NCBI RefSeq assembly: GCF_002224645.1
Contig: NZ_CP022121.1
Location: forward strand, 620,001-684,000
DNA length: 64,000 bases
Source of the DNA: Dehalobacterium formicoaceticum
Lineage (GTDB): Bacteria; Bacillota; Dehalobacteriia; Dehalobacteriales; Dehalobacteriaceae
Reading direction: 5' to 3'
Shown: positions 1 through 64,000 of the stretch, piece by piece
How positions within the stretch are numbered: the stretch's first letter is position 1
How the letters are laid out: every line of letters starts with the position of its first letter
The notes under the pieces: generated by a model
The model's database searches: none
Told to the model about the DNA's origin: nothing
Seen by the model: only the letters and a program-made list of their open reading frames with translations
Program-made: the position numbers and the translations under genes

Positions 1-1017
1 CTTGACAAGCATCATCTTCATAATCATTTTGTCCTCAATTCCGTATCCTTTACGGACGGCAAGCGGTATTACGACAACAATGCCACTTATACCCTCATGC
101 GGCAGACCTCCGACCGTCTGTGCCGGGAATACTCTCTATACGTTATCGAAAACCCGCAAAAAGGCAAATCCAGGCATTACGCCGAATGGAAAGCCGAGCA
201 GGAAGGCAAACCCACCTGGCGTGGCCTCATCCGCGAGGATGTAGATAAAGCAATCTCAGCGTCCATGACCTTCACGCAGTTTATTGCCACCCTCCGCAAA
301 CAGGGCTATGAGGTGAAAACTGGAGTGAAATACATGGCGGTGCGTCCTGCGGGCAAGGAGCGTTTTGTCCGCTTGAAAACTTTGGGAGACAATTACACCG
401 AAGAAGCCATAAAGCAGCGTATTCTTCAAAACCGTGCCCCGAAGCGGCCACAAGCCCTGCCCGAACCTAAGAAAAAACGTTATACTATTCGAGGCGGTGC
501 AAGCCTTAAAAAAGTAAAAAAGCTTACTGGCTTGCAAGCGCTCTATTTTCACTACCTTTACAAAATGGGCATCTTGCCCAAGCACCGCGCGTCCAATAAA
601 CGGACGCATTTTTTATTGCGCGAGGATATCCGGCACATGGAAGAAATCACCGCTCAAACCAAACTACTCTGTACACACCGCATTGAAAACAAAGAGCAGC
701 TTCTCACATTTCGAAACAGCCTGGAGCAGGAAATGGCAGGCTTGTACGACACCCGGAAATCTCTTTACAGCCGAATCCGCCGATGCAAAGACGATGAACA
801 GATAACGGTATATAAGGAACAGATCGCCGGACTTTCGAAAAAGCTGTCCCTGCTCCGGAAGGAGGTGAAGCTATGTGCGGGCATCCTGTCCCGTTCTGAA
901 GAAATGAAGCAGAAACTGCATCAAATAAAACAGGAAGAAATCCAGCAAAGAAAGGAGGAAAAGGCATATGAACAGCGGAGCCGACGCAGCGGACCAAATC
1001 ATCAATATGAGTCTTAA
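1..1017 (+). CDS. Relaxase/mobilization nuclease, C-terminal part (5' end outside window)
   Basis: The reading frame is open from base 1, so the start lies upstream. It begins with a histidine cluster, HLHNHFVLNSV, which matches the metal-binding third motif of MobP-type conjugative relaxases; this is followed by a basic, helical C-terminal region. Such enzymes nick one DNA strand at oriT and pilot it into the recipient. The gene overlaps the next one (PcfB) by 50 bp and heads a run of Tn1549/CTn-type transfer genes on the same strand. The tyrosine and oriT lie outside the window, so integrity cannot be judged. The last 60 residues are strongly coiled and charged. Confidence 0.85.
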   Translation, partial: LDKHHLHNHFVLNSVSFTDGKRYYDNNATYTLMRQTSDRLCREYSLYVIENPQKGKSRHYAEWKAEQEGKPTWRGLIREDVDKAISASMTFTQFIATLRKQGYEVKTGVKYMAVRPAGKERFVRLKTLGDNYTEEAIKQRILQNRAPKRPQALPEPKKKRYTIRGGASLKKVKKLTGLQALYFHYLYKMGILPKHRASNKRTHFLLREDIRHMEEITAQTKLLCTHRIENKEQLLTFRNSLEQEMAGLYDTRKSLYSRIRRCKDDEQITVYKEQIAGLSKKLSLLRKEVKLCAGILSRSEEMKQKLHQIKQEEIQQRKEEKAYEQRSRRSGPNHQYES

Positions 1018-1786
1018 AGGGATTGAGGTGATGGCTAAAATCTCCGGCGAGGGAGCAAAAAACCTTGCCACTTATCTCTATGCCGTTTTGAAAGACCAAA
1101 AAAAGACTAAGGGAAAAGCCCGTCTGGAAGCACTTTTGCGCAGCGGCAAGGAACTGAAAGTCTTTGCGGTCAAGAACGAAGACCTGAAGAAATTCACTCA
1201 GGAGGCTAAACGCTACGGCGTCCTCTATTGCGCCCTCCGTGACAAAAATGACACGGACGGCATGTGCGACATCATGGTACGGACCGAGGATGCCTCCAAA
1301 ATCAACCGTATTGTGGAACGCTTCAAGCTGGCCACCGTGGATACGGCAAGCATCAAGAGCGAAATTGAAAAATCCAGAGCCGCCAAGCAAGCGGAAAAAG
1401 CAGCCGATGAAAAAGCTCCTACCGAAAAAGGAACGCCCGCTGAAAAAAGTGCAGATGATTTTCTGGACGAACTCATGGCAAAGCCCGAACAGCCGGAGCC
1501 GGTAAAGGAGCAGCCCGACAACCCAAACCCCACGACGGCGACGACGGAGAAATCCCATCCGTCCGAGCCTACCTCAGAGCGCAGCGGGAAAGCCGCCGAG
1601 GGTGCTATTGAGCCGCCAAGGAGATCCGTCCGCCAAGAATTATGGGAAATTAAGGCCACTCAAAAGGAACAAGCGGCACAGCCCAAGCGGGAGCCTGCCC
1701 GAGAACAGCCAAAAACCACAAAACAGAATGTCAAACCCAGCAGGCAGCAAAACAAATCCAAAAAACCAAAATCGAAAGCGAGGTAA
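968..1786 (+). CDS. pcfB: PcfB-family conjugation accessory protein (DUF3801)
   Basis: A 272-residue protein with an ATG preceded by AGGAGG. The first about 140 residues are the globular PcfB/DUF3801 region; the last about 130 are a low-complexity tail rich in Lys, Glu, Ala and Pro. In enterococcal pCF10, PcfB links the relaxosome to the coupling protein, and the same role is inferred here from its place between the relaxase and VirD4. Its start lies inside the relaxase gene, suggesting translational coupling. Family assignment rests on length, neighbours and the N-terminal pattern. Confidence 0.75.
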   Translation: MNSGADAADQIINMSLKGIEVMAKISGEGAKNLATYLYAVLKDQKKTKGKARLEALLRSGKELKVFAVKNEDLKKFTQEAKRYGVLYCALRDKNDTDGMCDIMVRTEDASKINRIVERFKLATVDTASIKSEIEKSRAAKQAEKAADEKAPTEKGTPAEKSADDFLDELMAKPEQPEPVKEQPDNPNPTTATTEKSHPSEPTSERSGKAAEGAIEPPRRSVRQELWEIKATQKEQAAQPKREPAREQPKTTKQNVKPSRQQNKSKKPKSKAR

Positions 1787-1791
1787 GTTTT

Positions 1792-2691
1792 ATGAGTAGT
1801 TTCGATGATCTTTTCCGGCAGAAAAACGAACAGCCTGCTTCCCGAAACGACCAGCCTTTTGACAAGGAGGCATGGAAACAGCAAAAGCAGGAACAGCGGG
1901 AAACGGTTTACGCCATGATCGACGATACAGCACTAACCGTGGCACAAGATGGTGCTGCCTTCCAGAAGTACCTGGATGTGCAAAGCCGTTTTGACCGCTA
2001 CAGCGTAGCCAACGCCCTGTTGATCCTTGCACAGAAGCCAGATGCCACCCGTATTGCGGACTTTGACACCTGGAAGGAGCAAGGTGCCTATATCCGCAAA
2101 AAGGAAAGCGGCTTCTACATCTTGGAGCCGGGCGAGGAGTACCAGCGCGATGACGGCACCACCGGCATCAGTTACAATCCCAAAAAGATGTTCGATATTG
2201 CGCAGACCGGGAACAGCCGCAAACGGGAAACCCCGACCTATCCCGATGACCGCACCCGTATCAAAGCGCTGATGGCCCATACACCCGTGCCGATCAGTAT
2301 CAGCGATACCCTGCAGGAAGGCACAAACGCTTTGTACCGTCCGGAAGCAAGAGAAATCCAAGTCCGAAAGGGCATGGACGCAAGCAATATCTTCCGTGCC
2401 CTTTCCCAGGAGCTTGCCCACGCGGAGATGGATAATGGAGACGGAAGCTACAACCGTTCTACTCATGCCTTCCACGCTTATTGCGTGTCCTATATGCTCT
2501 GTAAGCAGTATGGTGTGGACACAAACGGCTATCGCTTTGACCGCGCTCCACAAATGCTGGAGGGCTTAGACGCACAGGAGATCCGCACCGAGCTTTCTGT
2601 CATCCGCGAAGCTGCCAGTGAAATTTCCGGCAGGATGAACCGGATGCTGGCGCAGCAAAGACAGCAAAAACGGCAGGAGCCGGAACGATAG
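1792..2691 (+). CDS. ArdC-like antirestriction / ssDNA-binding protein
   Basis: A 299-residue protein. Residues about 40-145 resemble the ArdC N-terminal single-strand DNA-binding domain (the region with SRFDRYSVANALLILAQ). The C-terminal half resembles the zinc metallopeptidase-like part, but the expected HExxH helix reads QELAHAEM, so only a degenerate HxE is visible. Proteins of this family travel with the relaxase and protect incoming single-stranded DNA from host restriction. It starts 5 bp after pcfB. Catalytic activity of the peptidase part is doubtful from the sequence alone. Confidence 0.7.
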   Translation: MSSFDDLFRQKNEQPASRNDQPFDKEAWKQQKQEQRETVYAMIDDTALTVAQDGAAFQKYLDVQSRFDRYSVANALLILAQKPDATRIADFDTWKEQGAYIRKKESGFYILEPGEEYQRDDGTTGISYNPKKMFDIAQTGNSRKRETPTYPDDRTRIKALMAHTPVPISISDTLQEGTNALYRPEAREIQVRKGMDASNIFRALSQELAHAEMDNGDGSYNRSTHAFHAYCVSYMLCKQYGVDTNGYRFDRAPQMLEGLDAQEIRTELSVIREAASEISGRMNRMLAQQRQQKRQEPER

Positions 2692-2703
2692 GAGGGATTG
2701 CCA

Positions 2704-2895
2704 ATGAAGGAAGAAGAAAGGGTGCTTACCCTGGACGATTACGAATACGGCGTTGTCGTAAACGCTTTGAACGAAATGCGCAACGACTTGATTAAAGAAG
2801 AACGACCCACCGATGCCGTGGATGAGCTTCTTCTCAAAACTATCGACGCCCCAACCAAAAAAGTAAAACGAAGGAACCATGATGAAGCGCGCTGA
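2704..2895 (+). CDS. Small acidic conserved ICE protein, unknown function
   Basis: A 63-residue acidic protein between ardC-like and virD4. The ATG at 2704 is chosen over the TTG at 2698 because a strong GGAGGG ends seven bases upstream of the ATG. It overlaps the start of the coupling-protein gene by 17 bp, so it is probably translated in the same mRNA. No domain or motif is recognised. Similar small proteins occur at this position in Tn1549-type elements. Confidence 0.6.
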   Translation: MKEEERVLTLDDYEYGVVVNALNEMRNDLIKEERPTDAVDELLLKTIDAPTKKVKRRNHDEAR

Positions 2896-4645
2896 AACCG
2901 CAAGAAGTAACCTGATACTTTTTGCGGTTTTTTTAATTCCGGTGGTATGGGCGGCTTTGCTTACCGCCCCTTCCCTGTCGGGCGGACTTCCCGAAATCCT
3001 TGCCAATCTCACGGCGGCAATGAACAACCCGTTTCATATCCGATGGGTGGACGATTCGTTAAAGTGCATCCTACTTTTTGTCACCGCCTATTGTCTGGGC
3101 ATCGGGATTTATCTTTCCACCAAACGCAATTACCGGCGAAGGGAGGAACACGGCAGCGCTCGCTGGGGCGGCGCGGCGGCTGTCTGCAAGAAATACCGGG
3201 ACAAAGACCCTCAGAAAAACAAAATCCTTACACAGAATGTCCGCATCGGCCTGGACGGAAGGAAGCACAAACGGAACCTGAATGTGCTGGTGGTAGGCGG
3301 CTCCGGTTCAGGCAAGACGAGATTTTACGCAAAACCCAACGTCATGCAGGCCAACACCTCTTTTGTCGTCCTCGACCCGAAAGGAGAAATCCTGCGGGAC
3401 ACAGGGAACTTACTCAAAACCAAAGGTTATGAAATCAAAGTGCTGGATTTAATCAACATGCACCTGTCTCATTGCTACAACCCCTTTGCCTATTTGCAGG
3501 ATGATAAGGATGTGTTAAAGCTGGTGACAAATCTGATTAGAAACACTACCCCTAAAGGCTCCAACACTAACGATCCCTTTTGGGAGCGCTCCGAAACCGC
3601 GCTACTGGAGGCATTGATTCTCTACCTGCTCTATGAAGCGCCACCGGAGGAGCAAAACTTCCCAATGGTCATGGAAATGATCGCCGCCGCTGAAGTCCGG
3701 GAGGATGACGAAACCTATCAAAGCCCCCTGGATGAACTGTTTGAACGGCTGGAAATGCGCGAGCCGGAGCATCTGGCGGTCAAGCAGTACAACATCTTCA
3801 AGCTGGCGGCAGGCAAGACAGCCAAAAGCATTCTTATTAGCCTGGGTGTGCGACTGGAGAAATTCAATCTGGCTTCCATCGCCGGAATTACAACCACAGA
3901 CGAATTGGAGCTCCCTTCTATTGGAGAACGCAAAACGGCACTTTTTGCCGTAATCCCTGATAATGACAGCAGTTTCAATTTTATCGTTGGAATGCTCTAC
4001 ACACAGCTTTTCCAAAGCCTTATGTATCTTGCCGATTATCATCATGCAGGACGCTTGCCCATCCATGTCCATTTTGTCATGGACGAATTTTCCAACGTCG
4101 CCTTGCCGGATGAATTTGACAAGCTGCTCTCCACCATGCGTTCCCGCGAAATATCGGTTTCTATTATCCTACAAAACCTGGCGCAATTAAAAGCCCTTTT
4201 TAAGGACACATGGGAGTCCATCGTCGGAAACTGCGACGAATTTCTGTACCTTGGCGGCAACGAGCAGTCCACCCACAAGTATGTGTCCGAGCTTTTAGGC
4301 AAGGAAACTATCGACACTAATACCTATGGGCTGAGCAAGGGCAGAAACGGTAGTTATTCCACCAATTATCAGCAGTCCGGTCGGGAGCTTCTCACCCCCG
4401 ACGAGGTAAGGATGCTGGACAATCGTTACGCCCTGCTGTTCATCCGGGGAGAACGGGCAGTGATGGACGACAAATACGATATTCTCAAACACCCCAATCT
4501 GAAACTGACCGTTGATGGCAACGGTGAACCATTCCGACACGGAGGTGTGGAAAGTGCCCTGGACTGGAGAACTGTGCTATTGAACGAAGGAAGCGATTAC
4601 GAGCTTCTCTCTGAGGATGAACTCGAAACCTTAATGCAATCTTGA
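2879..4645 (+). CDS. virD4: Type IV coupling protein, VirD4/TraG family
   Basis: A 588-residue inner-membrane ATPase. Two hydrophobic helices lie near residues 11-33 and 61-80. Walker A is GGSGSGKT at residues 140-147, and a Walker B-like VMDEFSNV appears near residue 400. The family docks the relaxase-DNA complex on the type IV secretion channel and energises transfer. Length and motif spacing are normal for Gram-positive VirD4 proteins. It is followed 26 bp later by the pilin-like gene, in an operon-like run with pcfB and the relaxase. Confidence 0.92.
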   Translation: MMKRAETARSNLILFAVFLIPVVWAALLTAPSLSGGLPEILANLTAAMNNPFHIRWVDDSLKCILLFVTAYCLGIGIYLSTKRNYRRREEHGSARWGGAAAVCKKYRDKDPQKNKILTQNVRIGLDGRKHKRNLNVLVVGGSGSGKTRFYAKPNVMQANTSFVVLDPKGEILRDTGNLLKTKGYEIKVLDLINMHLSHCYNPFAYLQDDKDVLKLVTNLIRNTTPKGSNTNDPFWERSETALLEALILYLLYEAPPEEQNFPMVMEMIAAAEVREDDETYQSPLDELFERLEMREPEHLAVKQYNIFKLAAGKTAKSILISLGVRLEKFNLASIAGITTTDELELPSIGERKTALFAVIPDNDSSFNFIVGMLYTQLFQSLMYLADYHHAGRLPIHVHFVMDEFSNVALPDEFDKLLSTMRSREISVSIILQNLAQLKALFKDTWESIVGNCDEFLYLGGNEQSTHKYVSELLGKETIDTNTYGLSKGRNGSYSTNYQQSGRELLTPDEVRMLDNRYALLFIRGERAVMDDKYDILKHPNLKLTVDGNGEPFRHGGVESALDWRTVLLNEGSDYELLSEDELETLMQS

Positions 4646-4671
4646 AAAACAATATATGGAGGTATGATCTT

Positions 4672-4980
4672 ATGAAAATGTCCAAGAGAACCAAGATGAC
4701 TTTTGCCATCTACTGCGCATTGGTACTAATTGTTACTCTCTTTGCCGCACCGGCCTACGCTGCAAATGATCCGCTGACCGTCGTCAACAACCTGTCCAAC
4801 TTCATATTCGGGCTGATCCGGGCTATTGGGATGATTCTTTTAGGCTTCGGCATCGTGCAGATCGGCCTTTCCCTCAAATCCCATGACCCATCCCAAAGGG
4901 CCAACGGCTTCTTGACCCTTGCGGGCGGCGTTATCATCACCTTTGCAAAGGAAATACTGAACCTCATCGTAGGAGGTTGA
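4672..4980 (+). CDS. Maff2-family/VirB2-like small membrane protein
   Basis: A 102-residue protein with a signal-like N-terminus (hydrophobic stretch ending AAPAYA, a plausible signal peptidase site) followed by two further membrane helices. This matches the Maff2 family, regarded as the VirB2/TrbC-type pilin position of Tn1549-like elements. ATG 4672 is preferred because GGAGG lies nine bases upstream; an in-frame TTG at 4642 has no such site. It probably forms part of the membrane channel. Confidence 0.7.
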   Translation: MKMSKRTKMTFAIYCALVLIVTLFAAPAYAANDPLTVVNNLSNFIFGLIRAIGMILLGFGIVQIGLSLKSHDPSQRANGFLTLAGGVIITFAKEILNLIVGG

Positions 4981-4985
4981 TCGCT

Positions 4986-5213
4986 ATGTTTAACAAATTC
5001 CCCATCAATGAAAAAATGCACATACATTCACTTGACGGCGAACTGCGGGAAGCTACCATCCTAAAGAGGCTGGGTGACAACGATTATCTTGCCGAATACA
5101 ACGGCGTCAAGTGCCATGCAATTTACAACCCCTTTGTCAATAAATTCTATGTGGATGACAAGTATGGCGTCATCAGGGACAAATTGCCCGGCAGGGATGA
5201 ACCATGCCGTTAA
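4986..5213 (+). CDS. Small conserved ICE protein, unknown function
   Basis: A 75-residue soluble protein between the pilin-like and virB6 genes. AGGAGG overlaps the end of the previous gene and lies nine bases before ATG 4986, so the two are probably co-translated. The sequence looks like a compact beta-rich fold (HSLDGELREATILKRL, then YNGVKCHAIYNPF). No family is recognised and no catalytic motif is seen. Confidence 0.6.
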   Translation: MFNKFPINEKMHIHSLDGELREATILKRLGDNDYLAEYNGVKCHAIYNPFVNKFYVDDKYGVIRDKLPGRDEPCR

Positions 5214-5228
5214 CAATCACAAAGGCAG

Positions 5229-5256
5229 GCCCGCGCTTCATGCGCGGGCTTTGCTT
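5229..5256 (+). terminator. GC-rich hairpin between small ICE gene and virB6
   Basis: GCCCGCGC and GCGCGGGC form a perfect 8-bp stem with a 5-nt loop. It is followed by TTTGCTTTG rather than a clean T-run. It could be an attenuating terminator or an mRNA-processing hairpin inside the transfer operon, since the next gene continues in the same direction 25 bp later. Confidence 0.5.
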
Positions 5257-5275
5257 TGAAATGAGGTGAGTTTAT

Positions 5276-6115
5276 TTGGGAAGCGGCAACTGGGTAATTG
5301 ATAATTTGAACAATGCACTGGAAACCTGGAATAACAAACTGGCGGAGATCTGGCAGCTTGTGACCCAATCCCCCACGGAATTCAAAGGCGGCGGTATCTG
5401 GAACGTTATTGTGAATATACACGGAGCGCTGCAGGCCATCGGCCTTGCCCTGCTGGTACTGTTTTTCGTTATCGGCGTGGTCAAGACCTGCGGCAGTTTT
5501 GCAGAAGTCAAAAAGCCCGAACACGCCTTAAAGCTATTCATACGTTTTGCCCTGGCAAAAGCTGTTGTAACCTACGGGCTGGAGCTGATGATGGCACTAT
5601 TAGACATTGTACAGGGGATTATCTCCACCATTATGAGCAGCGCAGGCTTTGGCACAACAACCGAATCTGTTTTGCCAGACACCATCGTGCAGGCCATTGA
5701 GAATTGCAGCTTTTGGGAAAGTATCCCGTTGTGGGCGGTGACGCTGATCGGTGGCCTGTTTATCACGGTACTGTCCTTCATTATGATTATGTCGGTGTAT
5801 GGGCGGTTTTTTAAATTGTATTTATACACGGCAATCGCCCCTGTGCCTTTGGCCTCCTTTGCCGGAGAACCGAGCCAGAGCATCGGCAAATCCTTTTTGA
5901 AAGGCTATGCCGCCGTCTGTCTGGAAGGGGCGATCATTGTGCTTGCCTGTGTCATTTTTTCTGTCTTTGCTTCCTCCCCGCCGGTGGTGGATACCAGCGT
6001 CAGCGCTGTCACAATGGTATGGTCCTATGTAGGAGAGTTGATCTTCAATATGTTGGTGCTGGTCGGAGCAGTGAAAATGGCCGACCGGGTGGTGCGGGAG
6101 ATGATGGGATTATAA
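5276..6115 (+). CDS. VirB6/TrbL-like conjugal transfer membrane protein
   Basis: A 279-residue polytopic membrane protein starting at TTG after GAGGTGAG. Hydrophobic segments occur near residues 47-67, 85-110, 155-185, 190-205, 218-240 and 250-270, with a short polar C-terminus. This topology, and its place between the pilin-like gene and the PrgI/VirB4 pair, fits the VirB6/TrbL-type channel component of Tn1549-like elements. It is the last gene before the inverted XRE divergon interrupts the operon. Confidence 0.75.
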   Translation: MGSGNWVIDNLNNALETWNNKLAEIWQLVTQSPTEFKGGGIWNVIVNIHGALQAIGLALLVLFFVIGVVKTCGSFAEVKKPEHALKLFIRFALAKAVVTYGLELMMALLDIVQGIISTIMSSAGFGTTTESVLPDTIVQAIENCSFWESIPLWAVTLIGGLFITVLSFIMIMSVYGRFFKLYLYTAIAPVPLASFAGEPSQSIGKSFLKGYAAVCLEGAIIVLACVIFSVFASSPPVVDTSVSAVTMVWSYVGELIFNMLVLVGAVKMADRVVREMMGL

Positions 6116-6143
6116 GGGAGATCGGGTATTACAGTCCGTATCC

Positions 6144-6554
6144 TCATATATCCTTGAACTGAACACCCTCCCCATAAACAACAGGCTCCCCTGTTCTTGG
6201 ATCAAGCAAATCCCCATGCTCGTTAAACTGAATTTTGTCAAGAGGTACGCCCATCTCTCTTGCCCGTCGGATTTGCCATGCGGCATCATCTTCAAGGTAT
6301 TTCTCATCACGTTTGCGTCGTATCGCCTTTATAAGCGACACAATCCAGCTTAACATGGTCAAGCCAAGCAGCGAGAAAAGAATGATGAATGCTAAAGTCT
6401 CATGTTCTCCTGCCCACTTGTTCAGCACGGTACTGAACAGTAGGAAGCAAAGAATGGGAATCGTCAGCCGGATTTTTCCGGCTACTTTAAATATAAAAGA
6501 GAGAATGAGCAATCCCGCCGTAATGCAAAGTGAAATAATTGCTGCAATTGGCAT
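6144..6554 (-). CDS. Small membrane protein in XRE divergon
   Basis: A 136-residue protein with four hydrophobic helices in the first about 85 residues and a charged cytosolic tail. The tail contains LEDDAAWQIRRAREMG followed by a segment resembling DPRTGEPVVYGEG. ATG 6554 is chosen because AAAGGAGTG lies just upstream. It is downstream of, and on the same strand as, the XRE regulator, 83 bp away, so the two probably form one transcript. It lies inside the transfer region but against its direction, as if inserted as a cassette. Function unknown. Confidence 0.6.
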   Translation of the reverse strand: MPIAAIISLCITAGLLILSFIFKVAGKIRLTIPILCFLLFSTVLNKWAGEHETLAFIILFSLLGLTMLSWIVSLIKAIRRKRDEKYLEDDAAWQIRRAREMGVPLDKIQFNEHGDLLDPRTGEPVVYGEGVQFKDI

Positions 6555-6637
6555 AATGGACACTCCTTTCCATGTAGTCTGTATATTTCCATTATCACAT
6601 ATGTAAAAGAGAAATGGAAGACTGTCCCAATTACAGA

Positions 6638-6880
6638 CTATTTTATCTCCTGCTCCAGATTGGAGAACAAGTCGCAATCAAAAAAATCTCTAACACTGAT
6701 TCCCAGTCCGTCGCACAGCTTTTTAATAGTGGCAATCCCCGCATTATAGGTTGTGCCGCTTACTATATCATTTACAGTCGATTGTGTGACGCCTGAAATG
6801 TTACTGAGAGCGTTGATTGTCAGATTTCGTTCCCTGCACAATCTTTCAATGCGTTTGGTTACTGCTTGAGAAATATTCAT
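6638..6880 (-). CDS. XRE-family helix-turn-helix regulator
   Basis: An 80-residue protein consisting almost wholly of one HTH_XRE domain. The recognition region reads INALSNISGVTQSTVNDIVSG, and the end is acidic. ATG 6880 has an AGGTGAT ribosome site. Three matching palindromes lie directly upstream (6894-6996), so it very likely represses its own promoter and the divergent gene at 7043. Single-domain XRE proteins of this size commonly keep mobile elements quiet; that role is inferred. Confidence 0.85.
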   Translation of the reverse strand: MNISQAVTKRIERLCRERNLTINALSNISGVTQSTVNDIVSGTTYNAGIATIKKLCDGLGISVRDFFDCDLFSNLEQEIK

Positions 6881-6893
6881 TGTATCACCTCTA

Positions 6894-6999
6894 AACGTTA
6901 TTCCGTTAATCAAAGAATATCAATTTACACTCTATATGTTTAACGGAATACCGTTGAAATAGACATAGAGGTAACTTATACTAACGGTATATCGTTAAG
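6894..6999. promoter_or_regulatory. Three palindromic operator-like sites in a divergent intergenic region
   Basis: The 15-bp core TAACGGWATAnCGTT occurs three times: as its reverse complement at 6894-6908, and directly at 6941-6955 and 6982-6996. Each is a near-perfect inverted repeat of TAACG/CGTTA, with centres 47 and 41 bp apart (roughly four helical turns). They lie between the XRE gene and the divergent small gene. The most direct reading is cooperative binding of the XRE dimer to control both promoters. Confidence 0.75.
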
Positions 7000-7042
7000 A
7001 TTAGGATTCTTCAACGTGAATAAAGCAAAAGGGGGTTTTAGT

Positions 7043-7240
7043 TTGAAACATGAAAATTACAATAACGAACTGGAAAAAGAGAAAGAAAAACTTAACAGGC
7101 TTGCGGATAAAGCCTTGGAAAGTGGTATCCCTCTCACACAGGATGAAGCATTTATGGCTCAGAACCGCAAGGTAGATGAGTTGATAGTAAAAATACAAAT
7201 GGAGAAGGAACGACACCGAAATAAACAGCGGGAACGATAA
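7043..7240 (+). CDS. Spo0E-like small coiled protein (tentative)
   Basis: A 65-residue charged protein. TTG 7043 is chosen because GGGGGT lies just upstream; an in-frame GTG at 7016 has no ribosome site. The pattern of a helix, a short turn, then AFMAQNRKVDELIVKIQ resembles Spo0E aspartyl-phosphatases, which dephosphorylate Spo0A, but the usual Ser-Gln-x-Leu-Asp signature is only partly kept. It is divergent from the XRE gene and downstream of the three palindromes, with a terminator directly behind it, so it looks like a single-gene transcript. Confidence 0.45.
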   Translation: MKHENYNNELEKEKEKLNRLADKALESGIPLTQDEAFMAQNRKVDELIVKIQMEKERHRNKQRER

Positions 7241-7252
7241 GTCAAGCAATCC

Positions 7253-7290
7253 AATAGCGCTTAGTTAGATATGAGGCGCTATTTTTATTT
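7253..7290 (+). terminator. Rho-independent terminator after the small Spo0E-like gene
   Basis: AATAGCGC pairs with GCGCTATT across a 15-nt loop and is followed by TTTATTT. It separates the small regulatory gene from the resumed transfer operon; the PrgI gene follows with its own GGAGGTGA site. Confidence 0.75.
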
Positions 7291-7305
7291 GGAGGTGATT
7301 GAGTT

Positions 7306-7671
7306 TTGGAAGTCAAGATTAACCGGGAAATCCGGGATTATACCGAAAGCATGTTTTTTGGACTGTCTCTACGGCAGTTCATTTTTTCTGTTCTTGCCGT
7401 TGGGATAGCCGTGGGCATCTACTTAGGTCTGCGGAGTTACTTCGGCACGGAAACCGTAAGCTGGATGTGCATTTTGGGAGCTGCCCCCTTCGCGGCGCTC
7501 GGCTTTATCAAGTACCACGGTATGACGGCAGAGCAGTTTCTATGGGCGTATATCAAATCGGAATTTCTCATGCCTAAAAAACTGACCTTTTATCCGACCA
7601 ACATTTACTTTGAAGCGCTCAAAAACGTTATTGCAAATCATGAAAAGGAGGAATTGAAACGCCATGATTAA
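7306..7671 (+). CDS. prgI: PrgI-family (VirB3-like) conjugation protein
   Basis: A 121-residue protein starting at TTG after GGAGGTGATTGAG. Two membrane helices lie near residues 22-45 and 52-70, followed by a short soluble tail. This is the typical form of PrgI, the Gram-positive counterpart of VirB3, which anchors the VirB4 ATPase to the membrane. Its last codons overlap the virB4 start by 8 bp, as usual for this pair. Confidence 0.85.
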   Translation: MEVKINREIRDYTESMFFGLSLRQFIFSVLAVGIAVGIYLGLRSYFGTETVSWMCILGAAPFAALGFIKYHGMTAEQFLWAYIKSEFLMPKKLTFYPTNIYFEALKNVIANHEKEELKRHD

Positions 7672-10000
7672 GACCCTGCAAAAAATCATGAAGCAGGACA
7701 AGGAACGGTTTATTGTGCCCAAAGGTGTCCAACAGGCAATTCCCATCAGCGCTATCTGGCCGGATGGGATTTTTCGCGTGGGCAACAAATTTTCCAAATC
7801 CTATCGCTTTGAGGATATAAACTATGCGGTAGCATCCAAAGAAGACAAGGAAGCAATGTTTTTGTCCTATTCGGAGCTTTTAAATTCCTTTGACAGCGGA
7901 GCAACCACCAAAATCACCATCAACAACCGCAGACTGAATAAAGCCGACTTTGAAAGCTCCATTCTGATCCCGTTAAAAGATGACAGGCTGGACGAGTACC
8001 GCAGAGAATATAACCGGATGCTTTTGGATAAAGCCACAGGCGCAAACAGCATTGTGCAGGATAAGTATGTCACCGTATCAGTAATGAAGAAAAATATTGA
8101 GGAAGCAAGGAACTACTTTTCCCGCATCGGCACCGACTTGATTACCCATTTTTCCCACCTGGGATCAAAGTGTGTGGAACTGGACGCCACCGACCGCCTG
8201 CGTATCCTGCACGATTTTTTCCGCGCTGGAGAAGAAACGGACTTTCATTTCGACCTGTCCGCTACCATGAGAAAAGGACACAATTTCAAGGATTTCATCT
8301 GTCCTGACACCTTTGAATTTGAAAAAGATCACTTCCGTATTGGAAACAAATATGGGCGTGTCATCTTCCTGCGCGAGTATGCCAGCTACATCAAGGACAG
8401 CATGGTATCCGAGCTTTGCGACCTGAACCGCAATATGATGTTATCGCTTGACATTATCCCTATTCCAACCGATGAAGCCGTGCGGGAAGTGGAAAATCGG
8501 CTGCTCGGTGTGGAAACCAACATTACAAATTGGCAGAGGCGGCAGAATCAAAGCAACAACTTTTCTGCTGTTGTGCCTTACGACATGGAGCAGCAGCGCA
8601 AGGAAAGCAAGGAATTTCTCGACGACCTGACCACCCGCGACCAAAGGATGATGTTTGCCGTTTTGACGATGGTGCATATAGCAGACAGCAAAGAGCAGCT
8701 TGACAGCGATACAGAAACCCTGCTTACCAACGCTCGAAAGCATCTTTGCCAATTTTCTACCCTGACATTCCAACAAATGGACGGACTGAACACAGTGTTG
8801 CCCTTTGGCCTGCGGAAAATTGACGCCATCCGTACACTGACTACAGAAAGCACGGCAGTATTTATCCCGTTCCGGGCGCAGGAGATTTCCCACAGTGGTG
8901 GTATCTACTATGGTCAAAACGTTATCAGTAAAAACATGATCATTGCCAACCGTAAGCACCTGCTCAACGGAAACTCCTTTATTTTAGGTGTTTCCGGCTC
9001 CGGTAAGAGCTTTACCGCCAAGAGGGAAATCGTCAATCAAATTCTTTCCAGCGATGACGACATCATCCTGATTGACCCGGAGCGCGAATACTCATCGCTT
9101 GTCAAGGCGATGGGCGGCGAAATTATCCATATCTCGGCAACCTCTCCGAATCACATTAACGCAATGGATATGAGCAAAGACTACGGCGACGGCGCAAACC
9201 CAGTCATCCTCAAATCCGAATTTGTCCTTTCCTTGTGCGAGCAGTTAATCGGAGGGCATAACCTGGGCGCAAAGCAGAAATCTTTAATTGACCGCTGCAC
9301 TGCCAGCGTCTACCGGACGTATCTGCAAAGCAATTACCGTGATAAGCTGCCAACCTTGCAGGACTTTCATGCGGAGCTGCTGAAACAGTCGGAACCGGAA
9401 GCACAGGAAATCGCCCTTGCTATCGAGCTGTTTACCAGCGGCAGCCTGAACACCTTTGCCAAGCCTACCAACGTGGATGTCAACAACCGCCTGATTTGCT
9501 ATGACATCCTTGACCTGGGCAAGCAGCTCCTTCCCATCGGGATGCTGGTGGTTCTGGACAGCATCTTGAACCGTATTACACAGAACCGTGCGAAAGGCAA
9601 AAACACCTTCATTATCATTGATGAAATCTATCTGCTGTTCCAGCATGAGTACAGCGCCAACTTCCTGTTCACGCTCTGGAAGCGTGTCCGAAAGTACGGC
9701 GCTTTTTGTACGGGAATCACTCAAAACGTGGACGATCTTCTGCAGAGCCATACGGCCCGCACCATGTTGGCAAACAGCGAGTTTATTGTCATGCTCAACC
9801 AGGCTTCCACGGACAGAATGGAGCTTGCCAAGCTCCTGAACATTTCCGACCTTCAGCTTTCCTACATCACCAACGTGGATGCGGGGAACGGTCTGATTAA
9901 GGTGGGCAGTTCCCTTGTGCCCTTTACCGATCAATTCCCGCGCAATACCAAGCTCTATAACCTGATGACCACCAAGCCGGGCGAACAGGCCCAAATCTGA
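7664..10000 (+). CDS. virB4: VirB4/TraE-family conjugation ATPase (CD1110-like)
   Basis: A 778-residue protein of normal length for the family. The N-terminal CagE/TrbE-type domain spans roughly the first 400 residues. Walker A is GVSGSGKS at residues 442-449, and Walker B is TFIIIDEIYLLF near residue 650. VirB4 powers assembly of, and substrate passage through, the mating channel. The gene is intact and in step with prgI, so this part of the element looks functional. Confidence 0.93.
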   Translation: MIKTLQKIMKQDKERFIVPKGVQQAIPISAIWPDGIFRVGNKFSKSYRFEDINYAVASKEDKEAMFLSYSELLNSFDSGATTKITINNRRLNKADFESSILIPLKDDRLDEYRREYNRMLLDKATGANSIVQDKYVTVSVMKKNIEEARNYFSRIGTDLITHFSHLGSKCVELDATDRLRILHDFFRAGEETDFHFDLSATMRKGHNFKDFICPDTFEFEKDHFRIGNKYGRVIFLREYASYIKDSMVSELCDLNRNMMLSLDIIPIPTDEAVREVENRLLGVETNITNWQRRQNQSNNFSAVVPYDMEQQRKESKEFLDDLTTRDQRMMFAVLTMVHIADSKEQLDSDTETLLTNARKHLCQFSTLTFQQMDGLNTVLPFGLRKIDAIRTLTTESTAVFIPFRAQEISHSGGIYYGQNVISKNMIIANRKHLLNGNSFILGVSGSGKSFTAKREIVNQILSSDDDIILIDPEREYSSLVKAMGGEIIHISATSPNHINAMDMSKDYGDGANPVILKSEFVLSLCEQLIGGHNLGAKQKSLIDRCTASVYRTYLQSNYRDKLPTLQDFHAELLKQSEPEAQEIALAIELFTSGSLNTFAKPTNVDVNNRLICYDILDLGKQLLPIGMLVVLDSILNRITQNRAKGKNTFIIIDEIYLLFQHEYSANFLFTLWKRVRKYGAFCTGITQNVDDLLQSHTARTMLANSEFIVMLNQASTDRMELAKLLNISDLQLSYITNVDAGNGLIKVGSSLVPFTDQFPRNTKLYNLMTTKPGEQAQI

Positions 10001-10076
10001 CAGAACCTTATACATGCAAACGGCTGGCCGTACCTTCGGTCAGCCGTTCATCTATCTTATGAAGGAGGAAAACACA

Positions 10077-10481
10077 ATGGAAACCATACGGTTTGCAAGT
10101 AAGGAGCATAAGGCTTTTTATTGCGAAATGCTTATTAAAACCCGCAATGACGACGCCTATCATCGGGCATTTTTCTATGCGATGGGAATTTGTGCTGAGA
10201 CAAGACGCAATATTCGATCACTCTTTGACTTCAAAAACGGCGGAATTAACCCGGATGGTCTTTCGGACCCGTGGCAGACGGGCAGTACGCGCCGCCTGTG
10301 CCGCTTGGCCTTTAACCTCTGGAACGGCTTTACGGAGGAAGGAAAAGAAAACCGTTCCACACCCTATGAGTTGTTTGACTGCGGCTTTGCACCGTACTTT
10401 TTTGAGGCTATCCGTCTGCGCTATCCCGAATATTGCCGAAGCATGGAGTGCACCATCCGTCAATCCGCAATGGAACGGTAA
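10077..10481 (+). CDS. DUF6075-type ICE protein
   Basis: A 134-residue soluble protein with ATG 10077 after AGGAGG. It begins METIRFASKEHKAFYCEML and continues with conserved aromatic and cysteine positions typical of small proteins found between virB4 and the CD1108-like gene in Tn1549-type elements. The role is unknown; position suggests an accessory transfer function. The match to DUF6075 is from memory of the N-terminal pattern. Confidence 0.6.
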   Translation: METIRFASKEHKAFYCEMLIKTRNDDAYHRAFFYAMGICAETRRNIRSLFDFKNGGINPDGLSDPWQTGSTRRLCRLAFNLWNGFTEEGKENRSTPYELFDCGFAPYFFEAIRLRYPEYCRSMECTIRQSAMER

Positions 10482-10513
10482 AATCAGCAAAATTTTGAAA
10501 GGAGGCGCGCGCG

Positions 10514-12148
10514 GTGAAAGAGATCAAAACCAAACAAACCCTAAAGGATATTAAGGCACTGGATAAGACGACAGACGTGTCCCGCAGGATGAAAAATGCC
10601 TATATCCGCACCAAAGACCAAGCAGAACATCTCGGACATAACGATAACGGCAACTATGTGGATGATGCCGGGAATAACATCCATGAGGGTGCAAAAGTTG
10701 TTATCCAGGAAACCGGACATACCGCAGGAAACTACGGCAAAAAGGCAGTTGAAAAAATAAAGGACCGTCGCGCTCCGGATGCAGATGCTCCTCGTTACCA
10801 CGATTCAAACGGTGAGAATGTGCGGCAGACCCCCACAAGTGAAGTGAAGGAATCAGCACACAGGGATGTTGTCCAGACTAAAACAAAACCGGCAACGGAA
10901 CTGAACACAACTTCGGTCAAAGCAAAGGAAGCAGTAAATCAGAACGTTTCCCAACCCGGAGCAAAGCAGGCGGCAAAACACAATGCTATCCCATCCAAGG
11001 CAAAGGAAACCATAAAACGGAAAGTTACCCTGTCCAGACCAAGCGAATTAGCAAAACGCAGGTTCGTTCTAAGCAGAGCGAAACAGCGATTTTCTCAAAC
11101 CATTGAAATCCGGATGGCAAATCAAAATATCGGTCAAATACAATCACAACAGATATCCGAGCGAATACCTGCTCAACGTCCCCTTTTTCAACCAGCCAGG
11201 AAAGCAGCGGCACAAACCCTCCACACCTCCGTTAAAATAGGACGCACCATAAAGCAATCTGTCGAAACTGGCGGCAAAACCCTAAAAGAAGCCGCTAAAG
11301 GTACGATTAAACCAACGCAAAGATCGGTTAAAACCGCCGAGCATACTGCTAAAGCTGCTGTTAAAACTTCACAGGCAGCGGCAAAAACCGCCGCCAAAAC
11401 CGCACAGGCTGCTCAAAGAGCGGCCCAGACTGCACGATTAGCGGCAAAAGCGGCGGCTGTTTCTGCAAAGACAGCAGTTAAGGCAATGCTGTCTGCTATA
11501 AAGGCGATCATCGCGGCAGCCAAGGGCCTGACCGCCTTGATTGCCGCTGGCGGCTGGATAGCAGTGACGATTATTCTTGTGATATGTCTTGCGGGGCTTT
11601 TATTAGGCTCAGCATTCGGAATATTCTATTCCAATGAAAGCCCCGGCGGGAACACTCCGGTTATGTCGGAGGTGGTCAATCAGCTTAACAATGAATTTGC
11701 GGCAAAAATAGAACAGATAGAAAATGAAAATCCACATGACACCCTGGAGCTGTCCGGTAGCAATAGCATCTCCGCAAGCCAGTGGCGGGAAATCTTGGCG
11801 GTCTATGCGGTAAAAGTAACCGTCGATCCGGAAAACGGCATGGAGGTTACCACCCTCGACGATGCCAAGGTGGGCATCCTGCGGGACGTCTTTTGGGATA
11901 TGAACAAAATCGACTATTGGATAGAAACTATTGTACATGAGGAAACCGTAACTACCACTGACGAGGATGGCAATGAAACCACGGAAACTATCACCACCAC
12001 CGAAACCATCCTGCATATCAATGTGAGATCCAAATCCCATACGCACATGATTGCTGAGTACGGTTTCAATACGCAACAGGTAAAAATGCTAAACGAGTTA
12101 ATGCAGGATGAATATCAGCAACTGTTTATACAGCTTATCGGCAGTTAG
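10514..12148 (+). CDS. CD1108-like ICE surface protein, apparently lacking its C-terminal peptidase
   Basis: A 544-residue protein starting GTG after AGGAGG. A basic N-terminal domain (about 1-90) is followed by a long Ala/Lys/Thr-rich linker with many TAKAAVKTAQAA-like repeats to about residue 330. There is one membrane helix near 340-375 and then an extracellular domain of about 165 residues. Homologues in Clostridioides-type elements normally continue into an NlpC/P60 cell-wall hydrolase. Here a TAG ends the frame first, and no hydrolase follows. It may be truncated, leaving mating-pair wall opening impaired. Confidence 0.6.
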   Translation: MKEIKTKQTLKDIKALDKTTDVSRRMKNAYIRTKDQAEHLGHNDNGNYVDDAGNNIHEGAKVVIQETGHTAGNYGKKAVEKIKDRRAPDADAPRYHDSNGENVRQTPTSEVKESAHRDVVQTKTKPATELNTTSVKAKEAVNQNVSQPGAKQAAKHNAIPSKAKETIKRKVTLSRPSELAKRRFVLSRAKQRFSQTIEIRMANQNIGQIQSQQISERIPAQRPLFQPARKAAAQTLHTSVKIGRTIKQSVETGGKTLKEAAKGTIKPTQRSVKTAEHTAKAAVKTSQAAAKTAAKTAQAAQRAAQTARLAAKAAAVSAKTAVKAMLSAIKAIIAAAKGLTALIAAGGWIAVTIILVICLAGLLLGSAFGIFYSNESPGGNTPVMSEVVNQLNNEFAAKIEQIENENPHDTLELSGSNSISASQWREILAVYAVKVTVDPENGMEVTTLDDAKVGILRDVFWDMNKIDYWIETIVHEETVTTTDEDGNETTETITTTETILHINVRSKSHTHMIAEYGFNTQQVKMLNELMQDEYQQLFIQLIGS

Positions 12149-12250
12149 ACGGATGTTGCCTGCCCCCACAGGAAATCGCGGTCCTGACGGAAAACGTGGG
12201 AAAACAAATAAAATAGTTTAATGACCAAATTATGAAAGGTGGAAAAGCGG

Positions 12251-12487
12251 ATGAACTTTGAAGAATTCAAGGAAATGGAATATATAAAATGCGTGGGTTT
12301 ATTAGCTGAGTTGATTGACCTGGACGCGGATACAAAAGAAAAAATCCATAAGAGCTTTCAAAATATAGGGATTAAAAACTTCTTTCTTCACCTTGAATCG
12401 GTGGACTTGCCTACTGAGATTTCCGAGAAGTTGAAAAGCATAAAAACCATTATTGAAATAGTTGATGTAAAAAGGGGGCGGGCATAA
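12251..12487 (+). CDS. Small conserved protein upstream of radC
   Basis: A 78-residue, mostly helical protein with ATG 12251 after AAGGTGG. No family is recognised. It ends 1 bp before the radC start and would be co-transcribed with it. The 102 bp between the CD1108-like gene and this one contain only a degenerate stretch with no gene. Confidence 0.55.
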   Translation: MNFEEFKEMEYIKCVGLLAELIDLDADTKEKIHKSFQNIGIKNFFLHLESVDLPTEISEKLKSIKTIIEIVDVKRGRA

Positions 12488-12488
12488 C

Positions 12489-13193
12489 ATGAAGCAGGAT
12501 ATATTGCATACCGAAAATTTTTTAAAAGGGCTGACAACTTTAACAGGTCTACCCTACAAAAAAGTTCAGCAGTATGTAAAAGAAAATAACCCCTTTAACA
12601 TCTTAGAGCACCCCCACATTATGGAACCAAATGAGAAGCAGCTTGAAAAGATAGGGCTGCTTAATGAATTCATTGCCTCTTACAACATTCTGAAAATCTA
12701 TGAAAGCAATGAGAAGGTCATGCTTAATTCATCAACCATAGCAGGCCAATATTTTTTAGCCCTTTTGGGAGGAATGAAGGATAAAGAAAGGTTTATGGTT
12801 GCATTTTTAGACAGCGGCAACAACATCATCGAAACAAAGACTATGTCGGAAGGGAGTATCGGACAAACAGCGGTGTATCCAAGGGAAATATTAAAATATA
12901 CCCTTGCCTGTGATTGCAATACAATGATTTTAGCCCATAATCATCCCGGAGGGTCCAAAAATTTTTCTCCGGAGGATAGGGCATTGACACAAAGAATGGT
13001 TGACATTTTTCATCCCCTTGAGATCAAAATTCTGGATCACATAATTGTTGGCGGCGGAAGCTATACTTCTATGGCGGAAAAAGGGATTATCCCCTGCCAG
13101 AGCAAAGGTACAGCAAATTATGAAATGATAACATTAGGTCCAATACCTGCGGAAGAAAAGCGGAATAGGTTTAAACATACACACTCGCGTTAA
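12489..13193 (+). CDS. radC: RadC/JAB-domain protein
   Basis: A 234-residue protein. Residues about 85-205 carry the MPN/JAB+ metalloprotease-like signature: an upstream Glu, then HNHPGG, then a spaced Ser and Asp in NFSPED near residue 150. The N-terminal part replaces the usual helix-hairpin-helix with a different helical region (KVQQYVKENNPFNILE). RadC-like proteins of this shape are common on mobile elements, often near antirestriction genes; biochemical function is uncertain. Metal ligands are intact. Confidence 0.85.
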   Translation: MKQDILHTENFLKGLTTLTGLPYKKVQQYVKENNPFNILEHPHIMEPNEKQLEKIGLLNEFIASYNILKIYESNEKVMLNSSTIAGQYFLALLGGMKDKERFMVAFLDSGNNIIETKTMSEGSIGQTAVYPREILKYTLACDCNTMILAHNHPGGSKNFSPEDRALTQRMVDIFHPLEIKILDHIIVGGGSYTSMAEKGIIPCQSKGTANYEMITLGPIPAEEKRNRFKHTHSR

Positions 13194-13236
13194 ATATTCT
13201 ATCAAATAATCAACAAGAGAAAAGTGGTGTTAAAAA

Positions 13237-13917
13237 ATGAAAGATTGGTTTTACAGGCTAGCCCCCGTTATCTTATCGGTAACGGGGTTTCCCATAATTA
13301 TCTGCCTGTTTTTTATACATGATATTTTATATGACCGGTGGCAATGGATGTTCTGGCTGATACTATTGCTTTTCAATGTGTGTTCAGGTGTCCTGATGGG
13401 TACACTTGTTAAAAAGCTTTACCATGGGGTAAGCAAAGACCCATTAACAGGCTTGTATAATAGGCGGTGCTTTTACGACAGGATCGACTATGAAATAGAA
13501 AAAATGAAGCGTACAAAATTGCCGTTATCGTTTGCATTAATAGACATAGACAATTTCAAAACTATTAACGATACCTATGGGCATCTGGAGGGTGATAAGG
13601 TTCTGGTAGAGCTTGCCAGAATATTTAAAACGCAGGCCAGGTCGGGCGACACCATTGTCCGTTGGGGTGGTGAAGAATTTGCCATGATTTTACCTGAAAC
13701 CGATAAAAGCGGAGTTTTGGCTTTTGCTGAACGTATCAGGAAGTTAGTAGAATTCTCAAACTGCAAGTATAAAATAACCGTCTGCATAGGAATTACAACA
13801 GTCTATCAAGAGCATGATGCAGAAAAAATCATGTCCGTAGCCGACAGAGCATTATATAAAGCAAAAGAAAAGAAGAACGCGGTTGTATATGGCGTTTTCA
13901 ACAATATTACCACCTGA
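13237..13917 (+). CDS. Membrane-anchored diguanylate cyclase (GGDEF)
   Basis: A 226-residue protein. Two membrane helices (about 8-28 and 35-58) precede a GGDEF domain from about residue 65 (start DPLTGLYNRRCFYDR). The active-site loop reads RWGGEEF, an accepted catalytic variant. No EAL or sensory domain and no clear RxxD inhibitory site just upstream of the loop are seen. It should make cyclic-di-GMP from two GTP at the membrane. It is a single gene closed by a perfect 13-bp terminator stem overlapping its stop codon. Confidence 0.9.
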   Translation: MKDWFYRLAPVILSVTGFPIIICLFFIHDILYDRWQWMFWLILLLFNVCSGVLMGTLVKKLYHGVSKDPLTGLYNRRCFYDRIDYEIEKMKRTKLPLSFALIDIDNFKTINDTYGHLEGDKVLVELARIFKTQARSGDTIVRWGGEEFAMILPETDKSGVLAFAERIRKLVEFSNCKYKITVCIGITTVYQEHDAEKIMSVADRALYKAKEKKNAVVYGVFNNITT

Positions 13918-13945
13918 AGCAGGGTCCTATTCAGGTGGTAATTTA
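13906..13945 (+). terminator. Rho-independent terminator overlapping the GGDEF stop codon
   Basis: ATTACCACCTGAA (13906-13918) and TTCAGGTGGTAAT (13930-13942) form a perfect 13-bp stem with an 11-nt loop, followed by TTT. The left arm includes the last two codons and the TGA stop. As a symmetric structure it may also stop leftward transcription. Confidence 0.85.
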
Positions 13946-13964
13946 CATTAGTTTAGGTGTTTTT

Positions 13965-14705
13965 TCATGAAATGTCCTTTTTCCATATTTTAATAATGTC
14001 ATTGGGAATAATATCATGCTTTACACACATTTCACATTGAAGACTGTAACCATTTTTAAAAACAAATTTTTGTATTCCATAATTAATCATTTCCTTGCAT
14101 ATATTGATAACCTGAAAATCCATTGAATCCGATATATTCAAGCAGCATTCAATGACAGTTGGAATACCTATTTTTTGTAGTATTGGATAAACAATATCCT
14201 TTACAGGCCATGTAGCTCTTCTTGTTACCTCTCCGCCAAAAAATTTAAAGAATTCTTCGCATCCTTTGTATTCTATCAATTCTTTAGTTAGGACGAACCA
14301 GAGTAGCCCTTCCCTCCCAACACAGGACCTATTTTTTTCAAATGTGGCAAAGCTGTCTTTTATCTTTTCAAGTATAACTCTATCAATTCCAATACTTTTG
14401 AGTTCATCAATAAGAGTGCTCTGAAATTCCTGTGGCCTTAAAACAGTTAGGCCTTTTCTCTGAATGTCATTCCAATTTATAATTTTAGTACAGTGATATC
14501 CCCGAATCTTATGCTTAATGAGTATATTCTTTAGATCTTCAACACTTTCATCATATACACGACAATAAACCGGGTTCAATATGTATGAGCCATCACATAA
14601 GGATTGTTCTTCACGTTCCTTCTCATCCTTAATATAATAAGCTCTATTTTCTAAAATCTTTAATATTTGTACAGGCCAAGTATCAACCTGATCTAATTCA
14701 ATCAT
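13965..14705 (-). CDS. Protein of unknown function, possibly ADP-ribosyltransferase-like
   Basis: A 246-residue protein with ATG 14705 after AAAGGAAC. Near residue 70 it has RGYHCTKIINWNDIQRKGL, which resembles the His-x-Thr start of some ADP-ribosyltransferase-like folds (a conserved His followed by a helix ending in a Gly-Leu). Two cysteines near the C-terminus (QCEMCVKH) could bind metal. I do not recognise a named family. It is followed by a separate leftward pair of genes (SEC-C and a Cys-rich protein) upstream of it. Confidence 0.5.
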   Translation of the reverse strand: MIELDQVDTWPVQILKILENRAYYIKDEKEREEQSLCDGSYILNPVYCRVYDESVEDLKNILIKHKIRGYHCTKIINWNDIQRKGLTVLRPQEFQSTLIDELKSIGIDRVILEKIKDSFATFEKNRSCVGREGLLWFVLTKELIEYKGCEEFFKFFGGEVTRRATWPVKDIVYPILQKIGIPTVIECCLNISDSMDFQVINICKEMINYGIQKFVFKNGYSLQCEMCVKHDIIPNDIIKIWKKDIS

Positions 14706-14789
14706 CAACTAAATGTTCCTTTCACTTGTCATGTTCATAGGTAAAAATCCTAAACCCATTGAATATCTTAATAATAATAGAAAATAATA

Positions 14790-15365
14790 TCATAAAGCCC
14801 CACAGCATTTTTTATATTTCAATCCACTTCCGCAAAAGCAGGGGTCATTTCGTCCAAATTTACTACTCAGGCCATTTAAATAGTCCAACAATTCCTTTTT
14901 CCTTGAGAGCAAAGTTCTTAAAGCTTTGATATCATTTTTTTCTACTGCTGAAAATACTTGTTCAGTAGTTTTTAGAAATTCAATTATATTCGGATCATTC
15001 CTTAGAGATATACGCACATTATCAACTCTTTGACCAGTAAAAGTCTTGTCTCTATCAGGTAAAAACAATATTTTATTAACTCCATAGTCATTCGGTGTAA
15101 TATCAACGAATTCCCCGGAAGGGCTTACCCAAATTGCATGAAATTCAGCCTCAATATATGTCGTAGGCCACTCCCAGATAACCCACCCATGTTGAATAGA
15201 GCCTCCCTGTTTTTGAACCCTTAAATTCACATTTTCAAAGCACTCATGAGGTATAGAGTTTTTATCCGGTTTCACTTCTATGTAGAAGGGCTTATATTCA
15301 GGATCAATTTTTTGACATAAGGCTCTTATTTGTTTTGATATCGTCGCCGGAGTAGTTGTGTTCAT
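14790..15365 (-). CDS. SEC-C motif protein
   Basis: A 191-residue protein ending in a clear SEC-C zinc motif, [18 protein letters not shown], with the C-x-C-x8-C-C spacing. The preceding part has no recognised domain, although it contains a beta-rich region with [21 protein letters not shown] tails usually mediate protein or nucleic-acid contacts. ATG 15365 has a GGAGGG-type site. It is 48 bp downstream of the Cys-rich gene and on the same strand, so probably co-transcribed. Confidence 0.75.
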
Positions 15366-15413
15366 TAATAACAGCCCTCCATTTCCCCATAAGTTATAAT
15401 TTCATGGCTCCTT

Positions 15414-15806
15414 TTACTCATTGTAAGTAATTTGAACCTTGATGTGAAAACTATTAAAGCAGGGACCATACCTTTTCTTTCCTTTTGGCGAGCCTTCATA
15501 ACCTTGGCACCTTCTATCGGTTTCAAATTCAGTACGTTTGCTTTCAACCATATTGCGTATAATAGAACCAATGTTAAAACCGCCATTATAGCATCGCGAA
15601 TTACTGCAATTAATAAATTCGCCCATATTTTCTTTGTAAAAAACCTGTCTTTTACTGAGTTCGTATACTCCTTCCCCATCCTCTTCAACTTCAACTCTCA
15701 TATTTTTAATCTGCGGAAATGCCTCAGAGAAGCTGACTTTACTACAAAATGCATAATTTGTGCTGTTAAAAACATCCGAAGCTTTATCTCTCTTGTTTGC
15801 CGGCAT
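15414..15806 (-). CDS. Small Cys-containing protein, unknown function
   Basis: A 130-residue protein; ATG 15806 (MPANKRDKAS) is preferred because GGGGGTTACC lies directly upstream. It holds a Cys cluster CSNSRCYNGGF near the middle and two further cysteines, plausibly metal-binding. No family is recognised. It sits just left of the 240-bp repeat that borders the IS66 composite, so it marks the original left flank of that insertion. Confidence 0.55.
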   Translation of the reverse strand: MPANKRDKASDVFNSTNYAFCSKVSFSEAFPQIKNMRVEVEEDGEGVYELSKRQVFYKENMGEFINCSNSRCYNGGFNIGSIIRNMVESKRTEFETDRRCQGYEGSPKGKKRYGPCFNSFHIKVQITYNE

Positions 15807-15936
15807 GCTGGTAACCCCCTTCTCTTTCACTGCTACTACGTTCCTTCTAAATTCACCATACGAATCCTACGTTATACCGTAGTACATCAAGTACCTGCAA
15901 GCCATTATTATTCCCGTCTTCCCACTAAGGTAAATA

Positions 15937-16176
15937 GATGTACTCATCGGGATCAAAAATTATTCATTATATTGAGTTTTAATCAATTCTACTAACTCCC
16001 TCTTTAATCTAACGTTTTCTCTTGATTACTTGTTTTTTCTTAGATTTTCACATTACTCAAAACATGCCATATGGATATCATGCTCATTTATGCATATACC
16101 TGGAAGGGCAAGGGCGACCTCAATAAGCTGAATGTTTTTTCGCTTTTTTCCGGCCGTTGGTATCCACTTGCTCTCC
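15937..16176. repeat. 240-bp direct repeat, copy 1 (left border of IS66 composite)
   Basis: Base-for-base identical, by eye, to 36,649-36,888 and in the same orientation. It is non-coding and AT-rich at the left, with a CGGCCG-containing segment at the right. It ends exactly where IS66 copy 1 begins. The second copy begins exactly where IS66 copy 2 ends, so this looks like a very long target duplication created when the block between them was inserted. The 130 bp further left hold no gene. Confidence 0.95.
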
Positions 16177-16259
16177 GTAATTGTCAAAAAATCTACACAT
16201 AGCAAACGCCTTTAGGAACTGAGATAATAACCTCAAGACTATTTGAGGAGGAATTATCT

Positions 16260-16565
16260 ATGACTCTTAAAGAGCAGTCCATGATTAGGCGCCAGCAAGT
16301 AAAAGATTATCTTGCTTCCGGCCAAGCTGCAGCCGCATGGTGCTTAGAAAACAATCTAAACATCACTACACTCCGATACTGGGTGACCAAGTGCAACCGC
16401 GAAGCCAATGCTGATCCCCAGCAAAAAACCTTTATCGAGTTGAAGCAAACATCGATAAAGGAAGTTCCGGTCATTGTTAAGATCGGGGCAGTTTCCATCG
16501 AGCTGTATTCAGGCTTTCAAGCAGAGACTCTGCGCGAAGCTATTGCTGCTATTTATTCCATATGA
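16260..16565 (+). CDS. tnpA: IS66 TnpA accessory protein (copy 1)
   Basis: A 101-residue protein with an N-terminal helix-turn-helix (REQ-type start, then ASGQAAAAWCLENNLNITTLRYW) typical of the IS66 OrfA/TnpA DNA-binding protein. It has GAGGAGGAATT upstream of its ATG. Its stop overlaps the tnpB start (ATGA-type, 4 bp), indicating coupling. The predicted product is identical to that of copy 2 at 36,260. Confidence 0.92.
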   Translation: MTLKEQSMIRRQQVKDYLASGQAAAAWCLENNLNITTLRYWVTKCNREANADPQQKTFIELKQTSIKEVPVIVKIGAVSIELYSGFQAETLREAIAAIYSI

Positions 16566-16918
16566 GCCTAAATACTGCTGGCCTTAGAATATTCCTTTCT
16601 TGCAAGCCCTGCGACATGCGAAAGAGTATCGAAGGTCTTGCTACATTGGTCCAGACGCAGTTACAGATGGACCCTTTTGAAAACTGCCTTTACGTGTTCT
16701 GTAACCGGGCCTGTGATAAATGTAAGATCCTTCATTGGTCGAATAACGGCTGGTGGTTATATTATCGCAAATTGAGTCGTGGCGTTTTCCGATGGAAGTT
16801 TTACGAAAACAAACAGGTCCTTGAGGTCTCTGAACGGCAGTTTAGGTGGCTTTTAGATGGTTTATCAATGGATCAGCCATCCGCACATAAGCCTGTTAAG
16901 CAGCGGATAATTCTTTAA
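16562..16918 (+). CDS. tnpB: IS66 TnpB protein (copy 1)
   Basis: A 118-residue protein with the family pattern LSCKPCDMRKSIEGLATLV, FVFCNRA-like YVFCNRACDKCKILHW, and YYRKLSRGVF. This IS66 OrfB is required for transposition in studied members, though its biochemistry is unresolved; it is unrelated to the RNA-guided TnpB of IS605. It overlaps tnpA by 4 bp and precedes tnpC by 108 bp. Confidence 0.95.
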   Translation: MSLNTAGLRIFLSCKPCDMRKSIEGLATLVQTQLQMDPFENCLYVFCNRACDKCKILHWSNNGWWLYYRKLSRGVFRWKFYENKQVLEVSERQFRWLLDGLSMDQPSAHKPVKQRIIL

Positions 16919-17026
16919 CCGGTTTTGCTAAAATAATTTAATGAAATTGCCGTATTTTCCCCTGTTTCAGGGCTTTTTACCGCTATTATCCTGTAATTTT
17001 ACGTTAGGTTCTTATATAATAAGGAT

Positions 17027-18658
17027 ATGAATAACGTGATAAAGTTACCTCAAAAACCACAACTGAATTACAGAGAAATGTCACAAGCAGACCTGGCTGC
17101 CCACTGCGAAAAGCAGGATAAGGCCATTGCCGAACTGACTCAAAACATGAATCGCCTCATTGAGATGATTCGTTTGAATAACCATAAGAAGTATGGTTCC
17201 AGCGGTGATTCTGTATCCTATCCCGAGGGAATGGAACAACTCTGCTTATTCAACGAAGTTGAAGTCACTGCTCAAAAAGGAGCGTCAGAACCAACTTTTG
17301 AAGAAGCAACGGCGAAGACCCCTAGAAAACCCAAACAAAAGGGTAAGCGTGAACAAGACTTCAAAGATTTGAAGGTCACCGTCATTGAACATGAGCTTCC
17401 GGCAGAACAGCAGGTTTGTCCAGTGTGTGACAGTCCCCTACACGATATGAAGGTTGAAATTACTAAGACACTGAAACTTGTACCGGCCCATTTCGAAGTT
17501 GAGGAACACCGCCGTCATGTCTATACCTGCCGTACGTGTGAAAAAAATCAAGGCGAAGGTGATAAGATCCCTTTTGTTCGTGCTGACATGCCCAACTTGC
17601 CGATTCCCGGAAGTTTTGCTACCCCGGAGTTGATCGCTGGCATCATCAATAGCAAATATACCAATGCAATGCCACTTTCCCGGATTGAGCGGGAGTTTGA
17701 CCGGATGGACAGCGTCAGGATCTCTAGGCAGAACATGAGCAATTGGGTACTCCAATGTTCGGAGGAATACTTTTCAAGGATCTATACCCATATGAGAAGT
17801 GTCCTTCTGAGCAAAGACATCTTGCACGCCGATGAAACTTGGACCCGTGTTGTGCAGCAGGATGGCAGGGACTCCAAGAAAAAATGCTATATCTGGGTTT
17901 ACTGCAGCGGGGCCCATGATGAGCCAATTATCTATTATGAATTCCATGAAAGCCGGGCTACGGAATCGGCCAAGGAATTTCTAAAGGACTACTCTGGTTT
18001 CTTGCACTCCGATGGCTACGAGGTTTACCATCGTTTGGGGCCGGGAATCACGGTTGTTGGATGTCTTGCCCATATAAAGCGTAAATTTACGGATGCTATT
18101 AAAGCATTAAGTCCGGAGGAGCAAAAGAAAACCGTTTGCTTCAAGGGACAGGAATATTGCGACTACTTGTTCCATATCGAAAAGAAATACAAGGATGCTA
18201 CCCCCGAGGAGCGTCATAACAAGCGCCTCACCCTGTTAAAACCGGTGATGGATGCCTTTTTGTCGTGGCTTAAAGAGACCAAGCCCCTCATTGTACCCAA
18301 ATCCCAAGCTTATGAGGCCGTAAATTATGCGCTGAACCAGTGGCCATACTTTGAGAATATCCTTTTAGATGGTCGCTTAGAGTTGACAAATAATTTGGTG
18401 GAGCGAAATATACGTCCGTTTACAATTGGCCGCAAAAATTGGGTCACCATGAAAACTGATCGGGGTGCACACGATAGCTCGATGGTTTACAGTATCATAC
18501 AAACTGCATTGGCCAATGACCTAAAAGTTTATGAATATCTGGTCTATTTATTGAAACAGATGCCGAATACAAATTTTAACCAATTTCCGGAACTGATTGA
18601 GAAGTTTGTTCCTTGGTCTAAAGAGCTTCCGGCTAACTGCTACAAAACTAAAAATTGA
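17027..18658 (+). CDS. tnpC: IS66 TnpC transposase (copy 1)
   Basis: A 543-residue DDE transposase. There is an N-terminal coiled/basic segment, a zinc-binding region with CPVCDSP and CRTCEKN near residues 130-175, then the catalytic core with Asp in LHADETW, Asp in LHSDGYEVYH and Glu in ELTNNLVERNIRP. Length and motifs are complete, so it should be active. A CCAACC/GGTTGG hairpin with a T-run at 18,671-18,692 terminates it. It is identical to the copy at 34,167. Confidence 0.97.
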   Translation: MNNVIKLPQKPQLNYREMSQADLAAHCEKQDKAIAELTQNMNRLIEMIRLNNHKKYGSSGDSVSYPEGMEQLCLFNEVEVTAQKGASEPTFEEATAKTPRKPKQKGKREQDFKDLKVTVIEHELPAEQQVCPVCDSPLHDMKVEITKTLKLVPAHFEVEEHRRHVYTCRTCEKNQGEGDKIPFVRADMPNLPIPGSFATPELIAGIINSKYTNAMPLSRIEREFDRMDSVRISRQNMSNWVLQCSEEYFSRIYTHMRSVLLSKDILHADETWTRVVQQDGRDSKKKCYIWVYCSGAHDEPIIYYEFHESRATESAKEFLKDYSGFLHSDGYEVYHRLGPGITVVGCLAHIKRKFTDAIKALSPEEQKKTVCFKGQEYCDYLFHIEKKYKDATPEERHNKRLTLLKPVMDAFLSWLKETKPLIVPKSQAYEAVNYALNQWPYFENILLDGRLELTNNLVERNIRPFTIGRKNWVTMKTDRGAHDSSMVYSIIQTALANDLKVYEYLVYLLKQMPNTNFNQFPELIEKFVPWSKELPANCYKTKN

Positions 18659-18670
18659 AAATTCCCACGT

Positions 18671-18694
18671 CCAACCTTTGGGTTGGGCTTTTTT
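18671..18694 (+). terminator. IS66 tnpC terminator (copy 1)
   Basis: CCAACC and GGTTGG form a 6-bp stem with a 4-nt loop, followed by GCTTTTTTG. The mirror image closes the second IS66 copy at 34,131-34,154. Confidence 0.75.
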
Positions 18695-18797
18695 GTTTAT
18701 TTTAAGTGCTTAGGATTTGACAATTACACCAAACTTAGGGTGCATTTTCTTTGTCAAGTAATAAAAATTATTGCGGTTTATTCATAATTTTTAACGG

Positions 18798-18971
18798 TTA
18801 ATTTGTTTTTTTAGGTGCGAAGTTTGAGTTAGTAATCTCATCAACCTCCTTTTCTTCATAGTAGTTAAGGAACATTTCAACATGCTGGCAATATGCCTTA
18901 GCCGTAGAAGTGCTGTAATTCTTTAGTTTTAGATCCTTCTGCAGGCTCGGCACCAACATATTCCTTTCCAT
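18798..18971 (-). pseudogene. Truncated tyrosine recombinase, N-terminal core-binding domain only
   Basis: A 57-residue frame starting ATG 18971 after GGAGG. It has the SAM-like integrase N-terminal pattern: LQKDLKLKNYSTSTAKAYCQHVEMFLNYY. The catalytic domain with its R-H-R-Y residues is missing: the frame stops after about one third of a normal enzyme. It lies 70 bp inside the left IS66 copy, so it is probably a gene end cut when the cassette was captured, or a relic of an older mobile element. Confidence 0.75.
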
Positions 18972-19045
18972 TTGAATCATCCTCCTTTGTTTATGGGCAT
19001 AAAAATAGCCCTACTCGTTATGAGCAGAGCCTAAATTATCAACAT

Positions 19046-19291
19046 TCAAATTTTACTTAGTTCCCAAACTCCCCTTGGGCTGATTTCTTTTGTTTTCATG
19101 ATTCCACTTTTCCTAAGTTGTGTAGCTGCCCACCTGGCATCATACTGCCATGTATAAAATAAATCACCTGATTTCCTGAGTTCCGTTTCATAGTTGTTCC
19201 ATATATATCTGCTAACTTCAACTATAGTAGCACTTCCTGCGTTGGTCTTGAGAGCTTCGACAACTATATCGGGTAAGTTTTCTTTTACCAT
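19046..19291 (-). CDS. Small winged-helix-like protein, unknown function
   Basis: An 81-residue protein with a strong GGGGGAGGAG site before ATG 19291. The pattern IVVEALKTNAGSATIVEVSR, then WQYDARWAATQLRKSG and a closing RGVWELSK is that of a compact winged-helix domain, as in Mrr-N-like or restriction-associated DNA-binding proteins. It probably binds DNA. There is no link to the methyltransferase operon except strand and proximity. Confidence 0.6.
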   Translation of the reverse strand: MVKENLPDIVVEALKTNAGSATIVEVSRYIWNNYETELRKSGDLFYTWQYDARWAATQLRKSGIMKTKEISPRGVWELSKI

Positions 19292-19379
19292 TCATATACT
19301 CCTCCCCCTCTATTTCTTTCACATAACTCTTGCATTTGTGAACCAATGTCGTCTATTAAGCCCAAAATGATTTATTAGG

Positions 19380-19403
19380 CGACATAGTGTCGTGAATATT
19401 CAC
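19380..19403. promoter_or_regulatory. Pair of overlapping palindromes upstream of the winged-helix gene
   Basis: CGACATAGTGTCG (19380-19392) and GTGAATATTCAC (19392-19403) are adjacent perfect palindromes. A further TGTCG lies about 35 bp to the left. They sit about 90 bp upstream of ATG 19291, a plausible operator or recombination half-site. No binding protein can be named. Confidence 0.4.
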
Positions 19404-20139
19404 TATAAACAAACCAAACAGTCATTAATAATATAGATTATCTGCAGTTTTAAATAATCCTATTTTCTGGTTATTTCCTTTCTATTTCCACGGGTTACAA
19501 CAAATTCCTTTAAAATAACAAAAAAAAGACAGTAAAAATCTGCCTTTCTATTTTCACACCTTGTCAGGGCTTATCCCTTATTTCCTCCCCCGATTAATGG
19601 TACATATACTAATTTATCGGCCCGATCAACCCTTCTTTTCTCCTGCCTAATTTGTCCCTGTTTTTTAGGGAGCTTTACACACATATACTCGTTTGCCCTG
19701 TTTGTGGTGCATACCCGCAAAAAACCGCCTTTATTTATGATACGGATGTCCGTAACGGGGCTAACGGATAATAGCTCCCAACTATTATAAACCAACATTC
19801 GGAAAGTTTTGGAGTCACACCAGCTAAAAGGGATATTGCTCCAAAACACGCGAGTTGAGAGCTGCTTTAGGTAAGGTCATCGATTTCTGGACCAGTTAGA
19901 CTGGAATAAAGGAGAAAAATTAATTACCTATTCTATATGCGCTTCAAGATTAGAATAAATCAACATTAGGCAGTCTGCAAGATGTACCTGACTGTCTGTT
20001 ATTTATGCTAAAAAATAGGGTTATTAGATGCTAGGAAATAAAAAAAAAGGTAAAAAAACCCCCTGCTACAAATTTATTATCGTTTTCATTTTATCAATCC
20101 AAAGAAAACACCAAATTATTTACACGCCAAATAAAAGAC
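19404..20139. other. Low-content region with one weak frame and a terminator-like hairpin
   Basis: No convincing gene. A leftward 92-codon frame (19571-19849) is open, but its composition and lack of a good ribosome site make it doubtful. Just downstream of it, on the minus strand, AGGCAG/CTGTCT with a T-run (19545 to 19517) looks like a terminator, hinting that something is transcribed leftward here. The stretch may hold decayed sequence from before the cassette was assembled. Confidence 0.4.
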
Positions 20140-20826
20140 TCATTCAAATATATGAACACTGACACAAGGGTCGTCTTTCAGGACATAGTATCCTTTTTTT
20201 CTATCGATAATACTTGCTTCTTTTAATTCTTTTAATGCTTGCACGACCATTACACGTGAAGAACCGATCATATCAGCTAGTTCTTGTTGGGTGACTTTTA
20301 GGTCTATCAACAGGCCCCATGCTTCTTTCTGCCCATATTCGTTAGCAAATCTATAAAACAGGTTTAATAATTTTTCCTTTACCGTCTGTCTGGTCTCTTC
20401 TCCCTGTTTCTGTAAGTTTTCATAACGTTTTTTCCCTAAGTAACTAATAACCCTCCAGGCAAATGAAGAATCCTGTTGAATCGATTCTTTAAATTGTTGC
20501 CTATTAAAACAACAGATATATGCATCTTCCATGGCCACTGCACTTGATAGTTCTTTTTGGTCTTGATATAATGACAACTCACCAAGAATCTCCCCAGGGC
20601 CACAGACATCCAGAATTGTTTCGTGACCATCCTTAGTGGTTTGAACCATCTTCAGCTTACCTGACTTAATGAGATAAACAGTGCTAACCATCTCGTCCTG
20701 ACGGAAAAGATAATCTCCTTTGACCAGCTTTTTTTTCGTCGTGCATCTGCACAAATTACTGAACTGCTGATTTTCAAGTCCTTGAAATAGTTCTAATTCC
20801 TGTAGGCAGATAATGCACCGTTTCAT
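20140..20826 (-). CDS. Crp/Fnr-family regulator with N-terminal cysteines
   Basis: A 228-residue protein. A cyclic-nucleotide-type beta-barrel (about 20-130) is followed by a dimer helix and a C-terminal winged helix with VTQQELADMIGSSRVMVVQALKEL. Cysteines at 4, 7, 26 and 28 (C-x2-C, then C-x-C) suggest a metal or Fe-S site, although their spacing differs from E. coli FNR. A redox or oxygen sensor controlling the cassette would make sense for an O2-sensitive corrinoid pathway; this is inferred. AGGGGGT precedes ATG 20826, and the gene is separated from its upstream neighbour by a strong terminator. Confidence 0.85.
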   Translation of the reverse strand: MKRCIICLQELELFQGLENQQFSNLCRCTTKKKLVKGDYLFRQDEMVSTVYLIKSGKLKMVQTTKDGHETILDVCGPGEILGELSLYQDQKELSSAVAMEDAYICCFNRQQFKESIQQDSSFAWRVISYLGKKRYENLQKQGEETRQTVKEKLLNLFYRFANEYGQKEAWGLLIDLKVTQQELADMIGSSRVMVVQALKELKEASIIDRKKGYYVLKDDPCVSVHIFE

Positions 20827-20910
20827 ATTCGTACCCCCTAAAAAGGCTTATAACTCATTAATAGGTTATAATAGAAATATTGAAGTGTCAATGTCATCAA
20901 TAAGTCACAT

Positions 20911-20955
20911 AACATATAATAATCCCGCCTGTAAAAAGCGGGATTATTATATGTT
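20911..20955 (-). terminator. Strong symmetric terminator after the PNPOx-like gene
   Basis: AACATATAATAATCCCGC and GCGGGATTATTATATGTT form a perfect 18-bp stem with a 9-nt loop. It lies 8 bp past the stop of the leftward flavin-type gene and marks the downstream end of the long leftward transcript; it also isolates the Crp gene. Confidence 0.9.
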
Positions 20956-20962
20956 AAAAATA

Positions 20963-21271
20963 TTACAGTAGTGCTTCAGCCTTTTCTGCCTTAAAAAGAA
21001 CTTGTTTATCTTCAATGCAAGCTTTGCCAGTCAGTCGGAAACCTTTAGGACCACCTTCCATCGTGGCAATTATCACCTGCATTTTTCCGTTCGCTTTAAT
21101 GTTCTGCTGGGTTTTTTCCATCTTATAAATATCAAAACCTAAGATATTATTTTCTTTGATTTCACCTTTACCCACCACAATAGCATGTGGATCTCCATCT
21201 ATTGAAACTGTAACAATAGTGATAAACGGAGCTTTTACTACCATATCTTTAATTTCGTCAGTAAACACCAT
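20963..21271 (-). CDS. Pyridoxamine 5'-phosphate oxidase-like (flavin-binding) protein
   Basis: A 102-residue split-barrel protein. It has the family layout: a start helix, PFITIVTVSIDGDPHAIVVG, and a central strand region ending GGPKGFRLTGKACI. These small proteins bind FMN or F420 and often serve in redox reactions. As the last gene of the leftward cassette it may supply electrons for corrinoid reactivation, but this is speculative. AAGGGAGTG precedes its ATG. Confidence 0.75.
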   Translation of the reverse strand: MVFTDEIKDMVVKAPFITIVTVSIDGDPHAIVVGKGEIKENNILGFDIYKMEKTQQNIKANGKMQVIIATMEGGPKGFRLTGKACIEDKQVLFKAEKAEALL

Positions 21272-21322
21272 GTAACTTCACTCCCTTTAAATAATTTAAT
21301 TATTACCATTTTGGATCAATCA

Positions 21323-21931
21323 TTACAAACTCTTGACGGTTACGCTAACTTTCTCCAATGCTTCAACCACATTCTGTTTAAAAGTGGTAAGACCAACATA
21401 CTCAATTTCAATCGGCACCTGGGTATACTCGAAAAAATCTAGGATATCTTCATCATCGAATTCAACAACACCTGTATCCAGAAGCAGGATTTTGTCGTAA
21501 AAACCAAAATTTTGCCTTGCATCTATCTCGTCCCACCCCTGTCCTTGCTTGAAGATATCCTGCCAGTTCCGAAGCCAGCCAGGAGTGAGGTAAAAAACTC
21601 GTGCAGACTTCTCAATTTCCTCCTTGCGTTTATTGTCCAAAATTAGTTCGATGCAGTTACCTTTGAGCAACCGAACAACATGATATTGTTTTGTAAACTC
21701 GTCAAGCTCTGGGTGGCACATAGACCCAAAAAATAGTAATCTTTTTTCCTGGGTTACGTCATCCAGTGCATCAGTTATGCCTTTTCTCAGCTTATTATAG
21801 TCAACATGTAAAGCAGGTGGTAAATAAGTTATTTTGATGTCTTTACTAAATATCAATTCCTCACTTATTTGTTCTAGTACCTGTTCAAGCTCTGGTTGGA
21901 AAACACCGCAGGCAACAATGCACAACTCCAT
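21323..21931 (-). CDS. DUF1638 protein, first of two
   Basis: A 202-residue protein starting after AAAGGAGGCG. It begins CIVACGVFQPELEQVL and has YLPPALHVDYNKL and a middle GSMCHPEL, the conserved Cys and His positions of DUF1638. The family is frequently encoded beside corrinoid methyltransferases and has no established reaction. A second, divergent member is at 26,313. The pair suggests two related but non-identical tasks, such as cofactor or subunit handling. Confidence 0.8.
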   Translation of the reverse strand: MELCIVACGVFQPELEQVLEQISEELIFSKDIKITYLPPALHVDYNKLRKGITDALDDVTQEKRLLFFGSMCHPELDEFTKQYHVVRLLKGNCIELILDNKRKEEIEKSARVFYLTPGWLRNWQDIFKQGQGWDEIDARQNFGFYDKILLLDTGVVEFDDEDILDFFEYTQVPIEIEYVGLTTFKQNVVEALEKVSVTVKSL

Positions 21932-22208
21932 ATTGAGATCGCCTCCTTTCTGGCTATAATTGATTCTTATGCTTCAATATTTAATATTATCTGTCCAGCC
22001 TAATTAATAGTAGCACTGATAGAAGATTTAAAATGCTAAATATTTTACATTAATTTATCTTTTTTCTAATAATATCAGCAAAGAACTACACTCTATTATG
22101 GTCATTCCGGATCTTCGTACACAACCTTAGTTATTTCTTAGTTCGCATTTCTAACCAATATGTACTCGATAATTAAATGACTTCCTCCCATAATAAGAAT
22201 TATGCATG

Positions 22209-23402
22209 TCATTTTGTTTGTGCATAGAATAAATTATTAAACAGAAGAGGAGAAATAGTACATGTAATTATTGCGACTAAAATAATTGTGGCATTTAATG
22301 CACCACTGATGATTCCCATCTTATAACCAATCGTACCTACTGCAATGATAAGACTGAGTCTTGATGATGACAAAGTAGCTGCAGCTATCGATTTTTTCCA
22401 TGAATAGATAAATCGCAGAAAGATCGAAGGCATTAAGTTTACAAAATAGATAATTGCTAAAAATACGGGTAATAAATACATTGACTCAGGATTATTTATA
22501 ATATCTTTTACATTAAAATTTACCCCTACCATGATAAAAAACAGCGGAATAAAGAAACCATATCCAATCGCATCTAATTTTTGATATATTTGTGATGTAG
22601 CTCGGTCATTAATCAGGGAAACAATTAATCCTGCTAAGAAAGCTCCAAGAATCATTTCTGTTTTTAATAGCTGGGCAAGCGTCATGAACATAATTAATAA
22701 AGCAATAGTTCCTCTAACCTTTATCTGTGATGTTTTATGTGCCAGCTCTTCCATCATTGGATATTTCATTATTTTATTTCCTGCTTTATATACCAGAAAA
22801 AATGCTGGGATTAATAACAAAATTAATAGAATTTCAAAAACAGAACTGGAGCTAGTTAAGGTAACAAATAATGAAAGTAAAATCATGGTGGAGAAATCGG
22901 CTAATAATGCAGTTATCAATATTATTTGGCCGTATTCCTCATTTAATAAGCCTTTTTCTTTAAGGATTGGTACGACAATTCCAACAGAAGTACTACAGAA
23001 CACAATAACAAAAAGAGTAATATTGGGTATTAACCCATAAATTTTCAGTAAAAAAGCTATGATAAATGACAAGATGAATGAAGTTAAGAATAAAATACTT
23101 GCAACAAAAAATGGTTGCTGAGTTAATTGACCTTTTTTACTGGAGGGACCAATCAATTGAAGATTTATTTCTAATCCTGACATGAACATAAGAAAAGCAA
23201 AACCTAATTGAAATAGAAAATCTAACCAGACACTTTCAGATACCAAATTTAAACCACTTTTTCCTATTACTATTCCGGCGACTATTTCACCAACTACAAT
23301 AGGAATCGAAATAAACTTTATTCGATTAACAGCTGCAGGTATCACAGCTGCAACAAAAACTATTAATAATAAAGAAGAATAAGAGAATACTTCATTTGTC
23401 AT
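22209..23402 (-). CDS. Kef/CPA2-type cation:proton antiporter
   Basis: A 397-residue membrane protein with about 12 hydrophobic helices and no C-terminal RCK/TrkA domain. ATG 23402 is chosen because GAGGTAG lies just upstream. Typical CPA2 features are visible, for example GEIVAGIVIGKSGL in the N-terminal part and LLADFSTMILL in the middle, whose Asp is the likely ion-binding residue. It would exchange Na+ or K+ for H+, which fits export of acid formed when a halogenated or O-methyl substrate is consumed; that link is inferred. Flanking gaps (277 and about 100 bp) hold nothing clear. Confidence 0.85.
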   Translation of the reverse strand: MTNEVFSYSSLLLIVFVAAVIPAAVNRIKFISIPIVVGEIVAGIVIGKSGLNLVSESVWLDFLFQLGFAFLMFMSGLEINLQLIGPSSKKGQLTQQPFFVASILFLTSFILSFIIAFLLKIYGLIPNITLFVIVFCSTSVGIVVPILKEKGLLNEEYGQIILITALLADFSTMILLSLFVTLTSSSSVFEILLILLLIPAFFLVYKAGNKIMKYPMMEELAHKTSQIKVRGTIALLIMFMTLAQLLKTEMILGAFLAGLIVSLINDRATSQIYQKLDAIGYGFFIPLFFIMVGVNFNVKDIINNPESMYLLPVFLAIIYFVNLMPSIFLRFIYSWKKSIAAATLSSSRLSLIIAVGTIGYKMGIISGALNATIILVAIITCTISPLLFNNLFYAQTK

Positions 23403-23502
23403 ATATACTACCTCAATCATAAATTATTATAATAACAGGCATCCTTAAAAGACTTATAAAAATTCCACTTAAAAATATAGTAAAGAGGATAATCATGATC
23501 TT

Positions 23503-24375
23503 TTATTTCTGAATTAATTCTATCCCCCAAATGCAGGGCTGATCCATCTTCATTGGACCCCATGCTATACACCTGTGACCCACAACAATAGGTTCAGTTA
23601 ACTCATCCAGCAACCCGGCCAGTGCCTGGCCATAGGTGGAAGCTTTACCGGTGTCAATAGCATACGAGTGGACCATATCTGTGTTTTCAAGTGCTGCGGA
23701 GGTTCGGCCACAAAGATGGATCAGAAATCTCCCCCCAACTTCTTTTATCCCATTAATTATTCGCAGGTTTGATGGTCCGCTAAAATCCCGGTAAATAGTT
23801 GGTCCTATAACATCCGGTACACCTACCGCGTCCTCAAAGGAAATAATTGAGGCACCCCTTTTTACACCCTCAATACCATATTGAATAACACTCTTTTCAA
23901 TAACAGCCATGATTTCCTTGATTTGTGCTGGATCCTTACGCAAGCCACGGTAAAAGATTGTATGATTTATCAAGGCATAAATAATCGTGAATGGACCGAC
24001 AATGTTGAGTATTACTTTTTCACCCGACTCAGCCAGGATCCCGACAGCATCCAGTACTTCTCCAATTCGACCTTTAGAAATATCTGGCGCTTGGATACCG
24101 GATAGTTCTTCAATAGACGAGAAGCGGTGGCCATTTGGTCTTGGTCGATGCATAGCATCGCCCATTTTTATATATGCTCCGAAGGCTTCTGCTTCGACCG
24201 TGACACAAAAAGGCACCTTGGCAAACACATCGTCCTGGTATTTCTTTAGCACTCTGGCAAGAGCAACTATGTTATTTTTATCCGTGTAAGCCTCCGGGAA
24301 AGTTATCCCAGCTTCCCCTAAAACCTCTTCAGGAATATGATCTTGATTATGTCCAGGACATTTAAATTCCACCAT
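23503..24375 (-). CDS. Uroporphyrinogen decarboxylase-family methyltransferase (short, MtaA-like)
   Basis: A 290-residue protein with ATG 24375 after TTGGAGGG. It keeps the UroD/MtaA fold pattern and a zinc-type HLCGRT motif in the C-terminal third, plus HRCIAWGP near the end. It lacks roughly 40 residues at the N-terminus relative to the 337-residue paralogue at 27,865. Members of this group transfer methyl groups between corrinoid proteins and thiol or other acceptors. Of the three UroD proteins here it is the most distant from the corrinoid-protein gene. Confidence 0.8.
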   Translation of the reverse strand: MVEFKCPGHNQDHIPEEVLGEAGITFPEAYTDKNNIVALARVLKKYQDDVFAKVPFCVTVEAEAFGAYIKMGDAMHRPRPNGHRFSSIEELSGIQAPDISKGRIGEVLDAVGILAESGEKVILNIVGPFTIIYALINHTIFYRGLRKDPAQIKEIMAVIEKSVIQYGIEGVKRGASIISFEDAVGVPDVIGPTIYRDFSGPSNLRIINGIKEVGGRFLIHLCGRTSAALENTDMVHSYAIDTGKASTYGQALAGLLDELTEPIVVGHRCIAWGPMKMDQPCIWGIELIQK

Positions 24376-24493
24376 TCTTCCCTCCAATAAAGTAAACTAG
24401 TAATATTTACTTATAAAATTTATAATTACCATATATTACTATTATTAGCCCTCCTAAAACTAACTTGCGTTTTAGCCAGTCATTGATCTTAGT

Positions 24494-26320
24494 TCACATA
24501 AAAGCACAGGCATCTCGAAAAGCCCTTTGGAAATCCGGTCTGAGCGAAAGTTCAACATGAGTTGCCTTCCTTGCCAGGAGCTCTGCATAATGTCGCTCTT
24601 TTTCTGAAGTAAGCGCTAAAATGGCACCTTCTCCAGCGGCATTTCCTACTGAATATATAATTTTCTCATCTACTCTAGGAAACAGTCCTATTGATAGAAT
24701 GCTCTCTTTCCTGACAAAGCTGCCAAATGCACCTGCCAGCATTACTTTGCTTAAATCTTTTGCCTGAATACCAGCTTCCTTCAAAAGAATTTCAGCTCCA
24801 GCCCTGACAGCAGCCTTTGCCATCTGCAATTCACGCACATCCTGCTGGGTTAAAACGATATCAGCCGCATCAGTTGAGCCATAATGAAGGACGAAATCCT
24901 GCCCAGATCCATTGGGTCGTAATCGGCACCACAATTCTTCCGGGATTTTCCCTTCCAGTTCCTTTCGAGACAGCATCCGGCCGTTATTATTGATAATTCC
25001 TGCCTTTACCAGTTCTGAAACAGCGTCAATTAAACCGGATCCACAAATTCCACATGGTACAACATCTCCGATAACGTGAATAATCACAGTTTTGTCAATA
25101 CATACTTTTTCTATAGCTCCCTCTACCGCTCTCATCCCTTGATGAATATGAGCCCCTTCAAAAGCGGGCCCTGCAGCTGTAGAGCAGGTATACAGCCTTT
25201 CTTCGCAAGCCAGTGCTATCTCTCCGTTGGTACCCAGGTCAATCATCATTGCCGGTTCAGTATTTTTGTCTATGCCCACCGCTAACATAGCCGCCACAGT
25301 ATCAGAACCAACGTACCCTGCAATGTTTGGCAACACAATAACCTGAGCATGATGATTGATTTCTAATCTCAAAGTATCGGCAGAAACTACTGTCATTGAA
25401 GAGAATACGGGAATAAAAGGTGTTTTCCCCAGTGCTGTGGGGGACAAACCTAAAAATAAATGAGCCATGACTGTGTTTCCCACAACAGACGCCTGATAAA
25501 TGGTCTCAGTATCAATACCATTCTGCGATGCCAACTCGTTGATTATTTCATTTATGACACCTAAAACCTTTTCATGCAAACACTTCAACCCGTTTTCTTG
25601 TTCATTACAAAACTGGATGCGGGATATCACATCTGCCCCGTAAGAATTCTGCTTATTAGTACGGGAAGCGGCTCCTATCACTAGGCCTTGGCAAAGATCA
25701 AGCAAAAAACCTACAACGGTTGTTGTCCCAATATCAAATGCTACTCCGTAGATTTTGTTACGTGTATCCCCTGCTTCTACTGCTAATAATTCGTTTCCAG
25801 CTAGAATAGCGGTAACTTTAAAATCATTTTTCCTTAGGTTGAATGGTAAATGAGACAATATATCGAAACGTAAAGGGTTAATTTCTTTCTCCTTTAATCC
25901 ATCTAAGAGGCGTTTTTCATCCGACCTGAAATCATGGACATTTGGTTTTTCTAATTCCAGGTATTCTTTTCTTAAATCTGTGTCCAGAGATACCGTTTTC
26001 GTTTCTAATGTCAATTTTCGCGATAATCCATTTTCTTGTTTCGAAATAAGTACTTCTAGGTTGCCATAGCCCCGGCACTGACAAGCCAGGGCTATTCTCT
26101 TTTCTACATCCGATGAACTTAGGAAGTTTTTCTCCACTTTTGTTAATGGTTCTCTTTCCCCATGTTGAATACGCACCCTGCATTTACCACAAATCCCTCT
26201 GCCACCACACGGTGCTTCAATACCTATACCAGCTTTTTGCGAGGCCTCCAAAATAGTATTTTTTTCGCCCAAAATAATCGTCTTCTCTTCAGGATAAAAA
26301 GTTATATTTCTGTCAGACAT
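24494..26320 (-). CDS. Corrinoid activation protein (RACE type: 2Fe-2S plus ASKHA ATPase)
   Basis: A 608-residue protein. The N-terminal plant-type ferredoxin domain has Cys 38, 44, 47 and 80 in C-x5-C-x2-C spacing. A linker is followed by an ASKHA (DUF4445) domain with VAFDIGTTTVVGFLLDL near residue 190 and DLGTNGEIAL. The family reduces inactive Co(II) corrinoid back to Co(I) with ATP, restarting methyltransferase cycles. It overlaps the upstream DUF1638 gene by 8 bp. All cluster cysteines are intact. It is distinct from RamA, which uses 4Fe-4S clusters. Confidence 0.93.
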   Translation of the reverse strand: MSDRNITFYPEEKTIILGEKNTILEASQKAGIGIEAPCGGRGICGKCRVRIQHGEREPLTKVEKNFLSSSDVEKRIALACQCRGYGNLEVLISKQENGLSRKLTLETKTVSLDTDLRKEYLELEKPNVHDFRSDEKRLLDGLKEKEINPLRFDILSHLPFNLRKNDFKVTAILAGNELLAVEAGDTRNKIYGVAFDIGTTTVVGFLLDLCQGLVIGAASRTNKQNSYGADVISRIQFCNEQENGLKCLHEKVLGVINEIINELASQNGIDTETIYQASVVGNTVMAHLFLGLSPTALGKTPFIPVFSSMTVVSADTLRLEINHHAQVIVLPNIAGYVGSDTVAAMLAVGIDKNTEPAMMIDLGTNGEIALACEERLYTCSTAAGPAFEGAHIHQGMRAVEGAIEKVCIDKTVIIHVIGDVVPCGICGSGLIDAVSELVKAGIINNNGRMLSRKELEGKIPEELWCRLRPNGSGQDFVLHYGSTDAADIVLTQQDVRELQMAKAAVRAGAEILLKEAGIQAKDLSKVMLAGAFGSFVRKESILSIGLFPRVDEKIIYSVGNAAGEGAILALTSEKERHYAELLARKATHVELSLRPDFQRAFRDACAFM

Positions 26321-26936
26321 TGCTTTCCTCCATGCTCTTCGGAAACTGCTTAATTTCTTTTAAAGTTTGCCTAATGAGTGTTTCAAAATTTTTGCTGCCA
26401 ATCCTTTGAATTTCCAGGGGTAGGTTAAGAAAGTCAGCTATTTCGCGAGCTTTCTTGTCAAGGGAGTTATCTTCCATGACATCCAAGTATACAACTCGTT
26501 GATAATTCCGAAGCATCATTTCTTTAATCCTAGGCCGCTCTTTCCAATCCAAAGGCTCTACAACCAGCTTGTTAAAATTCCTGCATATGTCGTCTGTCAA
26601 AAAATAGGTTCCCGGCACTTTTTTAAGCATTTCCCGGTAGATGTCTTCACCGACATACATCGCATAACATAATTCGCCTGGAACCCTGATTGCCCCATGT
26701 TGATTAACTATTTCATCAATTCTGTAAGCACATTTGCCGTAAACAACAATTATTCCACTGTATATGCCTTTAAAGGAAGCGAGCAGTCCATTAATAGCAG
26801 CTGACAACTTGTCTGGATAAAGGTGCATAATCGCAGGCAGGTAAATAATGTCCGGCCGCTCATCTTCGTGCAATGCTTCGATAGCTTTTTCTAATGGAAT
26901 TTTCAAAGTTCCGCAGGCGACAATTACGTTAGACAT
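26313..26936 (-). CDS. DUF1638 protein, second of two
   Basis: A 207-residue protein, distantly similar to the one at 21,323: VIVACGTLKIPLEKAIEAL, YLPAIMHLYPDKL and a middle YGKCAYRIDEI keep the Cys and His pattern of DUF1638. It lies between the MtrH-type gene (15 bp) and the RACE gene (8-bp overlap), inside the core of the operon. The tight coupling to the activator suggests a direct role in corrinoid handling; the activity is unknown. Confidence 0.82.
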   Translation of the reverse strand: MSNVIVACGTLKIPLEKAIEALHEDERPDIIYLPAIMHLYPDKLSAAINGLLASFKGIYSGIIVVYGKCAYRIDEIVNQHGAIRVPGELCYAMYVGEDIYREMLKKVPGTYFLTDDICRNFNKLVVEPLDWKERPRIKEMMLRNYQRVVYLDVMEDNSLDKKAREIADFLNLPLEIQRIGSKNFETLIRQTLKEIKQFPKSMEESNV

Positions 26937-26951
26937 TTTTCACCCCAAAAT

Positions 26952-27851
26952 TCACTTAAATACATGGTACAAAGGATGATCATGGCTGGCAGGCCTTACG
27001 CCATGCTGCATACAGCTATATGCAACCAAAGCATCAACTGCCGCCATGGACGGCACTATTTCCGTTTGTTTGATTCCATACATAATAAAGTCGGCACCCA
27101 AAAGCTGCAGGCTGGTCGCCATACTGGTTTTAGTGGAAGCTACTTCAATCTTGTTATACATAGAAGCTTTCTTCCACCCGGTAATCACCGTATGGGTTGG
27201 TGAACAGCCGGCAGGATATCCATATTTGTCTTTGAGCATATATATTGCTTTAGCTGCCGGTCCCGGCTCCACTATGTCCAGTACGGCCATGTCAAGCATC
27301 AGTTTTTCAAAACCATAGGACTTAGCCCGTTCAATCAGTGCTTCTGCAATATCTACTCTGCCCTGAGCTGTTGGCTTCTTTGAATTGTTCAACATAACTA
27401 CGGTAGCTTTTAAACCATGCTTTTTTACTTCTTTCAGTTCCTCATCTTTACTCTCAACATTTACGGAATCAAACACTGCCCTGTCCTGTAAACCAAGCTT
27501 GGCAGCCATTTCCACCCCGGCAATTCTCACCTTGGCAACCGTCCCATCAATGATGAACGGCAGAACTGTGTTACGTCCGATGAATTCAACATAGGCTCGC
27601 ATAGCATTTTCGCTGGCTCCGACAATATCTATCATCAGAGGGAGTTTAACTTTTTTGCACATATCATCAATTTTGTTAATCCAGCCAAGGGCTCCTTCTT
27701 GATCAAAAGTTCCCTTTTCTTCATCTTTAACAAGCTTGTCACCCTGATAAAAGATGCTTGCCATTAATACTGTCGGATGCTGTCCAGGTTGGCCGCCGAT
27801 TGTAACATTTCCAATTTGATAAATTTTCTGTTCAGCTTTGAATTTGAACAA
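26952..27851 (-). CDS. MtrH-family methyltransferase (methylcobamide:tetrahydrofolate type)
   Basis: A 299-residue TIM-barrel protein. TTG 27851 is chosen because AGGGGGGGACGA sits just before it and it starts 13 bp after the previous stop. The sequence matches the MtrH family: GNVTIGGQPGQHPTVLMASIFY, then PLMIDIVGAS, FIIDGTVAKVR and GYPAGCSPTHTV. MtrH and its bacterial relative MtgA transfer a methyl group between methyl-corrinoid and a pterin. Here it probably feeds tetrahydrofolate and the Wood-Ljungdahl pathway (inference). Confidence 0.9.
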   Translation of the reverse strand: MFKFKAEQKIYQIGNVTIGGQPGQHPTVLMASIFYQGDKLVKDEEKGTFDQEGALGWINKIDDMCKKVKLPLMIDIVGASENAMRAYVEFIGRNTVLPFIIDGTVAKVRIAGVEMAAKLGLQDRAVFDSVNVESKDEELKEVKKHGLKATVVMLNNSKKPTAQGRVDIAEALIERAKSYGFEKLMLDMAVLDIVEPGPAAKAIYMLKDKYGYPAGCSPTHTVITGWKKASMYNKIEVASTKTSMATSLQLLGADFIMYGIKQTEIVPSMAAVDALVAYSCMQHGVRPASHDHPLYHVFK

Positions 27852-27864
27852 ATCGTCCCCCCCT

Positions 27865-28878
27865 TTACTCGTACCGCCCAAATTTTTCTGCAGCTCTAAC
27901 CATGGCCTCTACATTTTCCGGCGGTACATCAGCGGTAATTTCACAACCCGGTGACAGCATGTACTGTCCGCCTTCCTTGGCGGCAGTGATGATCTCTCCG
28001 CATTTTTCCTCTACTTCCTCTGCGGAAGCCTGGGGCAAAAAGACAATATGGTCTAGGTTTCCGGCAAAACCAAGCTTTCCGGCATATTTCTTTTTAAATT
28101 TGAGCATGTCTGTGTGGTGTCCTAAACTGACCATCTGCAGTTTTTCCATGTCAGCCAGAACATCCCCGTTTAGATCAAGATGAGTATCTACTTTCCCGCA
28201 CATGTGCAAAATGTTATATTCGTAGGTGAGCGCCTGCCTTAAATATGGGATGTAAAATTCGGTCATCGTTGCTGGCGCGAACATCTGCAGGTCGTGTTCA
28301 CATATCACTAGGAAAGATGCCCCCGCTTCCTTTAATGCTTGAGCATAAGCGTTCACTACTTCTGTGCTTTTCTGGATCAGGGCATGCATAAATTCTTTTT
28401 TTCGGACACTCTTGATGAAATTCTCATAGGGAAATAGCTGCATTGAGAAGGTAAACGGCCCGGTTACATACGCACCTACCGGAACGTCTGTACTTTCCGC
28501 CAGGATCCTCGTCCCCTCTACAGTCACTTTTGAACCAGGAGCTTTAGCAAAATCCGGCATCTTAAAATTTTTAATATCTTCTTCTGTTAAAATAGGATTC
28601 TTCGTGATCCACGGGTATTTGTCAGGGGGATAAAAAAGTGTTCCGCCGCACGCTTCAACTACCGGCCAACTTGGTTCCACCTGGATCGCCACCGAATCAT
28701 ACTTGTACCGATTTAATGCCTTTAGGTGCGCCTCAGCTGCTCTCCTCGCATCCTTGTACATTACATCAAAAGTTAAACCCTGACTAACTCCTGCATGATC
28801 TCCAACCTGGGCAAGTACAGGTACCCGATCAGGTATCTTTCCGTCTAAAGTAGCAAAAACTCTCTCTCTCGAATTCAT
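27865..28878 (-). CDS. Uroporphyrinogen decarboxylase-family methyltransferase (MtaA-like)
   Basis: A 337-residue protein of normal MtaA/UroD length, starting ATG after GAGGTGAC. It begins NSRERVFATLDGKIPDRVPV, with zinc-type ILHMCGK in the C-terminal half and the closing LSPGCEITADVPPENV. The His-x-Cys plus distal Cys matches the zinc ligands of MtaA, which moves a methyl group from the corrinoid protein to a thiol. In an acetogen-type host the acceptor need not be coenzyme M. It is 12 bp from the response-regulator gene. Confidence 0.88.
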   Translation of the reverse strand: MNSRERVFATLDGKIPDRVPVLAQVGDHAGVSQGLTFDVMYKDARRAAEAHLKALNRYKYDSVAIQVEPSWPVVEACGGTLFYPPDKYPWITKNPILTEEDIKNFKMPDFAKAPGSKVTVEGTRILAESTDVPVGAYVTGPFTFSMQLFPYENFIKSVRKKEFMHALIQKSTEVVNAYAQALKEAGASFLVICEHDLQMFAPATMTEFYIPYLRQALTYEYNILHMCGKVDTHLDLNGDVLADMEKLQMVSLGHHTDMLKFKKKYAGKLGFAGNLDHIVFLPQASAEEVEEKCGEIITAAKEGGQYMLSPGCEITADVPPENVEAMVRAAEKFGRYE

Positions 28879-28890
28879 GTCTTAGTCACC

Positions 28891-29706
28891 TCACAGTTTA
28901 TTTAGTAGATCTTTCCAGTCGTCTTCTTTCCCTTCTTGGATGTGATAACTGGAAGGAGTGGTCCCAACCTTTTGACTGAACACCTTGCTGAAATAATCGG
29001 GATCCTGAAATCCGGTTTCACGGGCAATGGTCTTGATGGGAAGATTTGTATTCTCCAAAAGGACTTTAGCCCGTTCAATCCGAGATTGGATTACATATTC
29101 TTTAAATGTCATGCTCTCTTCTTTACTGAACAAAGTACTGAAATAGCTCATACTAAATCCCACATGGTCGGCTACTTCTTTCAATGTCAGCTGTTTTCTA
29201 AGGTTTTGCCGAACATATGACTTGGCTGAGTTAATGACGCGTTTAGTTGAGTCTAAAGGGTTCCATGAATTAATGTCTTCAGAAGTATTTTCTTCATCTT
29301 TCTCAGATATCAAATTTTGAGGATCTACCATTTTCCAAAAAGCATTGACAATTTCTCGCCGGTGTACCGGTTTCAGGAGATAATCTTTAGCTTGCAGATT
29401 TAAGGCCATGCGCAGCATAGGATAATCACCATAGGCTGATATGAATGTGAACTTTACCTCTGGATAATGCAACTTGATCTGTCCCGCTACATCCAATCCG
29501 TTTTTCCCTGGCATCCGTACATCTAAAAACGCCACTGAAATATCCTGCCGGCTCAATATTTCCATTGTTTCATTACCATCTTGCGCCTGGAAAACCTGAA
29601 TATGGTAATTCTTGTCGCATCTTGCGTTACTGGTAATAGTTTCAATAATTACAGCCCGCTCCAATGATTCATCATCCGCAACCAATAATCGGATTGTCTC
29701 TGCCAT
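28891..29706 (-). CDS. AraC-type response regulator
   Basis: A 271-residue protein with ATG 29706 after GGGAGGG. The receiver domain (about 1-120) has acidic residues at the start and phospho-acceptor Asp 62 in FLDVRMPG. The C-terminal two-helix-turn-helix AraC domain includes SYFSTLFSKEESMTFKEYV and DYFSKVFSQKVGTTPSSY. It is placed between two UroD genes, inside the operon it presumably controls. Its partner is most likely the PocR histidine kinase at 31,908. Confidence 0.93.
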   Translation of the reverse strand: MAETIRLLVADDESLERAVIIETITSNARCDKNYHIQVFQAQDGNETMEILSRQDISVAFLDVRMPGKNGLDVAGQIKLHYPEVKFTFISAYGDYPMLRMALNLQAKDYLLKPVHRREIVNAFWKMVDPQNLISEKDEENTSEDINSWNPLDSTKRVINSAKSYVRQNLRKQLTLKEVADHVGFSMSYFSTLFSKEESMTFKEYVIQSRIERAKVLLENTNLPIKTIARETGFQDPDYFSKVFSQKVGTTPSSYHIQEGKEDDWKDLLNKL

Positions 29707-29755
29707 AGTAGACCCTCCCTTACAGAAAACTAGACATTCCAGCATATAGGACTAT

Positions 29756-30916
29756 TTAATCCAATTTATTCAGATTGATGGGGAAAGTCCCATATTTATT
29801 TAAAGCATCAATAAACGCACGGACATTTTCCACAGGTGACCCTTGGGGAATCGCGCAAGGCTCAATCATACAACCTCCATTACATGGATACAGCCCCTTG
29901 ATATATTCCTTGACTCGATTTTCAATTATTTCCGGCGTCCCTTCTTTAATCAACTCTGTATGGACTCCCACGGCATAAGCCTTATGAAAAGTATTGGCCA
30001 GCTCGCGAAAAGTCTTCAGATCCCTGCTGGGTCCTTGCTGAGGATCAGGGTCAAGATTTGTCATGACAAATGTTCCTGTTGAAACCTGGCGGGCCAAAAA
30101 CCTTGTCCAATCATCACCAAGATGGCTCAAGCCCCAATAATAGTGAATGAAAGGCAGCGGACTGGCACTTTGAATCATTCTGGCCAGATACGGTGTGTCG
30201 AATTCCCAAAGCTGCTCCGGCCTAAAGTTGGGCACGCTGTTCCAAGCTGCAATAGGTGTAATCCCATGAATCCCGGTTTCTTTAAAAGCCTGAGCAAACT
30301 TTATGGCTGCCTGGGTACATGCCTCAACCACTCTGTGCATTAAAAGAGGCTTTGTTTTCATCCATTTAACGGCCAGAGGGTATCCCAAGATTTGTACGGC
30401 CACCGGGAGAGGCTGCATCGGCGTGGCAATTACTGCATACTCACCTTTTGTCTTTTTCACCAGCTGTTTAAACAGTTCCAGTCTGACCGGCATACGCCCT
30501 TCGGTACGTCCGTCCAAAGCTGCCACTTTTTCTTCCAGTTCTTCAACATCACGTTCACAGGTTATTGCTTCTTTAACAATTTGAGGGTTTGAATCTTTGG
30601 GTCTCTTTAAAGTACACCCTAGGATTTCAGCCTCGACAACGGTCGTTTCAATCCCTGGAAATACTACGTCATAGTCGAATTCTTCAAAAAATTTCACTAT
30701 CGCATCCGAATGCTTTTCGGGATCTGCGGCCGCTTCACTGCAGGAGTAACCATACCGATTGACAATCCATTCTGTAAACAAAAAGCCTGTAGGGATCCTG
30801 TCGGCATGTTCCTGGCACACCGTCAGAACAATCCTCTCAATAGGCAGCAGTCTTTCACCTCTGTCCCTTTTGGCAATGATGTTTTTTACCATTTCCATTT
30901 GCTCTTTACTTGACAT
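29756..30916 (-). CDS. Uroporphyrinogen decarboxylase-like methyltransferase lacking the HxC zinc motif
   Basis: A 386-residue protein starting ATG after GGAGGTG. The overall UroD-type barrel is retained, ending IPQGSPVENVRAFIDALNKYG. At the position of the usual His-x-Cys-Gly the sequence reads FIHYYWGL, so the zinc site of MtaA-type enzymes is absent, while the C-terminus has CNGGCMIEPC. It is encoded 5 bp downstream of the corrinoid protein. By position it is the best candidate for the substrate-facing methyltransferase (MT I) that loads the corrinoid. That is inference. Confidence 0.85.
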   Translation of the reverse strand: MSSKEQMEMVKNIIAKRDRGERLLPIERIVLTVCQEHADRIPTGFLFTEWIVNRYGYSCSEAAADPEKHSDAIVKFFEEFDYDVVFPGIETTVVEAEILGCTLKRPKDSNPQIVKEAITCERDVEELEEKVAALDGRTEGRMPVRLELFKQLVKKTKGEYAVIATPMQPLPVAVQILGYPLAVKWMKTKPLLMHRVVEACTQAAIKFAQAFKETGIHGITPIAAWNSVPNFRPEQLWEFDTPYLARMIQSASPLPFIHYYWGLSHLGDDWTRFLARQVSTGTFVMTNLDPDPQQGPSRDLKTFRELANTFHKAYAVGVHTELIKEGTPEIIENRVKEYIKGLYPCNGGCMIEPCAIPQGSPVENVRAFIDALNKYGTFPINLNKLD

Positions 30917-30921
30917 TTTTA

Positions 30922-31566
30922 TTATTCACCTCCGAGCAATCTTCTGGCTTCCTGTACAGCTCCTTCTGCGTCCTCGGCAAATCCGTCGCCACCGATCCGT
31001 TTCACATATTGAGGAAATACAGCTACTCCTCCCAACAGCACCTTCACTTTGTCCCGTAGAGATTCTTTGACCAGAAGGTCTATTGTGTCTTCAATCCCTT
31101 TTAGGGTGGTGGACATGTAAGAACCAATGCCTAAAATCTCCGGTTGTTCCTTTTTTACCGCTTCAATAAACACATCAGCTGAAACATCTACTCCCAAGTC
31201 GATTACCTCAAAACCATCTGCCCTTAATAGCGCAGCAACAACGTTCTTACCGATGTCATGGACATCTCCTTCAACACTACCAATTACAACTTTTCCGATA
31301 GATTTAGGGGAAGCATCACCTGTCATATAAGGAATGAGTGACTGTACACCGGCATTCATTGCCTCACCAGCCATCATCAGCTCTGGCAGAAAATATTCTC
31401 CTGTTCCGAATTTCCGGCCTGCTTCTCTAGCCCCCGGTGACATCCCGTTGATCATTTCTGTTGGAGTTAATCCTGCTTCAATCCCTTGACTCACCAACTC
31501 TTTGGTTAGATCATCATTACCGTTCAAAACTGCTTCAGTCAATTGCTCTAAAATTTTTTTGCTCAT
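30922..31566 (-). CDS. Corrinoid (B12-binding) protein, MtaC/MtbC type
   Basis: A 214-residue protein of standard length. The N-terminal helical cap domain (about 1-85) is followed by a B12-binding Rossmann domain with DVHDIG at residues 101-106, whose His 103 is the lower cobalt ligand, and a GG pair near 169. It shuttles the C1 group between the substrate-specific methyltransferase and the acceptor methyltransferase. It is the first gene of the structural operon, behind a 341-bp leader, with AAAGGAGT before its ATG. Confidence 0.95.
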   Translation of the reverse strand: MSKKILEQLTEAVLNGNDDLTKELVSQGIEAGLTPTEMINGMSPGAREAGRKFGTGEYFLPELMMAGEAMNAGVQSLIPYMTGDASPKSIGKVVIGSVEGDVHDIGKNVVAALLRADGFEVIDLGVDVSADVFIEAVKKEQPEILGIGSYMSTTLKGIEDTIDLLVKESLRDKVKVLLGGVAVFPQYVKRIGGDGFAEDAEGAVQEARRLLGGE

Positions 31567-31907
31567 TACAACTACTCCTTTCTTTTTTAACTTTAATTAG
31601 GTCCTTTTGAAGTGGCCACCTTCAAAAACTTTTCACCTCGTCCCCAAGGAGTGTTTTGCTCCAGGAAATTAGGTCTTGAGATAATAAATTCTAATTTATC
31701 AGGCCCAGTCCCTCTGGATTAATTTCTGTTGATCTGGAAAAACATTTTGAATTTTCCGTATACTAAAAATCTAGGCTTTTTTAAATCACAAATAGAAGAA
31801 GTAGTGTAGCGACAAGAAAATAGAGAAAAATGATTTGCGTTCCAAGATACAAAGATATGGCATAGGAAGGCCTGTGAAAAGATGAGAGGCAATAATGAAT
31901 TGTATTA
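31567..31907 (-). promoter_or_regulatory. Leader/promoter region of the methyltransferase operon with two hairpins
   Basis: 341 bp without a gene, between the kinase and the corrinoid-protein gene. On the minus strand it carries GGAG-7nt-CTCC-type and TTTTGAAG-7nt-CTTCAAAA (31605-31627) inverted repeats close to the start codon. These could be operator sites for the AraC regulator or mRNA leader hairpins. No convincing -35/-10 pair or riboswitch consensus was found by eye. Confidence 0.5.
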
Positions 31908-33203
31908 CTAATTACTTGTAAACAGCGGCATAATTAATGTGGCCTTAGTCCCTTCGATATCCGGGGGTCCCTGCAATTGTAATCCGTATGCGTCGCCAAA
32001 CAGTCGTCTCATTCTTTGATGAATATTTTCCAGGCTGGAGCCTGGGCAATGGCACCAGTGGTCACCATCAGTCACACGCTGTGTATCAATACCTGCTCCA
32101 TCATCTATTACATAAACTAACAAACGATTTCCCGGGATATCCTCATCAACCTTTATCAATAAGCGGTGTTTTCCTGGGACCGATTCGAACCCATGTTTAA
32201 ACGCATTGTCTACCAGTGGTTGTAAAGTAAAAGGAAGAATTTTTACGCTTAGATGTTCTTCTTCTACTAGAATTTTCACGCTAATCCGGTTTCCGAACCT
32301 TAACCGTTGGATACTAAGGTAAGAATTAATGTGATCCAATTCCGTTTTTAAAAAGACCATTTCGATATTTCCCTCAATACCATAGCGGGCCACATCTGCT
32401 AAAGCAAAAACAGCTCCCTCAGTCTCAACCGCTCCTTCAGCAAACGCCAATCGGGCAATTACATTTAGTGCGTTAAAGAGAAAGTGTGGGTTCATTTTGG
32501 CCTGGAGTTCCCTTAGTTCCGCCTGTTTTAGCATCAACTGGTACTCAGTAATTTCTTTTTCCAGATTGACTGTTTTTTGAATTTCTTGAAGCAGACGGTC
32601 TTGATAGGACACCAATTCTTGTTGATAACGGGAAAGACTTTCTGAGACTGTAAGATAATTAGCCAAGGTGGATATTAATGTTGCAACGGCTGTAAACTGA
32701 TCGCCGGAAATTTTGGGAATAGTGTTCAGATGTTTGAAATAATCCCCACATGGTCCATTTGTCCCTTCAGTCAAAGATTCCGCTTCCATAAGCTGAACCG
32801 GGCTGGTAATCAAACATCCTAAAAGAACATTATCTCGGGCATATAGAGGAGCCGAAATAAGTGTGAGGCCACACTTTCCCTGATAAACCTTTGAACGGTC
32901 ATTATGATAACTGTTTTTTAAACCTGTTTCAAAGCAGTACAAACATTGAAAAAAGTGCTTTCTGTCTGAAAAGTGGCTCTGGCACCAATTTGGAAAGGAC
33001 CCTAATGGGGGAGATATGGGAACCGCTCTGTTATCAACAAAGACAATGTTAATCCCTATGACATTAAAAAACATTTTGCTGATCTCCAGCATTGTCTCCC
33101 GAGAAATAATCTCAGCTAAGTGATATGTCCTGTCAATAATGGTACTTATTTTATTTAAAGCTTTATCATTGCTTTGCACCACTACCATCCCCTCATCAAT
33201 CAT
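31908..33203 (-). CDS. PocR-domain sensor histidine kinase (LytS/YesM type)
   Basis: A 431-residue soluble protein. Residues about 28-180 form a PocR-type ligand-binding domain with Cys 74, 87, 90, 111 and 130, which may hold a metal or a corrinoid-related ligand. A coiled coil (about 190-230) leads into a His_kinase domain with phospho-acceptor His 240 in MNPHFLFNA, then an ATPase domain with PLVDNAFKHGF and VIDDGAGI. No membrane helix is present, so it senses a cytoplasmic signal. It is separated from the operon by its own 341-bp gap. A GTTAA-4nt-TTAAC palindrome lies upstream (33,241-33,254). Confidence 0.9.
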   Translation of the reverse strand: MIDEGMVVVQSNDKALNKISTIIDRTYHLAEIISRETMLEISKMFFNVIGINIVFVDNRAVPISPPLGSFPNWCQSHFSDRKHFFQCLYCFETGLKNSYHNDRSKVYQGKCGLTLISAPLYARDNVLLGCLITSPVQLMEAESLTEGTNGPCGDYFKHLNTIPKISGDQFTAVATLISTLANYLTVSESLSRYQQELVSYQDRLLQEIQKTVNLEKEITEYQLMLKQAELRELQAKMNPHFLFNALNVIARLAFAEGAVETEGAVFALADVARYGIEGNIEMVFLKTELDHINSYLSIQRLRFGNRISVKILVEEEHLSVKILPFTLQPLVDNAFKHGFESVPGKHRLLIKVDEDIPGNRLLVYVIDDGAGIDTQRVTDGDHWCHCPGSSLENIHQRMRRLFGDAYGLQLQGPPDIEGTKATLIMPLFTSN

Positions 33204-33752
33204 ATCTATATAATTATATAGAACCTATCAATCAAAATCTGTTAAGTATTTAACAAATTATCAGTTATTCCAAGCTAACACGATAAGGCGCCTTCTTTAT
33301 GCTATAACAACCTTCACCGCTTATTCACACAAACGCTGGAGTCCTTATTCTACTTTCATTATTTGACATATTTAGCTTCAAAGGTAATACGGAATAACAC
33401 TAAATTTATTACTCACAGGACGCCTTCAATTTTTACAATTAGAATATGTTACGATGTACAAATAATAAAAACACCTGCTGATTTAGCGGGGTCACTGAAA
33501 GGCCTACGGTTTTTCGTTGAGAAATTTATTGATTGTTTTGAAAAAGACAATTCAGGACTTGTTTTTAAGCCCCGAACTGTCTTATTTGATCTAATTGATG
33601 GTTTATTGTCCTATGTTTTATCCTATTATTTTATGTATTCGTATTTTCACTTTAATTGCATGCCTCTTCAGAATATAAATACGGATTACTTTGTCTTTTT
33701 TGGGGTTATTATCACGCACAATTACATTGTTTTTTGCAAGAACTTTTTGCAA
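33204..33752. other. Gene-poor region right of the sensor kinase
   Basis: About 550 bp. It contains the kinase promoter region (minus-strand TATAAT-like box next to the start and the palindrome at 33,241-33,254). A rightward frame is open from 33,363 to 33,824, but its hydrophobic, Phe-rich translation matches no family, so it is not called as a gene. The rest is AT-rich and may be remnant DNA. Confidence 0.5.
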
Positions 33753-33834
33753 AAAGTTGCAAGTAATTTTTCCATAGTATTGCAACATTGTGGAAAATGT
33801 AGTTGCAATACTATGGATTTTTAACTTGCAACTT
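33753..33834. repeat. Long imperfect hairpin (MITE-like or structured)
   Basis: Two 33-nt arms, 33754-33786 and 33802-33834, pair through 11 bp (AAGTTGCAAGT) and 15 bp (CCATAGTATTGCAAC), with a 7-nt internal mismatch loop and a 15-nt apical loop. A related TTGCAA-rich stretch lies just to the left. The right arm overlaps the 3' end of the HEPN-like fragment. It could be a miniature transposable element or a terminator-like structured RNA. Confidence 0.7.
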
Positions 33835-34075
33835 TCATTTTACAACAAATAATTATGTTATTATTTAATGTTGCTGTATTTGCTGTACAAACCCATTCTT
33901 GTATGCTTTGTCTTTGGCTAATTCCGTAATGTTTAACGATTATATATTTTAGTAAACATTCTATCACAATACCTCCAAAATGCATTGAGCCAATACGTCT
34001 ACTGTTAGCCTTCATAAACGTTAAATCTTGTGCTCTTTCATTACATGCTTTATTAAACTCCTCAATTGGCGTCAT
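33821..34075 (-). pseudogene. Truncated HEPN-like protein
   Basis: An 84-residue frame starting ATG after AGGAGGT. The first half, RRIGSMHFGGIVIECLLKYIIV, resembles the second helix of HEPN-type proteins (the Gly-x(4)-Glu-Cys-x-Leu-Lys pattern). The C-terminal half runs into the long hairpin and loses similarity, so the gene seems cut. It lies 22 bp inside the right IS66 copy, mirroring the broken integrase at the left end. Confidence 0.5.
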
Positions 34076-34166
34076 TTAAAGTATAACCTCCTATTACGTA
34101 ATTGTCAAATCCTAAGCACTTAAAATAAACAAAAAAGCCCAACCCAAAGGTTGGACGTGGGAATTT

Positions 34167-35798
34167 TCAATTTTTAGTTTTGTAGCAGTTAGCCGGAAGC
34201 TCTTTAGACCAAGGAACAAACTTCTCAATCAGTTCCGGAAATTGGTTAAAATTTGTATTCGGCATCTGTTTCAATAAATAGACCAGATATTCATAAACTT
34301 TTAGGTCATTGGCCAATGCAGTTTGTATGATACTGTAAACCATCGAGCTATCGTGTGCACCCCGATCAGTTTTCATGGTGACCCAATTTTTGCGGCCAAT
34401 TGTAAACGGACGTATATTTCGCTCCACCAAATTATTTGTCAACTCTAAGCGACCATCTAAAAGGATATTCTCAAAGTATGGCCACTGGTTCAGCGCATAA
34501 TTTACGGCCTCATAAGCTTGGGATTTGGGTACAATGAGGGGCTTGGTCTCTTTAAGCCACGACAAAAAGGCATCCATCACCGGTTTTAACAGGGTGAGGC
34601 GCTTGTTATGACGCTCCTCGGGGGTAGCATCCTTGTATTTCTTTTCGATATGGAACAAGTAGTCGCAATATTCCTGTCCCTTGAAGCAAACGGTTTTCTT
34701 TTGCTCCTCCGGACTTAATGCTTTAATAGCATCCGTAAATTTACGCTTTATATGGGCAAGACATCCAACAACCGTGATTCCCGGCCCCAAACGATGGTAA
34801 ACCTCGTAGCCATCGGAGTGCAAGAAACCAGAGTAGTCCTTTAGAAATTCCTTGGCCGATTCCGTAGCCCGGCTTTCATGGAATTCATAATAGATAATTG
34901 GCTCATCATGGGCCCCGCTGCAGTAAACCCAGATATAGCATTTTTTCTTGGAGTCCCTGCCATCCTGCTGCACAACACGGGTCCAAGTTTCATCGGCGTG
35001 CAAGATGTCTTTGCTCAGAAGGACACTTCTCATATGGGTATAGATCCTTGAAAAGTATTCCTCCGAACATTGGAGTACCCAATTGCTCATGTTCTGCCTA
35101 GAGATCCTGACGCTGTCCATCCGGTCAAACTCCCGCTCAATCCGGGAAAGTGGCATTGCATTGGTATATTTGCTATTGATGATGCCAGCGATCAACTCCG
35201 GGGTAGCAAAACTTCCGGGAATCGGCAAGTTGGGCATGTCAGCACGAACAAAAGGGATCTTATCACCTTCGCCTTGATTTTTTTCACACGTACGGCAGGT
35301 ATAGACATGACGGCGGTGTTCCTCAACTTCGAAATGGGCCGGTACAAGTTTCAGTGTCTTAGTAATTTCAACCTTCATATCGTGTAGGGGACTGTCACAC
35401 ACTGGACAAACCTGCTGTTCTGCCGGAAGCTCATGTTCAATGACGGTGACCTTCAAATCTTTGAAGTCTTGTTCACGCTTACCCTTTTGTTTGGGTTTTC
35501 TAGGGGTCTTCGCCGTTGCTTCTTCAAAAGTTGGTTCTGACGCTCCTTTTTGAGCAGTGACTTCAACTTCGTTGAATAAGCAGAGTTGTTCCATTCCCTC
35601 GGGATAGGATACAGAATCACCGCTGGAACCATACTTCTTATGGTTATTCAAACGAATCATCTCAATGAGGCGATTCATGTTTTGAGTCAGTTCGGCAATG
35701 GCCTTATCCTGCTTTTCGCAGTGGGCAGCCAGGTCTGCTTGTGACATTTCTCTGTAATTCAGTTGTGGTTTTTGAGGTAACTTTATCACGTTATTCAT
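34167..35798 (-). CDS. tnpC: IS66 TnpC transposase (copy 2)
   Basis: A 543-residue DDE transposase identical in prediction to the copy at 17,027, with the same zinc-binding and LHADETW / LHSDGYEVYH / ELTNNLVERN catalytic segments. Two intact identical transposases facing each other at the borders would be able to mobilise the whole block. The identity also indicates a recent arrival or ongoing gene conversion. The shared terminator lies at 34,131-34,154. Confidence 0.97.
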   Translation of the reverse strand: MNNVIKLPQKPQLNYREMSQADLAAHCEKQDKAIAELTQNMNRLIEMIRLNNHKKYGSSGDSVSYPEGMEQLCLFNEVEVTAQKGASEPTFEEATAKTPRKPKQKGKREQDFKDLKVTVIEHELPAEQQVCPVCDSPLHDMKVEITKTLKLVPAHFEVEEHRRHVYTCRTCEKNQGEGDKIPFVRADMPNLPIPGSFATPELIAGIINSKYTNAMPLSRIEREFDRMDSVRISRQNMSNWVLQCSEEYFSRIYTHMRSVLLSKDILHADETWTRVVQQDGRDSKKKCYIWVYCSGAHDEPIIYYEFHESRATESAKEFLKDYSGFLHSDGYEVYHRLGPGITVVGCLAHIKRKFTDAIKALSPEEQKKTVCFKGQEYCDYLFHIEKKYKDATPEERHNKRLTLLKPVMDAFLSWLKETKPLIVPKSQAYEAVNYALNQWPYFENILLDGRLELTNNLVERNIRPFTIGRKNWVTMKTDRGAHDSSMVYSIIQTALANDLKVYEYLVYLLKQMPNTNFNQFPELIEKFVPWSKELPANCYKTKN

Positions 35799-35906
35799 AT
35801 CCTTATTATATAAGAACCTAACGTAAAATTACAGGATAATAGCGGTAAAAAGCCCTGAAACAGGGGAAAATACGGCAATTTCATTAAATTATTTTAGCAA
35901 AACCGG

Positions 35907-36263
35907 TTAAAGAATTATCCGCTGCTTAACAGGCTTATGTGCGGATGGCTGATCCATTGATAAACCATCTAAAAGCCACCTAAACTGCCGTTCAGAGACC
36001 TCAAGGACCTGTTTGTTTTCGTAAAACTTCCATCGGAAAACGCCACGACTCAATTTGCGATAATATAACCACCAGCCGTTATTCGACCAATGAAGGATCT
36101 TACATTTATCACAGGCCCGGTTACAGAACACGTAAAGGCAGTTTTCAAAAGGGTCCATCTGTAACTGCGTCTGGACCAATGTAGCAAGACCTTCGATACT
36201 CTTTCGCATGTCGCAGGGCTTGCAAGAAAGGAATATTCTAAGGCCAGCAGTATTTAGGCTCAT
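35907..36263 (-). CDS. tnpB: IS66 TnpB protein (copy 2)
   Basis: 118 residues, identical to the copy-1 product, with the LSCKPCDMRKSIEGLATLV opening and the Cys-rich middle. It overlaps tnpA by 4 bp as in copy 1 and is separated from tnpC by the same 108-bp spacer. No change in either copy suggests inactivation. Confidence 0.95.
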   Translation of the reverse strand: MSLNTAGLRIFLSCKPCDMRKSIEGLATLVQTQLQMDPFENCLYVFCNRACDKCKILHWSNNGWWLYYRKLSRGVFRWKFYENKQVLEVSERQFRWLLDGLSMDQPSAHKPVKQRIIL

Positions 36264-36565
36264 ATGGAATAAATAGCAGCAATAGCTTCGCGCAGAGTCT
36301 CTGCTTGAAAGCCTGAATACAGCTCGATGGAAACTGCCCCGATCTTAACAATGACCGGAACTTCCTTTATCGATGTTTGCTTCAACTCGATAAAGGTTTT
36401 TTGCTGGGGATCAGCATTGGCTTCGCGGTTGCACTTGGTCACCCAGTATCGGAGTGTAGTGATGTTTAGATTGTTTTCTAAGCACCATGCGGCTGCAGCT
36501 TGGCCGGAAGCAAGATAATCTTTTACTTGCTGGCGCCTAATCATGGACTGCTCTTTAAGAGTCAT
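36260..36565 (-). CDS. tnpA: IS66 TnpA accessory protein (copy 2)
   Basis: 101 residues, identical to copy 1, with its helix-turn-helix region intact. The upstream 83 bp to the IS end carry the ribosome site GAGGAGG and presumably the transposase promoter, both oriented into the element. Confidence 0.92.
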   Translation of the reverse strand: MTLKEQSMIRRQQVKDYLASGQAAAAWCLENNLNITTLRYWVTKCNREANADPQQKTFIELKQTSIKEVPVIVKIGAVSIELYSGFQAETLREAIAAIYSI

Positions 36566-36648
36566 AGATAATTCCTCCTCAAATAGTCTTGAGGTTATTA
36601 TCTCAGTTCCTAAAGGCGTTTGCTATGTGTAGATTTTTTGACAATTAC

Positions 36649-36888
36649 GATGTACTCATCGGGATCAAAAATTATTCATTATATTGAGTTTTAATCAATT
36701 CTACTAACTCCCTCTTTAATCTAACGTTTTCTCTTGATTACTTGTTTTTTCTTAGATTTTCACATTACTCAAAACATGCCATATGGATATCATGCTCATT
36801 TATGCATATACCTGGAAGGGCAAGGGCGACCTCAATAAGCTGAATGTTTTTTCGCTTTTTTCCGGCCGTTGGTATCCACTTGCTCTCC
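36649..36888. repeat. 240-bp direct repeat, copy 2 (right border of IS66 composite)
   Basis: Identical to 15,937-16,176 in the same orientation. It begins at the first base after IS66 copy 2 and ends where the GGTGGCGACCC subterminal sequence of the IS110 element begins. The pre-insertion order was therefore left accessory genes, this 240-bp segment once, then IS110. Confidence 0.95.
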
Positions 36889-37082
36889 GGTGGCGACCCT
36901 CCCATGTCTCACAGGGTCTGTGCCCTAAATTCCTTCGTTCTGCCTATCCATGAGGTGGATGTTAGTCATGCTCCTATTACTGGATCTATGCCCTTATGGA
37001 ATTTATTCAACCTAACTAATCCCGGCTCGTTTTGTCAATGTGCTACCTTTAAAAATACGTGGCTTTCTCCTCTTGCTTAGGG
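36889..37082 (-). ncRNA. Candidate bridge RNA in the IS110 3' non-coding end
   Basis: A gene-free 194-bp stretch 3' of the recombinase with several paired segments on the minus strand, for example CATCCACCTCATGGATAG and GGGCACAGACCCTGTGAGAC, which fold locally. IS1111-group elements encode their target-choosing bridge RNA in this end. The call is by position and foldability only; no consensus could be checked. Confidence 0.5.
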
Positions 37083-38366
37083 TTATGCTGCTTCCTGTAG
37101 TAATGGTCTTTTGATGTCATTCATCATTTTTTGTGGATCGTAGACTACCCCTTTGGTTAATAGTGCAAAAAATACTCGGATTAACTTGCTGCTCAATAGG
37201 ACTAAGGATTGCTTCTTCTTGAGCGGATTCTGACTCCTGGTTGTATAGTATTGGTGCAGTTCTCGAAACTCCTGATTCTTAGCCACTAACGGCATGATTG
37301 CCTGGAATAGCAATGATCTTAGGCGGCGCCGCCCTCGTTTGCTGATACTGGTTTTGCCTTTGTGCTTCCCAGAGCTGTTTTCTTTTAAGCTTAGTCCCGC
37401 TAGTTTTTGTATCTGTCTCGGATGCCCGAAACGGCTTATGTCGCCTACTTCAGCGATGAATCCGGCTGCAGTTATCAAGCCTACACCTTTGATCTTTAAC
37501 ATTTCCTCCAAGCCTGGTATATGCTTTGTAAGCTGCTCCACCAGGCTCATTGTCCTGTCATATTGCTGCATATACATTTCGTAGTTCTCCAGCAGGATCA
37601 TTAGGTCATTTTCTGCAGCTCTGATACCTTCCCGTACCCCTACAGAAGTCTTAGCAGCCTCCAGCAGCCCCATAGCTCGTTTCCTACCTACTGCTCTAAG
37701 TTTATCTTGCTTCCAGCGGCCAATGATGCCATCCACACCTTTTTCTAATATCTTCACGGGAGTGGGGAAATCTCTTAGTACAGCCATTGCAGCCTTGCCT
37801 TCCCAGTCTCCAAAGACTTGGTTAAATTCTGGAAAGTATATGCTCAGCCACCGTTTTACTCGGTTACGAATTGTATTTAACTGCTTTACTATTTGACAGC
37901 GTGTCTCCATGGCCGTCCTCAGTTCGCTATAGATGCCTTCGGGAATATATGGCTCCATGTACCGGCCATCTATGACCAGCATCGCTATCGTCTTTGGATC
38001 CTTGCGGTCATTCTTGGTTGGATTGTTGTCATCCAGTTCCTTGCTCCTCTTGACATGAAACGGATTCACCAGCACTATCTTCATGCTGTGATCCTTAAGT
38101 TGCTGAGCAATATTAAACCAGTAATGACCGGTCGGCTCCATACCTACCATTATTTTGCTTTTATTGCTTTTTTCTCCGATAGCCCTGACCCAGGTTGCGA
38201 ACTGTCTAAAGCCTTCTGCATCATTGTTGAACTTGAGCAATTTCCCAATTTCCACCCTTCGGTGGTCAAAGGCCCTGGCATAGTGGATCTCACTGGCTAT
38301 GTCCACGCCAACTATGATGGTCTCATCTGTGATTTGCAAAATCTTTTCATTCTGGGTATACTTCAT
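37083..38366 (-). CDS. IS110-family recombinase (DEDD transposase)
   Basis: A 427-residue protein. The N-terminal RuvC-like DEDD domain has VGVDIASEIHYAR (Asp), GMEPTGHYWF (Glu) and DRKDPKTIA (two Asp). The C-terminal Tnp domain has IKGVGLITAAGFIAEVGDISRF and a Ser-rich LSLKENSSGKHKG containing the likely nucleophile Ser. It inserts the element without target duplication, guided by its own non-coding RNA. The gene looks intact. Confidence 0.95.
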   Translation of the reverse strand: MKYTQNEKILQITDETIIVGVDIASEIHYARAFDHRRVEIGKLLKFNNDAEGFRQFATWVRAIGEKSNKSKIMVGMEPTGHYWFNIAQQLKDHSMKIVLVNPFHVKRSKELDDNNPTKNDRKDPKTIAMLVIDGRYMEPYIPEGIYSELRTAMETRCQIVKQLNTIRNRVKRWLSIYFPEFNQVFGDWEGKAAMAVLRDFPTPVKILEKGVDGIIGRWKQDKLRAVGRKRAMGLLEAAKTSVGVREGIRAAENDLMILLENYEMYMQQYDRTMSLVEQLTKHIPGLEEMLKIKGVGLITAAGFIAEVGDISRFGHPRQIQKLAGLSLKENSSGKHKGKTSISKRGRRRLRSLLFQAIMPLVAKNQEFRELHQYYTTRSQNPLKKKQSLVLLSSKLIRVFFALLTKGVVYDPQKMMNDIKRPLLQEAA

Positions 38367-38452
38367 CTTGGGTACCTCCTCTGTTATTTAAGGGTCGCTT
38401 CGCGAAAGCTGACACCTCGTATGCTAACAGGAGGTACTCTTTTTTTCAAAGG

Positions 38453-39352
38453 TCATTTTTGTTTATTACAGGAATGCTCCTTATTTGATGTCTGTGCTAT
38501 ATCTTCATATCGATCACGATATCTGAAATAAAATCTATCCGGTATCAAAGGACTCGCTGATCGATTTTCAAAAATCATATCTTGTAAACATCTAATATCA
38601 TTTAGCAATTTTTCATCTGGATACAACGCTTTCGCTCTTAGTCTTTCAATAATACTATCAAGTTTATTTTTCATATCATTCAAATTTTGAATTGCTTTTT
38701 TATTGTCACGGTGAATTTTATAAACAAGAACGCCTCCAGGTAAAATTGGTGAAATAACAGACATAATAAATCCATTGAGCGTGATGCCATTAAATAATGC
38801 TATTAATAGCAAAACAATAAAAATGGTCGCTGTGCTAAGAATTAGAAAATAAGAGTATTTTTCTCTTAATTTTTGATTCCACCAGCAATTAGTGCTTTGG
38901 CAAATAATTCTGCCATATTTTAGATCTGCCATATCCATTCCAGGATACCAATTTACTAACAAGTCAAAGTTTTTATACTTTGAAAGATACTTCTTACTAT
39001 TTTCTTGTATAGTTTCTAACATAGTTCCATGGCTATTTTTTATATAATTAAAGGGGATTTGTAGTACGTCACAATCAAAATCTTCTTGAATAATTGCAGC
39101 ATTGAGTCTAAGATTTTCAATCCTTTTCGTCAAGAACAACTCATCAAATAGTACACAGAGAATCGACAAAACTGTTATGTAGACTGCATATTCTTTGCTT
39201 ATGATATTACCAATTATTGCAAAGACTATAACAGCCATTCCACTTATAGCAAACTGAATGTGCATCATTTTCTTGGCATCAGAATATAGTTGTCTCTGAG
39301 CAGCCAGTCTCTTTAAATTTAATTCACTATTCTGCCTTTCATTAATGCTCAT
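38453..39352 (-). CDS. S-4TM family CBASS effector (putative pore former)
   Basis: A 299-residue protein with paired membrane helices near residues 31-50 and 54-72, a cytosolic segment, then helices near 166-187 and 190-212, and a soluble helical tail. This four-helix layout, and its position 11 bp downstream of a CD-NTase, identify it as an S-4TM (SMODS-associated 4TM) effector, expected to disrupt the inner membrane when bound by the cyclic nucleotide. The IS110 element abuts its 3' end, so the last residues could have been altered by that insertion. Confidence 0.85.
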   Translation of the reverse strand: MSINERQNSELNLKRLAAQRQLYSDAKKMMHIQFAISGMAVIVFAIIGNIISKEYAVYITVLSILCVLFDELFLTKRIENLRLNAAIIQEDFDCDVLQIPFNYIKNSHGTMLETIQENSKKYLSKYKNFDLLVNWYPGMDMADLKYGRIICQSTNCWWNQKLREKYSYFLILSTATIFIVLLLIALFNGITLNGFIMSVISPILPGGVLVYKIHRDNKKAIQNLNDMKNKLDSIIERLRAKALYPDEKLLNDIRCLQDMIFENRSASPLIPDRFYFRYRDRYEDIAQTSNKEHSCNKQK

Positions 39353-39363
39353 AAAATACCCCC

Positions 39364-40365
39364 TTACTCATATTTAGGAAAAGAATCCCCAAATATTTCA
39401 CGCCATTTATTGATGGAACCTTTCATATCTTTGTCTTTTTCTAATTGCCTGGCATCTATGGCTTTATAATAGTCAGAATAAGCTTTATTCTTAATTTTGG
39501 TTTTTTCATCATAAGTAAGTTTATTGATATTGCCTTGAATATTTTTGGGATCGTTTACATCATACATAATATTATTGTGAATATAAGCAATAACATCCGG
39601 CAATTCAATATCTACATATTGATTGGCAGTTGTCGTTTTAGCTTCATAATAATTTAGTATCATTGTTTCCAACAAATATGATGACATTGTCGGCATAGTA
39701 GGTCTTCTATTCCAATACTTCATAACTCTAATCACTTGCAATACATTACCATCATGAGTTTGGTTAATTCTTGATGTTCTTTCTTTATCTATCCTGGGAT
39801 CGGTTTTCTTCCAATGTCCATTCCCATCCGGTATGAGATAATAACTAACACCATAAATATTTGTTGTTGTCATAAAGCACGGCACGATATCAAAATTCCA
39901 GGTATACGATGATAACTGCAATGTAGCTGCTTCCTGATTTCTTTTAATATCTGCATTACTATATTGAGGTACATTGGAACATGCAGATACAAATTTGTTA
40001 ATAACTTTTTTTGAATTTAACTTATTTGTGTAGTCATGGCACAAATTTAATAAGTCTTTGGCATCATCACCTACATTTATCTCAATCTTATCCGTATATT
40101 CGGTATATGTTGATCCCTGACCTGTTAAACCAATCATTAAGTCAATATCATCAAGCTCTCTAATTTTTGTCTTTCTTGCGAAAGAACCAAAATGTATATT
40201 GATGTCAGAGTATAATTTAGGAAAGGTATTGTCTTTTTCATCAAATTTGGAAATTTGACCTAATAGCCAATCTCTACTGCTTCTTGCAGTTTTACTTATA
40301 TCCGAATCCAAGTTAACAATATCTTTTAAAAATTCATTAAATGCCTGAATCACTGTTGTTGCCAT
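39364..40365 (-). CDS. CD-NTase (SMODS nucleotidyltransferase) of CBASS
   Basis: A 333-residue protein. The nucleotidyltransferase core has the signature Gly-Ser at 60-61 and Asp-x-Asp at 73/75 (HFGSFARKTKIRELDDID), with a third Asp at 159 in WNFDIVPCF. This is the SMODS form of cGAS-like synthases, which make a cyclic oligonucleotide on phage infection. With only the S-4TM gene beside it and no Cap2, Cap3, HORMA or TRIP13 genes, the system is a two-gene type I CBASS. The product nucleotide cannot be predicted. Confidence 0.93.
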   Translation of the reverse strand: MATTVIQAFNEFLKDIVNLDSDISKTARSSRDWLLGQISKFDEKDNTFPKLYSDINIHFGSFARKTKIRELDDIDLMIGLTGQGSTYTEYTDKIEINVGDDAKDLLNLCHDYTNKLNSKKVINKFVSACSNVPQYSNADIKRNQEAATLQLSSYTWNFDIVPCFMTTTNIYGVSYYLIPDGNGHWKKTDPRIDKERTSRINQTHDGNVLQVIRVMKYWNRRPTMPTMSSYLLETMILNYYEAKTTTANQYVDIELPDVIAYIHNNIMYDVNDPKNIQGNINKLTYDEKTKIKNKAYSDYYKAIDARQLEKDKDMKGSINKWREIFGDSFPKYE

Positions 40366-40401
40366 ATTTTATCAAACCTCCTTATCCCCCAATACAAACA
40401 T

Positions 40402-40995
40402 TTAGTCACCTGCTTCATCAATTTCTTTTACTCCACCGCCAAATGACCAATAATTATTTTCAATGAAATCGATAAACTTATGTAGGAAATCATCCTCTGA
40501 ACAACTTTGAGGAACTAAGACACAACCGTTTATTTCAATCTCCTTAGAGACTCTATACTCATTGTCATTCTCAAAATCCATAATTTCAAATATCCGTTCT
40601 GCTGCTTTACGATATTTTTCTACTCTTTGATAATCTTCTTGGATAGGGTTTGAAATACGGGACAAATCCATATTGTCACTTAAATCAGCCAACTTTACTT
40701 TACAGGCTGTTTTATTCTCAATAACCCTACCAATGAAATCATCATAGTTTTCATTCTCGCGCTTTGTCAGAGAATTTAATGCACTCAAAACTTCTTCCGA
40801 AAAACCTTCTTTTCTCAAATATTCAATAGTAATATCTGAATCCTCAATAACATCATGTAACACTGCACAAATTCTTTCAGTTTCATCCCTTCGCATAAAC
40901 ATGACCCGTAGCGGGTGTAGTATATATGGCTGCCCAGCCTTGTCCATCTGTCCTTCATGAGCTTTAGCTGCAATACGAATAGCTTTATCAAGCAT
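40402..40995 (-). CDS. Small HD-domain (SpoT/MESH1-like) hydrolase
   Basis: A 197-residue protein with the RelA/SpoT-type HD layout: AAKAHEGQMDKAGQPYILHPL, VLHDVIED and KLADLSDNMDLSRI. No synthetase or TGS domain is present, so it resembles stand-alone (p)ppGpp hydrolases. In a defence island it may cleave alarmone-like or other nucleotides. It is upstream of the CD-NTase by 37 bp on the same strand, so it may be co-transcribed with the CBASS pair. The C-terminal 60 residues are unfamiliar. Confidence 0.85.
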   Translation of the reverse strand: MLDKAIRIAAKAHEGQMDKAGQPYILHPLRVMFMRRDETERICAVLHDVIEDSDITIEYLRKEGFSEEVLSALNSLTKRENENYDDFIGRVIENKTACKVKLADLSDNMDLSRISNPIQEDYQRVEKYRKAAERIFEIMDFENDNEYRVSKEIEINGCVLVPQSCSEDDFLHKFIDFIENNYWSFGGGVKEIDEAGD

Positions 40996-41046
40996 TTAGT
41001 ACACCCCGTTTCATGTTTTTGTTATAGATAAAACAGCAAACTATAT

Positions 41047-41466
41047 CTATAATTTTTTAAACTCCATATACTCCTTTAAAATCTGTTCAGGCTTTTCAAA
41101 CTGCATTCTTCCAGGCTGAGCATCAAACATATTCTGAATATCTACAAACGCACCCATAGCATTCAACGCAAGTGTAAGTTCTTCAACAGCTTTTTCTTTA
41201 TCCTGAGTATTAATCGATTCTATGGCACTTTTTATAAGATACCTTACATCATCTGCCCATATGGTATATCTTGAAAAGGTAGCAACACTGTTCCCATCGC
41301 GCTGGTCAAAGGCTGCTCTCTCCAACCGGGAAAAAATGTATTCCTCGGTATTACCATTGTAGTGTTTTAATTCACAGAAAGCTTGTTGCTTACCGAGAGA
41401 AGAATAGAATTCAAGAACAGCCCGTATATTATCTGTTAATTCCATCTGATATTTCACCTCTCTCAT
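41047..41466 (-). CDS. Conserved hypothetical protein
   Basis: A 139-residue, mostly helical protein without a recognised domain; it has SRLERAAFDQRDGNSVATFSRYTIWADDVRYLI in the middle. It follows a 177-residue unknown by 7 bp and precedes the HD hydrolase by about 50 bp. Such small helical proteins are frequent in Firmicute accessory islands, but I can assign no role. Confidence 0.55.
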   Translation of the reverse strand: MREVKYQMELTDNIRAVLEFYSSLGKQQAFCELKHYNGNTEEYIFSRLERAAFDQRDGNSVATFSRYTIWADDVRYLIKSAIESINTQDKEKAVEELTLALNAMGAFVDIQNMFDAQPGRMQFEKPEQILKEYMEFKKL

Positions 41467-41473
41467 AACAATT

Positions 41474-42007
41474 TTAAAGCTCTTTTAACGGTTTAATGAT
41501 CTGTTCAATTAATGCTTCATCGTCTGTAATACTAATAAGTGGCAAACTGAAAACATACGCTTCATCAATATATTTGCATTCCTCGGATTGGAAATGATTA
41601 ACTTTTCCATCCAATTCATAATTATTGTCTTCATTTGCATCAGTCCAAGAAAACCAGATATTCCATAAATCCCAATGATCCCTTTTTTCTATATCGGAGT
41701 ATACTATTTTTCCGGCAGTAATAATTGGTTGTTCCACTTCATCTCCCCAAAATGTGATTGTAATGCATTTATTAACCAGTTTATCTTTATTGTTTTGATA
41801 AACACGAAAAATTGCTTCAACAATCCATCTGTCAGCCTCCTGCAAGCTTGCGCTTACATCCTTTGTTATTCTATTGCCGTATAGGTTCCCCCATTCAGGA
41901 GCCAATTGGTTGTCAATCTTGAATATTAGTCGCTGACATTCTTTAAATACTTGTTGAATATATTGAAAAGCTAATGTTATTTGATGACCCTTTTGAATAA
42001 CACTCAC
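41474..42007 (-). CDS. Conserved hypothetical protein
   Basis: A 177-residue protein starting at GTG 42007 after GGGGGAA. It has helical N-terminal and beta-rich C-terminal parts, with CITITFWGDEVEQPIITAGKIVYSD in the middle. It overlaps the end of the nuclease-like gene by 65 bp, a large overlap that points to tight coupling or to a shifted stop in its neighbour. Function unknown. Confidence 0.55.
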   Translation of the reverse strand: MSVIQKGHQITLAFQYIQQVFKECQRLIFKIDNQLAPEWGNLYGNRITKDVSASLQEADRWIVEAIFRVYQNNKDKLVNKCITITFWGDEVEQPIITAGKIVYSDIEKRDHWDLWNIWFSWTDANEDNNYELDGKVNHFQSEECKYIDEAYVFSLPLISITDDEALIEQIIKPLKEL

Positions 42008-42890
42008 AACTGATTCCCCCTATAAAAAATATTTTTTCTATTGTAACGTCTAAGGTGTTCAATTGGTCAAAATAAGTTTTCTTCTCAGCAGAACTATTTC
42101 CATCATTATAGAAAATCGGATATGGCAATGAAAACGCCGAATTCAATGACTTATCCGGTAGAGATATCCCTGAAAAATCCCTCAACCCGAGCTTTTCCAT
42201 ATATTTCATCAAGTCGTCTACGATAATCTTTTCAAATGATGAATAGTACGGATACATTTTCTCAAGTGTTTTGTACAATTGATGCCATCTCAGATGAAAT
42301 ACATTTTCTTTTATTTCATTATATCTGCTTTGTATTATTTTGGTAGTTGCCGTTATGTCTGAGTAAGCTTCGGCTTCTGTCAAATAAATAATGTATCCCT
42401 TTCTGCCTTTAAAGCTTGATACAGATGATTCCACAAAATTCTCTATATCATTATTTATTGCTTCAAAATAACGAACTAATTGATCATTTTCCTCTGTTCC
42501 GCTTTTCCCCGATTTGAATTTAGCTTCAACGACAAGAAGCAAGTCATCAAAACCATGTACATGGTCACTAAATATAAGGATTAAATCCGGCTCTCCATAA
42601 TTCTGATTCCAAGTCCAGAATACATATTCTACTTCCCGGTAACATCTCAGCTCAATTCCTTCCGAATTTAATTTCTCCCAAAGAGTTGTTCTTTTCTCGT
42701 TATATAAAAACGCAGATTCAATAAAAGGAATCAATATCATGTCTGGCCTTAGATATTTTAGAGTGCCAAAGACTGTTGAAGTGAGGATATCCTCCGTATA
42801 CTCATAACCTAACGATTTGCCTTCAAGTACGGCTTGTATCAAATAATCACCCCCAATGGATAACTTCTCAGATATACAGAAAAAACTCAA
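41943..42890 (-). CDS. Putative PD-(D/E)xK nuclease-like protein
   Basis: A 315-residue protein. The central segment EPDLILIFSDHVHG followed by LLLVVEAKFKSG gives the Asp...Glu-x-Lys arrangement of restriction-type PD-(D/E)xK nucleases, with a hydrophobic strand before each. The N-terminal part has no known domain. It could be a defence nuclease or a Cas4-/McrC-like fold; the substrate is unknown. The last 65 bp overlap the next gene. Confidence 0.65.
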   Translation of the reverse strand: MSFFCISEKLSIGGDYLIQAVLEGKSLGYEYTEDILTSTVFGTLKYLRPDMILIPFIESAFLYNEKRTTLWEKLNSEGIELRCYREVEYVFWTWNQNYGEPDLILIFSDHVHGFDDLLLVVEAKFKSGKSGTEENDQLVRYFEAINNDIENFVESSVSSFKGRKGYIIYLTEAEAYSDITATTKIIQSRYNEIKENVFHLRWHQLYKTLEKMYPYYSSFEKIIVDDLMKYMEKLGLRDFSGISLPDKSLNSAFSLPYPIFYNDGNSSAEKKTYFDQLNTLDVTIEKIFFIGGISCECYSKGSSNNISFSIYSTSI

Positions 42891-42901
42891 AATAGGTTTG
42901 A

Positions 42902-43111
42902 TTATTTAAAAATCTTAAAAATATCAAATATACTAAATGTAGTTTTACGGTAGACCTTGTTATACAAGGCTTTTTTAGGATTTGTAATCCAACCCCATCC
43001 TCTTGGAGCTTTCACCCCTAAGCTGTGGCGAATATATCTTTTTACGCTCGTTCTTGCTGCAATACTCTTTCTAATGCTTGGTTTTCTCATACCGAACTTC
43101 ACAATTATCAC
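42902..43111 (-). CDS. Small basic protein of mobile elements
   Basis: A 69-residue, strongly basic protein (MRKPSIRKSIAARTSVKRYIRHSLG, then GWITNPKKALYNKVYRKTTF). This pattern recurs in short proteins of Firmicute phages and islands, with no known role. Charge suggests nucleic-acid binding. It lies between the nuclease-like gene and an HD-domain gene, 6 bp from the latter, on one strand. Confidence 0.6.
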   Translation of the reverse strand: MIIVKFGMRKPSIRKSIAARTSVKRYIRHSLGVKAPRGWGWITNPKKALYNKVYRKTTFSIFDIFKIFK

Positions 43112-43117
43112 ACTCCT

Positions 43118-43693
43118 TTATTTTTCAATCACAAACCCACTCCAGCTATCGGCATACTGCAAAAGTAACGTAAGTGGTTCTTCATGAGTAGCACAGGAAC
43201 GGTTATCCTCAACATATTGTCCATCGTGATAGACAATTGCCTGCACTTCTTCCTCTGTAAGGCTGATGTGTTGGAGAGCCAAATATAAACTCCTAACCGG
43301 AACACTTAAATATGTAAGTTCAGAATTAAAACGGTATGGATAATCTGGTTTGTATCCGTACCTTTTCTGTTTTTCGGACGGTTCATTTATTAGATACTGC
43401 GGATTTCCGGGCATACCCACTTTGCCTAAATCATGTAACAACGCTACTATAACACAGCTCTCATCACTTATTTCCGGTGCAATAGCAGCTTTGATCTTTA
43501 ACATAGTTTCAGCAACATTTACCGAGTGCTCTAAAAGACCACCCTCTTTGCAGAGATGGTATTTCGTGCTTGCAGGTGCTGTTAGCCAAGCGGTTTCTTT
43601 CTCCATGAAGTTTATTACCCTATCAAATTGTTCTTTTCGCTCTATAACAATGGATTTTAAATCTTTATATCTTTCCGATACACTTTTTTTCAT
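43118..43693 (-). CDS. HD-domain phosphohydrolase
   Basis: A 191-residue protein with the HD superfamily pattern: EHSVNVAETML (His), ALLHDLGKVGMPG (His-Asp) and a distal Asp in QYADSW. ATG 43693 has a GTGAGGAC site. It resembles the HD proteins that hydrolyse nucleotides or cyclic nucleotides. It is the second HD protein within 3 kb, of a different subfamily from the SpoT-like one at 40,402. Role in the island is unknown. Confidence 0.8.
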   Translation of the reverse strand: MKKSVSERYKDLKSIVIERKEQFDRVINFMEKETAWLTAPASTKYHLCKEGGLLEHSVNVAETMLKIKAAIAPEISDESCVIVALLHDLGKVGMPGNPQYLINEPSEKQKRYGYKPDYPYRFNSELTYLSVPVRSLYLALQHISLTEEEVQAIVYHDGQYVEDNRSCATHEEPLTLLLQYADSWSGFVIEK

Positions 43694-43727
43694 AACAAAC
43701 GGTCCTCACAATGTAATTTCGAGTGTA

Positions 43728-45035
43728 TTATTTTTTAACAATAACCTCTGTACGCCGGTCGATTTTATATTCAAATTCTACCTTTAATTCACTGTCAGCC
43801 GGTACATTAACAGAGAATTCAATAAGCCCCGATGATTTCTTTGAATACTCATGTGTTGCCGAAACCATTTCCCATATACCCCATGCATAATGTTCAAAAT
43901 GTACTTCCGCAGCTTCTTCTTTATGGTTCTTAATAATGCACTCATATTTGTAATGTTCAAATCCATTTATTTTCTTCCTATCAATTTCTGTAAAATCGAA
44001 GGTAATGTCAAACGCATTGCCGATGGCGAGCTTAATATCTTCATCCTTTGGGGTGTGCCCTATACTATCCTCACCAATGAACTCAAGAGAATTGTCTGCT
44101 TCATCAGTTTTATACAGCTTGATTTTCCCTTTTGGCATGGCGCAACCCAAGCCACACTCTTTCTTATTTGTAAGTTCAATAATTACATTTGCCTTTTCTT
44201 CACTCATGTTGAGCTTGTAATATTTTTTATAGGGTATATTTAGACCATTTAAAATATTGATTTGTTTGATCTGATTATCTTTCAGGTTTGTTTGATTTAC
44301 TAATGTATACATGTGATAATCAAAGAAAGTTTTTTCCTCAGCTTGAGGCGCAGTAGAGGACTCACAAATATACATACGTTCTTCCACATCATAGCCATCA
44401 TCATCTTGAATTCTATTGACATCTCCGGCAATAAGCTTTACTTTGACATTTTCAAATGTTGCACCACTTTGATTTTCAATTTCTGCCCATCCTGCAATGT
44501 TCAAAGTTTTTTCCAAAATCTCTACAACATAGTTTGCATTCCAATTGAAACCCTTGCTAAGATAGGAAACTTTAACATATTCAGATGTCGACTTCCCAAT
44601 CTTCCATACAAGAGCAGGCTTTACTATAAGTCCTGATGGTAGGGAAGGAAGAACAATTTCTGCCTGAGCATCGATATATATTTCCTTTGTATCATTATCC
44701 TCTAATACACATCTTCCAGCACCCTCAACCGATAAAAGCCGACAGCTCTTCTTTTCACCGGTTTTCCTGTCCTTTAAATAAACTTCCTTATCAATATACT
44801 TTTTGAGGAGCTTATCCCTATTAACTAAATCATAATCATAATTGAATTCCAAGATATTCAAACCTTCCACCAGGAGAGAATCCATTTCAATCTGCTGTGC
44901 TACATCAGCAAAAACAAGCTCAGTCTCAGCCCCTGTAAGGCTTACATCACGTGTTTCCTTGACAGCACCAAAGCCTCCATTGTAAATGGTCAATGAAATG
45001 TCTTTTGTATCAGATGCACTAGATATTTTTTTCAT
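43728..45035 (-). CDS. DUF4139-domain protein
   Basis: A 435-residue protein with ATG 45035 after GGGAGGTG. The DUF4139 signature is clear in the N-terminal and middle parts: VSLTIYNGGFGAVKETRD-like opening, the SYLSKGFNWNANYVVEI core, and VKLIAGDVN. The C-terminus is beta-sandwich-like. The family has no agreed function, though members are seen with stress or cell-envelope genes. The upstream gap carries a TCCGTTTTATTG motif also found before the WYL regulator, so the two may share control. Confidence 0.8.
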   Translation of the reverse strand: MKKISSASDTKDISLTIYNGGFGAVKETRDVSLTGAETELVFADVAQQIEMDSLLVEGLNILEFNYDYDLVNRDKLLKKYIDKEVYLKDRKTGEKKSCRLLSVEGAGRCVLEDNDTKEIYIDAQAEIVLPSLPSGLIVKPALVWKIGKSTSEYVKVSYLSKGFNWNANYVVEILEKTLNIAGWAEIENQSGATFENVKVKLIAGDVNRIQDDDGYDVEERMYICESSTAPQAEEKTFFDYHMYTLVNQTNLKDNQIKQINILNGLNIPYKKYYKLNMSEEKANVIIELTNKKECGLGCAMPKGKIKLYKTDEADNSLEFIGEDSIGHTPKDEDIKLAIGNAFDITFDFTEIDRKKINGFEHYKYECIIKNHKEEAAEVHFEHYAWGIWEMVSATHEYSKKSSGLIEFSVNVPADSELKVEFEYKIDRRTEVIVKK

Positions 45036-45126
45036 GATCCAACACCTCCCTCTATAACAAATTGTACCAGACAATATGTACAATAAAACGGACAGTCGTT
45101 ATAAATTTGTAAAACAACTTATCCGT

Positions 45127-45858
45127 TTATTCTGCATATACCATCTGCATCAATATTCCCTTATCATCCATCATTGGCTTTTCCGGAATAGTTTTAAGCC
45201 CTTTTTCAAGAATTATTTTCCCCATCACTGCTAAACATAAGGCATCTATAACATCGTCAGTTTTCTTTCTGAATGGAACATCGGCTAAAAAATTCTCTAC
45301 AACTTGATCTGCTTCAGGATAATATTTTCTCAGTATTCTAAGACGTTTTTGCTGACCTTCGGCAGACGTTTTATGTTCAAGGATTGGCTGATTATTATTA
45401 AGCTTTGAAAAACAAAATTCCGGGTGGCTTTCAAGAAGCCTGTTTTTCCATTGAGGTTTATTCTGCAAGAATTCGTCAACCTGTTTTATTGATTTTGCTA
45501 TACCGAGGGTTTGTTCAGAAAGGCTTTTCCCTAAAATAGCAACATTTAACTCCCGTGCTGTTTTCTTATCCATCGCATATACAGCCTGTCTGCAAGGAAC
45601 TTCAAAAATACTCGAACTTTTCTTACCAAGCTCCTTTTTCACAATCAGATCCGGACGTAGCTGGCTTTTGTTTTCAACAAGGCCTATTGGTATGTCAATT
45701 ATGTAAATATCAGCATCTGAGTATCGACTGCATATATCATTTATATTTTTAAATTTTTCAACCTCAAATGTATTTTGGGTTATACAAACTGCAACCCACT
45801 TACCCTGACAGCCATCAATTCCAACACAACTATAACAATTATTTTTTATAGTTAACAT
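45127..45858 (-). CDS. DUF429 (RNase H-like) protein
   Basis: A 243-residue protein. The opening CVGIDGCQGKWVAVCI is the first strand and Asp of a RNase H-like fold, followed by YIIDIPIGL and, near the end, RKKTDDVIDALCLAV, both typical of DUF429. Catalytic activity is not proved for the family; a nuclease or nucleotide-handling role is plausible. It is the second member of the WYL-headed transcript, 7 bp after its neighbour. Confidence 0.85.
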   Translation of the reverse strand: MLTIKNNCYSCVGIDGCQGKWVAVCITQNTFEVEKFKNINDICSRYSDADIYIIDIPIGLVENKSQLRPDLIVKKELGKKSSSIFEVPCRQAVYAMDKKTARELNVAILGKSLSEQTLGIAKSIKQVDEFLQNKPQWKNRLLESHPEFCFSKLNNNQPILEHKTSAEGQQKRLRILRKYYPEADQVVENFLADVPFRKKTDDVIDALCLAVMGKIILEKGLKTIPEKPMMDDKGILMQMVYAE

Positions 45859-45864
45859 CAACTC

Positions 45865-46383
45865 TTATTTCCCTTCAACCCATTTAATCATAAAATTCCA
45901 ATCCCTTACTTGTCCGCTATCATGTAGTATTTCAAGATATACTCCATCACCTTTTCCTACTTGCCATATAGCTTGAGCAGAATTACCATTATCTGAAATA
46001 CCAGCATTCTTAATGTATTTAAAAAACTCATCTTTGCCAGCTCCGATGGTCTCGGCTACATATGCAACCAAATATATGTCAATTACACTTGCACCAAAAT
46101 CAGACGGCCTCTTTGATAAAATGTGTTCCCGGATAATATCCTTCCAGGCATATTGCGGGGAAGTCATTATCCTGTTTTTTATCTCCTCAATCCGGTATGC
46201 TTTATAACTTCTTTTCTCCCACTGTTTTAGCTGTGCAAAATCTCCGTTGACTTGTATAAGCTTTTGAAGCATATTCTCTAAATTACATACCGTTGGTATT
46301 ACTTTGGCATGAATACTCCTACCCCTTAAATTATCCGGTAATATGTATCTATTAGGTCTTATCGAACTTTTAAAGACATCCAT
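45865..46383 (-). CDS. Conserved hypothetical protein of the WYL operon
   Basis: A 172-residue protein with AGAGGGAGGAG before ATG 46383. No domain is recognised. It has a helical middle (LKQWEKRSYKAYRIEEIKNRIM) and a tail with YLEILHDSGQVRDWNFMIKW. It is packed between the WYL regulator (16 bp) and the DUF429 gene (7 bp), so it belongs to that transcript. Confidence 0.6.
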   Translation of the reverse strand: MDVFKSSIRPNRYILPDNLRGRSIHAKVIPTVCNLENMLQKLIQVNGDFAQLKQWEKRSYKAYRIEEIKNRIMTSPQYAWKDIIREHILSKRPSDFGASVIDIYLVAYVAETIGAGKDEFFKYIKNAGISDNGNSAQAIWQVGKGDGVYLEILHDSGQVRDWNFMIKWVEGK

Positions 46384-46399
46384 CTTCCACTCCTCCCTC

Positions 46400-47386
46400 T
46401 TATTTGTATTGTTCTAAAATCTCCTGAATAGAGTTTTTATATTTTTCAATAACACTCTCCGGAGATAATATCTTCACTTTATTTCCAAACTGTGCTAACC
46501 ATGCAAAAAAGGTTGAACTAATTGCAACATTTATCCTAACTGAAAAGCTACTGTCATCAACTTTGCCTAAAGCAACATCCTTTCCAAAACGGTCTATAAC
46601 TGTATTAACAAGTGAATTGTCAAACTGTAATCTTACCGTCTCTTCTTCCCCTCCGAACATATTGAATACTTTTTTGGAATATTCAGCAATGTTAAATTGC
46701 TCATTGTCCGGCAGTATCGTTCTGGGCTGATCTATGATTTCAATATTCGTCATCCTGTCAACCCGATAATGGGTAAAATCATTATATTTTTCCGAAAAAG
46801 TAATGAGATAATAGTTTTCATCATCCCAGGATAAAGCATAAGGACTTACAAAATAAAGTTCTCCATTCTTTCGATATTTCTTTTCTTTTTTGATATCGTA
46901 GTCATAATACTTGAAAGATACCTGCTTATTTTCTGCAATTGCGACATGAAGCCTGTCCACATTATAATAAATGTTTTCATTTATAGCCTTAACTCTGTTT
47001 GCCACATAAACTTGGCGATGGAGCAACGCAGCTTGATGTGAGCTTGACAGGCTCTCGATCTTTTTTATAAGTTCATTACTCTTTTTATATGTAATAAATT
47101 TCGAACATTGGACAGCATCAACCAAAAGCTTCAGTTCCGGTAATTCAAAGACACGGCTTGCTGCAAAATAATCAGTAGTTTTGCTTTTTCGAGTAGCAAT
47201 ATCAATTCCGTAATAACGCAAAGCTTCTATATCGTCATAAATTGATTTCCGCTCAGCATTAATCCCGTAGCGCTCAAGTTCAGCTATCATATCATTGATT
47301 GTCATTGTATTTTCTTCGTCCGTTTTTTCAAGAAGCATTTTCATTAAGTATAAAATTTTCAACTTCTGATTAGAACTTTTTGCCAT
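46400..47386 (-). CDS. WYL-domain transcriptional regulator
   Basis: A 328-residue protein. It has an N-terminal winged helix (about 1-75, KLKILYLMKMLLEKTDEENTMTINDMI), then a WYL domain with FVSPYALSWDDENYYLITF, and the usual WCX C-terminal region. Such proteins sense nucleic-acid or nucleotide signals and commonly repress defence islands (BrxR and CapW are examples). A 34-bp palindrome just upstream is a likely autoregulatory operator. Its ribosome site AGAGGTG is the same 7 nt as the operator arm. Confidence 0.9.
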   Translation of the reverse strand: MAKSSNQKLKILYLMKMLLEKTDEENTMTINDMIAELERYGINAERKSIYDDIEALRYYGIDIATRKSKTTDYFAASRVFELPELKLLVDAVQCSKFITYKKSNELIKKIESLSSSHQAALLHRQVYVANRVKAINENIYYNVDRLHVAIAENKQVSFKYYDYDIKKEKKYRKNGELYFVSPYALSWDDENYYLITFSEKYNDFTHYRVDRMTNIEIIDQPRTILPDNEQFNIAEYSKKVFNMFGGEEETVRLQFDNSLVNTVIDRFGKDVALGKVDDSSFSVRINVAISSTFFAWLAQFGNKVKILSPESVIEKYKNSIQEILEQYK

Positions 47387-47391
47387 AACTG

Positions 47392-47474
47392 CACCTCTAT
47401 AATTGCAACATTATTCCAAATAATTACACCTCTAATGATACCATAATATCATAAGAGGTGTCCAATAAAACGGA
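47392..47474 (-). promoter_or_regulatory. WYL promoter with 34-bp inverted repeat
   Basis: CACCTCTAATGATA and TATCATAAGAGGTG (47427-47460) form 14-bp arms with one mismatch around a 6-nt centre. A third CACCTCT (47392-47398) overlaps the ribosome site 35 bp away. Next to it, AATAAAACGGA (47464-47474) is repeated at 45,082-45,092 before the DUF4139 gene. Binding by the WYL protein is inferred. Confidence 0.65.
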
Positions 47475-47482
47475 TTGTGTTT

Positions 47483-48118
47483 TTATATTCCTGCTGCAAT
47501 CTCTTTTAAACGTCCATATATATTTTCCCATCTTGTATTAAGGTTCAATGTTTTCACATATATCTTTTTACCCTGAATACTGTAAACAAAGTCAAGCTCA
47601 GTGTCTACAACAGGATAAATCAGCATCCCTGCTTTCTCTCCAATAAAAGTGCTGTTATTTATGTACGTGTAGATCTGGTACAGGTTTCCTGATATAAGCT
47701 TTTTAGTTTCTCCTACATTTCGAATTTGCAGTGCATTCGTATAATACTTTGCATCAATTATCAATTGTCTTTTCTCATTTTGCAGTACGATATCCGTTCT
47801 CATTACCGGCAAAAAGCTTTCACCAATGTGTTCAAAGTCAGCATCCTTTTCCCATTGAAAGATCGGAGAATAGACTAAAATTGATGATAACTCCTTTTTA
47901 TAAAAATTTAGTATAAACTTCTCATATAGAGCAGCCATTCTATTATCTCTAATGAAATCCTTAAAGATAGTTTCACCCTTTTGAGATGCAACAAGCACTT
48001 CATCATATATAAGCTCGCAAATATCTATAATCAATTTATAAAAGCGGTTATTCCGATGATATCGGATGCGCGAAAAATGTGATTTCTGAAGCCTTATAAC
48101 CTCTATTTCCTGAAAATA
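47483..48118 (-). pseudogene. mcrC: McrC C-terminal nuclease fragment, cut by IS21-family element
   Basis: The frame is open up to the IS edge at 48,118, upstream of any start codon, and reads HFSRIRYHRNNRFYKLIIDIC then MRTDIVLQNEKRQLIIDAKYY. The Asp...Asp-x-Lys pattern is the PD-(D/E)xK site of McrC, the nuclease subunit of the McrBC modified-cytosine restriction system. The N-terminal part that contacts McrB is missing. Without a start codon it is presumably dead. Confidence 0.85.
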
Positions 48119-48220
48119 TGTCTATGGTAATCTAATAGTAGGCCACCGTAGTCATTGAAAAACCGGCCACAATAGATTAACCTACTTGAGAGGAAATTCA
48201 ACAGGTAGGGGCTGGGAGAG

Positions 48221-49810
48221 ATGATCACAATGAACATCAAGCAACAAATTTTAATGATGCATATTCATGAAGGGAAATCGCGCCGGGAAATTGCGAAAAT
48301 AACAGGGATCAATCGGGACACCGTAGGAAAGTACATTGGACAATATGAGGAAGGGAGACAGCAATTATTGTCGAGCGGGTCGGCAGATATCCAGGCACTA
48401 GTCGACACCCTCACTTCTGCCCCCAAGTATACTGTGGGCATTCGACCCAAAAGAAAAATGACTGACGAGGTTGTGAACAGGATCCAGTTCTATCTTGACG
48501 AGAATGAAACTAAGCGAAATCAGGGGCGGCACAAGCAGCAAAAAAAAGCCATTGATATCTTTGAAGCACTGGAAGCCGAGGGTACTCAACTAAGTTACAG
48601 TACCGTTCTTCGAACCATTAGAAGCTTGGAACGGAAACCAAAGGAAGCGTTTATTAAGGCTCTGTATGAACTTGGAGACATTTGCGAATTTGATTGGGGT
48701 GAGGTTAAACTAAAAATTAATGGAAAATTTCAAGTTTTTCAGATGGCCGTATTCACAACGGCTTACGGGAACTATCGCTTTGCTTATCTGTTCACCAAAC
48801 AAACAACAGAGTGTTTTCAGGAAGCACACGCCCTGTTTTTCCAGCATATCGGCCAAGTGTATCGTACCATGGTGTACGATAACATGAAAGTCGCGGTGAA
48901 AAGGTTTATTGGAACGGAGAAGGAGCCGACGCAAGGATTGCTTCAATTGTCGCTCTACTATGGTTTTCAGTATCGGTTTTGCAATATTCGCAAGGGCAAC
49001 GAAAAAGGTCATGTGGAGCGAAGCGTCGAGGTCGTTCGCCGAAAAGCCTTCGCTTTTCGGGACGAATTTGAATCCCTGGAGGAGGCAAATCAATATTTGC
49101 AGGATGTGTGCACTAAGCGTAATCGTAAGTCCCATGATGAGTACAACGGCCAGACGGCGGAGGAACGATTGGAAGAAGAGCGCCCCGCATTGCTGCCCAC
49201 CCTTCCACCATTTGATGCAGCTCGCGTGATTTATGGACGGGTGAACAAATATTCCACCATCATCGTTGATCAGAATCGTTACTCAGTACCGGATCATTTG
49301 GTAGGTGAATCGATCATGATTAAAGCATATGCGACCCGGGTGCGATGCTTCCATCAGGAATCCTTGGTAGCGGAGCATGTGCGATTAACCGGCAACCACG
49401 AGTGGCGGCTTGATCTGAATCATTATTTGGATACGCTAAGGAAAAAACCTGGTGCATTTGCCGGTAGTGCGGCATGGCAGCAGGCTCCTAAAAGGATAAA
49501 AGAAATATACGAAACATATTATACCAAACAAGACAAGGAATTTATACAGCTATTGCAATATATTCGAGACGATGTCCCATTTGCGGAAGTCGAGCAAGCT
49601 ATTCGGGAGCTGGAGAAAATTCATCCGGCTCAAGTGACTACGGATAAAATTAAAGTGCTTTGTGCTAGGAATCGTGACGCGATGCCTGTTGTTCAACCAA
49701 ATCTCTCGAAAACGGGAAAAGAGATTGTAGAGCGGTCAGCACAGCAGCTTCGCATGTACGATGACATGTTTGATACCCATACACCAAAAGCAAAGGAGGA
49801 CGTTGCATGA
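48221..49810 (+). CDS. istA: IS21-family transposase IstA
   Basis: A 529-residue DDE transposase. An N-terminal helix-turn-helix (KSRREIAKITGINRDTVGKYI) is followed by a catalytic core with Asp in CEFDWGEV, Asp in VYDNMKVAV and Glu in GHVERSVEVVRR. The C-terminal part is typical of IstA. It overlaps istB by 4 bp. Length and motifs are intact, so the element should still be able to move. Confidence 0.96.
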   Translation: MITMNIKQQILMMHIHEGKSRREIAKITGINRDTVGKYIGQYEEGRQQLLSSGSADIQALVDTLTSAPKYTVGIRPKRKMTDEVVNRIQFYLDENETKRNQGRHKQQKKAIDIFEALEAEGTQLSYSTVLRTIRSLERKPKEAFIKALYELGDICEFDWGEVKLKINGKFQVFQMAVFTTAYGNYRFAYLFTKQTTECFQEAHALFFQHIGQVYRTMVYDNMKVAVKRFIGTEKEPTQGLLQLSLYYGFQYRFCNIRKGNEKGHVERSVEVVRRKAFAFRDEFESLEEANQYLQDVCTKRNRKSHDEYNGQTAEERLEEERPALLPTLPPFDAARVIYGRVNKYSTIIVDQNRYSVPDHLVGESIMIKAYATRVRCFHQESLVAEHVRLTGNHEWRLDLNHYLDTLRKKPGAFAGSAAWQQAPKRIKEIYETYYTKQDKEFIQLLQYIRDDVPFAEVEQAIRELEKIHPAQVTTDKIKVLCARNRDAMPVVQPNLSKTGKEIVERSAQQLRMYDDMFDTHTPKAKEDVA

Positions 49811-50586
49811 GTAACGCGCCGCGCAAGGCGTTTAAGGAAGCGATATTGGAATATAGCAAAGAACTGAGACTCCCTATGATTCGTAAGCATTTGGATGAGC
49901 AAGTTCGGGAGTCAACGCAGCAGGATGCCAGTTATGAAGCATTTCTGGCGCAGTTACTGGAGAAGGAATGTGATGCTCGTCGGGAAGCCTCGCGGCATAA
50001 TCGCATTCGTCTGGCTGAATTTACACATAAAAAGTACCTTGAAGATTTGGTCATCGCGGATTTGCCAGATGATGCCCAAAAGAAGTTAAAGCAGCTGAAA
50101 ACATTAGAGTTTATTCAGGAGGGGCGCAACATTATTCTGGCGGGGAACCCGGGAACAGGCAAGACGCATGTGAGTATTGGGCTAGGCTTAAAGGCCTGCC
50201 TGGAGGGATATAAAGTATGGTTTACAACTGTTCCCCTCCTCATTAACCGGATTAAAGAATGCCGAGCAGAGCAAACTCTTCGAGCCTTCCAGAACCGCTT
50301 TGAAAAATATGATTTGGTTATTGCCGATGAAATGGGTTATATATCTTTTGATAAGGAAGGATCTGAATTATTGTTTACCCATTTGTCGCTGAGGGCTGGT
50401 CGCAAATCGACAATCATCACAACCAACTTATCCTTCGAACGATGGGGTGAAATTTTTCAGGATCCCGTGATGACGGCGGCCATGATTGACCGGTTGACGC
50501 ATCAGTCATACATCGTCAACATGAATGGAAACTCGTACCGCATGAAAGAAACGAAGGAGTGGTTACAACAACAGCAACTGGCATGA
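49807..50586 (+). CDS. istB: IS21-family helper ATPase IstB
   Basis: A 259-residue AAA+ protein with Walker A GNPGTGKTH near residue 115 and Walker B LVIADEMGY near 172. IstB binds target DNA and recruits IstA. It is translationally coupled to istA by a 4-bp overlap. The following 198 bp to the IS end hold only the terminal repeats and an AT-rich hairpin region. Confidence 0.96.
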   Translation: MSNAPRKAFKEAILEYSKELRLPMIRKHLDEQVRESTQQDASYEAFLAQLLEKECDARREASRHNRIRLAEFTHKKYLEDLVIADLPDDAQKKLKQLKTLEFIQEGRNIILAGNPGTGKTHVSIGLGLKACLEGYKVWFTTVPLLINRIKECRAEQTLRAFQNRFEKYDLVIADEMGYISFDKEGSELLFTHLSLRAGRKSTIITTNLSFERWGEIFQDPVMTAAMIDRLTHQSYIVNMNGNSYRMKETKEWLQQQQLA

Positions 50587-50736
50587 AGAAAAAAACAATA
50601 ACCCTGTATAAAGGTTTATCATGTTTTTGATAAACATTTATACAGGATGTAACAAGCGATAGCGCGTTAGCATTCATCGTGAAACAATGCTCTTTGAAAA
50701 CTAAATATGCTTATGAAACGACTAAATTTTTTTTTC

Positions 50737-52125
50737 TTAGTGGCCGAAAATTAAATGACTATATGGCCTAATTTTAAGTTGACAAATACATTCATAACTT
50801 CTATAGAGCCATCCTTGAGTCTTGCTTTCCAGTTGTGCAGCTTCTGATGTAATCTTGCCAAGTAGTTTTATGCCACTATTTCCAAAGCACAAATAAAAGT
50901 AATCCCCAATTCTAATACCATTCTCAAACTCGTTTCCTTGACCTCTTCCCGTATCTCTATGTACTGTGATTATCCCTTGGTCTAAATACTTTTCTCTCTC
51001 TTCTTCTGTAAAGCTGCCATCGTTTCCATGAGATATCTTCCAAATATTTATTTTGTCATCCTGTGAGACAATCATATCATTAACCAATTCATCCTCCGCT
51101 ATATCCTTACTTCTACCATAGACAGATAGTTTCAAATCCATAGCTCTATAGTTCCTGAATACACATTTTTCATCTCTGAACTTTTTTAACTGCCTTGAGT
51201 TTTGTATGTAGTACCCTAATTCTCTGGGCTTAACTAATGATACCCCTTCTATCTGAAAAAGTGGTACTGTATCGTTAACAGCACTATTCATAATAGGAAA
51301 CGTATACGGCTTCAAGCAGTGCAGCATTACAGAAGCCGCTGCACTTTGCATCCCTTTTATACCCTTCTTAATAGCTTCCTCTACCTTTGCAAACATTGCT
51401 TCATCGTCAGCCATGTCTTTCAGCTCTACACAAAGAGAAATGAACCTTTGGGCACTTTCTTTATCTGCTTTTGAGGCAAATGTGTGAAAGCCAGTACCAA
51501 ACATTCCAATAGACCACCCTAAATTTTTACCTTCTTCTGCAATATTCTCATAGCTATGCTGAACAGCTTTTTCCTTAACTTTTTCCAAAATAGCAGAAAG
51601 CCTGTCCTTTTCGACCGTATCCAGGTGGCTATCTTTAATTTTTTGCCGTTTCACATCAACACCACTTCTCCAAGTGCCAACTACCATGAAGTAGAGAAGA
51701 TCGAGGTCATTTATATCAAGCTGCTCCCGTGTAATCGTTGATAGTGATTCAACAGTTTCTCTTACAAGCTCATATGATCCGTCATGCATGTCTGGATCTA
51801 CATCAGGTATCGTTTTGAGTTCCTCAATCATCTTGTTATCTTTAAATTCTATATATAATTTCAAAGCAGCTTTTAATGTATGTGTTCCGTTATAAATATC
51901 ACCGTCTATTGGAATATTGTGCTTCGGTTTGGCTCCAAGCTTTTTATCTGTTGTGGTATAAGTGAGCTGCTCTATAAGTCTTGCGCATCTATCAGAAGTA
52001 TATAACTTGTCCAAATCACCATAGAATTTTTCGATTCTCAGACAATTTGAAGTTCTTGCATTGCTTGTGGTCGTATCAAGCTTTTTGAAACTCTTAAGCC
52101 AGTTATAAAACAACTCCTTATCCAT
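50737..52125 (-). pseudogene. mcrB: McrB-like N-terminal fragment truncated by IS21-family element
   Basis: A 462-residue frame of which residues up to about 447 are native; the last 15 (QLKIRPYSHLIFGH and the Cys before) come from the IS end. A helical MrcB-N-type region is followed by an EVE-like recognition domain with KINIWKISHGNDGSFTEEER and NGIRIGDYFYLCFG. The AAA+ GTPase domain with its Walker and MNTAD motifs is absent. It overlaps the upstream 345-residue gene by 8 bp, so it was once part of the BREX-linked transcript. The protein cannot act as a motor. Confidence 0.8.
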
Positions 52126-53155
52126 TTTGCATCCCCCCTAATTTGCTGAGTCCATCTGACAGTTTCCTTACGTATCTAAGCAACCTCATAGCGTCTTGAT
52201 TTTTTATAATTACTCGTTGACCTGCCCTGTATGATATATCTCCTGAGTTTTGTATATATCTTTCATCGATCAAACCATTATTGTGTTCAATAATGTGCCT
52301 TTGCTGAAATAACATATTTATATCTTCAATTTCATCATGAGAAAGCCATAAATCATAGCCCTTCCCGGTAGCTTCTTTAAATAAGTTGCTTCCTTTTTCA
52401 ATTATTTGAAAGTCGTTAACTCGAACCTTTTTAGTCGGCATAATTTGCTTATAAATTTCTTCTGCATACTTTTGGAAAGCTGAAACAATATCTCCCAGTG
52501 TTCCTTCTATCATTGAGCGACACATCGATTCAGCCTTATCTTTGCCATAGCTTTTTTCGAAGGTATTATATATATCTTCAATAGACTCAATCATCTTTTG
52601 AACTGTATCTAAAGATTCATTAAAAACACGCTCAACGGCATTATGTCCGCAGCAGGGACAAAAATAAGCACTTCCGAACACGCTGTATCGAGTCTGGCAC
52701 TTTTCACAAGTTATTTCCAATTCCCATTCTGGTCTTTGTCCTATGGGATTATTCACAAATGATATCTTTTTGCCGGGTTTATAAGTAATTTGAACATATT
52801 TATTTCCACGCATACTGCGTGCCATTTTCCCAAACATCTTATCCAATTCATTGCTGATGTAAGACTGAGCGTAACTGGCAGCTATCTCCTGAATAGCCTC
52901 AATCTGCTCATGAGTGTACCACTGATCAGACGTTGCGGTATGTCCACACATAGGACAAAATACTTGTTCGTCAGATGCTTTTTCTTTCCAGTCTTCCATA
53001 TGTATTTTAAAAAGATATTCACACTTTTCATTTGGGCATTGCCTATCATAATAACCCTTTTCATCTGATGTAAATTCAACAGGTATTTCAGTTAATGACA
53101 TCTTCTCCACCTCTTCCCCGACACATGGCTTTATATAATCAGTTTTATACCTCAT
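52118..53155 (-). CDS. Double zinc-ribbon protein with HEPN-type motif, unrecognised
   Basis: A 345-residue protein of no family I can name. Two zinc ribbons are visible: Cys 40, 45, 67 and 70, and Cys 150, 153, 166 and 169. A helical C-terminus contains RHIIEHNNGLIDERY at 286-300, the R-x4-H with a following Asn-Gly that is usual in RNase-type HEPN domains. It overlaps the 215-residue gene upstream (11 bp) and the mcrB fragment downstream (8 bp), so all three are in one transcript. A ribonuclease role in phage response is suggested, not shown. Confidence 0.6.
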   Translation of the reverse strand: MRYKTDYIKPCVGEEVEKMSLTEIPVEFTSDEKGYYDRQCPNEKCEYLFKIHMEDWKEKASDEQVFCPMCGHTATSDQWYTHEQIEAIQEIAASYAQSYISNELDKMFGKMARSMRGNKYVQITYKPGKKISFVNNPIGQRPEWELEITCEKCQTRYSVFGSAYFCPCCGHNAVERVFNESLDTVQKMIESIEDIYNTFEKSYGKDKAESMCRSMIEGTLGDIVSAFQKYAEEIYKQIMPTKKVRVNDFQIIEKGSNLFKEATGKGYDLWLSHDEIEDINMLFQQRHIIEHNNGLIDERYIQNSGDISYRAGQRVIIKNQDAMRLLRYVRKLSDGLSKLGGMQNG

Positions 53156-53792
53156 TCATTGCTAAAATTATTCTTTCTAATTGTTGAATTGAGTTTATAA
53201 AACTTAAGTATATTCTTGTAACATCCAATATTTCCAATTTATATTCTACTTCGCGCTCACTTGGTAACTTTTTGTAAATACGAATTAAATCATATACTGT
53301 TTCTCTACCCGTCTGTCTATCAATTCTATAAAATATTTTTGAATCCTGAGTAATAATTTTGCCATTTGAAAAATGAGTTTCCTCTGAACGAATATCATGA
53401 ACAATAGCATACCATTCCAGGGATCTATCAACAAAATCAAATATCTTTTTATCTGCGTATATGCTGGAAGAATCCTTATTCTTTATCGTTTTTTGTAATA
53501 AGCTATGAAATTTAGCTTGTATTTCTCCCCTATCCCTATATAGCTCTTTAAAAATCATTGCAACATATTCCATACAAGAGTATATTTTTTCAAAAATATC
53601 TGCTATTTCCCCTACAAGAATTATGTCATCCGATTCAGATATTGAGGGTAGTTTATTTATTAAATCTGTGTGCATAGCATTTATAATATCAAGCTTATAC
53701 GTTATACTTTTGGCTTTTCTTATTAAATCTTGATAACATCTTCTTATTTTAGGATTAGGGAGTTGTTCAATAGTTAATCCACCTATCTGCAT
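53145..53792 (-). CDS. HEPN-like helical protein, unrecognised
   Basis: A 215-residue all-helical protein. WYAIVHDIRSEETHFSNG at 127-144 has Arg 135 and His 140 in R-x4-H spacing with a preceding hydrophobic helix, as in HEPN domains of the Cthe_2314 or AbiU2-like kind. No other domain is present. It starts 1 bp after the preceding 551-residue gene ends and overlaps the zinc-ribbon gene by 11 bp, pointing to a co-translated set. Partner or antitoxin roles cannot be decided from sequence. Confidence 0.6.
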   Translation of the reverse strand: MQIGGLTIEQLPNPKIRRCYQDLIRKAKSITYKLDIINAMHTDLINKLPSISESDDIILVGEIADIFEKIYSCMEYVAMIFKELYRDRGEIQAKFHSLLQKTIKNKDSSSIYADKKIFDFVDRSLEWYAIVHDIRSEETHFSNGKIITQDSKIFYRIDRQTGRETVYDLIRIYKKLPSEREVEYKLEILDVTRIYLSFINSIQQLERIILAMNEV

Positions 53793-53793
53793 A

Positions 53794-55431
53794 TCATTCT
53801 AACTCCTCTATTAATTCATTAAGCGAATCGTTGACTGAATTTAATAGAATTTTAGAATCCATTATCCAGTTAGGTGAATAATTTTCCTCTCGTTTCCAAA
53901 GTTTATTGTACGCCTTTAAAGAAGCTGTATGACCAGATAATTTATTTCTTGAATTATAGAGAAGTTTCAATGAATTAATCAAATTATCACCGGTAGTAAT
54001 ACCCAGCTCTTTAAACAATACATCAAGCTGACCTATACTCCCTAAGGCTTGTCCTTGAGCATCTTTGAGTTTTTCTTCTTGAACGAATTTCTGCACCATT
54101 TTTTTGTTGATGCTTTCACATGTAATTTTGCAAAACTGAATTACATACTCTTTATATTCGTCAACAGTATTCACAACGGGGGTCACAAAAGCGCTATATA
54201 TTGAGTTATCTGCTTCTGATAATGGATTGAAGATTATAGCACCATACTTATCATTAAATTTCTCATTTAGTTTTCCAATAAGAGTAAAAAGCCACTTCTC
54301 CGGGAGAATTTTATCAACAAATACAGATTCCATCTGCTGTTTCCAAAAGTTCTCCTCAATCGCTCCTTTAGGAGGTATATTCTCTGTACTCCAGTGCTTT
54401 TGCTCATCAAATGGTATTCTTCCTAAGTCACCAAGCCATACAACCACTTTATCTTCTTCATTAATTGTAAATGGTAAATTCCATTCATCCAAATATTTAA
54501 TATATCCATCACTGATTACATAGTTTGCGGTATCTGTCTTATACTTATTTAATACACTCTTATTGAAAAAAATTGGGGTTAAAAAATGCGGAGCTTCAGG
54601 ATTAGCGCCGAAGTAGTTTGCCAATTTGCTTTCATCACACGTATATTTCATTAGATTTCCGGTCTCTATGTCAATTCCATAAATGAATTCACTGTACTCT
54701 TTATCGCCAACAAGGTATTGTAAGCTTTTATGATGACACTCTTTATATGGTTTTATTATTGACTTTCCAATAATTGATGCCAATACATTATAATCGCTAT
54801 AGTCGTATGAATTAATAGAATAAAGAAAGAAACTTGTATTATTTGAAAATGTTTTCTGGGCACCGCTTATCTTTTTATCAATAAGAGCAAACCTTCTATG
54901 GTCAAATGTAATAACACAAATTTTGTTGTATGCACATAAAAAATCCTTAAGATATTTTGTTAGAACTTCAATTTTATTGTCAGAAATTTTGATAATAATT
55001 TCATCAGTATTAGGATCTATATAGTTATCACCAATCTTGACTATATTGTTATACCAAATCAATTTTGGGTTAATTTCAACTTGAACAGCATACTTTCTGT
55101 TAAACGAACGAAATGCAACTAAATATTCAAAGTCTCCACTTTCATTTCCCGGAACAAAGAATATCTCATCTTCAAATTTTCCATTTCCAATATTTCTTGA
55201 TACATGTTCAAAATAAGAATGTCCAAAGGAATCTGGTGAAAATCCCCATTCAAAATCGTTAAGGTACTCCTTTATAAACTCGTCATCATCATTGACCAGA
55301 GCGCAAAAAGCAAAAATGTCATGTTTAAATCCATTGCTTGTAGACTTTACATTCTCATACAAAGTAATCCACTCATTAGAATTCAAGTTTTCATAATTGG
55401 TAATGTAATCTTCAAATTTTAAGTAATCCAT
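53794..55431 (-). CDS. Large protein with C-terminal HEPN-type motif, unrecognised
   Basis: A 545-residue protein; ATG 55431 (MDYLKFED) is preferred because GAGGTAAGG lies just before it. The first about 430 residues form a mixed alpha-beta region without a known family. The last 110 are helical, with LLYNSRNKLSGH carrying R-x5-H (residues 495 and 501 from the chosen start), near the accepted HEPN R-x4-6-H. It begins 48 bp after brxL on the same strand. The large N-terminal part could be a phage sensor, but that is speculation. Confidence 0.6.
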   Translation of the reverse strand: MDYLKFEDYITNYENLNSNEWITLYENVKSTSNGFKHDIFAFCALVNDDDEFIKEYLNDFEWGFSPDSFGHSYFEHVSRNIGNGKFEDEIFFVPGNESGDFEYLVAFRSFNRKYAVQVEINPKLIWYNNIVKIGDNYIDPNTDEIIIKISDNKIEVLTKYLKDFLCAYNKICVITFDHRRFALIDKKISGAQKTFSNNTSFFLYSINSYDYSDYNVLASIIGKSIIKPYKECHHKSLQYLVGDKEYSEFIYGIDIETGNLMKYTCDESKLANYFGANPEAPHFLTPIFFNKSVLNKYKTDTANYVISDGYIKYLDEWNLPFTINEEDKVVVWLGDLGRIPFDEQKHWSTENIPPKGAIEENFWKQQMESVFVDKILPEKWLFTLIGKLNEKFNDKYGAIIFNPLSEADNSIYSAFVTPVVNTVDEYKEYVIQFCKITCESINKKMVQKFVQEEKLKDAQGQALGSIGQLDVLFKELGITTGDNLINSLKLLYNSRNKLSGHTASLKAYNKLWKREENYSPNWIMDSKILLNSVNDSLNELIEELE

Positions 55432-55479
55432 GACCTTACCTCGTTTCATAAAAGTTTAAACCATTTGTCTATTAAGAAT

Positions 55480-57483
55480 CTAGTCTAAATCAAACACCTT
55501 CTTAGAAAGATCTTCTGCACTAGCATAAAATAGTATTGATATTTTTCCCCATATATCTGGTTGCATTGTCATTGTATCAGGCTGGTTTGAAATAGGAATA
55601 TATACAGTTTTAGCGCCTTGTTCAATAATAAAACTAAGCTTTTCGTAAAGGTTTGTCGTTTTTATCAAATTTCCGTTTACGGTCATACTACCTAAAACTA
55701 CAGTCTTTGCTTTTATTGGACGATCAATAAAATTAGAAATCATACTCAAGTAAAAGGCCGACCCAATCTCTTGATTTCCGCCAGAGCCATTTTCATCAAT
55801 TATTTGGGTTATGTAGGTATGTTCAAATAGTTTATTGGTTACCCCCATGTTATTTGCATTAGCCTTGATATAGTTATAGACATTCTTGATGGTCTCTTTT
55901 GCCTCAACTGAAGGCTTTCCAGTAATTTGGTAATTCCCATTACCATTGGTATAATTTGTTTCAATTTTGATCGGAAACATCCTGTCATCTTTGGTGATTA
56001 CAGTAAATACCTCGCCTACATCTAGCGGTGATACCATACTCCCGATTCCACTTACCATTTCTTTAAGATATACATTCTTTGTCATTTGCGTTTCTTTTTC
56101 CATATATCTAAAGGTAGTTCCAAAAAACTCAAGACCACCTCTTCGCTTTAACTGTTCCTTTACTCTCATTCTACCTTCCATTGCAAATTCTAAGTACTCC
56201 TTTACTTCTTCAGCAGAAGCATTCAGGTCTGGATGGAGCAGTTTTAACAAACCCGAAACAGTCTTTCTAATGGCCTTTGTATCACGAGAACTTAAACTCT
56301 TATCTAGTACGAAGTGTTTATCTAATAGATCCGAGTAAGACTTTTTTCTTAAATCATGCAATATTTTTGAAAAGAAATCCGAAATCATTCCGAGATCTTT
56401 TGAATAATAATCTGTTTTCATTTTTGGCATTTCCCAACCTGGTAGATAATAATGAAATCTATCTATTAAAGCGGGCGTTTGTAACTCTTCTGCCAAAGTG
56501 GAGAAAAGGTTTCCTCCTTGCTCCCAAATCTGCAGAGGATTGTCGATATTTCCCACAAATACCATAGAAGCTTTTCCTTCAATTCGCATTTTATCTCTGG
56601 CAAAATTTCCAGATTCCATATAAGTTTGAAGCATTGCTGGTCCTTGTGGATCTCCAAATCTTACATTAGCAACTTCATCAAAGGCGACAACGTCCCATAT
56701 TCCAACTAATCCTACTTCCTTTTTCCCAAGATTATAGAATAAAACAGCAACGGAAGCTTTTCCGCCAGCGACAAGTAAACTGAATGGGGATAGTTCATTA
56801 TAAGTATAAGATTTTCCAGTCTCCCTTGGTCCAAGCTCTATTAAATTGTAATTAGTTTCACAGTGAGGTATCAGCCTTAATAGCATTAGAAGTTTCTGTC
56901 TGAAATCAAATTTTTCAGGATTAAGCCCTATGCTATTTATTAGCAAATCTAACCACTCATCCCTAGTAAATTCTCTTCTACACGAGATATATTCCTCAAT
57001 CTCATCAGTTGAAATCTGCATAGGGCTAAATTTGCCGACCATAACAGGATACTTGGAACTGTCTTCATTTCTTTCTAGTCTGACTAACCCCCACATACCG
57101 CCTTCTAGCAAGCCTTTGTATTTTCTAACCCATTCATCATCCACCAAAATATCTTTGAGTCCTGCAGTATTCAAGGTTCCAATATACATGTCTTTATTCA
57201 AATCAACATCGACAAGCAATTTGTCAATAATTACTATGCTTCCATCCGTTTTTATTGAGTCTTTTATCTTATTTTTGTCTTCCGGTAAAATGTAGTGTTT
57301 GTTGAGAACAGCTTTAACCTTTTCAATAATTTCATCATTCGTTAGTCCTTTATCCGAATACTGGGATATAAGATATTCCAGCACGTATACCGGTAATTTA
57401 ATGCTGCTTTTCAGACTATTTACGATTCCCTTTGTTACCACTTTATATTGAAATACTTGTTGTACTTTTTCATTCAAGCTCAT
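55480..57483 (-). CDS. brxL: BREX BrxL, Lon-like AAA+ protein
   Basis: A 667-residue protein. An N-terminal domain is followed by an AAA+ region with the altered Walker A GPRETGKSY near residue 222 and AFDEVANVRF near 275. The C-terminal Lon-protease-like fold has GSAFYLSMISNF and KTVVLGSMTVNGNLIKT, in which the usual Lon Ser-Lys site is only partly preserved. BrxL binds DNA as hexamers and is needed for phage exclusion in type 1 BREX. It is preceded by pglZ (14 bp). Confidence 0.93.
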   Translation of the reverse strand: MSLNEKVQQVFQYKVVTKGIVNSLKSSIKLPVYVLEYLISQYSDKGLTNDEIIEKVKAVLNKHYILPEDKNKIKDSIKTDGSIVIIDKLLVDVDLNKDMYIGTLNTAGLKDILVDDEWVRKYKGLLEGGMWGLVRLERNEDSSKYPVMVGKFSPMQISTDEIEEYISCRREFTRDEWLDLLINSIGLNPEKFDFRQKLLMLLRLIPHCETNYNLIELGPRETGKSYTYNELSPFSLLVAGGKASVAVLFYNLGKKEVGLVGIWDVVAFDEVANVRFGDPQGPAMLQTYMESGNFARDKMRIEGKASMVFVGNIDNPLQIWEQGGNLFSTLAEELQTPALIDRFHYYLPGWEMPKMKTDYYSKDLGMISDFFSKILHDLRKKSYSDLLDKHFVLDKSLSSRDTKAIRKTVSGLLKLLHPDLNASAEEVKEYLEFAMEGRMRVKEQLKRRGGLEFFGTTFRYMEKETQMTKNVYLKEMVSGIGSMVSPLDVGEVFTVITKDDRMFPIKIETNYTNGNGNYQITGKPSVEAKETIKNVYNYIKANANNMGVTNKLFEHTYITQIIDENGSGGNQEIGSAFYLSMISNFIDRPIKAKTVVLGSMTVNGNLIKTTNLYEKLSFIIEQGAKTVYIPISNQPDTMTMQPDIWGKISILFYASAEDLSKKVFDLD

Positions 57484-57497
57484 TTTACATCCTCCAA

Positions 57498-59792
57498 TTA
57501 AAAAATATCCAAATCTTTATCAATTACTGTGATTCCGGATTTCTTAATTGCATATTTCTCAACAAGCTCACCTTTATTTATAACAATTAAGAATTCATCA
57601 CCTTTACTATAATTTCTGATGGGGAATCTAATAATAGAGTCATTATCTTCAACTACGCACATAAAAATCTTATTCTCACCAGCATATACGAAACATTCCG
57701 CATCTTTTGCTCCGCAGGTTTCAATTTTCAGTTCATTGAAAGCTTCAACATTTACAATAAATTTTGCTTGTTGTATTTGATCAATACTTTTTGCTCTGAA
57801 TAAAAGCGCTGTAATGATGGTTTCTTGTAACGAAATACCACCGTGAGTATACTTTGTAGTTTGTCTAAGTGAGTTAACACTATTAATAAAACAGATCTTC
57901 TTATTAGCCATTTCAATAAAGTCTGCAACTTTAATTCCATCTAGATAGTACATTGAGTCTGCTTTTTCCGATGAATTTAGAATTAAATATCTGCTTTTCT
58001 TTTTCTCACTATCGATATCCCCATCTTGGAGCTGTATTTTATTTCTAATGTCAATAAACCCATGATCAGACAATAGCATTACATCAAATTTTCGATCAAT
58101 AGAATATTGAATTACTGTTTTTAACTCTTGAATAGAATCAGTAACTTTCCTTGAACTGTTATAATTATGGAGTGCATTATCAATATCATTATAGAAATAA
58201 ATAACACTTCCGTTATAATTCTCCATTTTCTTGAACTCATCAAACGTTATAACTGGTTGCTTTAGTATTTCTGCCAGCTTTTTTATTCTCCAATTTATAA
58301 CCTGTACAACTACTTTAGCCTGCATAACAAGCTCAAATATGTTTTTCTTGTTTAGTCTAAGTTTTTCATCAGTGATAAAATATCCATTCATTCCAATTTC
58401 AGTCTCTGTTGGTAATATAGAATAAACGTCATAGTCAACTACATCTTCACATATAATATCGTTTTTCAAGGGCTTGGCCATTTCATATCTCAATCCATCG
58501 GCAAAAATGAAAACTGTGTTTCTTTCAAACTCAAAATTATTCAAAATTCTATCTTGTCTTACAGCATTATCATCATCTGATATAATCAAATTAAATCCAC
58601 TTATATACCTGCTGTTTATATTTGAGAGCACATTAAAGTACATTTCTGTAATCTTGTTGTAGACATTTGCCCTATCGATTTTCACATAGATATCATGACT
58701 ATAAGATAACACTTCATACAATGCGGACAGTTCTCGGTATAGGCTGTCGAGCTCGCTTAGAGACTCTTTATATTCCTTTATTATTTCACTTATTGTATTT
58801 GTTGAAAATGAGTATGAAACATACTTATTAAGAATCATGTCCATTTTTGAGATTCTTTCAACAAAATCGGTTAGAATCACCATGTCATTTGTCCATAATA
58901 ATTCTCGATTTATTTTTAAATTGCAGTAATCAGAAATGTTTTCTGCAATATAATTTTCAAACAATTTAGGAATGTAATAAGTTAGCGTTTGAGTATATTT
59001 ACCAACAAAAAACTTATTCAGTTCGAATAATTCTTGATTAAAAGCGTCTACATTTGCTTTTATAAAATCGAATACTTTGATTAGTTTTTCTTCATTTACA
59101 GGTAACAAATAGTCGTTAAATGACGCTCCAAAATCTTTATGATTTTTTATAAGAAGAGTAATTAATACCTTTTGGAAAAGATTTCTGTTGTCTGAAAAGT
59201 CTAAAATTATAACTCCAAAACTATCTTCAATTATTTTGTTGATTTGTTCTTGTAAATATAAACTTCTAACCCTATTCATACTAATTTCATTTTTAATAAG
59301 TGAAACAAATATTTCTTTAGGGGTTTGATATATGCCATTTACACACTTAGCAAGTGATACCTTAAGTATATTAGCTGTAATTTTTTCATAACTCTCCAAA
59401 TCATGAATGACACTTTCAAAATTATCAACTAATAATTCCATTTGTTTTGGTGTCAATACAATGTTGCCTGTAATTCTGCTCTTCGTTCCGGCAAAAGTTG
59501 AAAATATCATTTCAGCATTTATTTCAACATATTGAATTTTATTAGTTGCAACCATGCTGCCTATATCAATATTATACTTACTGTAGATGACAACATATCT
59601 TGATGACTGCTTATTTCTTAAACTAACCTGTAGAGCCAGCTTCGAACCGCTCGATAAATTAGTGATATCAATATTTTCATCCAAACGACATAAATACTTC
59701 TCAAAAATTCCTGCTTCATCATATATATAGGCAGGGATAATTCCTGCTTTACTTTTTATAATATCTTTTAGAATTTCAACAATTAACTGCAT
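57498..59792 (-). CDS. pglZ: BREX PglZ, alkaline phosphatase-fold protein
   Basis: A 764-residue protein; ATG 59792 lies behind GGAGG and is preferred to a GTG at 59810. The PglZ domain starts near residue 430 with VFIFADGLRYEMAKP and continues with LLSDHGFID near 577, the metal-binding segments of the alkaline-phosphatase superfamily. PglZ is essential for BREX methylation and defence, probably as part of a complex with PglX and BrxB/C. It follows pglX by 23 bp. Confidence 0.93.
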   Translation of the reverse strand: MQLIVEILKDIIKSKAGIIPAYIYDEAGIFEKYLCRLDENIDITNLSSGSKLALQVSLRNKQSSRYVVIYSKYNIDIGSMVATNKIQYVEINAEMIFSTFAGTKSRITGNIVLTPKQMELLVDNFESVIHDLESYEKITANILKVSLAKCVNGIYQTPKEIFVSLIKNEISMNRVRSLYLQEQINKIIEDSFGVIILDFSDNRNLFQKVLITLLIKNHKDFGASFNDYLLPVNEEKLIKVFDFIKANVDAFNQELFELNKFFVGKYTQTLTYYIPKLFENYIAENISDYCNLKINRELLWTNDMVILTDFVERISKMDMILNKYVSYSFSTNTISEIIKEYKESLSELDSLYRELSALYEVLSYSHDIYVKIDRANVYNKITEMYFNVLSNINSRYISGFNLIISDDDNAVRQDRILNNFEFERNTVFIFADGLRYEMAKPLKNDIICEDVVDYDVYSILPTETEIGMNGYFITDEKLRLNKKNIFELVMQAKVVVQVINWRIKKLAEILKQPVITFDEFKKMENYNGSVIYFYNDIDNALHNYNSSRKVTDSIQELKTVIQYSIDRKFDVMLLSDHGFIDIRNKIQLQDGDIDSEKKKSRYLILNSSEKADSMYYLDGIKVADFIEMANKKICFINSVNSLRQTTKYTHGGISLQETIITALLFRAKSIDQIQQAKFIVNVEAFNELKIETCGAKDAECFVYAGENKIFMCVVEDNDSIIRFPIRNYSKGDEFLIVINKGELVEKYAIKKSGITVIDKDLDIF

Positions 59793-59815
59793 TATTATCC
59801 CTGCCTCCACTTAAA

Positions 59816-62800
59816 TCAATTTACCACTTTCCATGCTTCTAATGTTTTAACTGCTTCTGTTAATAATTTTTCTTGCTTTACTAGATCCTTTCTAGCTGAA
59901 TCTGTTAAGTCACCTTGAAGCTTTTCTTTGATACTTTGCAGACGAGGTCTGAATATATCATTGCTATATCTTCTAATTTCATTTTGCATAACATACTTCT
60001 GATTTTCCTCAAATTCTAATAAAAAATGTGTTAAGTGCCATATAACTACACTTTTATTGTTGCCAGAGCCTGAAAGAACTTTTTGTTGTATTAGTGGTTC
60101 ATCTAAATCTTTGTTTCCGCCACCAGCAAGCGTTATGTTTTTTGATCCGATTTTAATACCACCTCGAATCACATTTATTATTGACTTTCCAAGTATGCTT
60201 TCAACTTCCTCAATAATCTTATATCCATTTTCAAATTTTTCCTCAATGTACTGCTTAATAAGCGCTTCAATTTCAGTATCTTCATAAAGTTTTGCAGGGT
60301 CATTAACTAAAATATCCTTTACAATTGCTCGAATAAAGTTAAGAGTGACTTTTTTTATGTCATTGTTTTTATTGGGCTTTGGTGGCATATTAGGAAATTC
60401 TTCTTCGATGACTTTTATATCCAGTTCATCAAGTTCATATATTTTATAGATAATTTTATCTATTTCAAGATGTAAATTATAAAGTTCATCTTCAAGTTCG
60501 TTATATTTGTTAATAAATATTTCATATGCCTCAATTATTGATTTTGCACCGTGTGAAAAACCATAGGCGAGTTCTACTTCGTGATAAAAGTCAGATATGT
60601 ATGAAAATCCGAGAATGTATTCCTTGATGCTCCTTGCTCTATTAGTTTTTTCGATAACAATTTGTTCATGATCCCTTGATGGTTCAACAAATGGAACTCT
60701 TTGCATATCACAAACTTGGAAATGTGGGCTAGGATTCAATTTACACAAGTAATAATTTACAAGCTTTGAGTTAATAAATCCAAGCATGTAACTTGTATTC
60801 ATTGTCTTGGGAAAAATGCAAGAACCAGTTGTGTCAAAGATGCATCCTGCTGGTAAATATCTCGCACTAAAACGATTTTCGCTTGTAACATCACTATATG
60901 TTATACCTTCTCTAAAAAAATACATTTGGTTCTTAATAGTTCTTGTTTCACTTCCATATTTTTCTTTAGCCTCTTTCTTAATTTCATATCCATCGTTTGA
61001 CCAATTTATGCACATAGTTATATTATTTGCCCATTTTTCACAACCTTCACCTTTAGCATAAGGGTGAAAATCAATTCCCAATCTGTCATTTGGCACTTCC
61101 CATTTATTTCTAAGGAATTTATCATTATTTCCTGTTATCATCCCCTGCTTAATTTCCACAATTTTTTCTAACGGTGTAAATTTAACAAAAGAATTATGAA
61201 TGTTTCGGGTGAAATTAAATATTAAAGGATAGCCCAAAATAGCTTTAAACGATTTTTGTTGAACTTTAATAAAATCATGGAATAAAGCATCAACACCCTC
61301 CGTTTTTTGTGATATATCACAACACTCAACTACATTACTAGAGTTTTTGTTTGATTTGACTGCTACTAATACTGCTGCACTGACTGTAGGACCATCAAAA
61401 ACCCCTACTCCTAATTTTATCAATTTTTTCACAGCAAATTGTGTAAGCATTAATTCTCTAATCTTATCGTGACTATCTAATGTCATAAATGAGTCAGAAC
61501 CAACAAAGCCTAAATATCCATTTTTAGCTAGTAACTCCTCTGCTCTTGCAATAAAAGCCTCAAATAAATTGCTGTAATATTTTGGATATTCTTTTTTTAA
61601 AAACTGCGATGTTTCCGGCTTCATTTTTCTGATTCCTAAATAGGGTGGATTCATTACAATGACATTAAACTTGTTCTTAAAAAACAACCTAGCTTCCTTT
61701 ATAGATATAAAGGCCTGAGCAGAGATATATTGTCCAATATCTTCAGCTGTATATTGTTTTTCAGTTAATTCCATCTCATTTTGGAACAATGATAGCTGCA
61801 CTATCTCCTCTTGATCATTTTCCCATCGGTACAGAGAGTTTGCCTTTAAAATATTCATATTGAACAAATTTAAGTTCTTAATTCGAACATCTTGTGCCTT
61901 CTTCTTTGCTTTAAGCCACAAATTTAGTGCAGTTATTTGCAGTGGTTCTCTTTGAATATCAACTCCAAAGATATTTTTTTCTAAAATATAGCCAATAACA
62001 ATGCTGTCAGGCCATTCAGCGTGTTCCTTTTTATACAAATCGTATAACACATCAAAAGCATACACTAAAAAGTTACCTGCCCCACAAGCCGGGTCTAGCA
62101 ATTTGATTGTTTCAATCTTTTTGTTTTCTTCAAAGTAAGGTTTTAAAGTATTGTCTACAATATACTTAACAACCCAACGTGGTGTATAGAACTCTCCAAA
62201 CTGTGTTTGCTCCTCTTCCAAGTTATTTAGAATCTCATAATAAATCAAATTAGCATATGAAACATCTTTATCCTCTTTGGCTGATTTCAACTCATCATCT
62301 TTAATGTCAACCCAATACTGATAAATCCATCCTAAGAAGTCATCTTCAAAGTATTCGATTTCCTCAATTTTATTAATATTGAAAAGAATTTCTTTTAGTC
62401 CATCAAAATCAGGATGAACTAAATTATGTTCGTAATCTTTAAATAGAAGGGGTACTTCCGTTGCCATCTCTTTAGAGAGCAATGACAACATGAATAAGAA
62501 GTTATAATATTCCCTATCTTCTTCGAGATTGTCTTTTTCCTCCATTTTAGAAATTTCATCTTGATATTTATTCACCAAATCAGTGAACGCTAAAGGGTGT
62601 ACATTGTTGAAATCTGGAAGAATGCTATCATAAATATTGTCTTTTAATAATCGACCAATAACACTCCCAATAAGCCCACGCTTCTCCATTGTTTTAAAGC
62701 AAATGAGTATATGAAGAAAAGTTCTTGCACTATCTTGGATATACGCAATATATTCTTTTCTATTTCCTTCAATGTTTTTTCCTTTAAACAAGTTTACCAA

Positions 62801-62956
62801 GTTATTCTTGATCACTGAGTCGTATTCACTCAAAGGTTTATTTGCTGCAATTCTACCGCAATCATCAAAGCCGTATTTTTCCATTTTTCCGGCAATATCC
62901 TTGATAATAATTTCTCTCAATTTTGATATTACAGGTTTTAAGGTTGCTCTTGACAC
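59816..62956 (-). CDS. pglX: BREX PglX, adenine-specific DNA methyltransferase
   Basis: A 1,046-residue protein starting GTG after GGAGGAACG. Motif I reads LLDPACGAGNFLVYAF near residue 285, preceded by GEFYTPRWVVKYIVD, and motif IV is VMNPPYLGIRKM near residue 435, both of the gamma-class N6-adenine type. The C-terminal half holds the target-recognition and spacer regions. PglX marks the host genome at the BREX site so that it is spared. The target sequence cannot be predicted. It starts 12 bp after brxC. Confidence 0.95.
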   Translation of the reverse strand: MSRATLKPVISKLREIIIKDIAGKMEKYGFDDCGRIAANKPLSEYDSVIKNNLVNLFKGKNIEGNRKEYIAYIQDSARTFLHILICFKTMEKRGLIGSVIGRLLKDNIYDSILPDFNNVHPLAFTDLVNKYQDEISKMEEKDNLEEDREYYNFLFMLSLLSKEMATEVPLLFKDYEHNLVHPDFDGLKEILFNINKIEEIEYFEDDFLGWIYQYWVDIKDDELKSAKEDKDVSYANLIYYEILNNLEEEQTQFGEFYTPRWVVKYIVDNTLKPYFEENKKIETIKLLDPACGAGNFLVYAFDVLYDLYKKEHAEWPDSIVIGYILEKNIFGVDIQREPLQITALNLWLKAKKKAQDVRIKNLNLFNMNILKANSLYRWENDQEEIVQLSLFQNEMELTEKQYTAEDIGQYISAQAFISIKEARLFFKNKFNVIVMNPPYLGIRKMKPETSQFLKKEYPKYYSNLFEAFIARAEELLAKNGYLGFVGSDSFMTLDSHDKIRELMLTQFAVKKLIKLGVGVFDGPTVSAAVLVAVKSNKNSSNVVECCDISQKTEGVDALFHDFIKVQQKSFKAILGYPLIFNFTRNIHNSFVKFTPLEKIVEIKQGMITGNNDKFLRNKWEVPNDRLGIDFHPYAKGEGCEKWANNITMCINWSNDGYEIKKEAKEKYGSETRTIKNQMYFFREGITYSDVTSENRFSARYLPAGCIFDTTGSCIFPKTMNTSYMLGFINSKLVNYYLCKLNPSPHFQVCDMQRVPFVEPSRDHEQIVIEKTNRARSIKEYILGFSYISDFYHEVELAYGFSHGAKSIIEAYEIFINKYNELEDELYNLHLEIDKIIYKIYELDELDIKVIEEEFPNMPPKPNKNNDIKKVTLNFIRAIVKDILVNDPAKLYEDTEIEALIKQYIEEKFENGYKIIEEVESILGKSIINVIRGGIKIGSKNITLAGGGNKDLDEPLIQQKVLSGSGNNKSVVIWHLTHFLLEFEENQKYVMQNEIRRYSNDIFRPRLQSIKEKLQGDLTDSARKDLVKQEKLLTEAVKTLEAWKVVN

Positions 62957-62968
62957 AATGCGTTCCTC

Positions 62969-64000
62969 CTATAACTCTAAAGTTATCTTCTTTCCTGCCT
63001 CTATATCTTTCTTAATCTTTTCTCTTATTTCACTGAATACTGCATCGAGTTCTTTTAGCTTTTCAACACTGTCAATGTTGATGATTTTCCCATTTGAATA
63101 TGATCTAAACTTTTTCGATACACGATTATTAACAACCGGTACTTTGTTAATAACAGGTGTATCAAGTATACCTGAGTGACCGCTAGACGGTGCGTTTTTC
63201 GCTATTTCATTTTGATCATTAAATGCATGTACTTTCTCAACAGCTTTTGTTTTTGAAGCTACAAGTTCATTTACCATTCTTCTTAAGTCATCCAGAGTAC
63301 CAATGCTTTTTATCTTAAGATCATCAAATACCAAATTGTCAAGTTTGGTGAATTTAATTAAAGCTACAACTTGCTTTTGCTGATCCTCTGATATTTTCAT
63401 CCATTCAGGTAATTGTTGAATATCGGACATTATCGTTGTGTGAAGTCTCTCATATTCACGATACTTTTCTTGGAACGAGACTTTATATTTTTTTATTATA
63501 TCTTCAAAGCGTTTTAGATCCCCTAATATAAACTTCTCAGACGTTTCCTTGACGCTTTCTAAATTTGATTCATCAGCATTTTTTAACATTGAGTAGACTT
63601 TACATACCAGTGAAACTTTGTCTTTATTGTCAGATAAATAAAGGACATTTTTAAATCTGTCTTTCATCATTTCAGCATGAGATGCACTTAGTTTTTTATT
63701 AAATGAAACTACAATATCTTCAGTATCTGTTCTTTTTTTAATATCATTTGCTATAGCTGATATAATATCTAGATTATCCTTTACAATCTGCGGAATTACA
63801 TCTGAATATATATCCACACTTGCATTTAAGACTTTCTCGACAACAATTTTTATTTTCTCGGCAACATCTTTTAGTTTCAAATCAACTGCCATGTTCGGGT
63901 CTAATGTCTTGATCGTTCGAATAGCGTTGCGGATCTCTTCATCAGATATGTTTATTTTTGTGAATTTTAATCCATCAAAGCTATCTCTTTTTCTAGGTGC
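62969..64000 (-). CDS. brxC: BREX BrxC, C-terminal part (5' end outside window)
   Basis: The frame is open from the window edge (343 codons shown). The region is helical with a long coiled coil, and ends SNGKIINIDSVEKLKELDAVF then EIREKIKKDIEAGKKI, the usual C-terminal form of the large P-loop protein BrxC/PglY. The ATPase part lies beyond base 64,000. Order brxC-pglX-pglZ-brxL is that of type 1 BREX; brxA and brxB are expected to the right. Confidence 0.85.
   Translation of the reverse strand, partial: APRKRDSFDGLKFTKINISDEEIRNAIRTIKTLDPNMAVDLKLKDVAEKIKIVVEKVLNASVDIYSDVIPQIVKDNLDIISAIANDIKKRTDTEDIVVSFNKKLSASHAEMMKDRFKNVLYLSDNKDKVSLVCKVYSMLKNADESNLESVKETSEKFILGDLKRFEDIIKKYKVSFQEKYREYERLHTTIMSDIQQLPEWMKISEDQQKQVVALIKFTKLDNLVFDDLKIKSIGTLDDLRRMVNELVASKTKAVEKVHAFNDQNEIAKNAPSSGHSGILDTPVINKVPVVNNRVSKKFRSYSNGKIINIDSVEKLKELDAVFSEIREKIKKDIEAGKKITLEL

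What the first reader, a model, noticed from the sequence alone, without database searches (positions are those of the whole stretch)
16177..36648. A 20.5-kb IS66-bounded composite unit delivers a whole corrinoid methyltransferase operon
Two IS66 elements of identical length, ends and predicted proteins face each other and enclose 15.4 kb with regulators, all enzymes, a reactivase and a transporter. Broken genes lie just inside each IS (integrase fragment left, HEPN-like fragment right). This is the structure of a composite transposon able to move a complete catabolic trait. Seen: the repeats and gene set. Inferred: mobility as one block.
Basis: partly seen in the sequence, partly recalled or inferred. 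Interest (0 to 1): 0.9.

Follow-up and report, generated by a model that had tools for sequence, protein, structure and literature searches.

The report
Dichloromethane-eating genes on jumping DNA
The ten-gene cassette that lets this bacterium live on the pollutant dichloromethane sits on a 20.5-kb composite transposon that jumped in as one block, and the jump left a 240-bp target duplication about thirty times longer than this transposon family is said to make; single copies of related elements in other bacteria of the phylum show the same oddity.

Summary
Observation confirmed to the base. Two identical inverted IS66 copies (16177-18727 and 34098-36648, 2551 bp each) enclose 15,370 bp. The genome is Dehalobacterium formicoaceticum DMC; the cargo is the known dichloromethane cassette mecA-mecJ. 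Both outer junctions are the same (tnpA-side) IS end, and neither IS has a repeat of its own. So the 20.47-kb unit inserted as one block, at the edge of an IS110: a composite transposon, but with a 240-bp instead of the expected 8-bp target duplication. This is not a one-off. The three solo copies of the 91%-identical IS66 in Ca. Formimonas warabiya have 140-, 145- and 280-bp duplications. Across the phylum, 12 solo IS66-family copies have 16-471 bp and 20 have the canonical size. Virtually identical copies in one genome show 8, 65, 351 and 398 bp. An uninterrupted paralogue of one target carries the duplicated segment once. Long variable duplications are known for IS1549/IS1634, not, as far as I could search, for IS66. 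Still inferred: current mobility, donor, mechanism.

The parts
15937..16176 (+). Left copy of the 240-bp target duplication (X); its last 26-28 bp are an orphan IS110 end
16177..18727 (+). IS66 left copy: tnpA 16260-16565, tnpB 16562-16918, tnpC 17027-18658; ends GTAATTGTC...GACAATTAC
18728..20139 (.). Inner left edge of cargo: non-coding and gene remnants, not conserved in other mec loci
20140..20826 (-). Crp-family regulator
20963..21271 (-). PNPOx-like protein; homologue beside mec in a Dehalobacter-like genome
21323..21931 (-). DUF1638 protein (second copy in the cargo)
22209..23420 (-). mecJ, Na/H-exchanger-like membrane protein
23503..24387 (-). mecI, URO-D-type methyltransferase
24494..26320 (-). 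mecH, RACo-type corrinoid reactivase
26313..26936 (-). mecG, DUF1638 protein
26952..27881 (-). mecF, MtrH-type methyltransferase
27865..28878 (-). mecE, URO-D-type methyltransferase
28891..29745 (-). mecD, response regulator with AraC HTH
29756..30916 (-). mecC, URO-D-type protein; 92% identical in Ca. F. warabiya
30922..31566 (-). mecB, corrinoid (B12-binding) protein
31908..33203 (-). mecA, PocR-domain sensor histidine kinase
33204..34097 (.). Inner right edge of cargo: non-coding and a small gene fragment
34098..36648 (-). IS66 right copy, 100% identical to the left copy, inverted
36649..36888 (+). Right copy of the 240-bp target duplication (X)
36862..38481 (-). IS110-family element into whose non-coding end the unit inserted (transposase 37083-38366); limits are where similarity to its Ca. 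F. warabiya homologue ends

Best explanation
The block is a class I composite transposon. Two identical inverted IS66 copies carry the complete mec (dichloromethane) cassette, and the TnpABC machinery acted on the two outermost IS ends (both the tnpA-side end) to move all 20.47 kb as one unit into a site at the edge of an IS110. Insertion duplicated 240 bp of target instead of 8 bp. Best reading of that: in these IS66 elements the two strand transfers at the target need not be 8 bp apart. Each transposon end joins its target strand at an independently chosen point up to about 500 bp from the other, and host replication or repair copies the stretch between. Shown: structure, duplication, single-block insertion pattern, and the same signature in related solo copies. 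Inferred: transposase-driven movement, the uncoupled strand transfer, entry by horizontal transfer. Consequence (inferred): the 240-bp direct repeats let RecA excise, circularise or amplify the cassette.
For: Identical inverted IS66 pair and abutting 240-bp direct repeat. Only two IS66 copies and two X copies in the genome. Both outer junctions carry the tnpA-side end, both inner junctions the tnpC-side end. No repeat shared by the two sides of either single IS. Orphan IS110 end in the left X copy. The homology of other mec loci stops inside the cargo, with no IS66 or shared flanks. Three of three solo relatives in Ca. F. warabiya have 140/145/280-bp repeats. Survey: 16-471 bp in 12 solo copies and 8 bp (once 7) in 20. 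A virtually identical element (copies 99.8-99.9% identical) in one genome has 8, 65, 351, 398 bp and another (100% identical) has 8 and 471. An uninterrupted paralogue of one target holds X once, ungapped across the insertion point. Joined flanks restore a HisRS-type anticodon domain (X inside the domain) and a DedA reading frame (X just before the domain).
Against: No empty site for this locus in another Dehalobacterium genome could be examined. No transposition was observed. The long duplications could instead come from crossing-over between two nearby insertions on sister chromosomes, which gives the same structure. Ten of 42 solo copies surveyed have no detectable duplication. Five informative plasmid copies outside the phylum all have 8 bp.
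Confidence: 0.84

Rival explanations
1. The 240-bp repeats arose by recombination. The composite sat at two sites 240 bp apart on two sister chromosomes, each with a normal 8-bp duplication, and a crossover within the block produced X-block-X.
For: It gives exactly the observed structure. IS66-family copies on sister chromosomes are known to recombine into tandem duplications (ISPsy5, PMC3916326).
Against: It needs two insertions of the same element, same orientation, within 500 bp, for each of 13 cases. Long duplications are 12 of 32 informative solo copies, and some are only 16-46 bp. Copies in one genome have four different lengths.
Confidence: 0.1
2. A circle made of X plus the block, formed elsewhere, integrated by homologous recombination into a resident X.
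For: Integration of a circle carrying X gives X-block-X. In Dehalobacter, mec lies on a large element that circularises (PMC11578063).
Against: It only moves the question: a 20.7-kb circle in which X joins the outer IS ends exactly must itself come from an earlier X-block-X insertion. The IS110 edge inside X places the original target in this kind of locus.
Confidence: 0.05
3. Two IS66 copies inserted independently around a resident mec operon, and the block never moved as a unit.
For: IS66 copies often insert singly, and mec cassettes elsewhere have no IS66.
Against: Each copy should then have its own duplication on both sides; neither has. The outer sequences would not be copies of each other, but they are. 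No solo IS66 of this type exists in the genome.
Confidence: 0.01

Closest known systems
Class I (IS-bounded) composite transposons such as Tn5 or Tn10 (from general knowledge)
   Same: Two inverted copies of one IS enclose the cargo, the outer ends are intact, and a direct repeat flanks the whole unit.
   Different: The ISs are IS66, the cargo is an anaerobic dehalogenation cassette, and the target duplication is 240 bp.
IS66 family (IS66, ISPsy5)
   Same: tnpA-tnpB-tnpC order, IS66 DDE transposase, GTAA-type inverted ends.
   Different: Published copies duplicate 8 bp (PMC3916326, PMC6778807). Here and in relatives the lengths are 16-471 bp as well as 8.
IS1549 and IS1634 (IS1634 family)
   Same: Long, variable direct repeats of 8-514 bp depending on the copy, with no mechanistic model proposed as of that 2008 paper (PMC2266710).
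   Different: A different transposase family; the elements here are IS66 by Pfam.
mec cassette in D. formicoaceticum, Ca. F. warabiya, Ca. Dichloromethanomonas and Dehalobacter (PMC10327494, PMC11578063)
   Same: Same genes, 81-94% protein identity to Ca. F. warabiya for most of mecA-mecI (mecJ 52%). Papers already suggest mobility from nearby transposable elements.
   Different: The papers I could read do not describe the IS66 pair, its limits or the 240-bp duplication; other mec loci lack it.

Membership tests
Class I composite transposon | Two copies of one IS flank non-IS cargo | tested here: met
Class I composite transposon | Outer ends intact and a target duplication flanks the whole unit, not each IS | tested here: met
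   240-bp exact repeat at the outer ends; none across single ISs
Class I composite transposon | Moves as a unit | not testable with these tools
   inferred from the junctions only
IS66 family | IS66 transposase (PF03050) with tnpB (PF05717) and tnpA | tested here: met
   D269, D329, E459 invariant in the alignment
IS66 family | Inverted ends beginning GTAA | tested here: met
IS66 family | 8-bp target duplication (descriptive rule) | tested here: not met
   240 bp here; 140/145/280 in the closest relatives. Other family members with the same transposase type show both 8 and long, so the rule, not the membership, is in doubt
IS1634/IS1549 family | IS1634-type transposase | tested here: not met
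   the transposase is IS66
mec cassette | mecA-mecJ gene set and order | tested here: met
   PMC10344839
Cargo of an integrative conjugative element | Conjugation genes plus integrase and attachment sites around the unit | tested here: inconclusive
   VirD4/VirB4-like genes and RadC to the left, integrases at 589 and 690 kb, tRNA-Ser at 691.7 kb; no clean attachment-site pair

The most novel reading that the evidence does not exclude
IS66-family transposases, at least in this phylum, do not have a fixed target stagger: the two transposon ends are joined at points from 8 to about 500 bp apart. Long target duplications are then a built-in outcome of one transposition event, shared with the unrelated IS1634 family, and every such insertion, including the mec transposon, is born with direct repeats long enough for precise excision and amplification.
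Probability: 0.6. Interest if true: 0.8.

Novelty: new variant of a known kind. Interest (0 to 1): 0.7.

Why it matters
It gives a concrete vehicle, with exact ends, for the spread of anaerobic dichloromethane degradation, which earlier work only inferred to be mobile. It also shows that a fixed target-duplication length, a textbook property of DDE transposons, fails often in IS66 elements of this phylum. That makes the unexplained long duplications of IS1549/IS1634 testable in a second transposase family, with virtually identical elements that give both short and long products. Tools that call IS66 ends by an 8-bp duplication will miss these insertions.

Tried and rejected
8-bp duplication in any pairing of the four IS flanks: none (read). 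IS66-driven inversion with inverted 8-mers: none. Solo IS66 insertion followed by capture of mec: rejected because both outer ends are the tnpA-side end. X as a dispersed repeat: only two copies in the genome. Empty-site junction in viral contigs: no match. mecC in viral contigs: none. Rfam scan for a bridge RNA of the IS110: no match. Helical phasing of duplication lengths: no pattern seen. Plasmid copies outside the phylum: 5 informative, all 8 bp; too few to claim a difference (Fisher p = 0.14). Attachment sites of a surrounding island: only a 24/27 match to the tRNA-Ser 3' end at 590.35 kb, not accepted as a pair. No structure predictions were run; they would not bear on the question.

Full report
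WHAT IS THERE. The window lies in a single-contig genome of 3,766,545 bp, the exact length published for Dehalobacterium formicoaceticum DMC (PMC5597755). The two IS66 copies are 16177-18727 (+) and 34098-36648 (-), 2551 bp, 100% identical, inverted, 15,370 bp apart. Each has tnpA, tnpB and a 543-aa tnpC with the IS66 DDE domain, and the acidic residues D269, D329 and E459 are invariant in an alignment of 20 relatives. No other copy exists in the genome. The cargo is a PocR-type sensor kinase, a corrinoid protein, URO-D proteins, an AraC-type response regulator, MtrH, DUF1638, RACo and a Na/H-exchanger-like transporter: the published mecA-mecJ cassette.

THE MISSED FEATURE. The 240 bp that end at the left outer IS boundary (15937-16176) are repeated exactly, in the same orientation, starting at the right outer boundary (36649-36888). 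They occur nowhere else in the genome. Neither IS has a repeat shared by its own two sides. Both outer junctions carry the tnpA-side end (GTAATTGTCAAAAAATC) and both inner junctions the tnpC-side end (GTAATTGTCAAATCCTAAG). So the event that duplicated X involved the two outermost ends of the unit, not one IS.

THE TARGET. The IS110 at 37083-38366 (-) is single copy in this genome. Its homologue in Ca. Formimonas warabiya aligns from about 36860, which is inside X. The last 26-28 bp of X are therefore the non-coding end of the IS110, and the left copy of X carries this end without the rest. The site was A-X-B with the IS110 already in place, and the block was put into it.

THE SAME SIGNATURE ELSEWHERE. 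The Ca. F. warabiya genome has three solo copies of a 91%-identical IS66. None has an 8-bp duplication; all have long exact direct repeats abutting both ends, of 140, 145 and 280 bp. One of these copies sits in a transposase gene, and an uninterrupted paralogue of that gene in the same genome matches the joined flanks over 565 bp without a gap and contains the 140 bp once. Joined flanks of a 38-bp case restore a HisRS-type anticodon-binding domain, with the duplicated stretch inside it. Those of a 46-bp case, the second IS66 type of this genome at 2.428 Mb, restore a DedA reading frame.

SURVEY. I fetched 42 loci with IS66-family copies from the phylum (41-44% TnpC identity to the query for those of the first search) and measured the duplication at ends defined by the inverted repeats; one incomplete (L100) and two whose ends could not be defined (L103, L138) were set aside. 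With the three Ca. F. warabiya copies, 42 solo copies were scored. Twenty have the canonical duplication (19 of 8 bp, one of 7). Twelve have long ones: 16, 38, 46, 46, 53, 65 (one mismatch), 140, 145, 280, 351, 398 and 471 bp. Ten have none detectable. The mec composite adds 240 bp. In one genome (G307), five copies of one element (99.8-99.9% identical) have none, 8, 65, 351 and 398 bp; in another (G015), two 100%-identical copies have 8 and 471 bp. On a TnpC tree, long and short are intermixed, with at least nine changes. Outside the phylum, five informative plasmid copies all have 8 bp, as in the literature.

MECHANISM. A fixed stagger cannot give these lengths. The first and last bases of long duplications lean to G and C, roughly as in the 8-bp ones (weak, small sample), which suggests that each end makes an ordinary join. 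I therefore favour two strand transfers made at separate points and completed by host synthesis. Crossing-over between two nearby insertions on sister chromosomes would look the same for any one case, but would have to recur in over a third of informative copies. IS1549 and IS1634 show the same range (8-514 bp), with no model proposed as of PMC2266710.

CONTEXT AND NOVELTY. Papers on mec note nearby transposable elements and infer horizontal transfer (PMC10327494; PMC11578063). The main texts I searched do not describe this IS66 unit; the original mec paper (Murdoch et al. 2022) was not available. mec in Ca. F. warabiya and in a Dehalobacter-like genome shares only the cassette and a few adjacent genes, not IS66 or the flanks. 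The absence of solo IS66 copies of this type in DMC fits arrival of the finished unit from outside (inference). The unit lies between conjugation genes on the left and a CBASS-like plus BREX region on the right, with integrase genes at 589 and 690 kb, the second beside a tRNA-Ser. A surrounding integrative element is plausible but its ends were not established.

LIMITS. No reads, no second D. formicoaceticum genome and no experiment were available. The duplication counts come from assemblies, several of them draft. The phylum-versus-outside contrast is not significant (Fisher p = 0.14). That long IS66 duplications are unreported rests on a library that lacks most subscription papers.

Noticed in passing
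window 2879-13193: Conjugation module on the + strand left of the block: DUF3801, ArdC-N, VirD4/TraG coupling protein, VirB4-like ATPase, RadC. Further left in the genome are ParA, a VirB11/T2SSE-type ATPase and an integrase at 589.3-590.3 kb.
   Followed up: partly
G000:C1:690394-691838 (L153:6394-7838): Tyrosine integrase beside tRNA-Ser(CGA); a 24/27 match to the tRNA 3' end lies at 590.35 kb beside another integrase. Possible ~101-kb integrative element holding conjugation genes, mec and BREX.
   Followed up: partly
window 39364-63892: Defence-gene cluster: SMODS nucleotidyltransferase with HD-domain proteins, WYL regulator, BREX genes (BrxL, PglZ, PglX-like methylase; BrxA just outside the window), interrupted by an IS21 pair at 48221-50586.
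   Followed up: no
G000:C1:2428138-2429643 (L087): A second, distant IS66-family element of this genome sits in a DedA-family gene with a 46-bp target duplication.
   Followed up: yes
L005:13959-14108 (Ca. F. warabiya): mecH and nearly all of mecG are missing between mecF and mecI; a mecG remnant remains, suggesting a deletion there.
   Followed up: no
L008/L009 (G206): A Dehalobacter-like genome has mecA, mecB and a truncated mecC (344 of 386 aa) plus the DUF1638/PNPOx pair about 9 kb away.
   Followed up: no
G307, L091-L093, L133, L134: Five copies (99.8-99.9% identical) of one IS66 element with no, 398-, 351-, 8- and 65-bp duplications: a ready-made test system for duplication length.
   Followed up: yes

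Follow-up and report, generated by a model that had tools for sequence, protein, structure and literature searches.

What does a UroD-type protein do when its gene lies beside that of a corrinoid protein but its zinc site is no longer complete? The locus considered here raises this question in a window of 64,000 nt, the whole stretch of DNA analysed, from Dehalobacterium formicoaceticum. At stake is which of two enzymes, MecE or MecC, cleaves the first C–Cl bond of dichloromethane (DCM), a widespread groundwater pollutant. The first-pass annotation had described the product of 29756–30916 as a UroD-type protein, encoded 5 bp from a corrinoid gene and carrying FIHYYWGL and a C-terminal CNGGCMIEPC, and in all of these particulars it was right: the open reading frame, on the minus strand, encodes a UroD family protein of 386 aa with FIHYYWGL at residues 256–263 and CNGGCMIEPC at residues 345–354.

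The frame can be placed by its neighbours. By the Pfam profiles of the ORFs, the gene order is A-B-C-D-E-F-G-H-I-J, that of the published DCM cassette mecA–mecJ, which runs here from 33203 to 22209, with every gene on the minus strand: mecA (31908–33203), a sensor histidine kinase with a PocR domain (PF06580, PF10114); mecB (30922–31566), a corrinoid protein (PF02310 and PF02607); mecC (29756–30916), a UroD-type corrinoid methyltransferase recognized by its ORF, PF01208 and orthologues; mecD (28891–29745), a response regulator with an AraC-type HTH (PF00072, PF12833); mecE (27865–28878), a second UroD-type methyltransferase, recognized by profile and alignments; mecF (26952–27881), an MtrH-type methyltransferase on the folate side (PF02007); mecG (26313–26936), a DUF1638 protein (PF07796); mecH (24494–26320), a corrinoid-protein reductive activator of the RACo type (PF14574, PF17651, PF17650 and Fer2); mecI (23503–24387), a short UroD-type protein; and mecJ (22209–23420), a Na+/H+ exchanger-type transporter (PF00999). 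The gene thus lies between mecB and mecD, with a gap of 5 bp (30917–30921) on the mecB side. Because the match to the published cassette holds gene for gene, the frame is almost certainly mecC of D. formicoaceticum strain DMC, an already known gene. In the published accounts the cassette comprises genes of anaerobic DCM metabolism and is strongly induced by DCM (PMC9768040, PMC10344839), which bears out the earlier idea that this corrinoid methyltransferase system dehalogenates. Specifically, MecC is induced on DCM with an LFC of 5.21, together with MecE (PMC9768040), and ranks as the third most abundant protein, yet MecE stands about 25 times above it in the same source (PMC10344839). These accounts put MecE first and offer no explanation of MecC (PMC9768040; also Murdoch 2022 as cited in PMC10344839).

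Profile and fold both show MecC to be a UroD-fold corrinoid methyltransferase partner. It scores 103.8 bits against PF01208 (UroD; gathering cut-off 23.9), and 100.7 bits against NCBIfam TIGR01463 (MtaA/CmuA), below the curated cut-off of 235.4, as does MecE with 113.7. The closest solved sequence is MtaA, a methylcobalamin:CoM methyltransferase (4ay7; phmmer against the PDB, E = 1.2e-7), and at E ≤ 0.01 MtaA is the only match, in a database that contains CdmB (9rui). An AlphaFold2 model built from a six-row alignment (pLDDT 64.2, pTM 0.68) matches uroporphyrinogen decarboxylases with Z up to 29.6 (Foldseek, VIA-align) and MtaA with Z 26.8 and rmsd 3.4 over 319 aligned residues; CdmB is absent from the fold-match lists, whose library ends in April 2026. 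A second model (pLDDT 46.4) was not used. Residues 348–354 have a pLDDT below 50, with no confident strand there, so that the model gives no reading of the metal site, whether intact or re-built.

The zinc site was followed through alignments, from which the ligand positions in MecC are derived. Enzymes of the MtaA type hold zinc by the His and the Cys of an H-x-C motif plus one more, C-terminal Cys as the third ligand, a triad of the TIGR01463 type that is complete in MtaA (H-I-C...C) and incomplete in MecC, where the middle Cys is missing and the other two are present. In the phmmer alignment, His258-Tyr-Tyr-Trp261 (30134–30145, minus strand) pairs with the H-I-C-G of MtaA 4ay7, equivalent to the H-x-C-G of the homologues, and these four residues, His258 included, are identical in all five MecC orthologue copies. 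The column of the middle Cys holds Tyr in that alignment and Leu or Gly in the profile alignment. No Cys occurs in MecC between residues 200 and 345, so that re-alignment cannot supply the H-x-C cysteine, and this way of restoring the site is ruled out. The loss goes beyond chance, for elsewhere in the family the motif is usual: 22 of 25 non-orthologous homologues carry H-x-C-G (a count that omits L011, L012 and L028, each with a stop within the frame), and in an alignment of 13 rows that includes MecC the His and the third Cys are invariant (13/13), while conservation of the middle Cys reaches at least 90%. His265 (in SHLG), which falls near the ligand columns in one profile alignment, was also considered as a ligand and rejected, as in the four remaining orthologue copies position 265 is Leu and position 264 is Arg or His.

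The claim that MecC lacks the H-x-C zinc site is therefore correct for the cysteine and goes too far for the remainder, since His258 and Cys354 are retained; the alignments show that the MtaA/CmuA-type site has lost exactly one of its three ligands. The same qualification applies to the cluster CNGGCMIEPC (29855–29884, minus strand), which had been put forward as new. Cys345 and Cys349 are indeed specific to MecC, but Cys354 is the ordinary third zinc ligand: the MecC stretch PCAIPQGSPVENV aligns with GCGIAPMTPLENV of MtaA 4ay7 (phmmer). The spacing CX3CX4C occurs anywhere in only one of 134 homologues, and that one has Ala in the third-ligand column; a CX3CX4C ending at the third ligand is found in none of the 134. 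The peculiarity of MecC is real but narrower than proposed, with one ligand lost, two kept and two cysteines added in all four complete copies. In the passages of the mec-cassette papers that were searched we found no statement on the ligands of MecC, and we do not claim that the feature is unreported.

The copies of the gene also allow us to ask whether the cluster is maintained. Among the four full-length copies, all three cluster Cys codons show silent TGT/TGC changes, residue 352 inside the cluster differs in character (E, A, N, N), and one copy lacks Cys34. This pattern points to selection on the cluster, weakly so because the orthologues are 92–96% identical overall.

These orthologues form a tight group. 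Candidatus Formimonas warabiya DCMF (NZ_CP017634.1), a known DCM fermenter, has a 92% identical copy, which is a frame of 386 aa, occupies the same position after mecB with the 5-bp gap kept, and shares with D. formicoaceticum both H-Y-Y-W and CNGGCM[IV]xPC. Another genome carries the gene twice, both times complete, at 96% and 94% identity. Close orthologues were found only in genomes with adjacent mec genes (the neighbours being annotated except at L032 and L033). Intermediate homologues were found neither among 398 genomes of the phylum nor among 73 of one order, the best match after the orthologues being 28% identical, and PMC10344839 gives an identity ceiling outside the cassette of 40.4%. 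Scans of IMG/VR returned no relatives, and a profile from the near-identical MecC copies had no match in 20 genomes of one order, an uninformative result. Two observations concern individual copies. The DCMF protein is given as 343 aa in PMC9768040, against an open frame of 386 aa with a conserved N-terminus (L031, 9001–10161). A copy in genome G206 (L002, 1456–2535), 94% identical over residues 1–345, is truncated exactly before Cys345 and hence before the cluster, with 15 foreign residues at its end and a LysR-type gene adjoining; the locus is a broken cassette, in agreement with the partial cassettes reported in Dehalobacter (PMC9768040).

Both paralogues had been said to keep the zinc ligands, and this holds for MecE alone. 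MecE, about 25% identical to MecC and matched to MtaA 4ay7 by phmmer with E = 1.7e-15, belongs to the same family but has the full triad, H225, C227 and C312 (H-M-C plus the third Cys). MecI, in contrast, has H-L-C but stops before strand 8 and thus before the third ligand, in D. formicoaceticum and in DCMF alike.

Would the loss of a ligand mark an enzyme that loads the substrate onto the corrinoid? Two other systems help here. CmuA of Methylorubrum extorquens CM4 (plasmid pCMU01), the proven loader of chloromethane, is, like MecC, a UroD-type halomethane methyltransferase, with about 20% identity to it; unlike MecC, it is fused to its own corrinoid domain and has an intact triad, H-T-C with the third Cys. 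Dehalogenation of chloromethane cannot proceed without the cmuA gene (PMC3621897). CdmB of Acetobacterium dehalogenans (PDB 9rui), also UroD-type, loads haloalkanes free of zinc and with no effect of EDTA, in a cavity of mainly aromatic residues (PMC13222342). The incomplete triad is common to CdmB and MecC, but the CdmB alignment contains none of the three ligands whereas MecC keeps the His and the third Cys. Because CmuA keeps the triad and zinc-free CdmB lacks it, loading is, by analogy with these two proteins, compatible with either ligand state.

A census of homologues leads to the same point. From 111 loci of other genomes we collected 172 distinct UroD ORFs, of which 134 span both ligand columns and 38 were dropped. 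The loci were chosen among the matches listed in 61 genomes, omitting HemE-like top scorers and the lowest scorers, and from searches of the 398 genomes of the phylum and the 73 of the order; within the O-demethylase-like group the profile alignment should be taken as approximate. A corrinoid neighbour was defined as a match to a four-sequence profile (E 1e-5) on the same strand with a gap of −60 to 150 bp. The middle-column Cys is present in 94 of the 134; of the 40 others, 35 carry Asp, Glu or His, which are potential metal ligands, and five do not. Corrinoid neighbours accompany 5 of the 40 Cys-less and 11 of the 94 Cys-bearing homologues (Fisher p = 1.0), or 5 of 40 and 15 of 94 when fused proteins are counted (p = 0.79). 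We therefore reject cysteine loss as a marker of corrinoid-adjacent UroD genes, and, given also the intact site of CmuA, the step from a missing H-x-C beside a corrinoid gene to a substrate-loading enzyme does not hold as a rule. Individual cases do occur: a gene on a Thiodictyon plasmid has H-T-A in place of H-x-C, with a corrinoid gene 12 bp ahead of it and an ASKHA-domain gene behind it, and L003, which matches MecC best among the non-orthologous sequences, lacks the ligands and follows a corrinoid gene. The Thiodictyon operon (L046, 3332–6665), with its corrinoid protein, H-T-A UroD protein and ASKHA-domain protein, is in its own right an uncharacterised methyltransferase system.

What MecC does can be approached by subtracting the chloromethane system from the DCM system. 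MecE, which resembles the N-terminal half of CmuA, aligns with CmuA at E = 3e-17, against 7e-8 for MecC; CmuB matches MecF (29%, E = 2.9e-43); and MecB would do the work of the corrinoid half of CmuA. CmuC, which is needed for chloromethane growth and described as of unknown function in PMC4197683, resembles MecI in being UroD-related, of the same size class, and in having H-x-C without the third Cys; by blastp, however, the two show no convincing similarity (E about 1). Regulators, activators and the transporter aside, removing these counterparts from the Mec proteins leaves MecC, which speaks for loading by MecE and a DCM-specific role for MecC. Specifically, MecE, CmuA-like and with an intact triad, would transfer the carbon of DCM to the Co(I) of MecB, just as CmuA loads chloromethane, after which MecC would act on the chloromethyl or methyl group held by MecB, before or along with its transfer to folate by MecF, as the part of the pathway specific to DCM. 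Because its H-x-C site is broken, MecC would not be expected to activate a thiol acceptor in the manner of MtaA, and any metal that it held would use His258, Cys354 and possibly Cys345 or Cys349. The ligand pattern thus predicts that MecE needs zinc at H225, C227 and C312, and that MecC is independent of an H-x-C site. Taken whole, the statement that this is mecC, that its zinc site is broken and that it performs a DCM-specific step on the MecB-bound carbon is one that we regard as nearly evenly balanced between right and wrong, leaning slightly to the latter; the step assigned within it, with MecE loading and MecC acting on the MecB-bound C1 group, is offered tentatively and with a little less assurance. 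Two points speak against it from the cassette itself: it is mecC and not mecE that adjoins mecB, and the likeness of MecI to CmuC consists of size class and ligand pattern alone.

Published biochemistry bears on this as well. The abstract of Soder-Walz 2024 reportedly gives a similar assignment of steps, with MecE removing the carbon from DCM, MecC re-methylating a product, MecB as the shuttle and all three needed for complete turnover, and reportedly calls both MecE and MecC zinc-dependent. It is also reported to locate MecC, on native gels, in the slice with the highest activity. The zinc dependence so reported fits badly with a broken site in MecC, and the native-gel result fits a loader, so both count against the preferred reading. 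If the zinc dependence was measured, the zinc of MecC would sit in a different site; if it was based on homology, the sequence of MecC contradicts it.

A close rival is that MecC is itself the loader, holding DCM in an aromatic, metal-free cavity and presenting it to the Co(I) of MecB in the way of CdmB, while MecE and MecF carry out later transfers. This is possible, though we think it clearly less than probable. A zinc-free loader is conceivable because CdmB, with its whole triad missing, is one, and MecC has Tyr-Tyr-Trp where the homologues have x-C-G; its gene lies next to mecB, the Thiodictyon gene and L003 have likewise lost the cysteine beside a corrinoid gene, and PMC13222342 classes MecC alongside MecE among the haloalkane-dehalogenating methyltransferases (MTI). 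However, the family-wide link between cysteine loss and a corrinoid neighbour is absent among the 134 homologues, CmuA loads with an intact triad, and MecC differs from CdmB in retaining two of the three ligands and finds MtaA rather than CdmB in the PDB search.

Compatible with either role is the proposal that MecC works as an ordinary zinc-type methyltransferase, its zinc held in a re-built site by His258, Cys354 and Cys345 and/or Cys349. The retention of His258 and Cys354, the extra cysteines 5 and 9 residues from Cys354, the Cys codons that vary silently while residue 352 changes kind and Cys34 is once lost, and the zinc dependence reported by Soder-Walz 2024 all speak for it. If strand 8 is like that of the homologues, on the other hand, Cys349 would stand at its start and Cys354 at its end, probably too distant for one metal, and the conservation counts for little among copies so nearly identical. 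We therefore consider it unlikely; any zinc in MecC would have to occupy a new site, and H258, C345, C349 and C354 are the residues that discriminate between the models of MecC.

It is more doubtful still that MecC is a scaffold or a chaperone of the corrinoid protein that, like an inactive paralogue, has no transfer chemistry of its own. The partial active site would suit such a role, and PMC10344839 leaves its function unexplained, but the protein is abundant (if far behind MecE) and strongly DCM-induced (PMC10344839, PMC9768040). The reported requirement for MecB, MecC and MecE in complete turnover does not separate scaffolding from catalysis. Finally, that the cysteine cluster serves to move the chloromethyl group from Co(III) in MecB to a protein thiolate, as an S-chloromethyl that loses the second chloride before folate, would, if true, make MecC the piece that separates DCM from chloromethane metabolism, but we know of no description of such thiol chemistry for corrinoid methyltransferases and regard it as very improbable.

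The surroundings of the cassette were also noted. It is flanked by an insertion element of 2,552 bp, present as two identical copies in opposite orientation at 16176–18727 and 34098–36649 of the window, 15,370 bp apart; from reading their ORFs alone they appear IS66-like, and the arrangement resembles a composite transposon. At the outer ends of the elements lies an identical direct repeat of 239–241 bp (15937–16177 and 36649–36889), which occurs twice in the genome and far exceeds the length expected of an insertion-site duplication. Conjugation-type genes lie nearby (2879–10000), with a coupling protein-like ORF at 2879–4645 and a VirB4-like ORF at 7664–10000, as judged from reading their translations.
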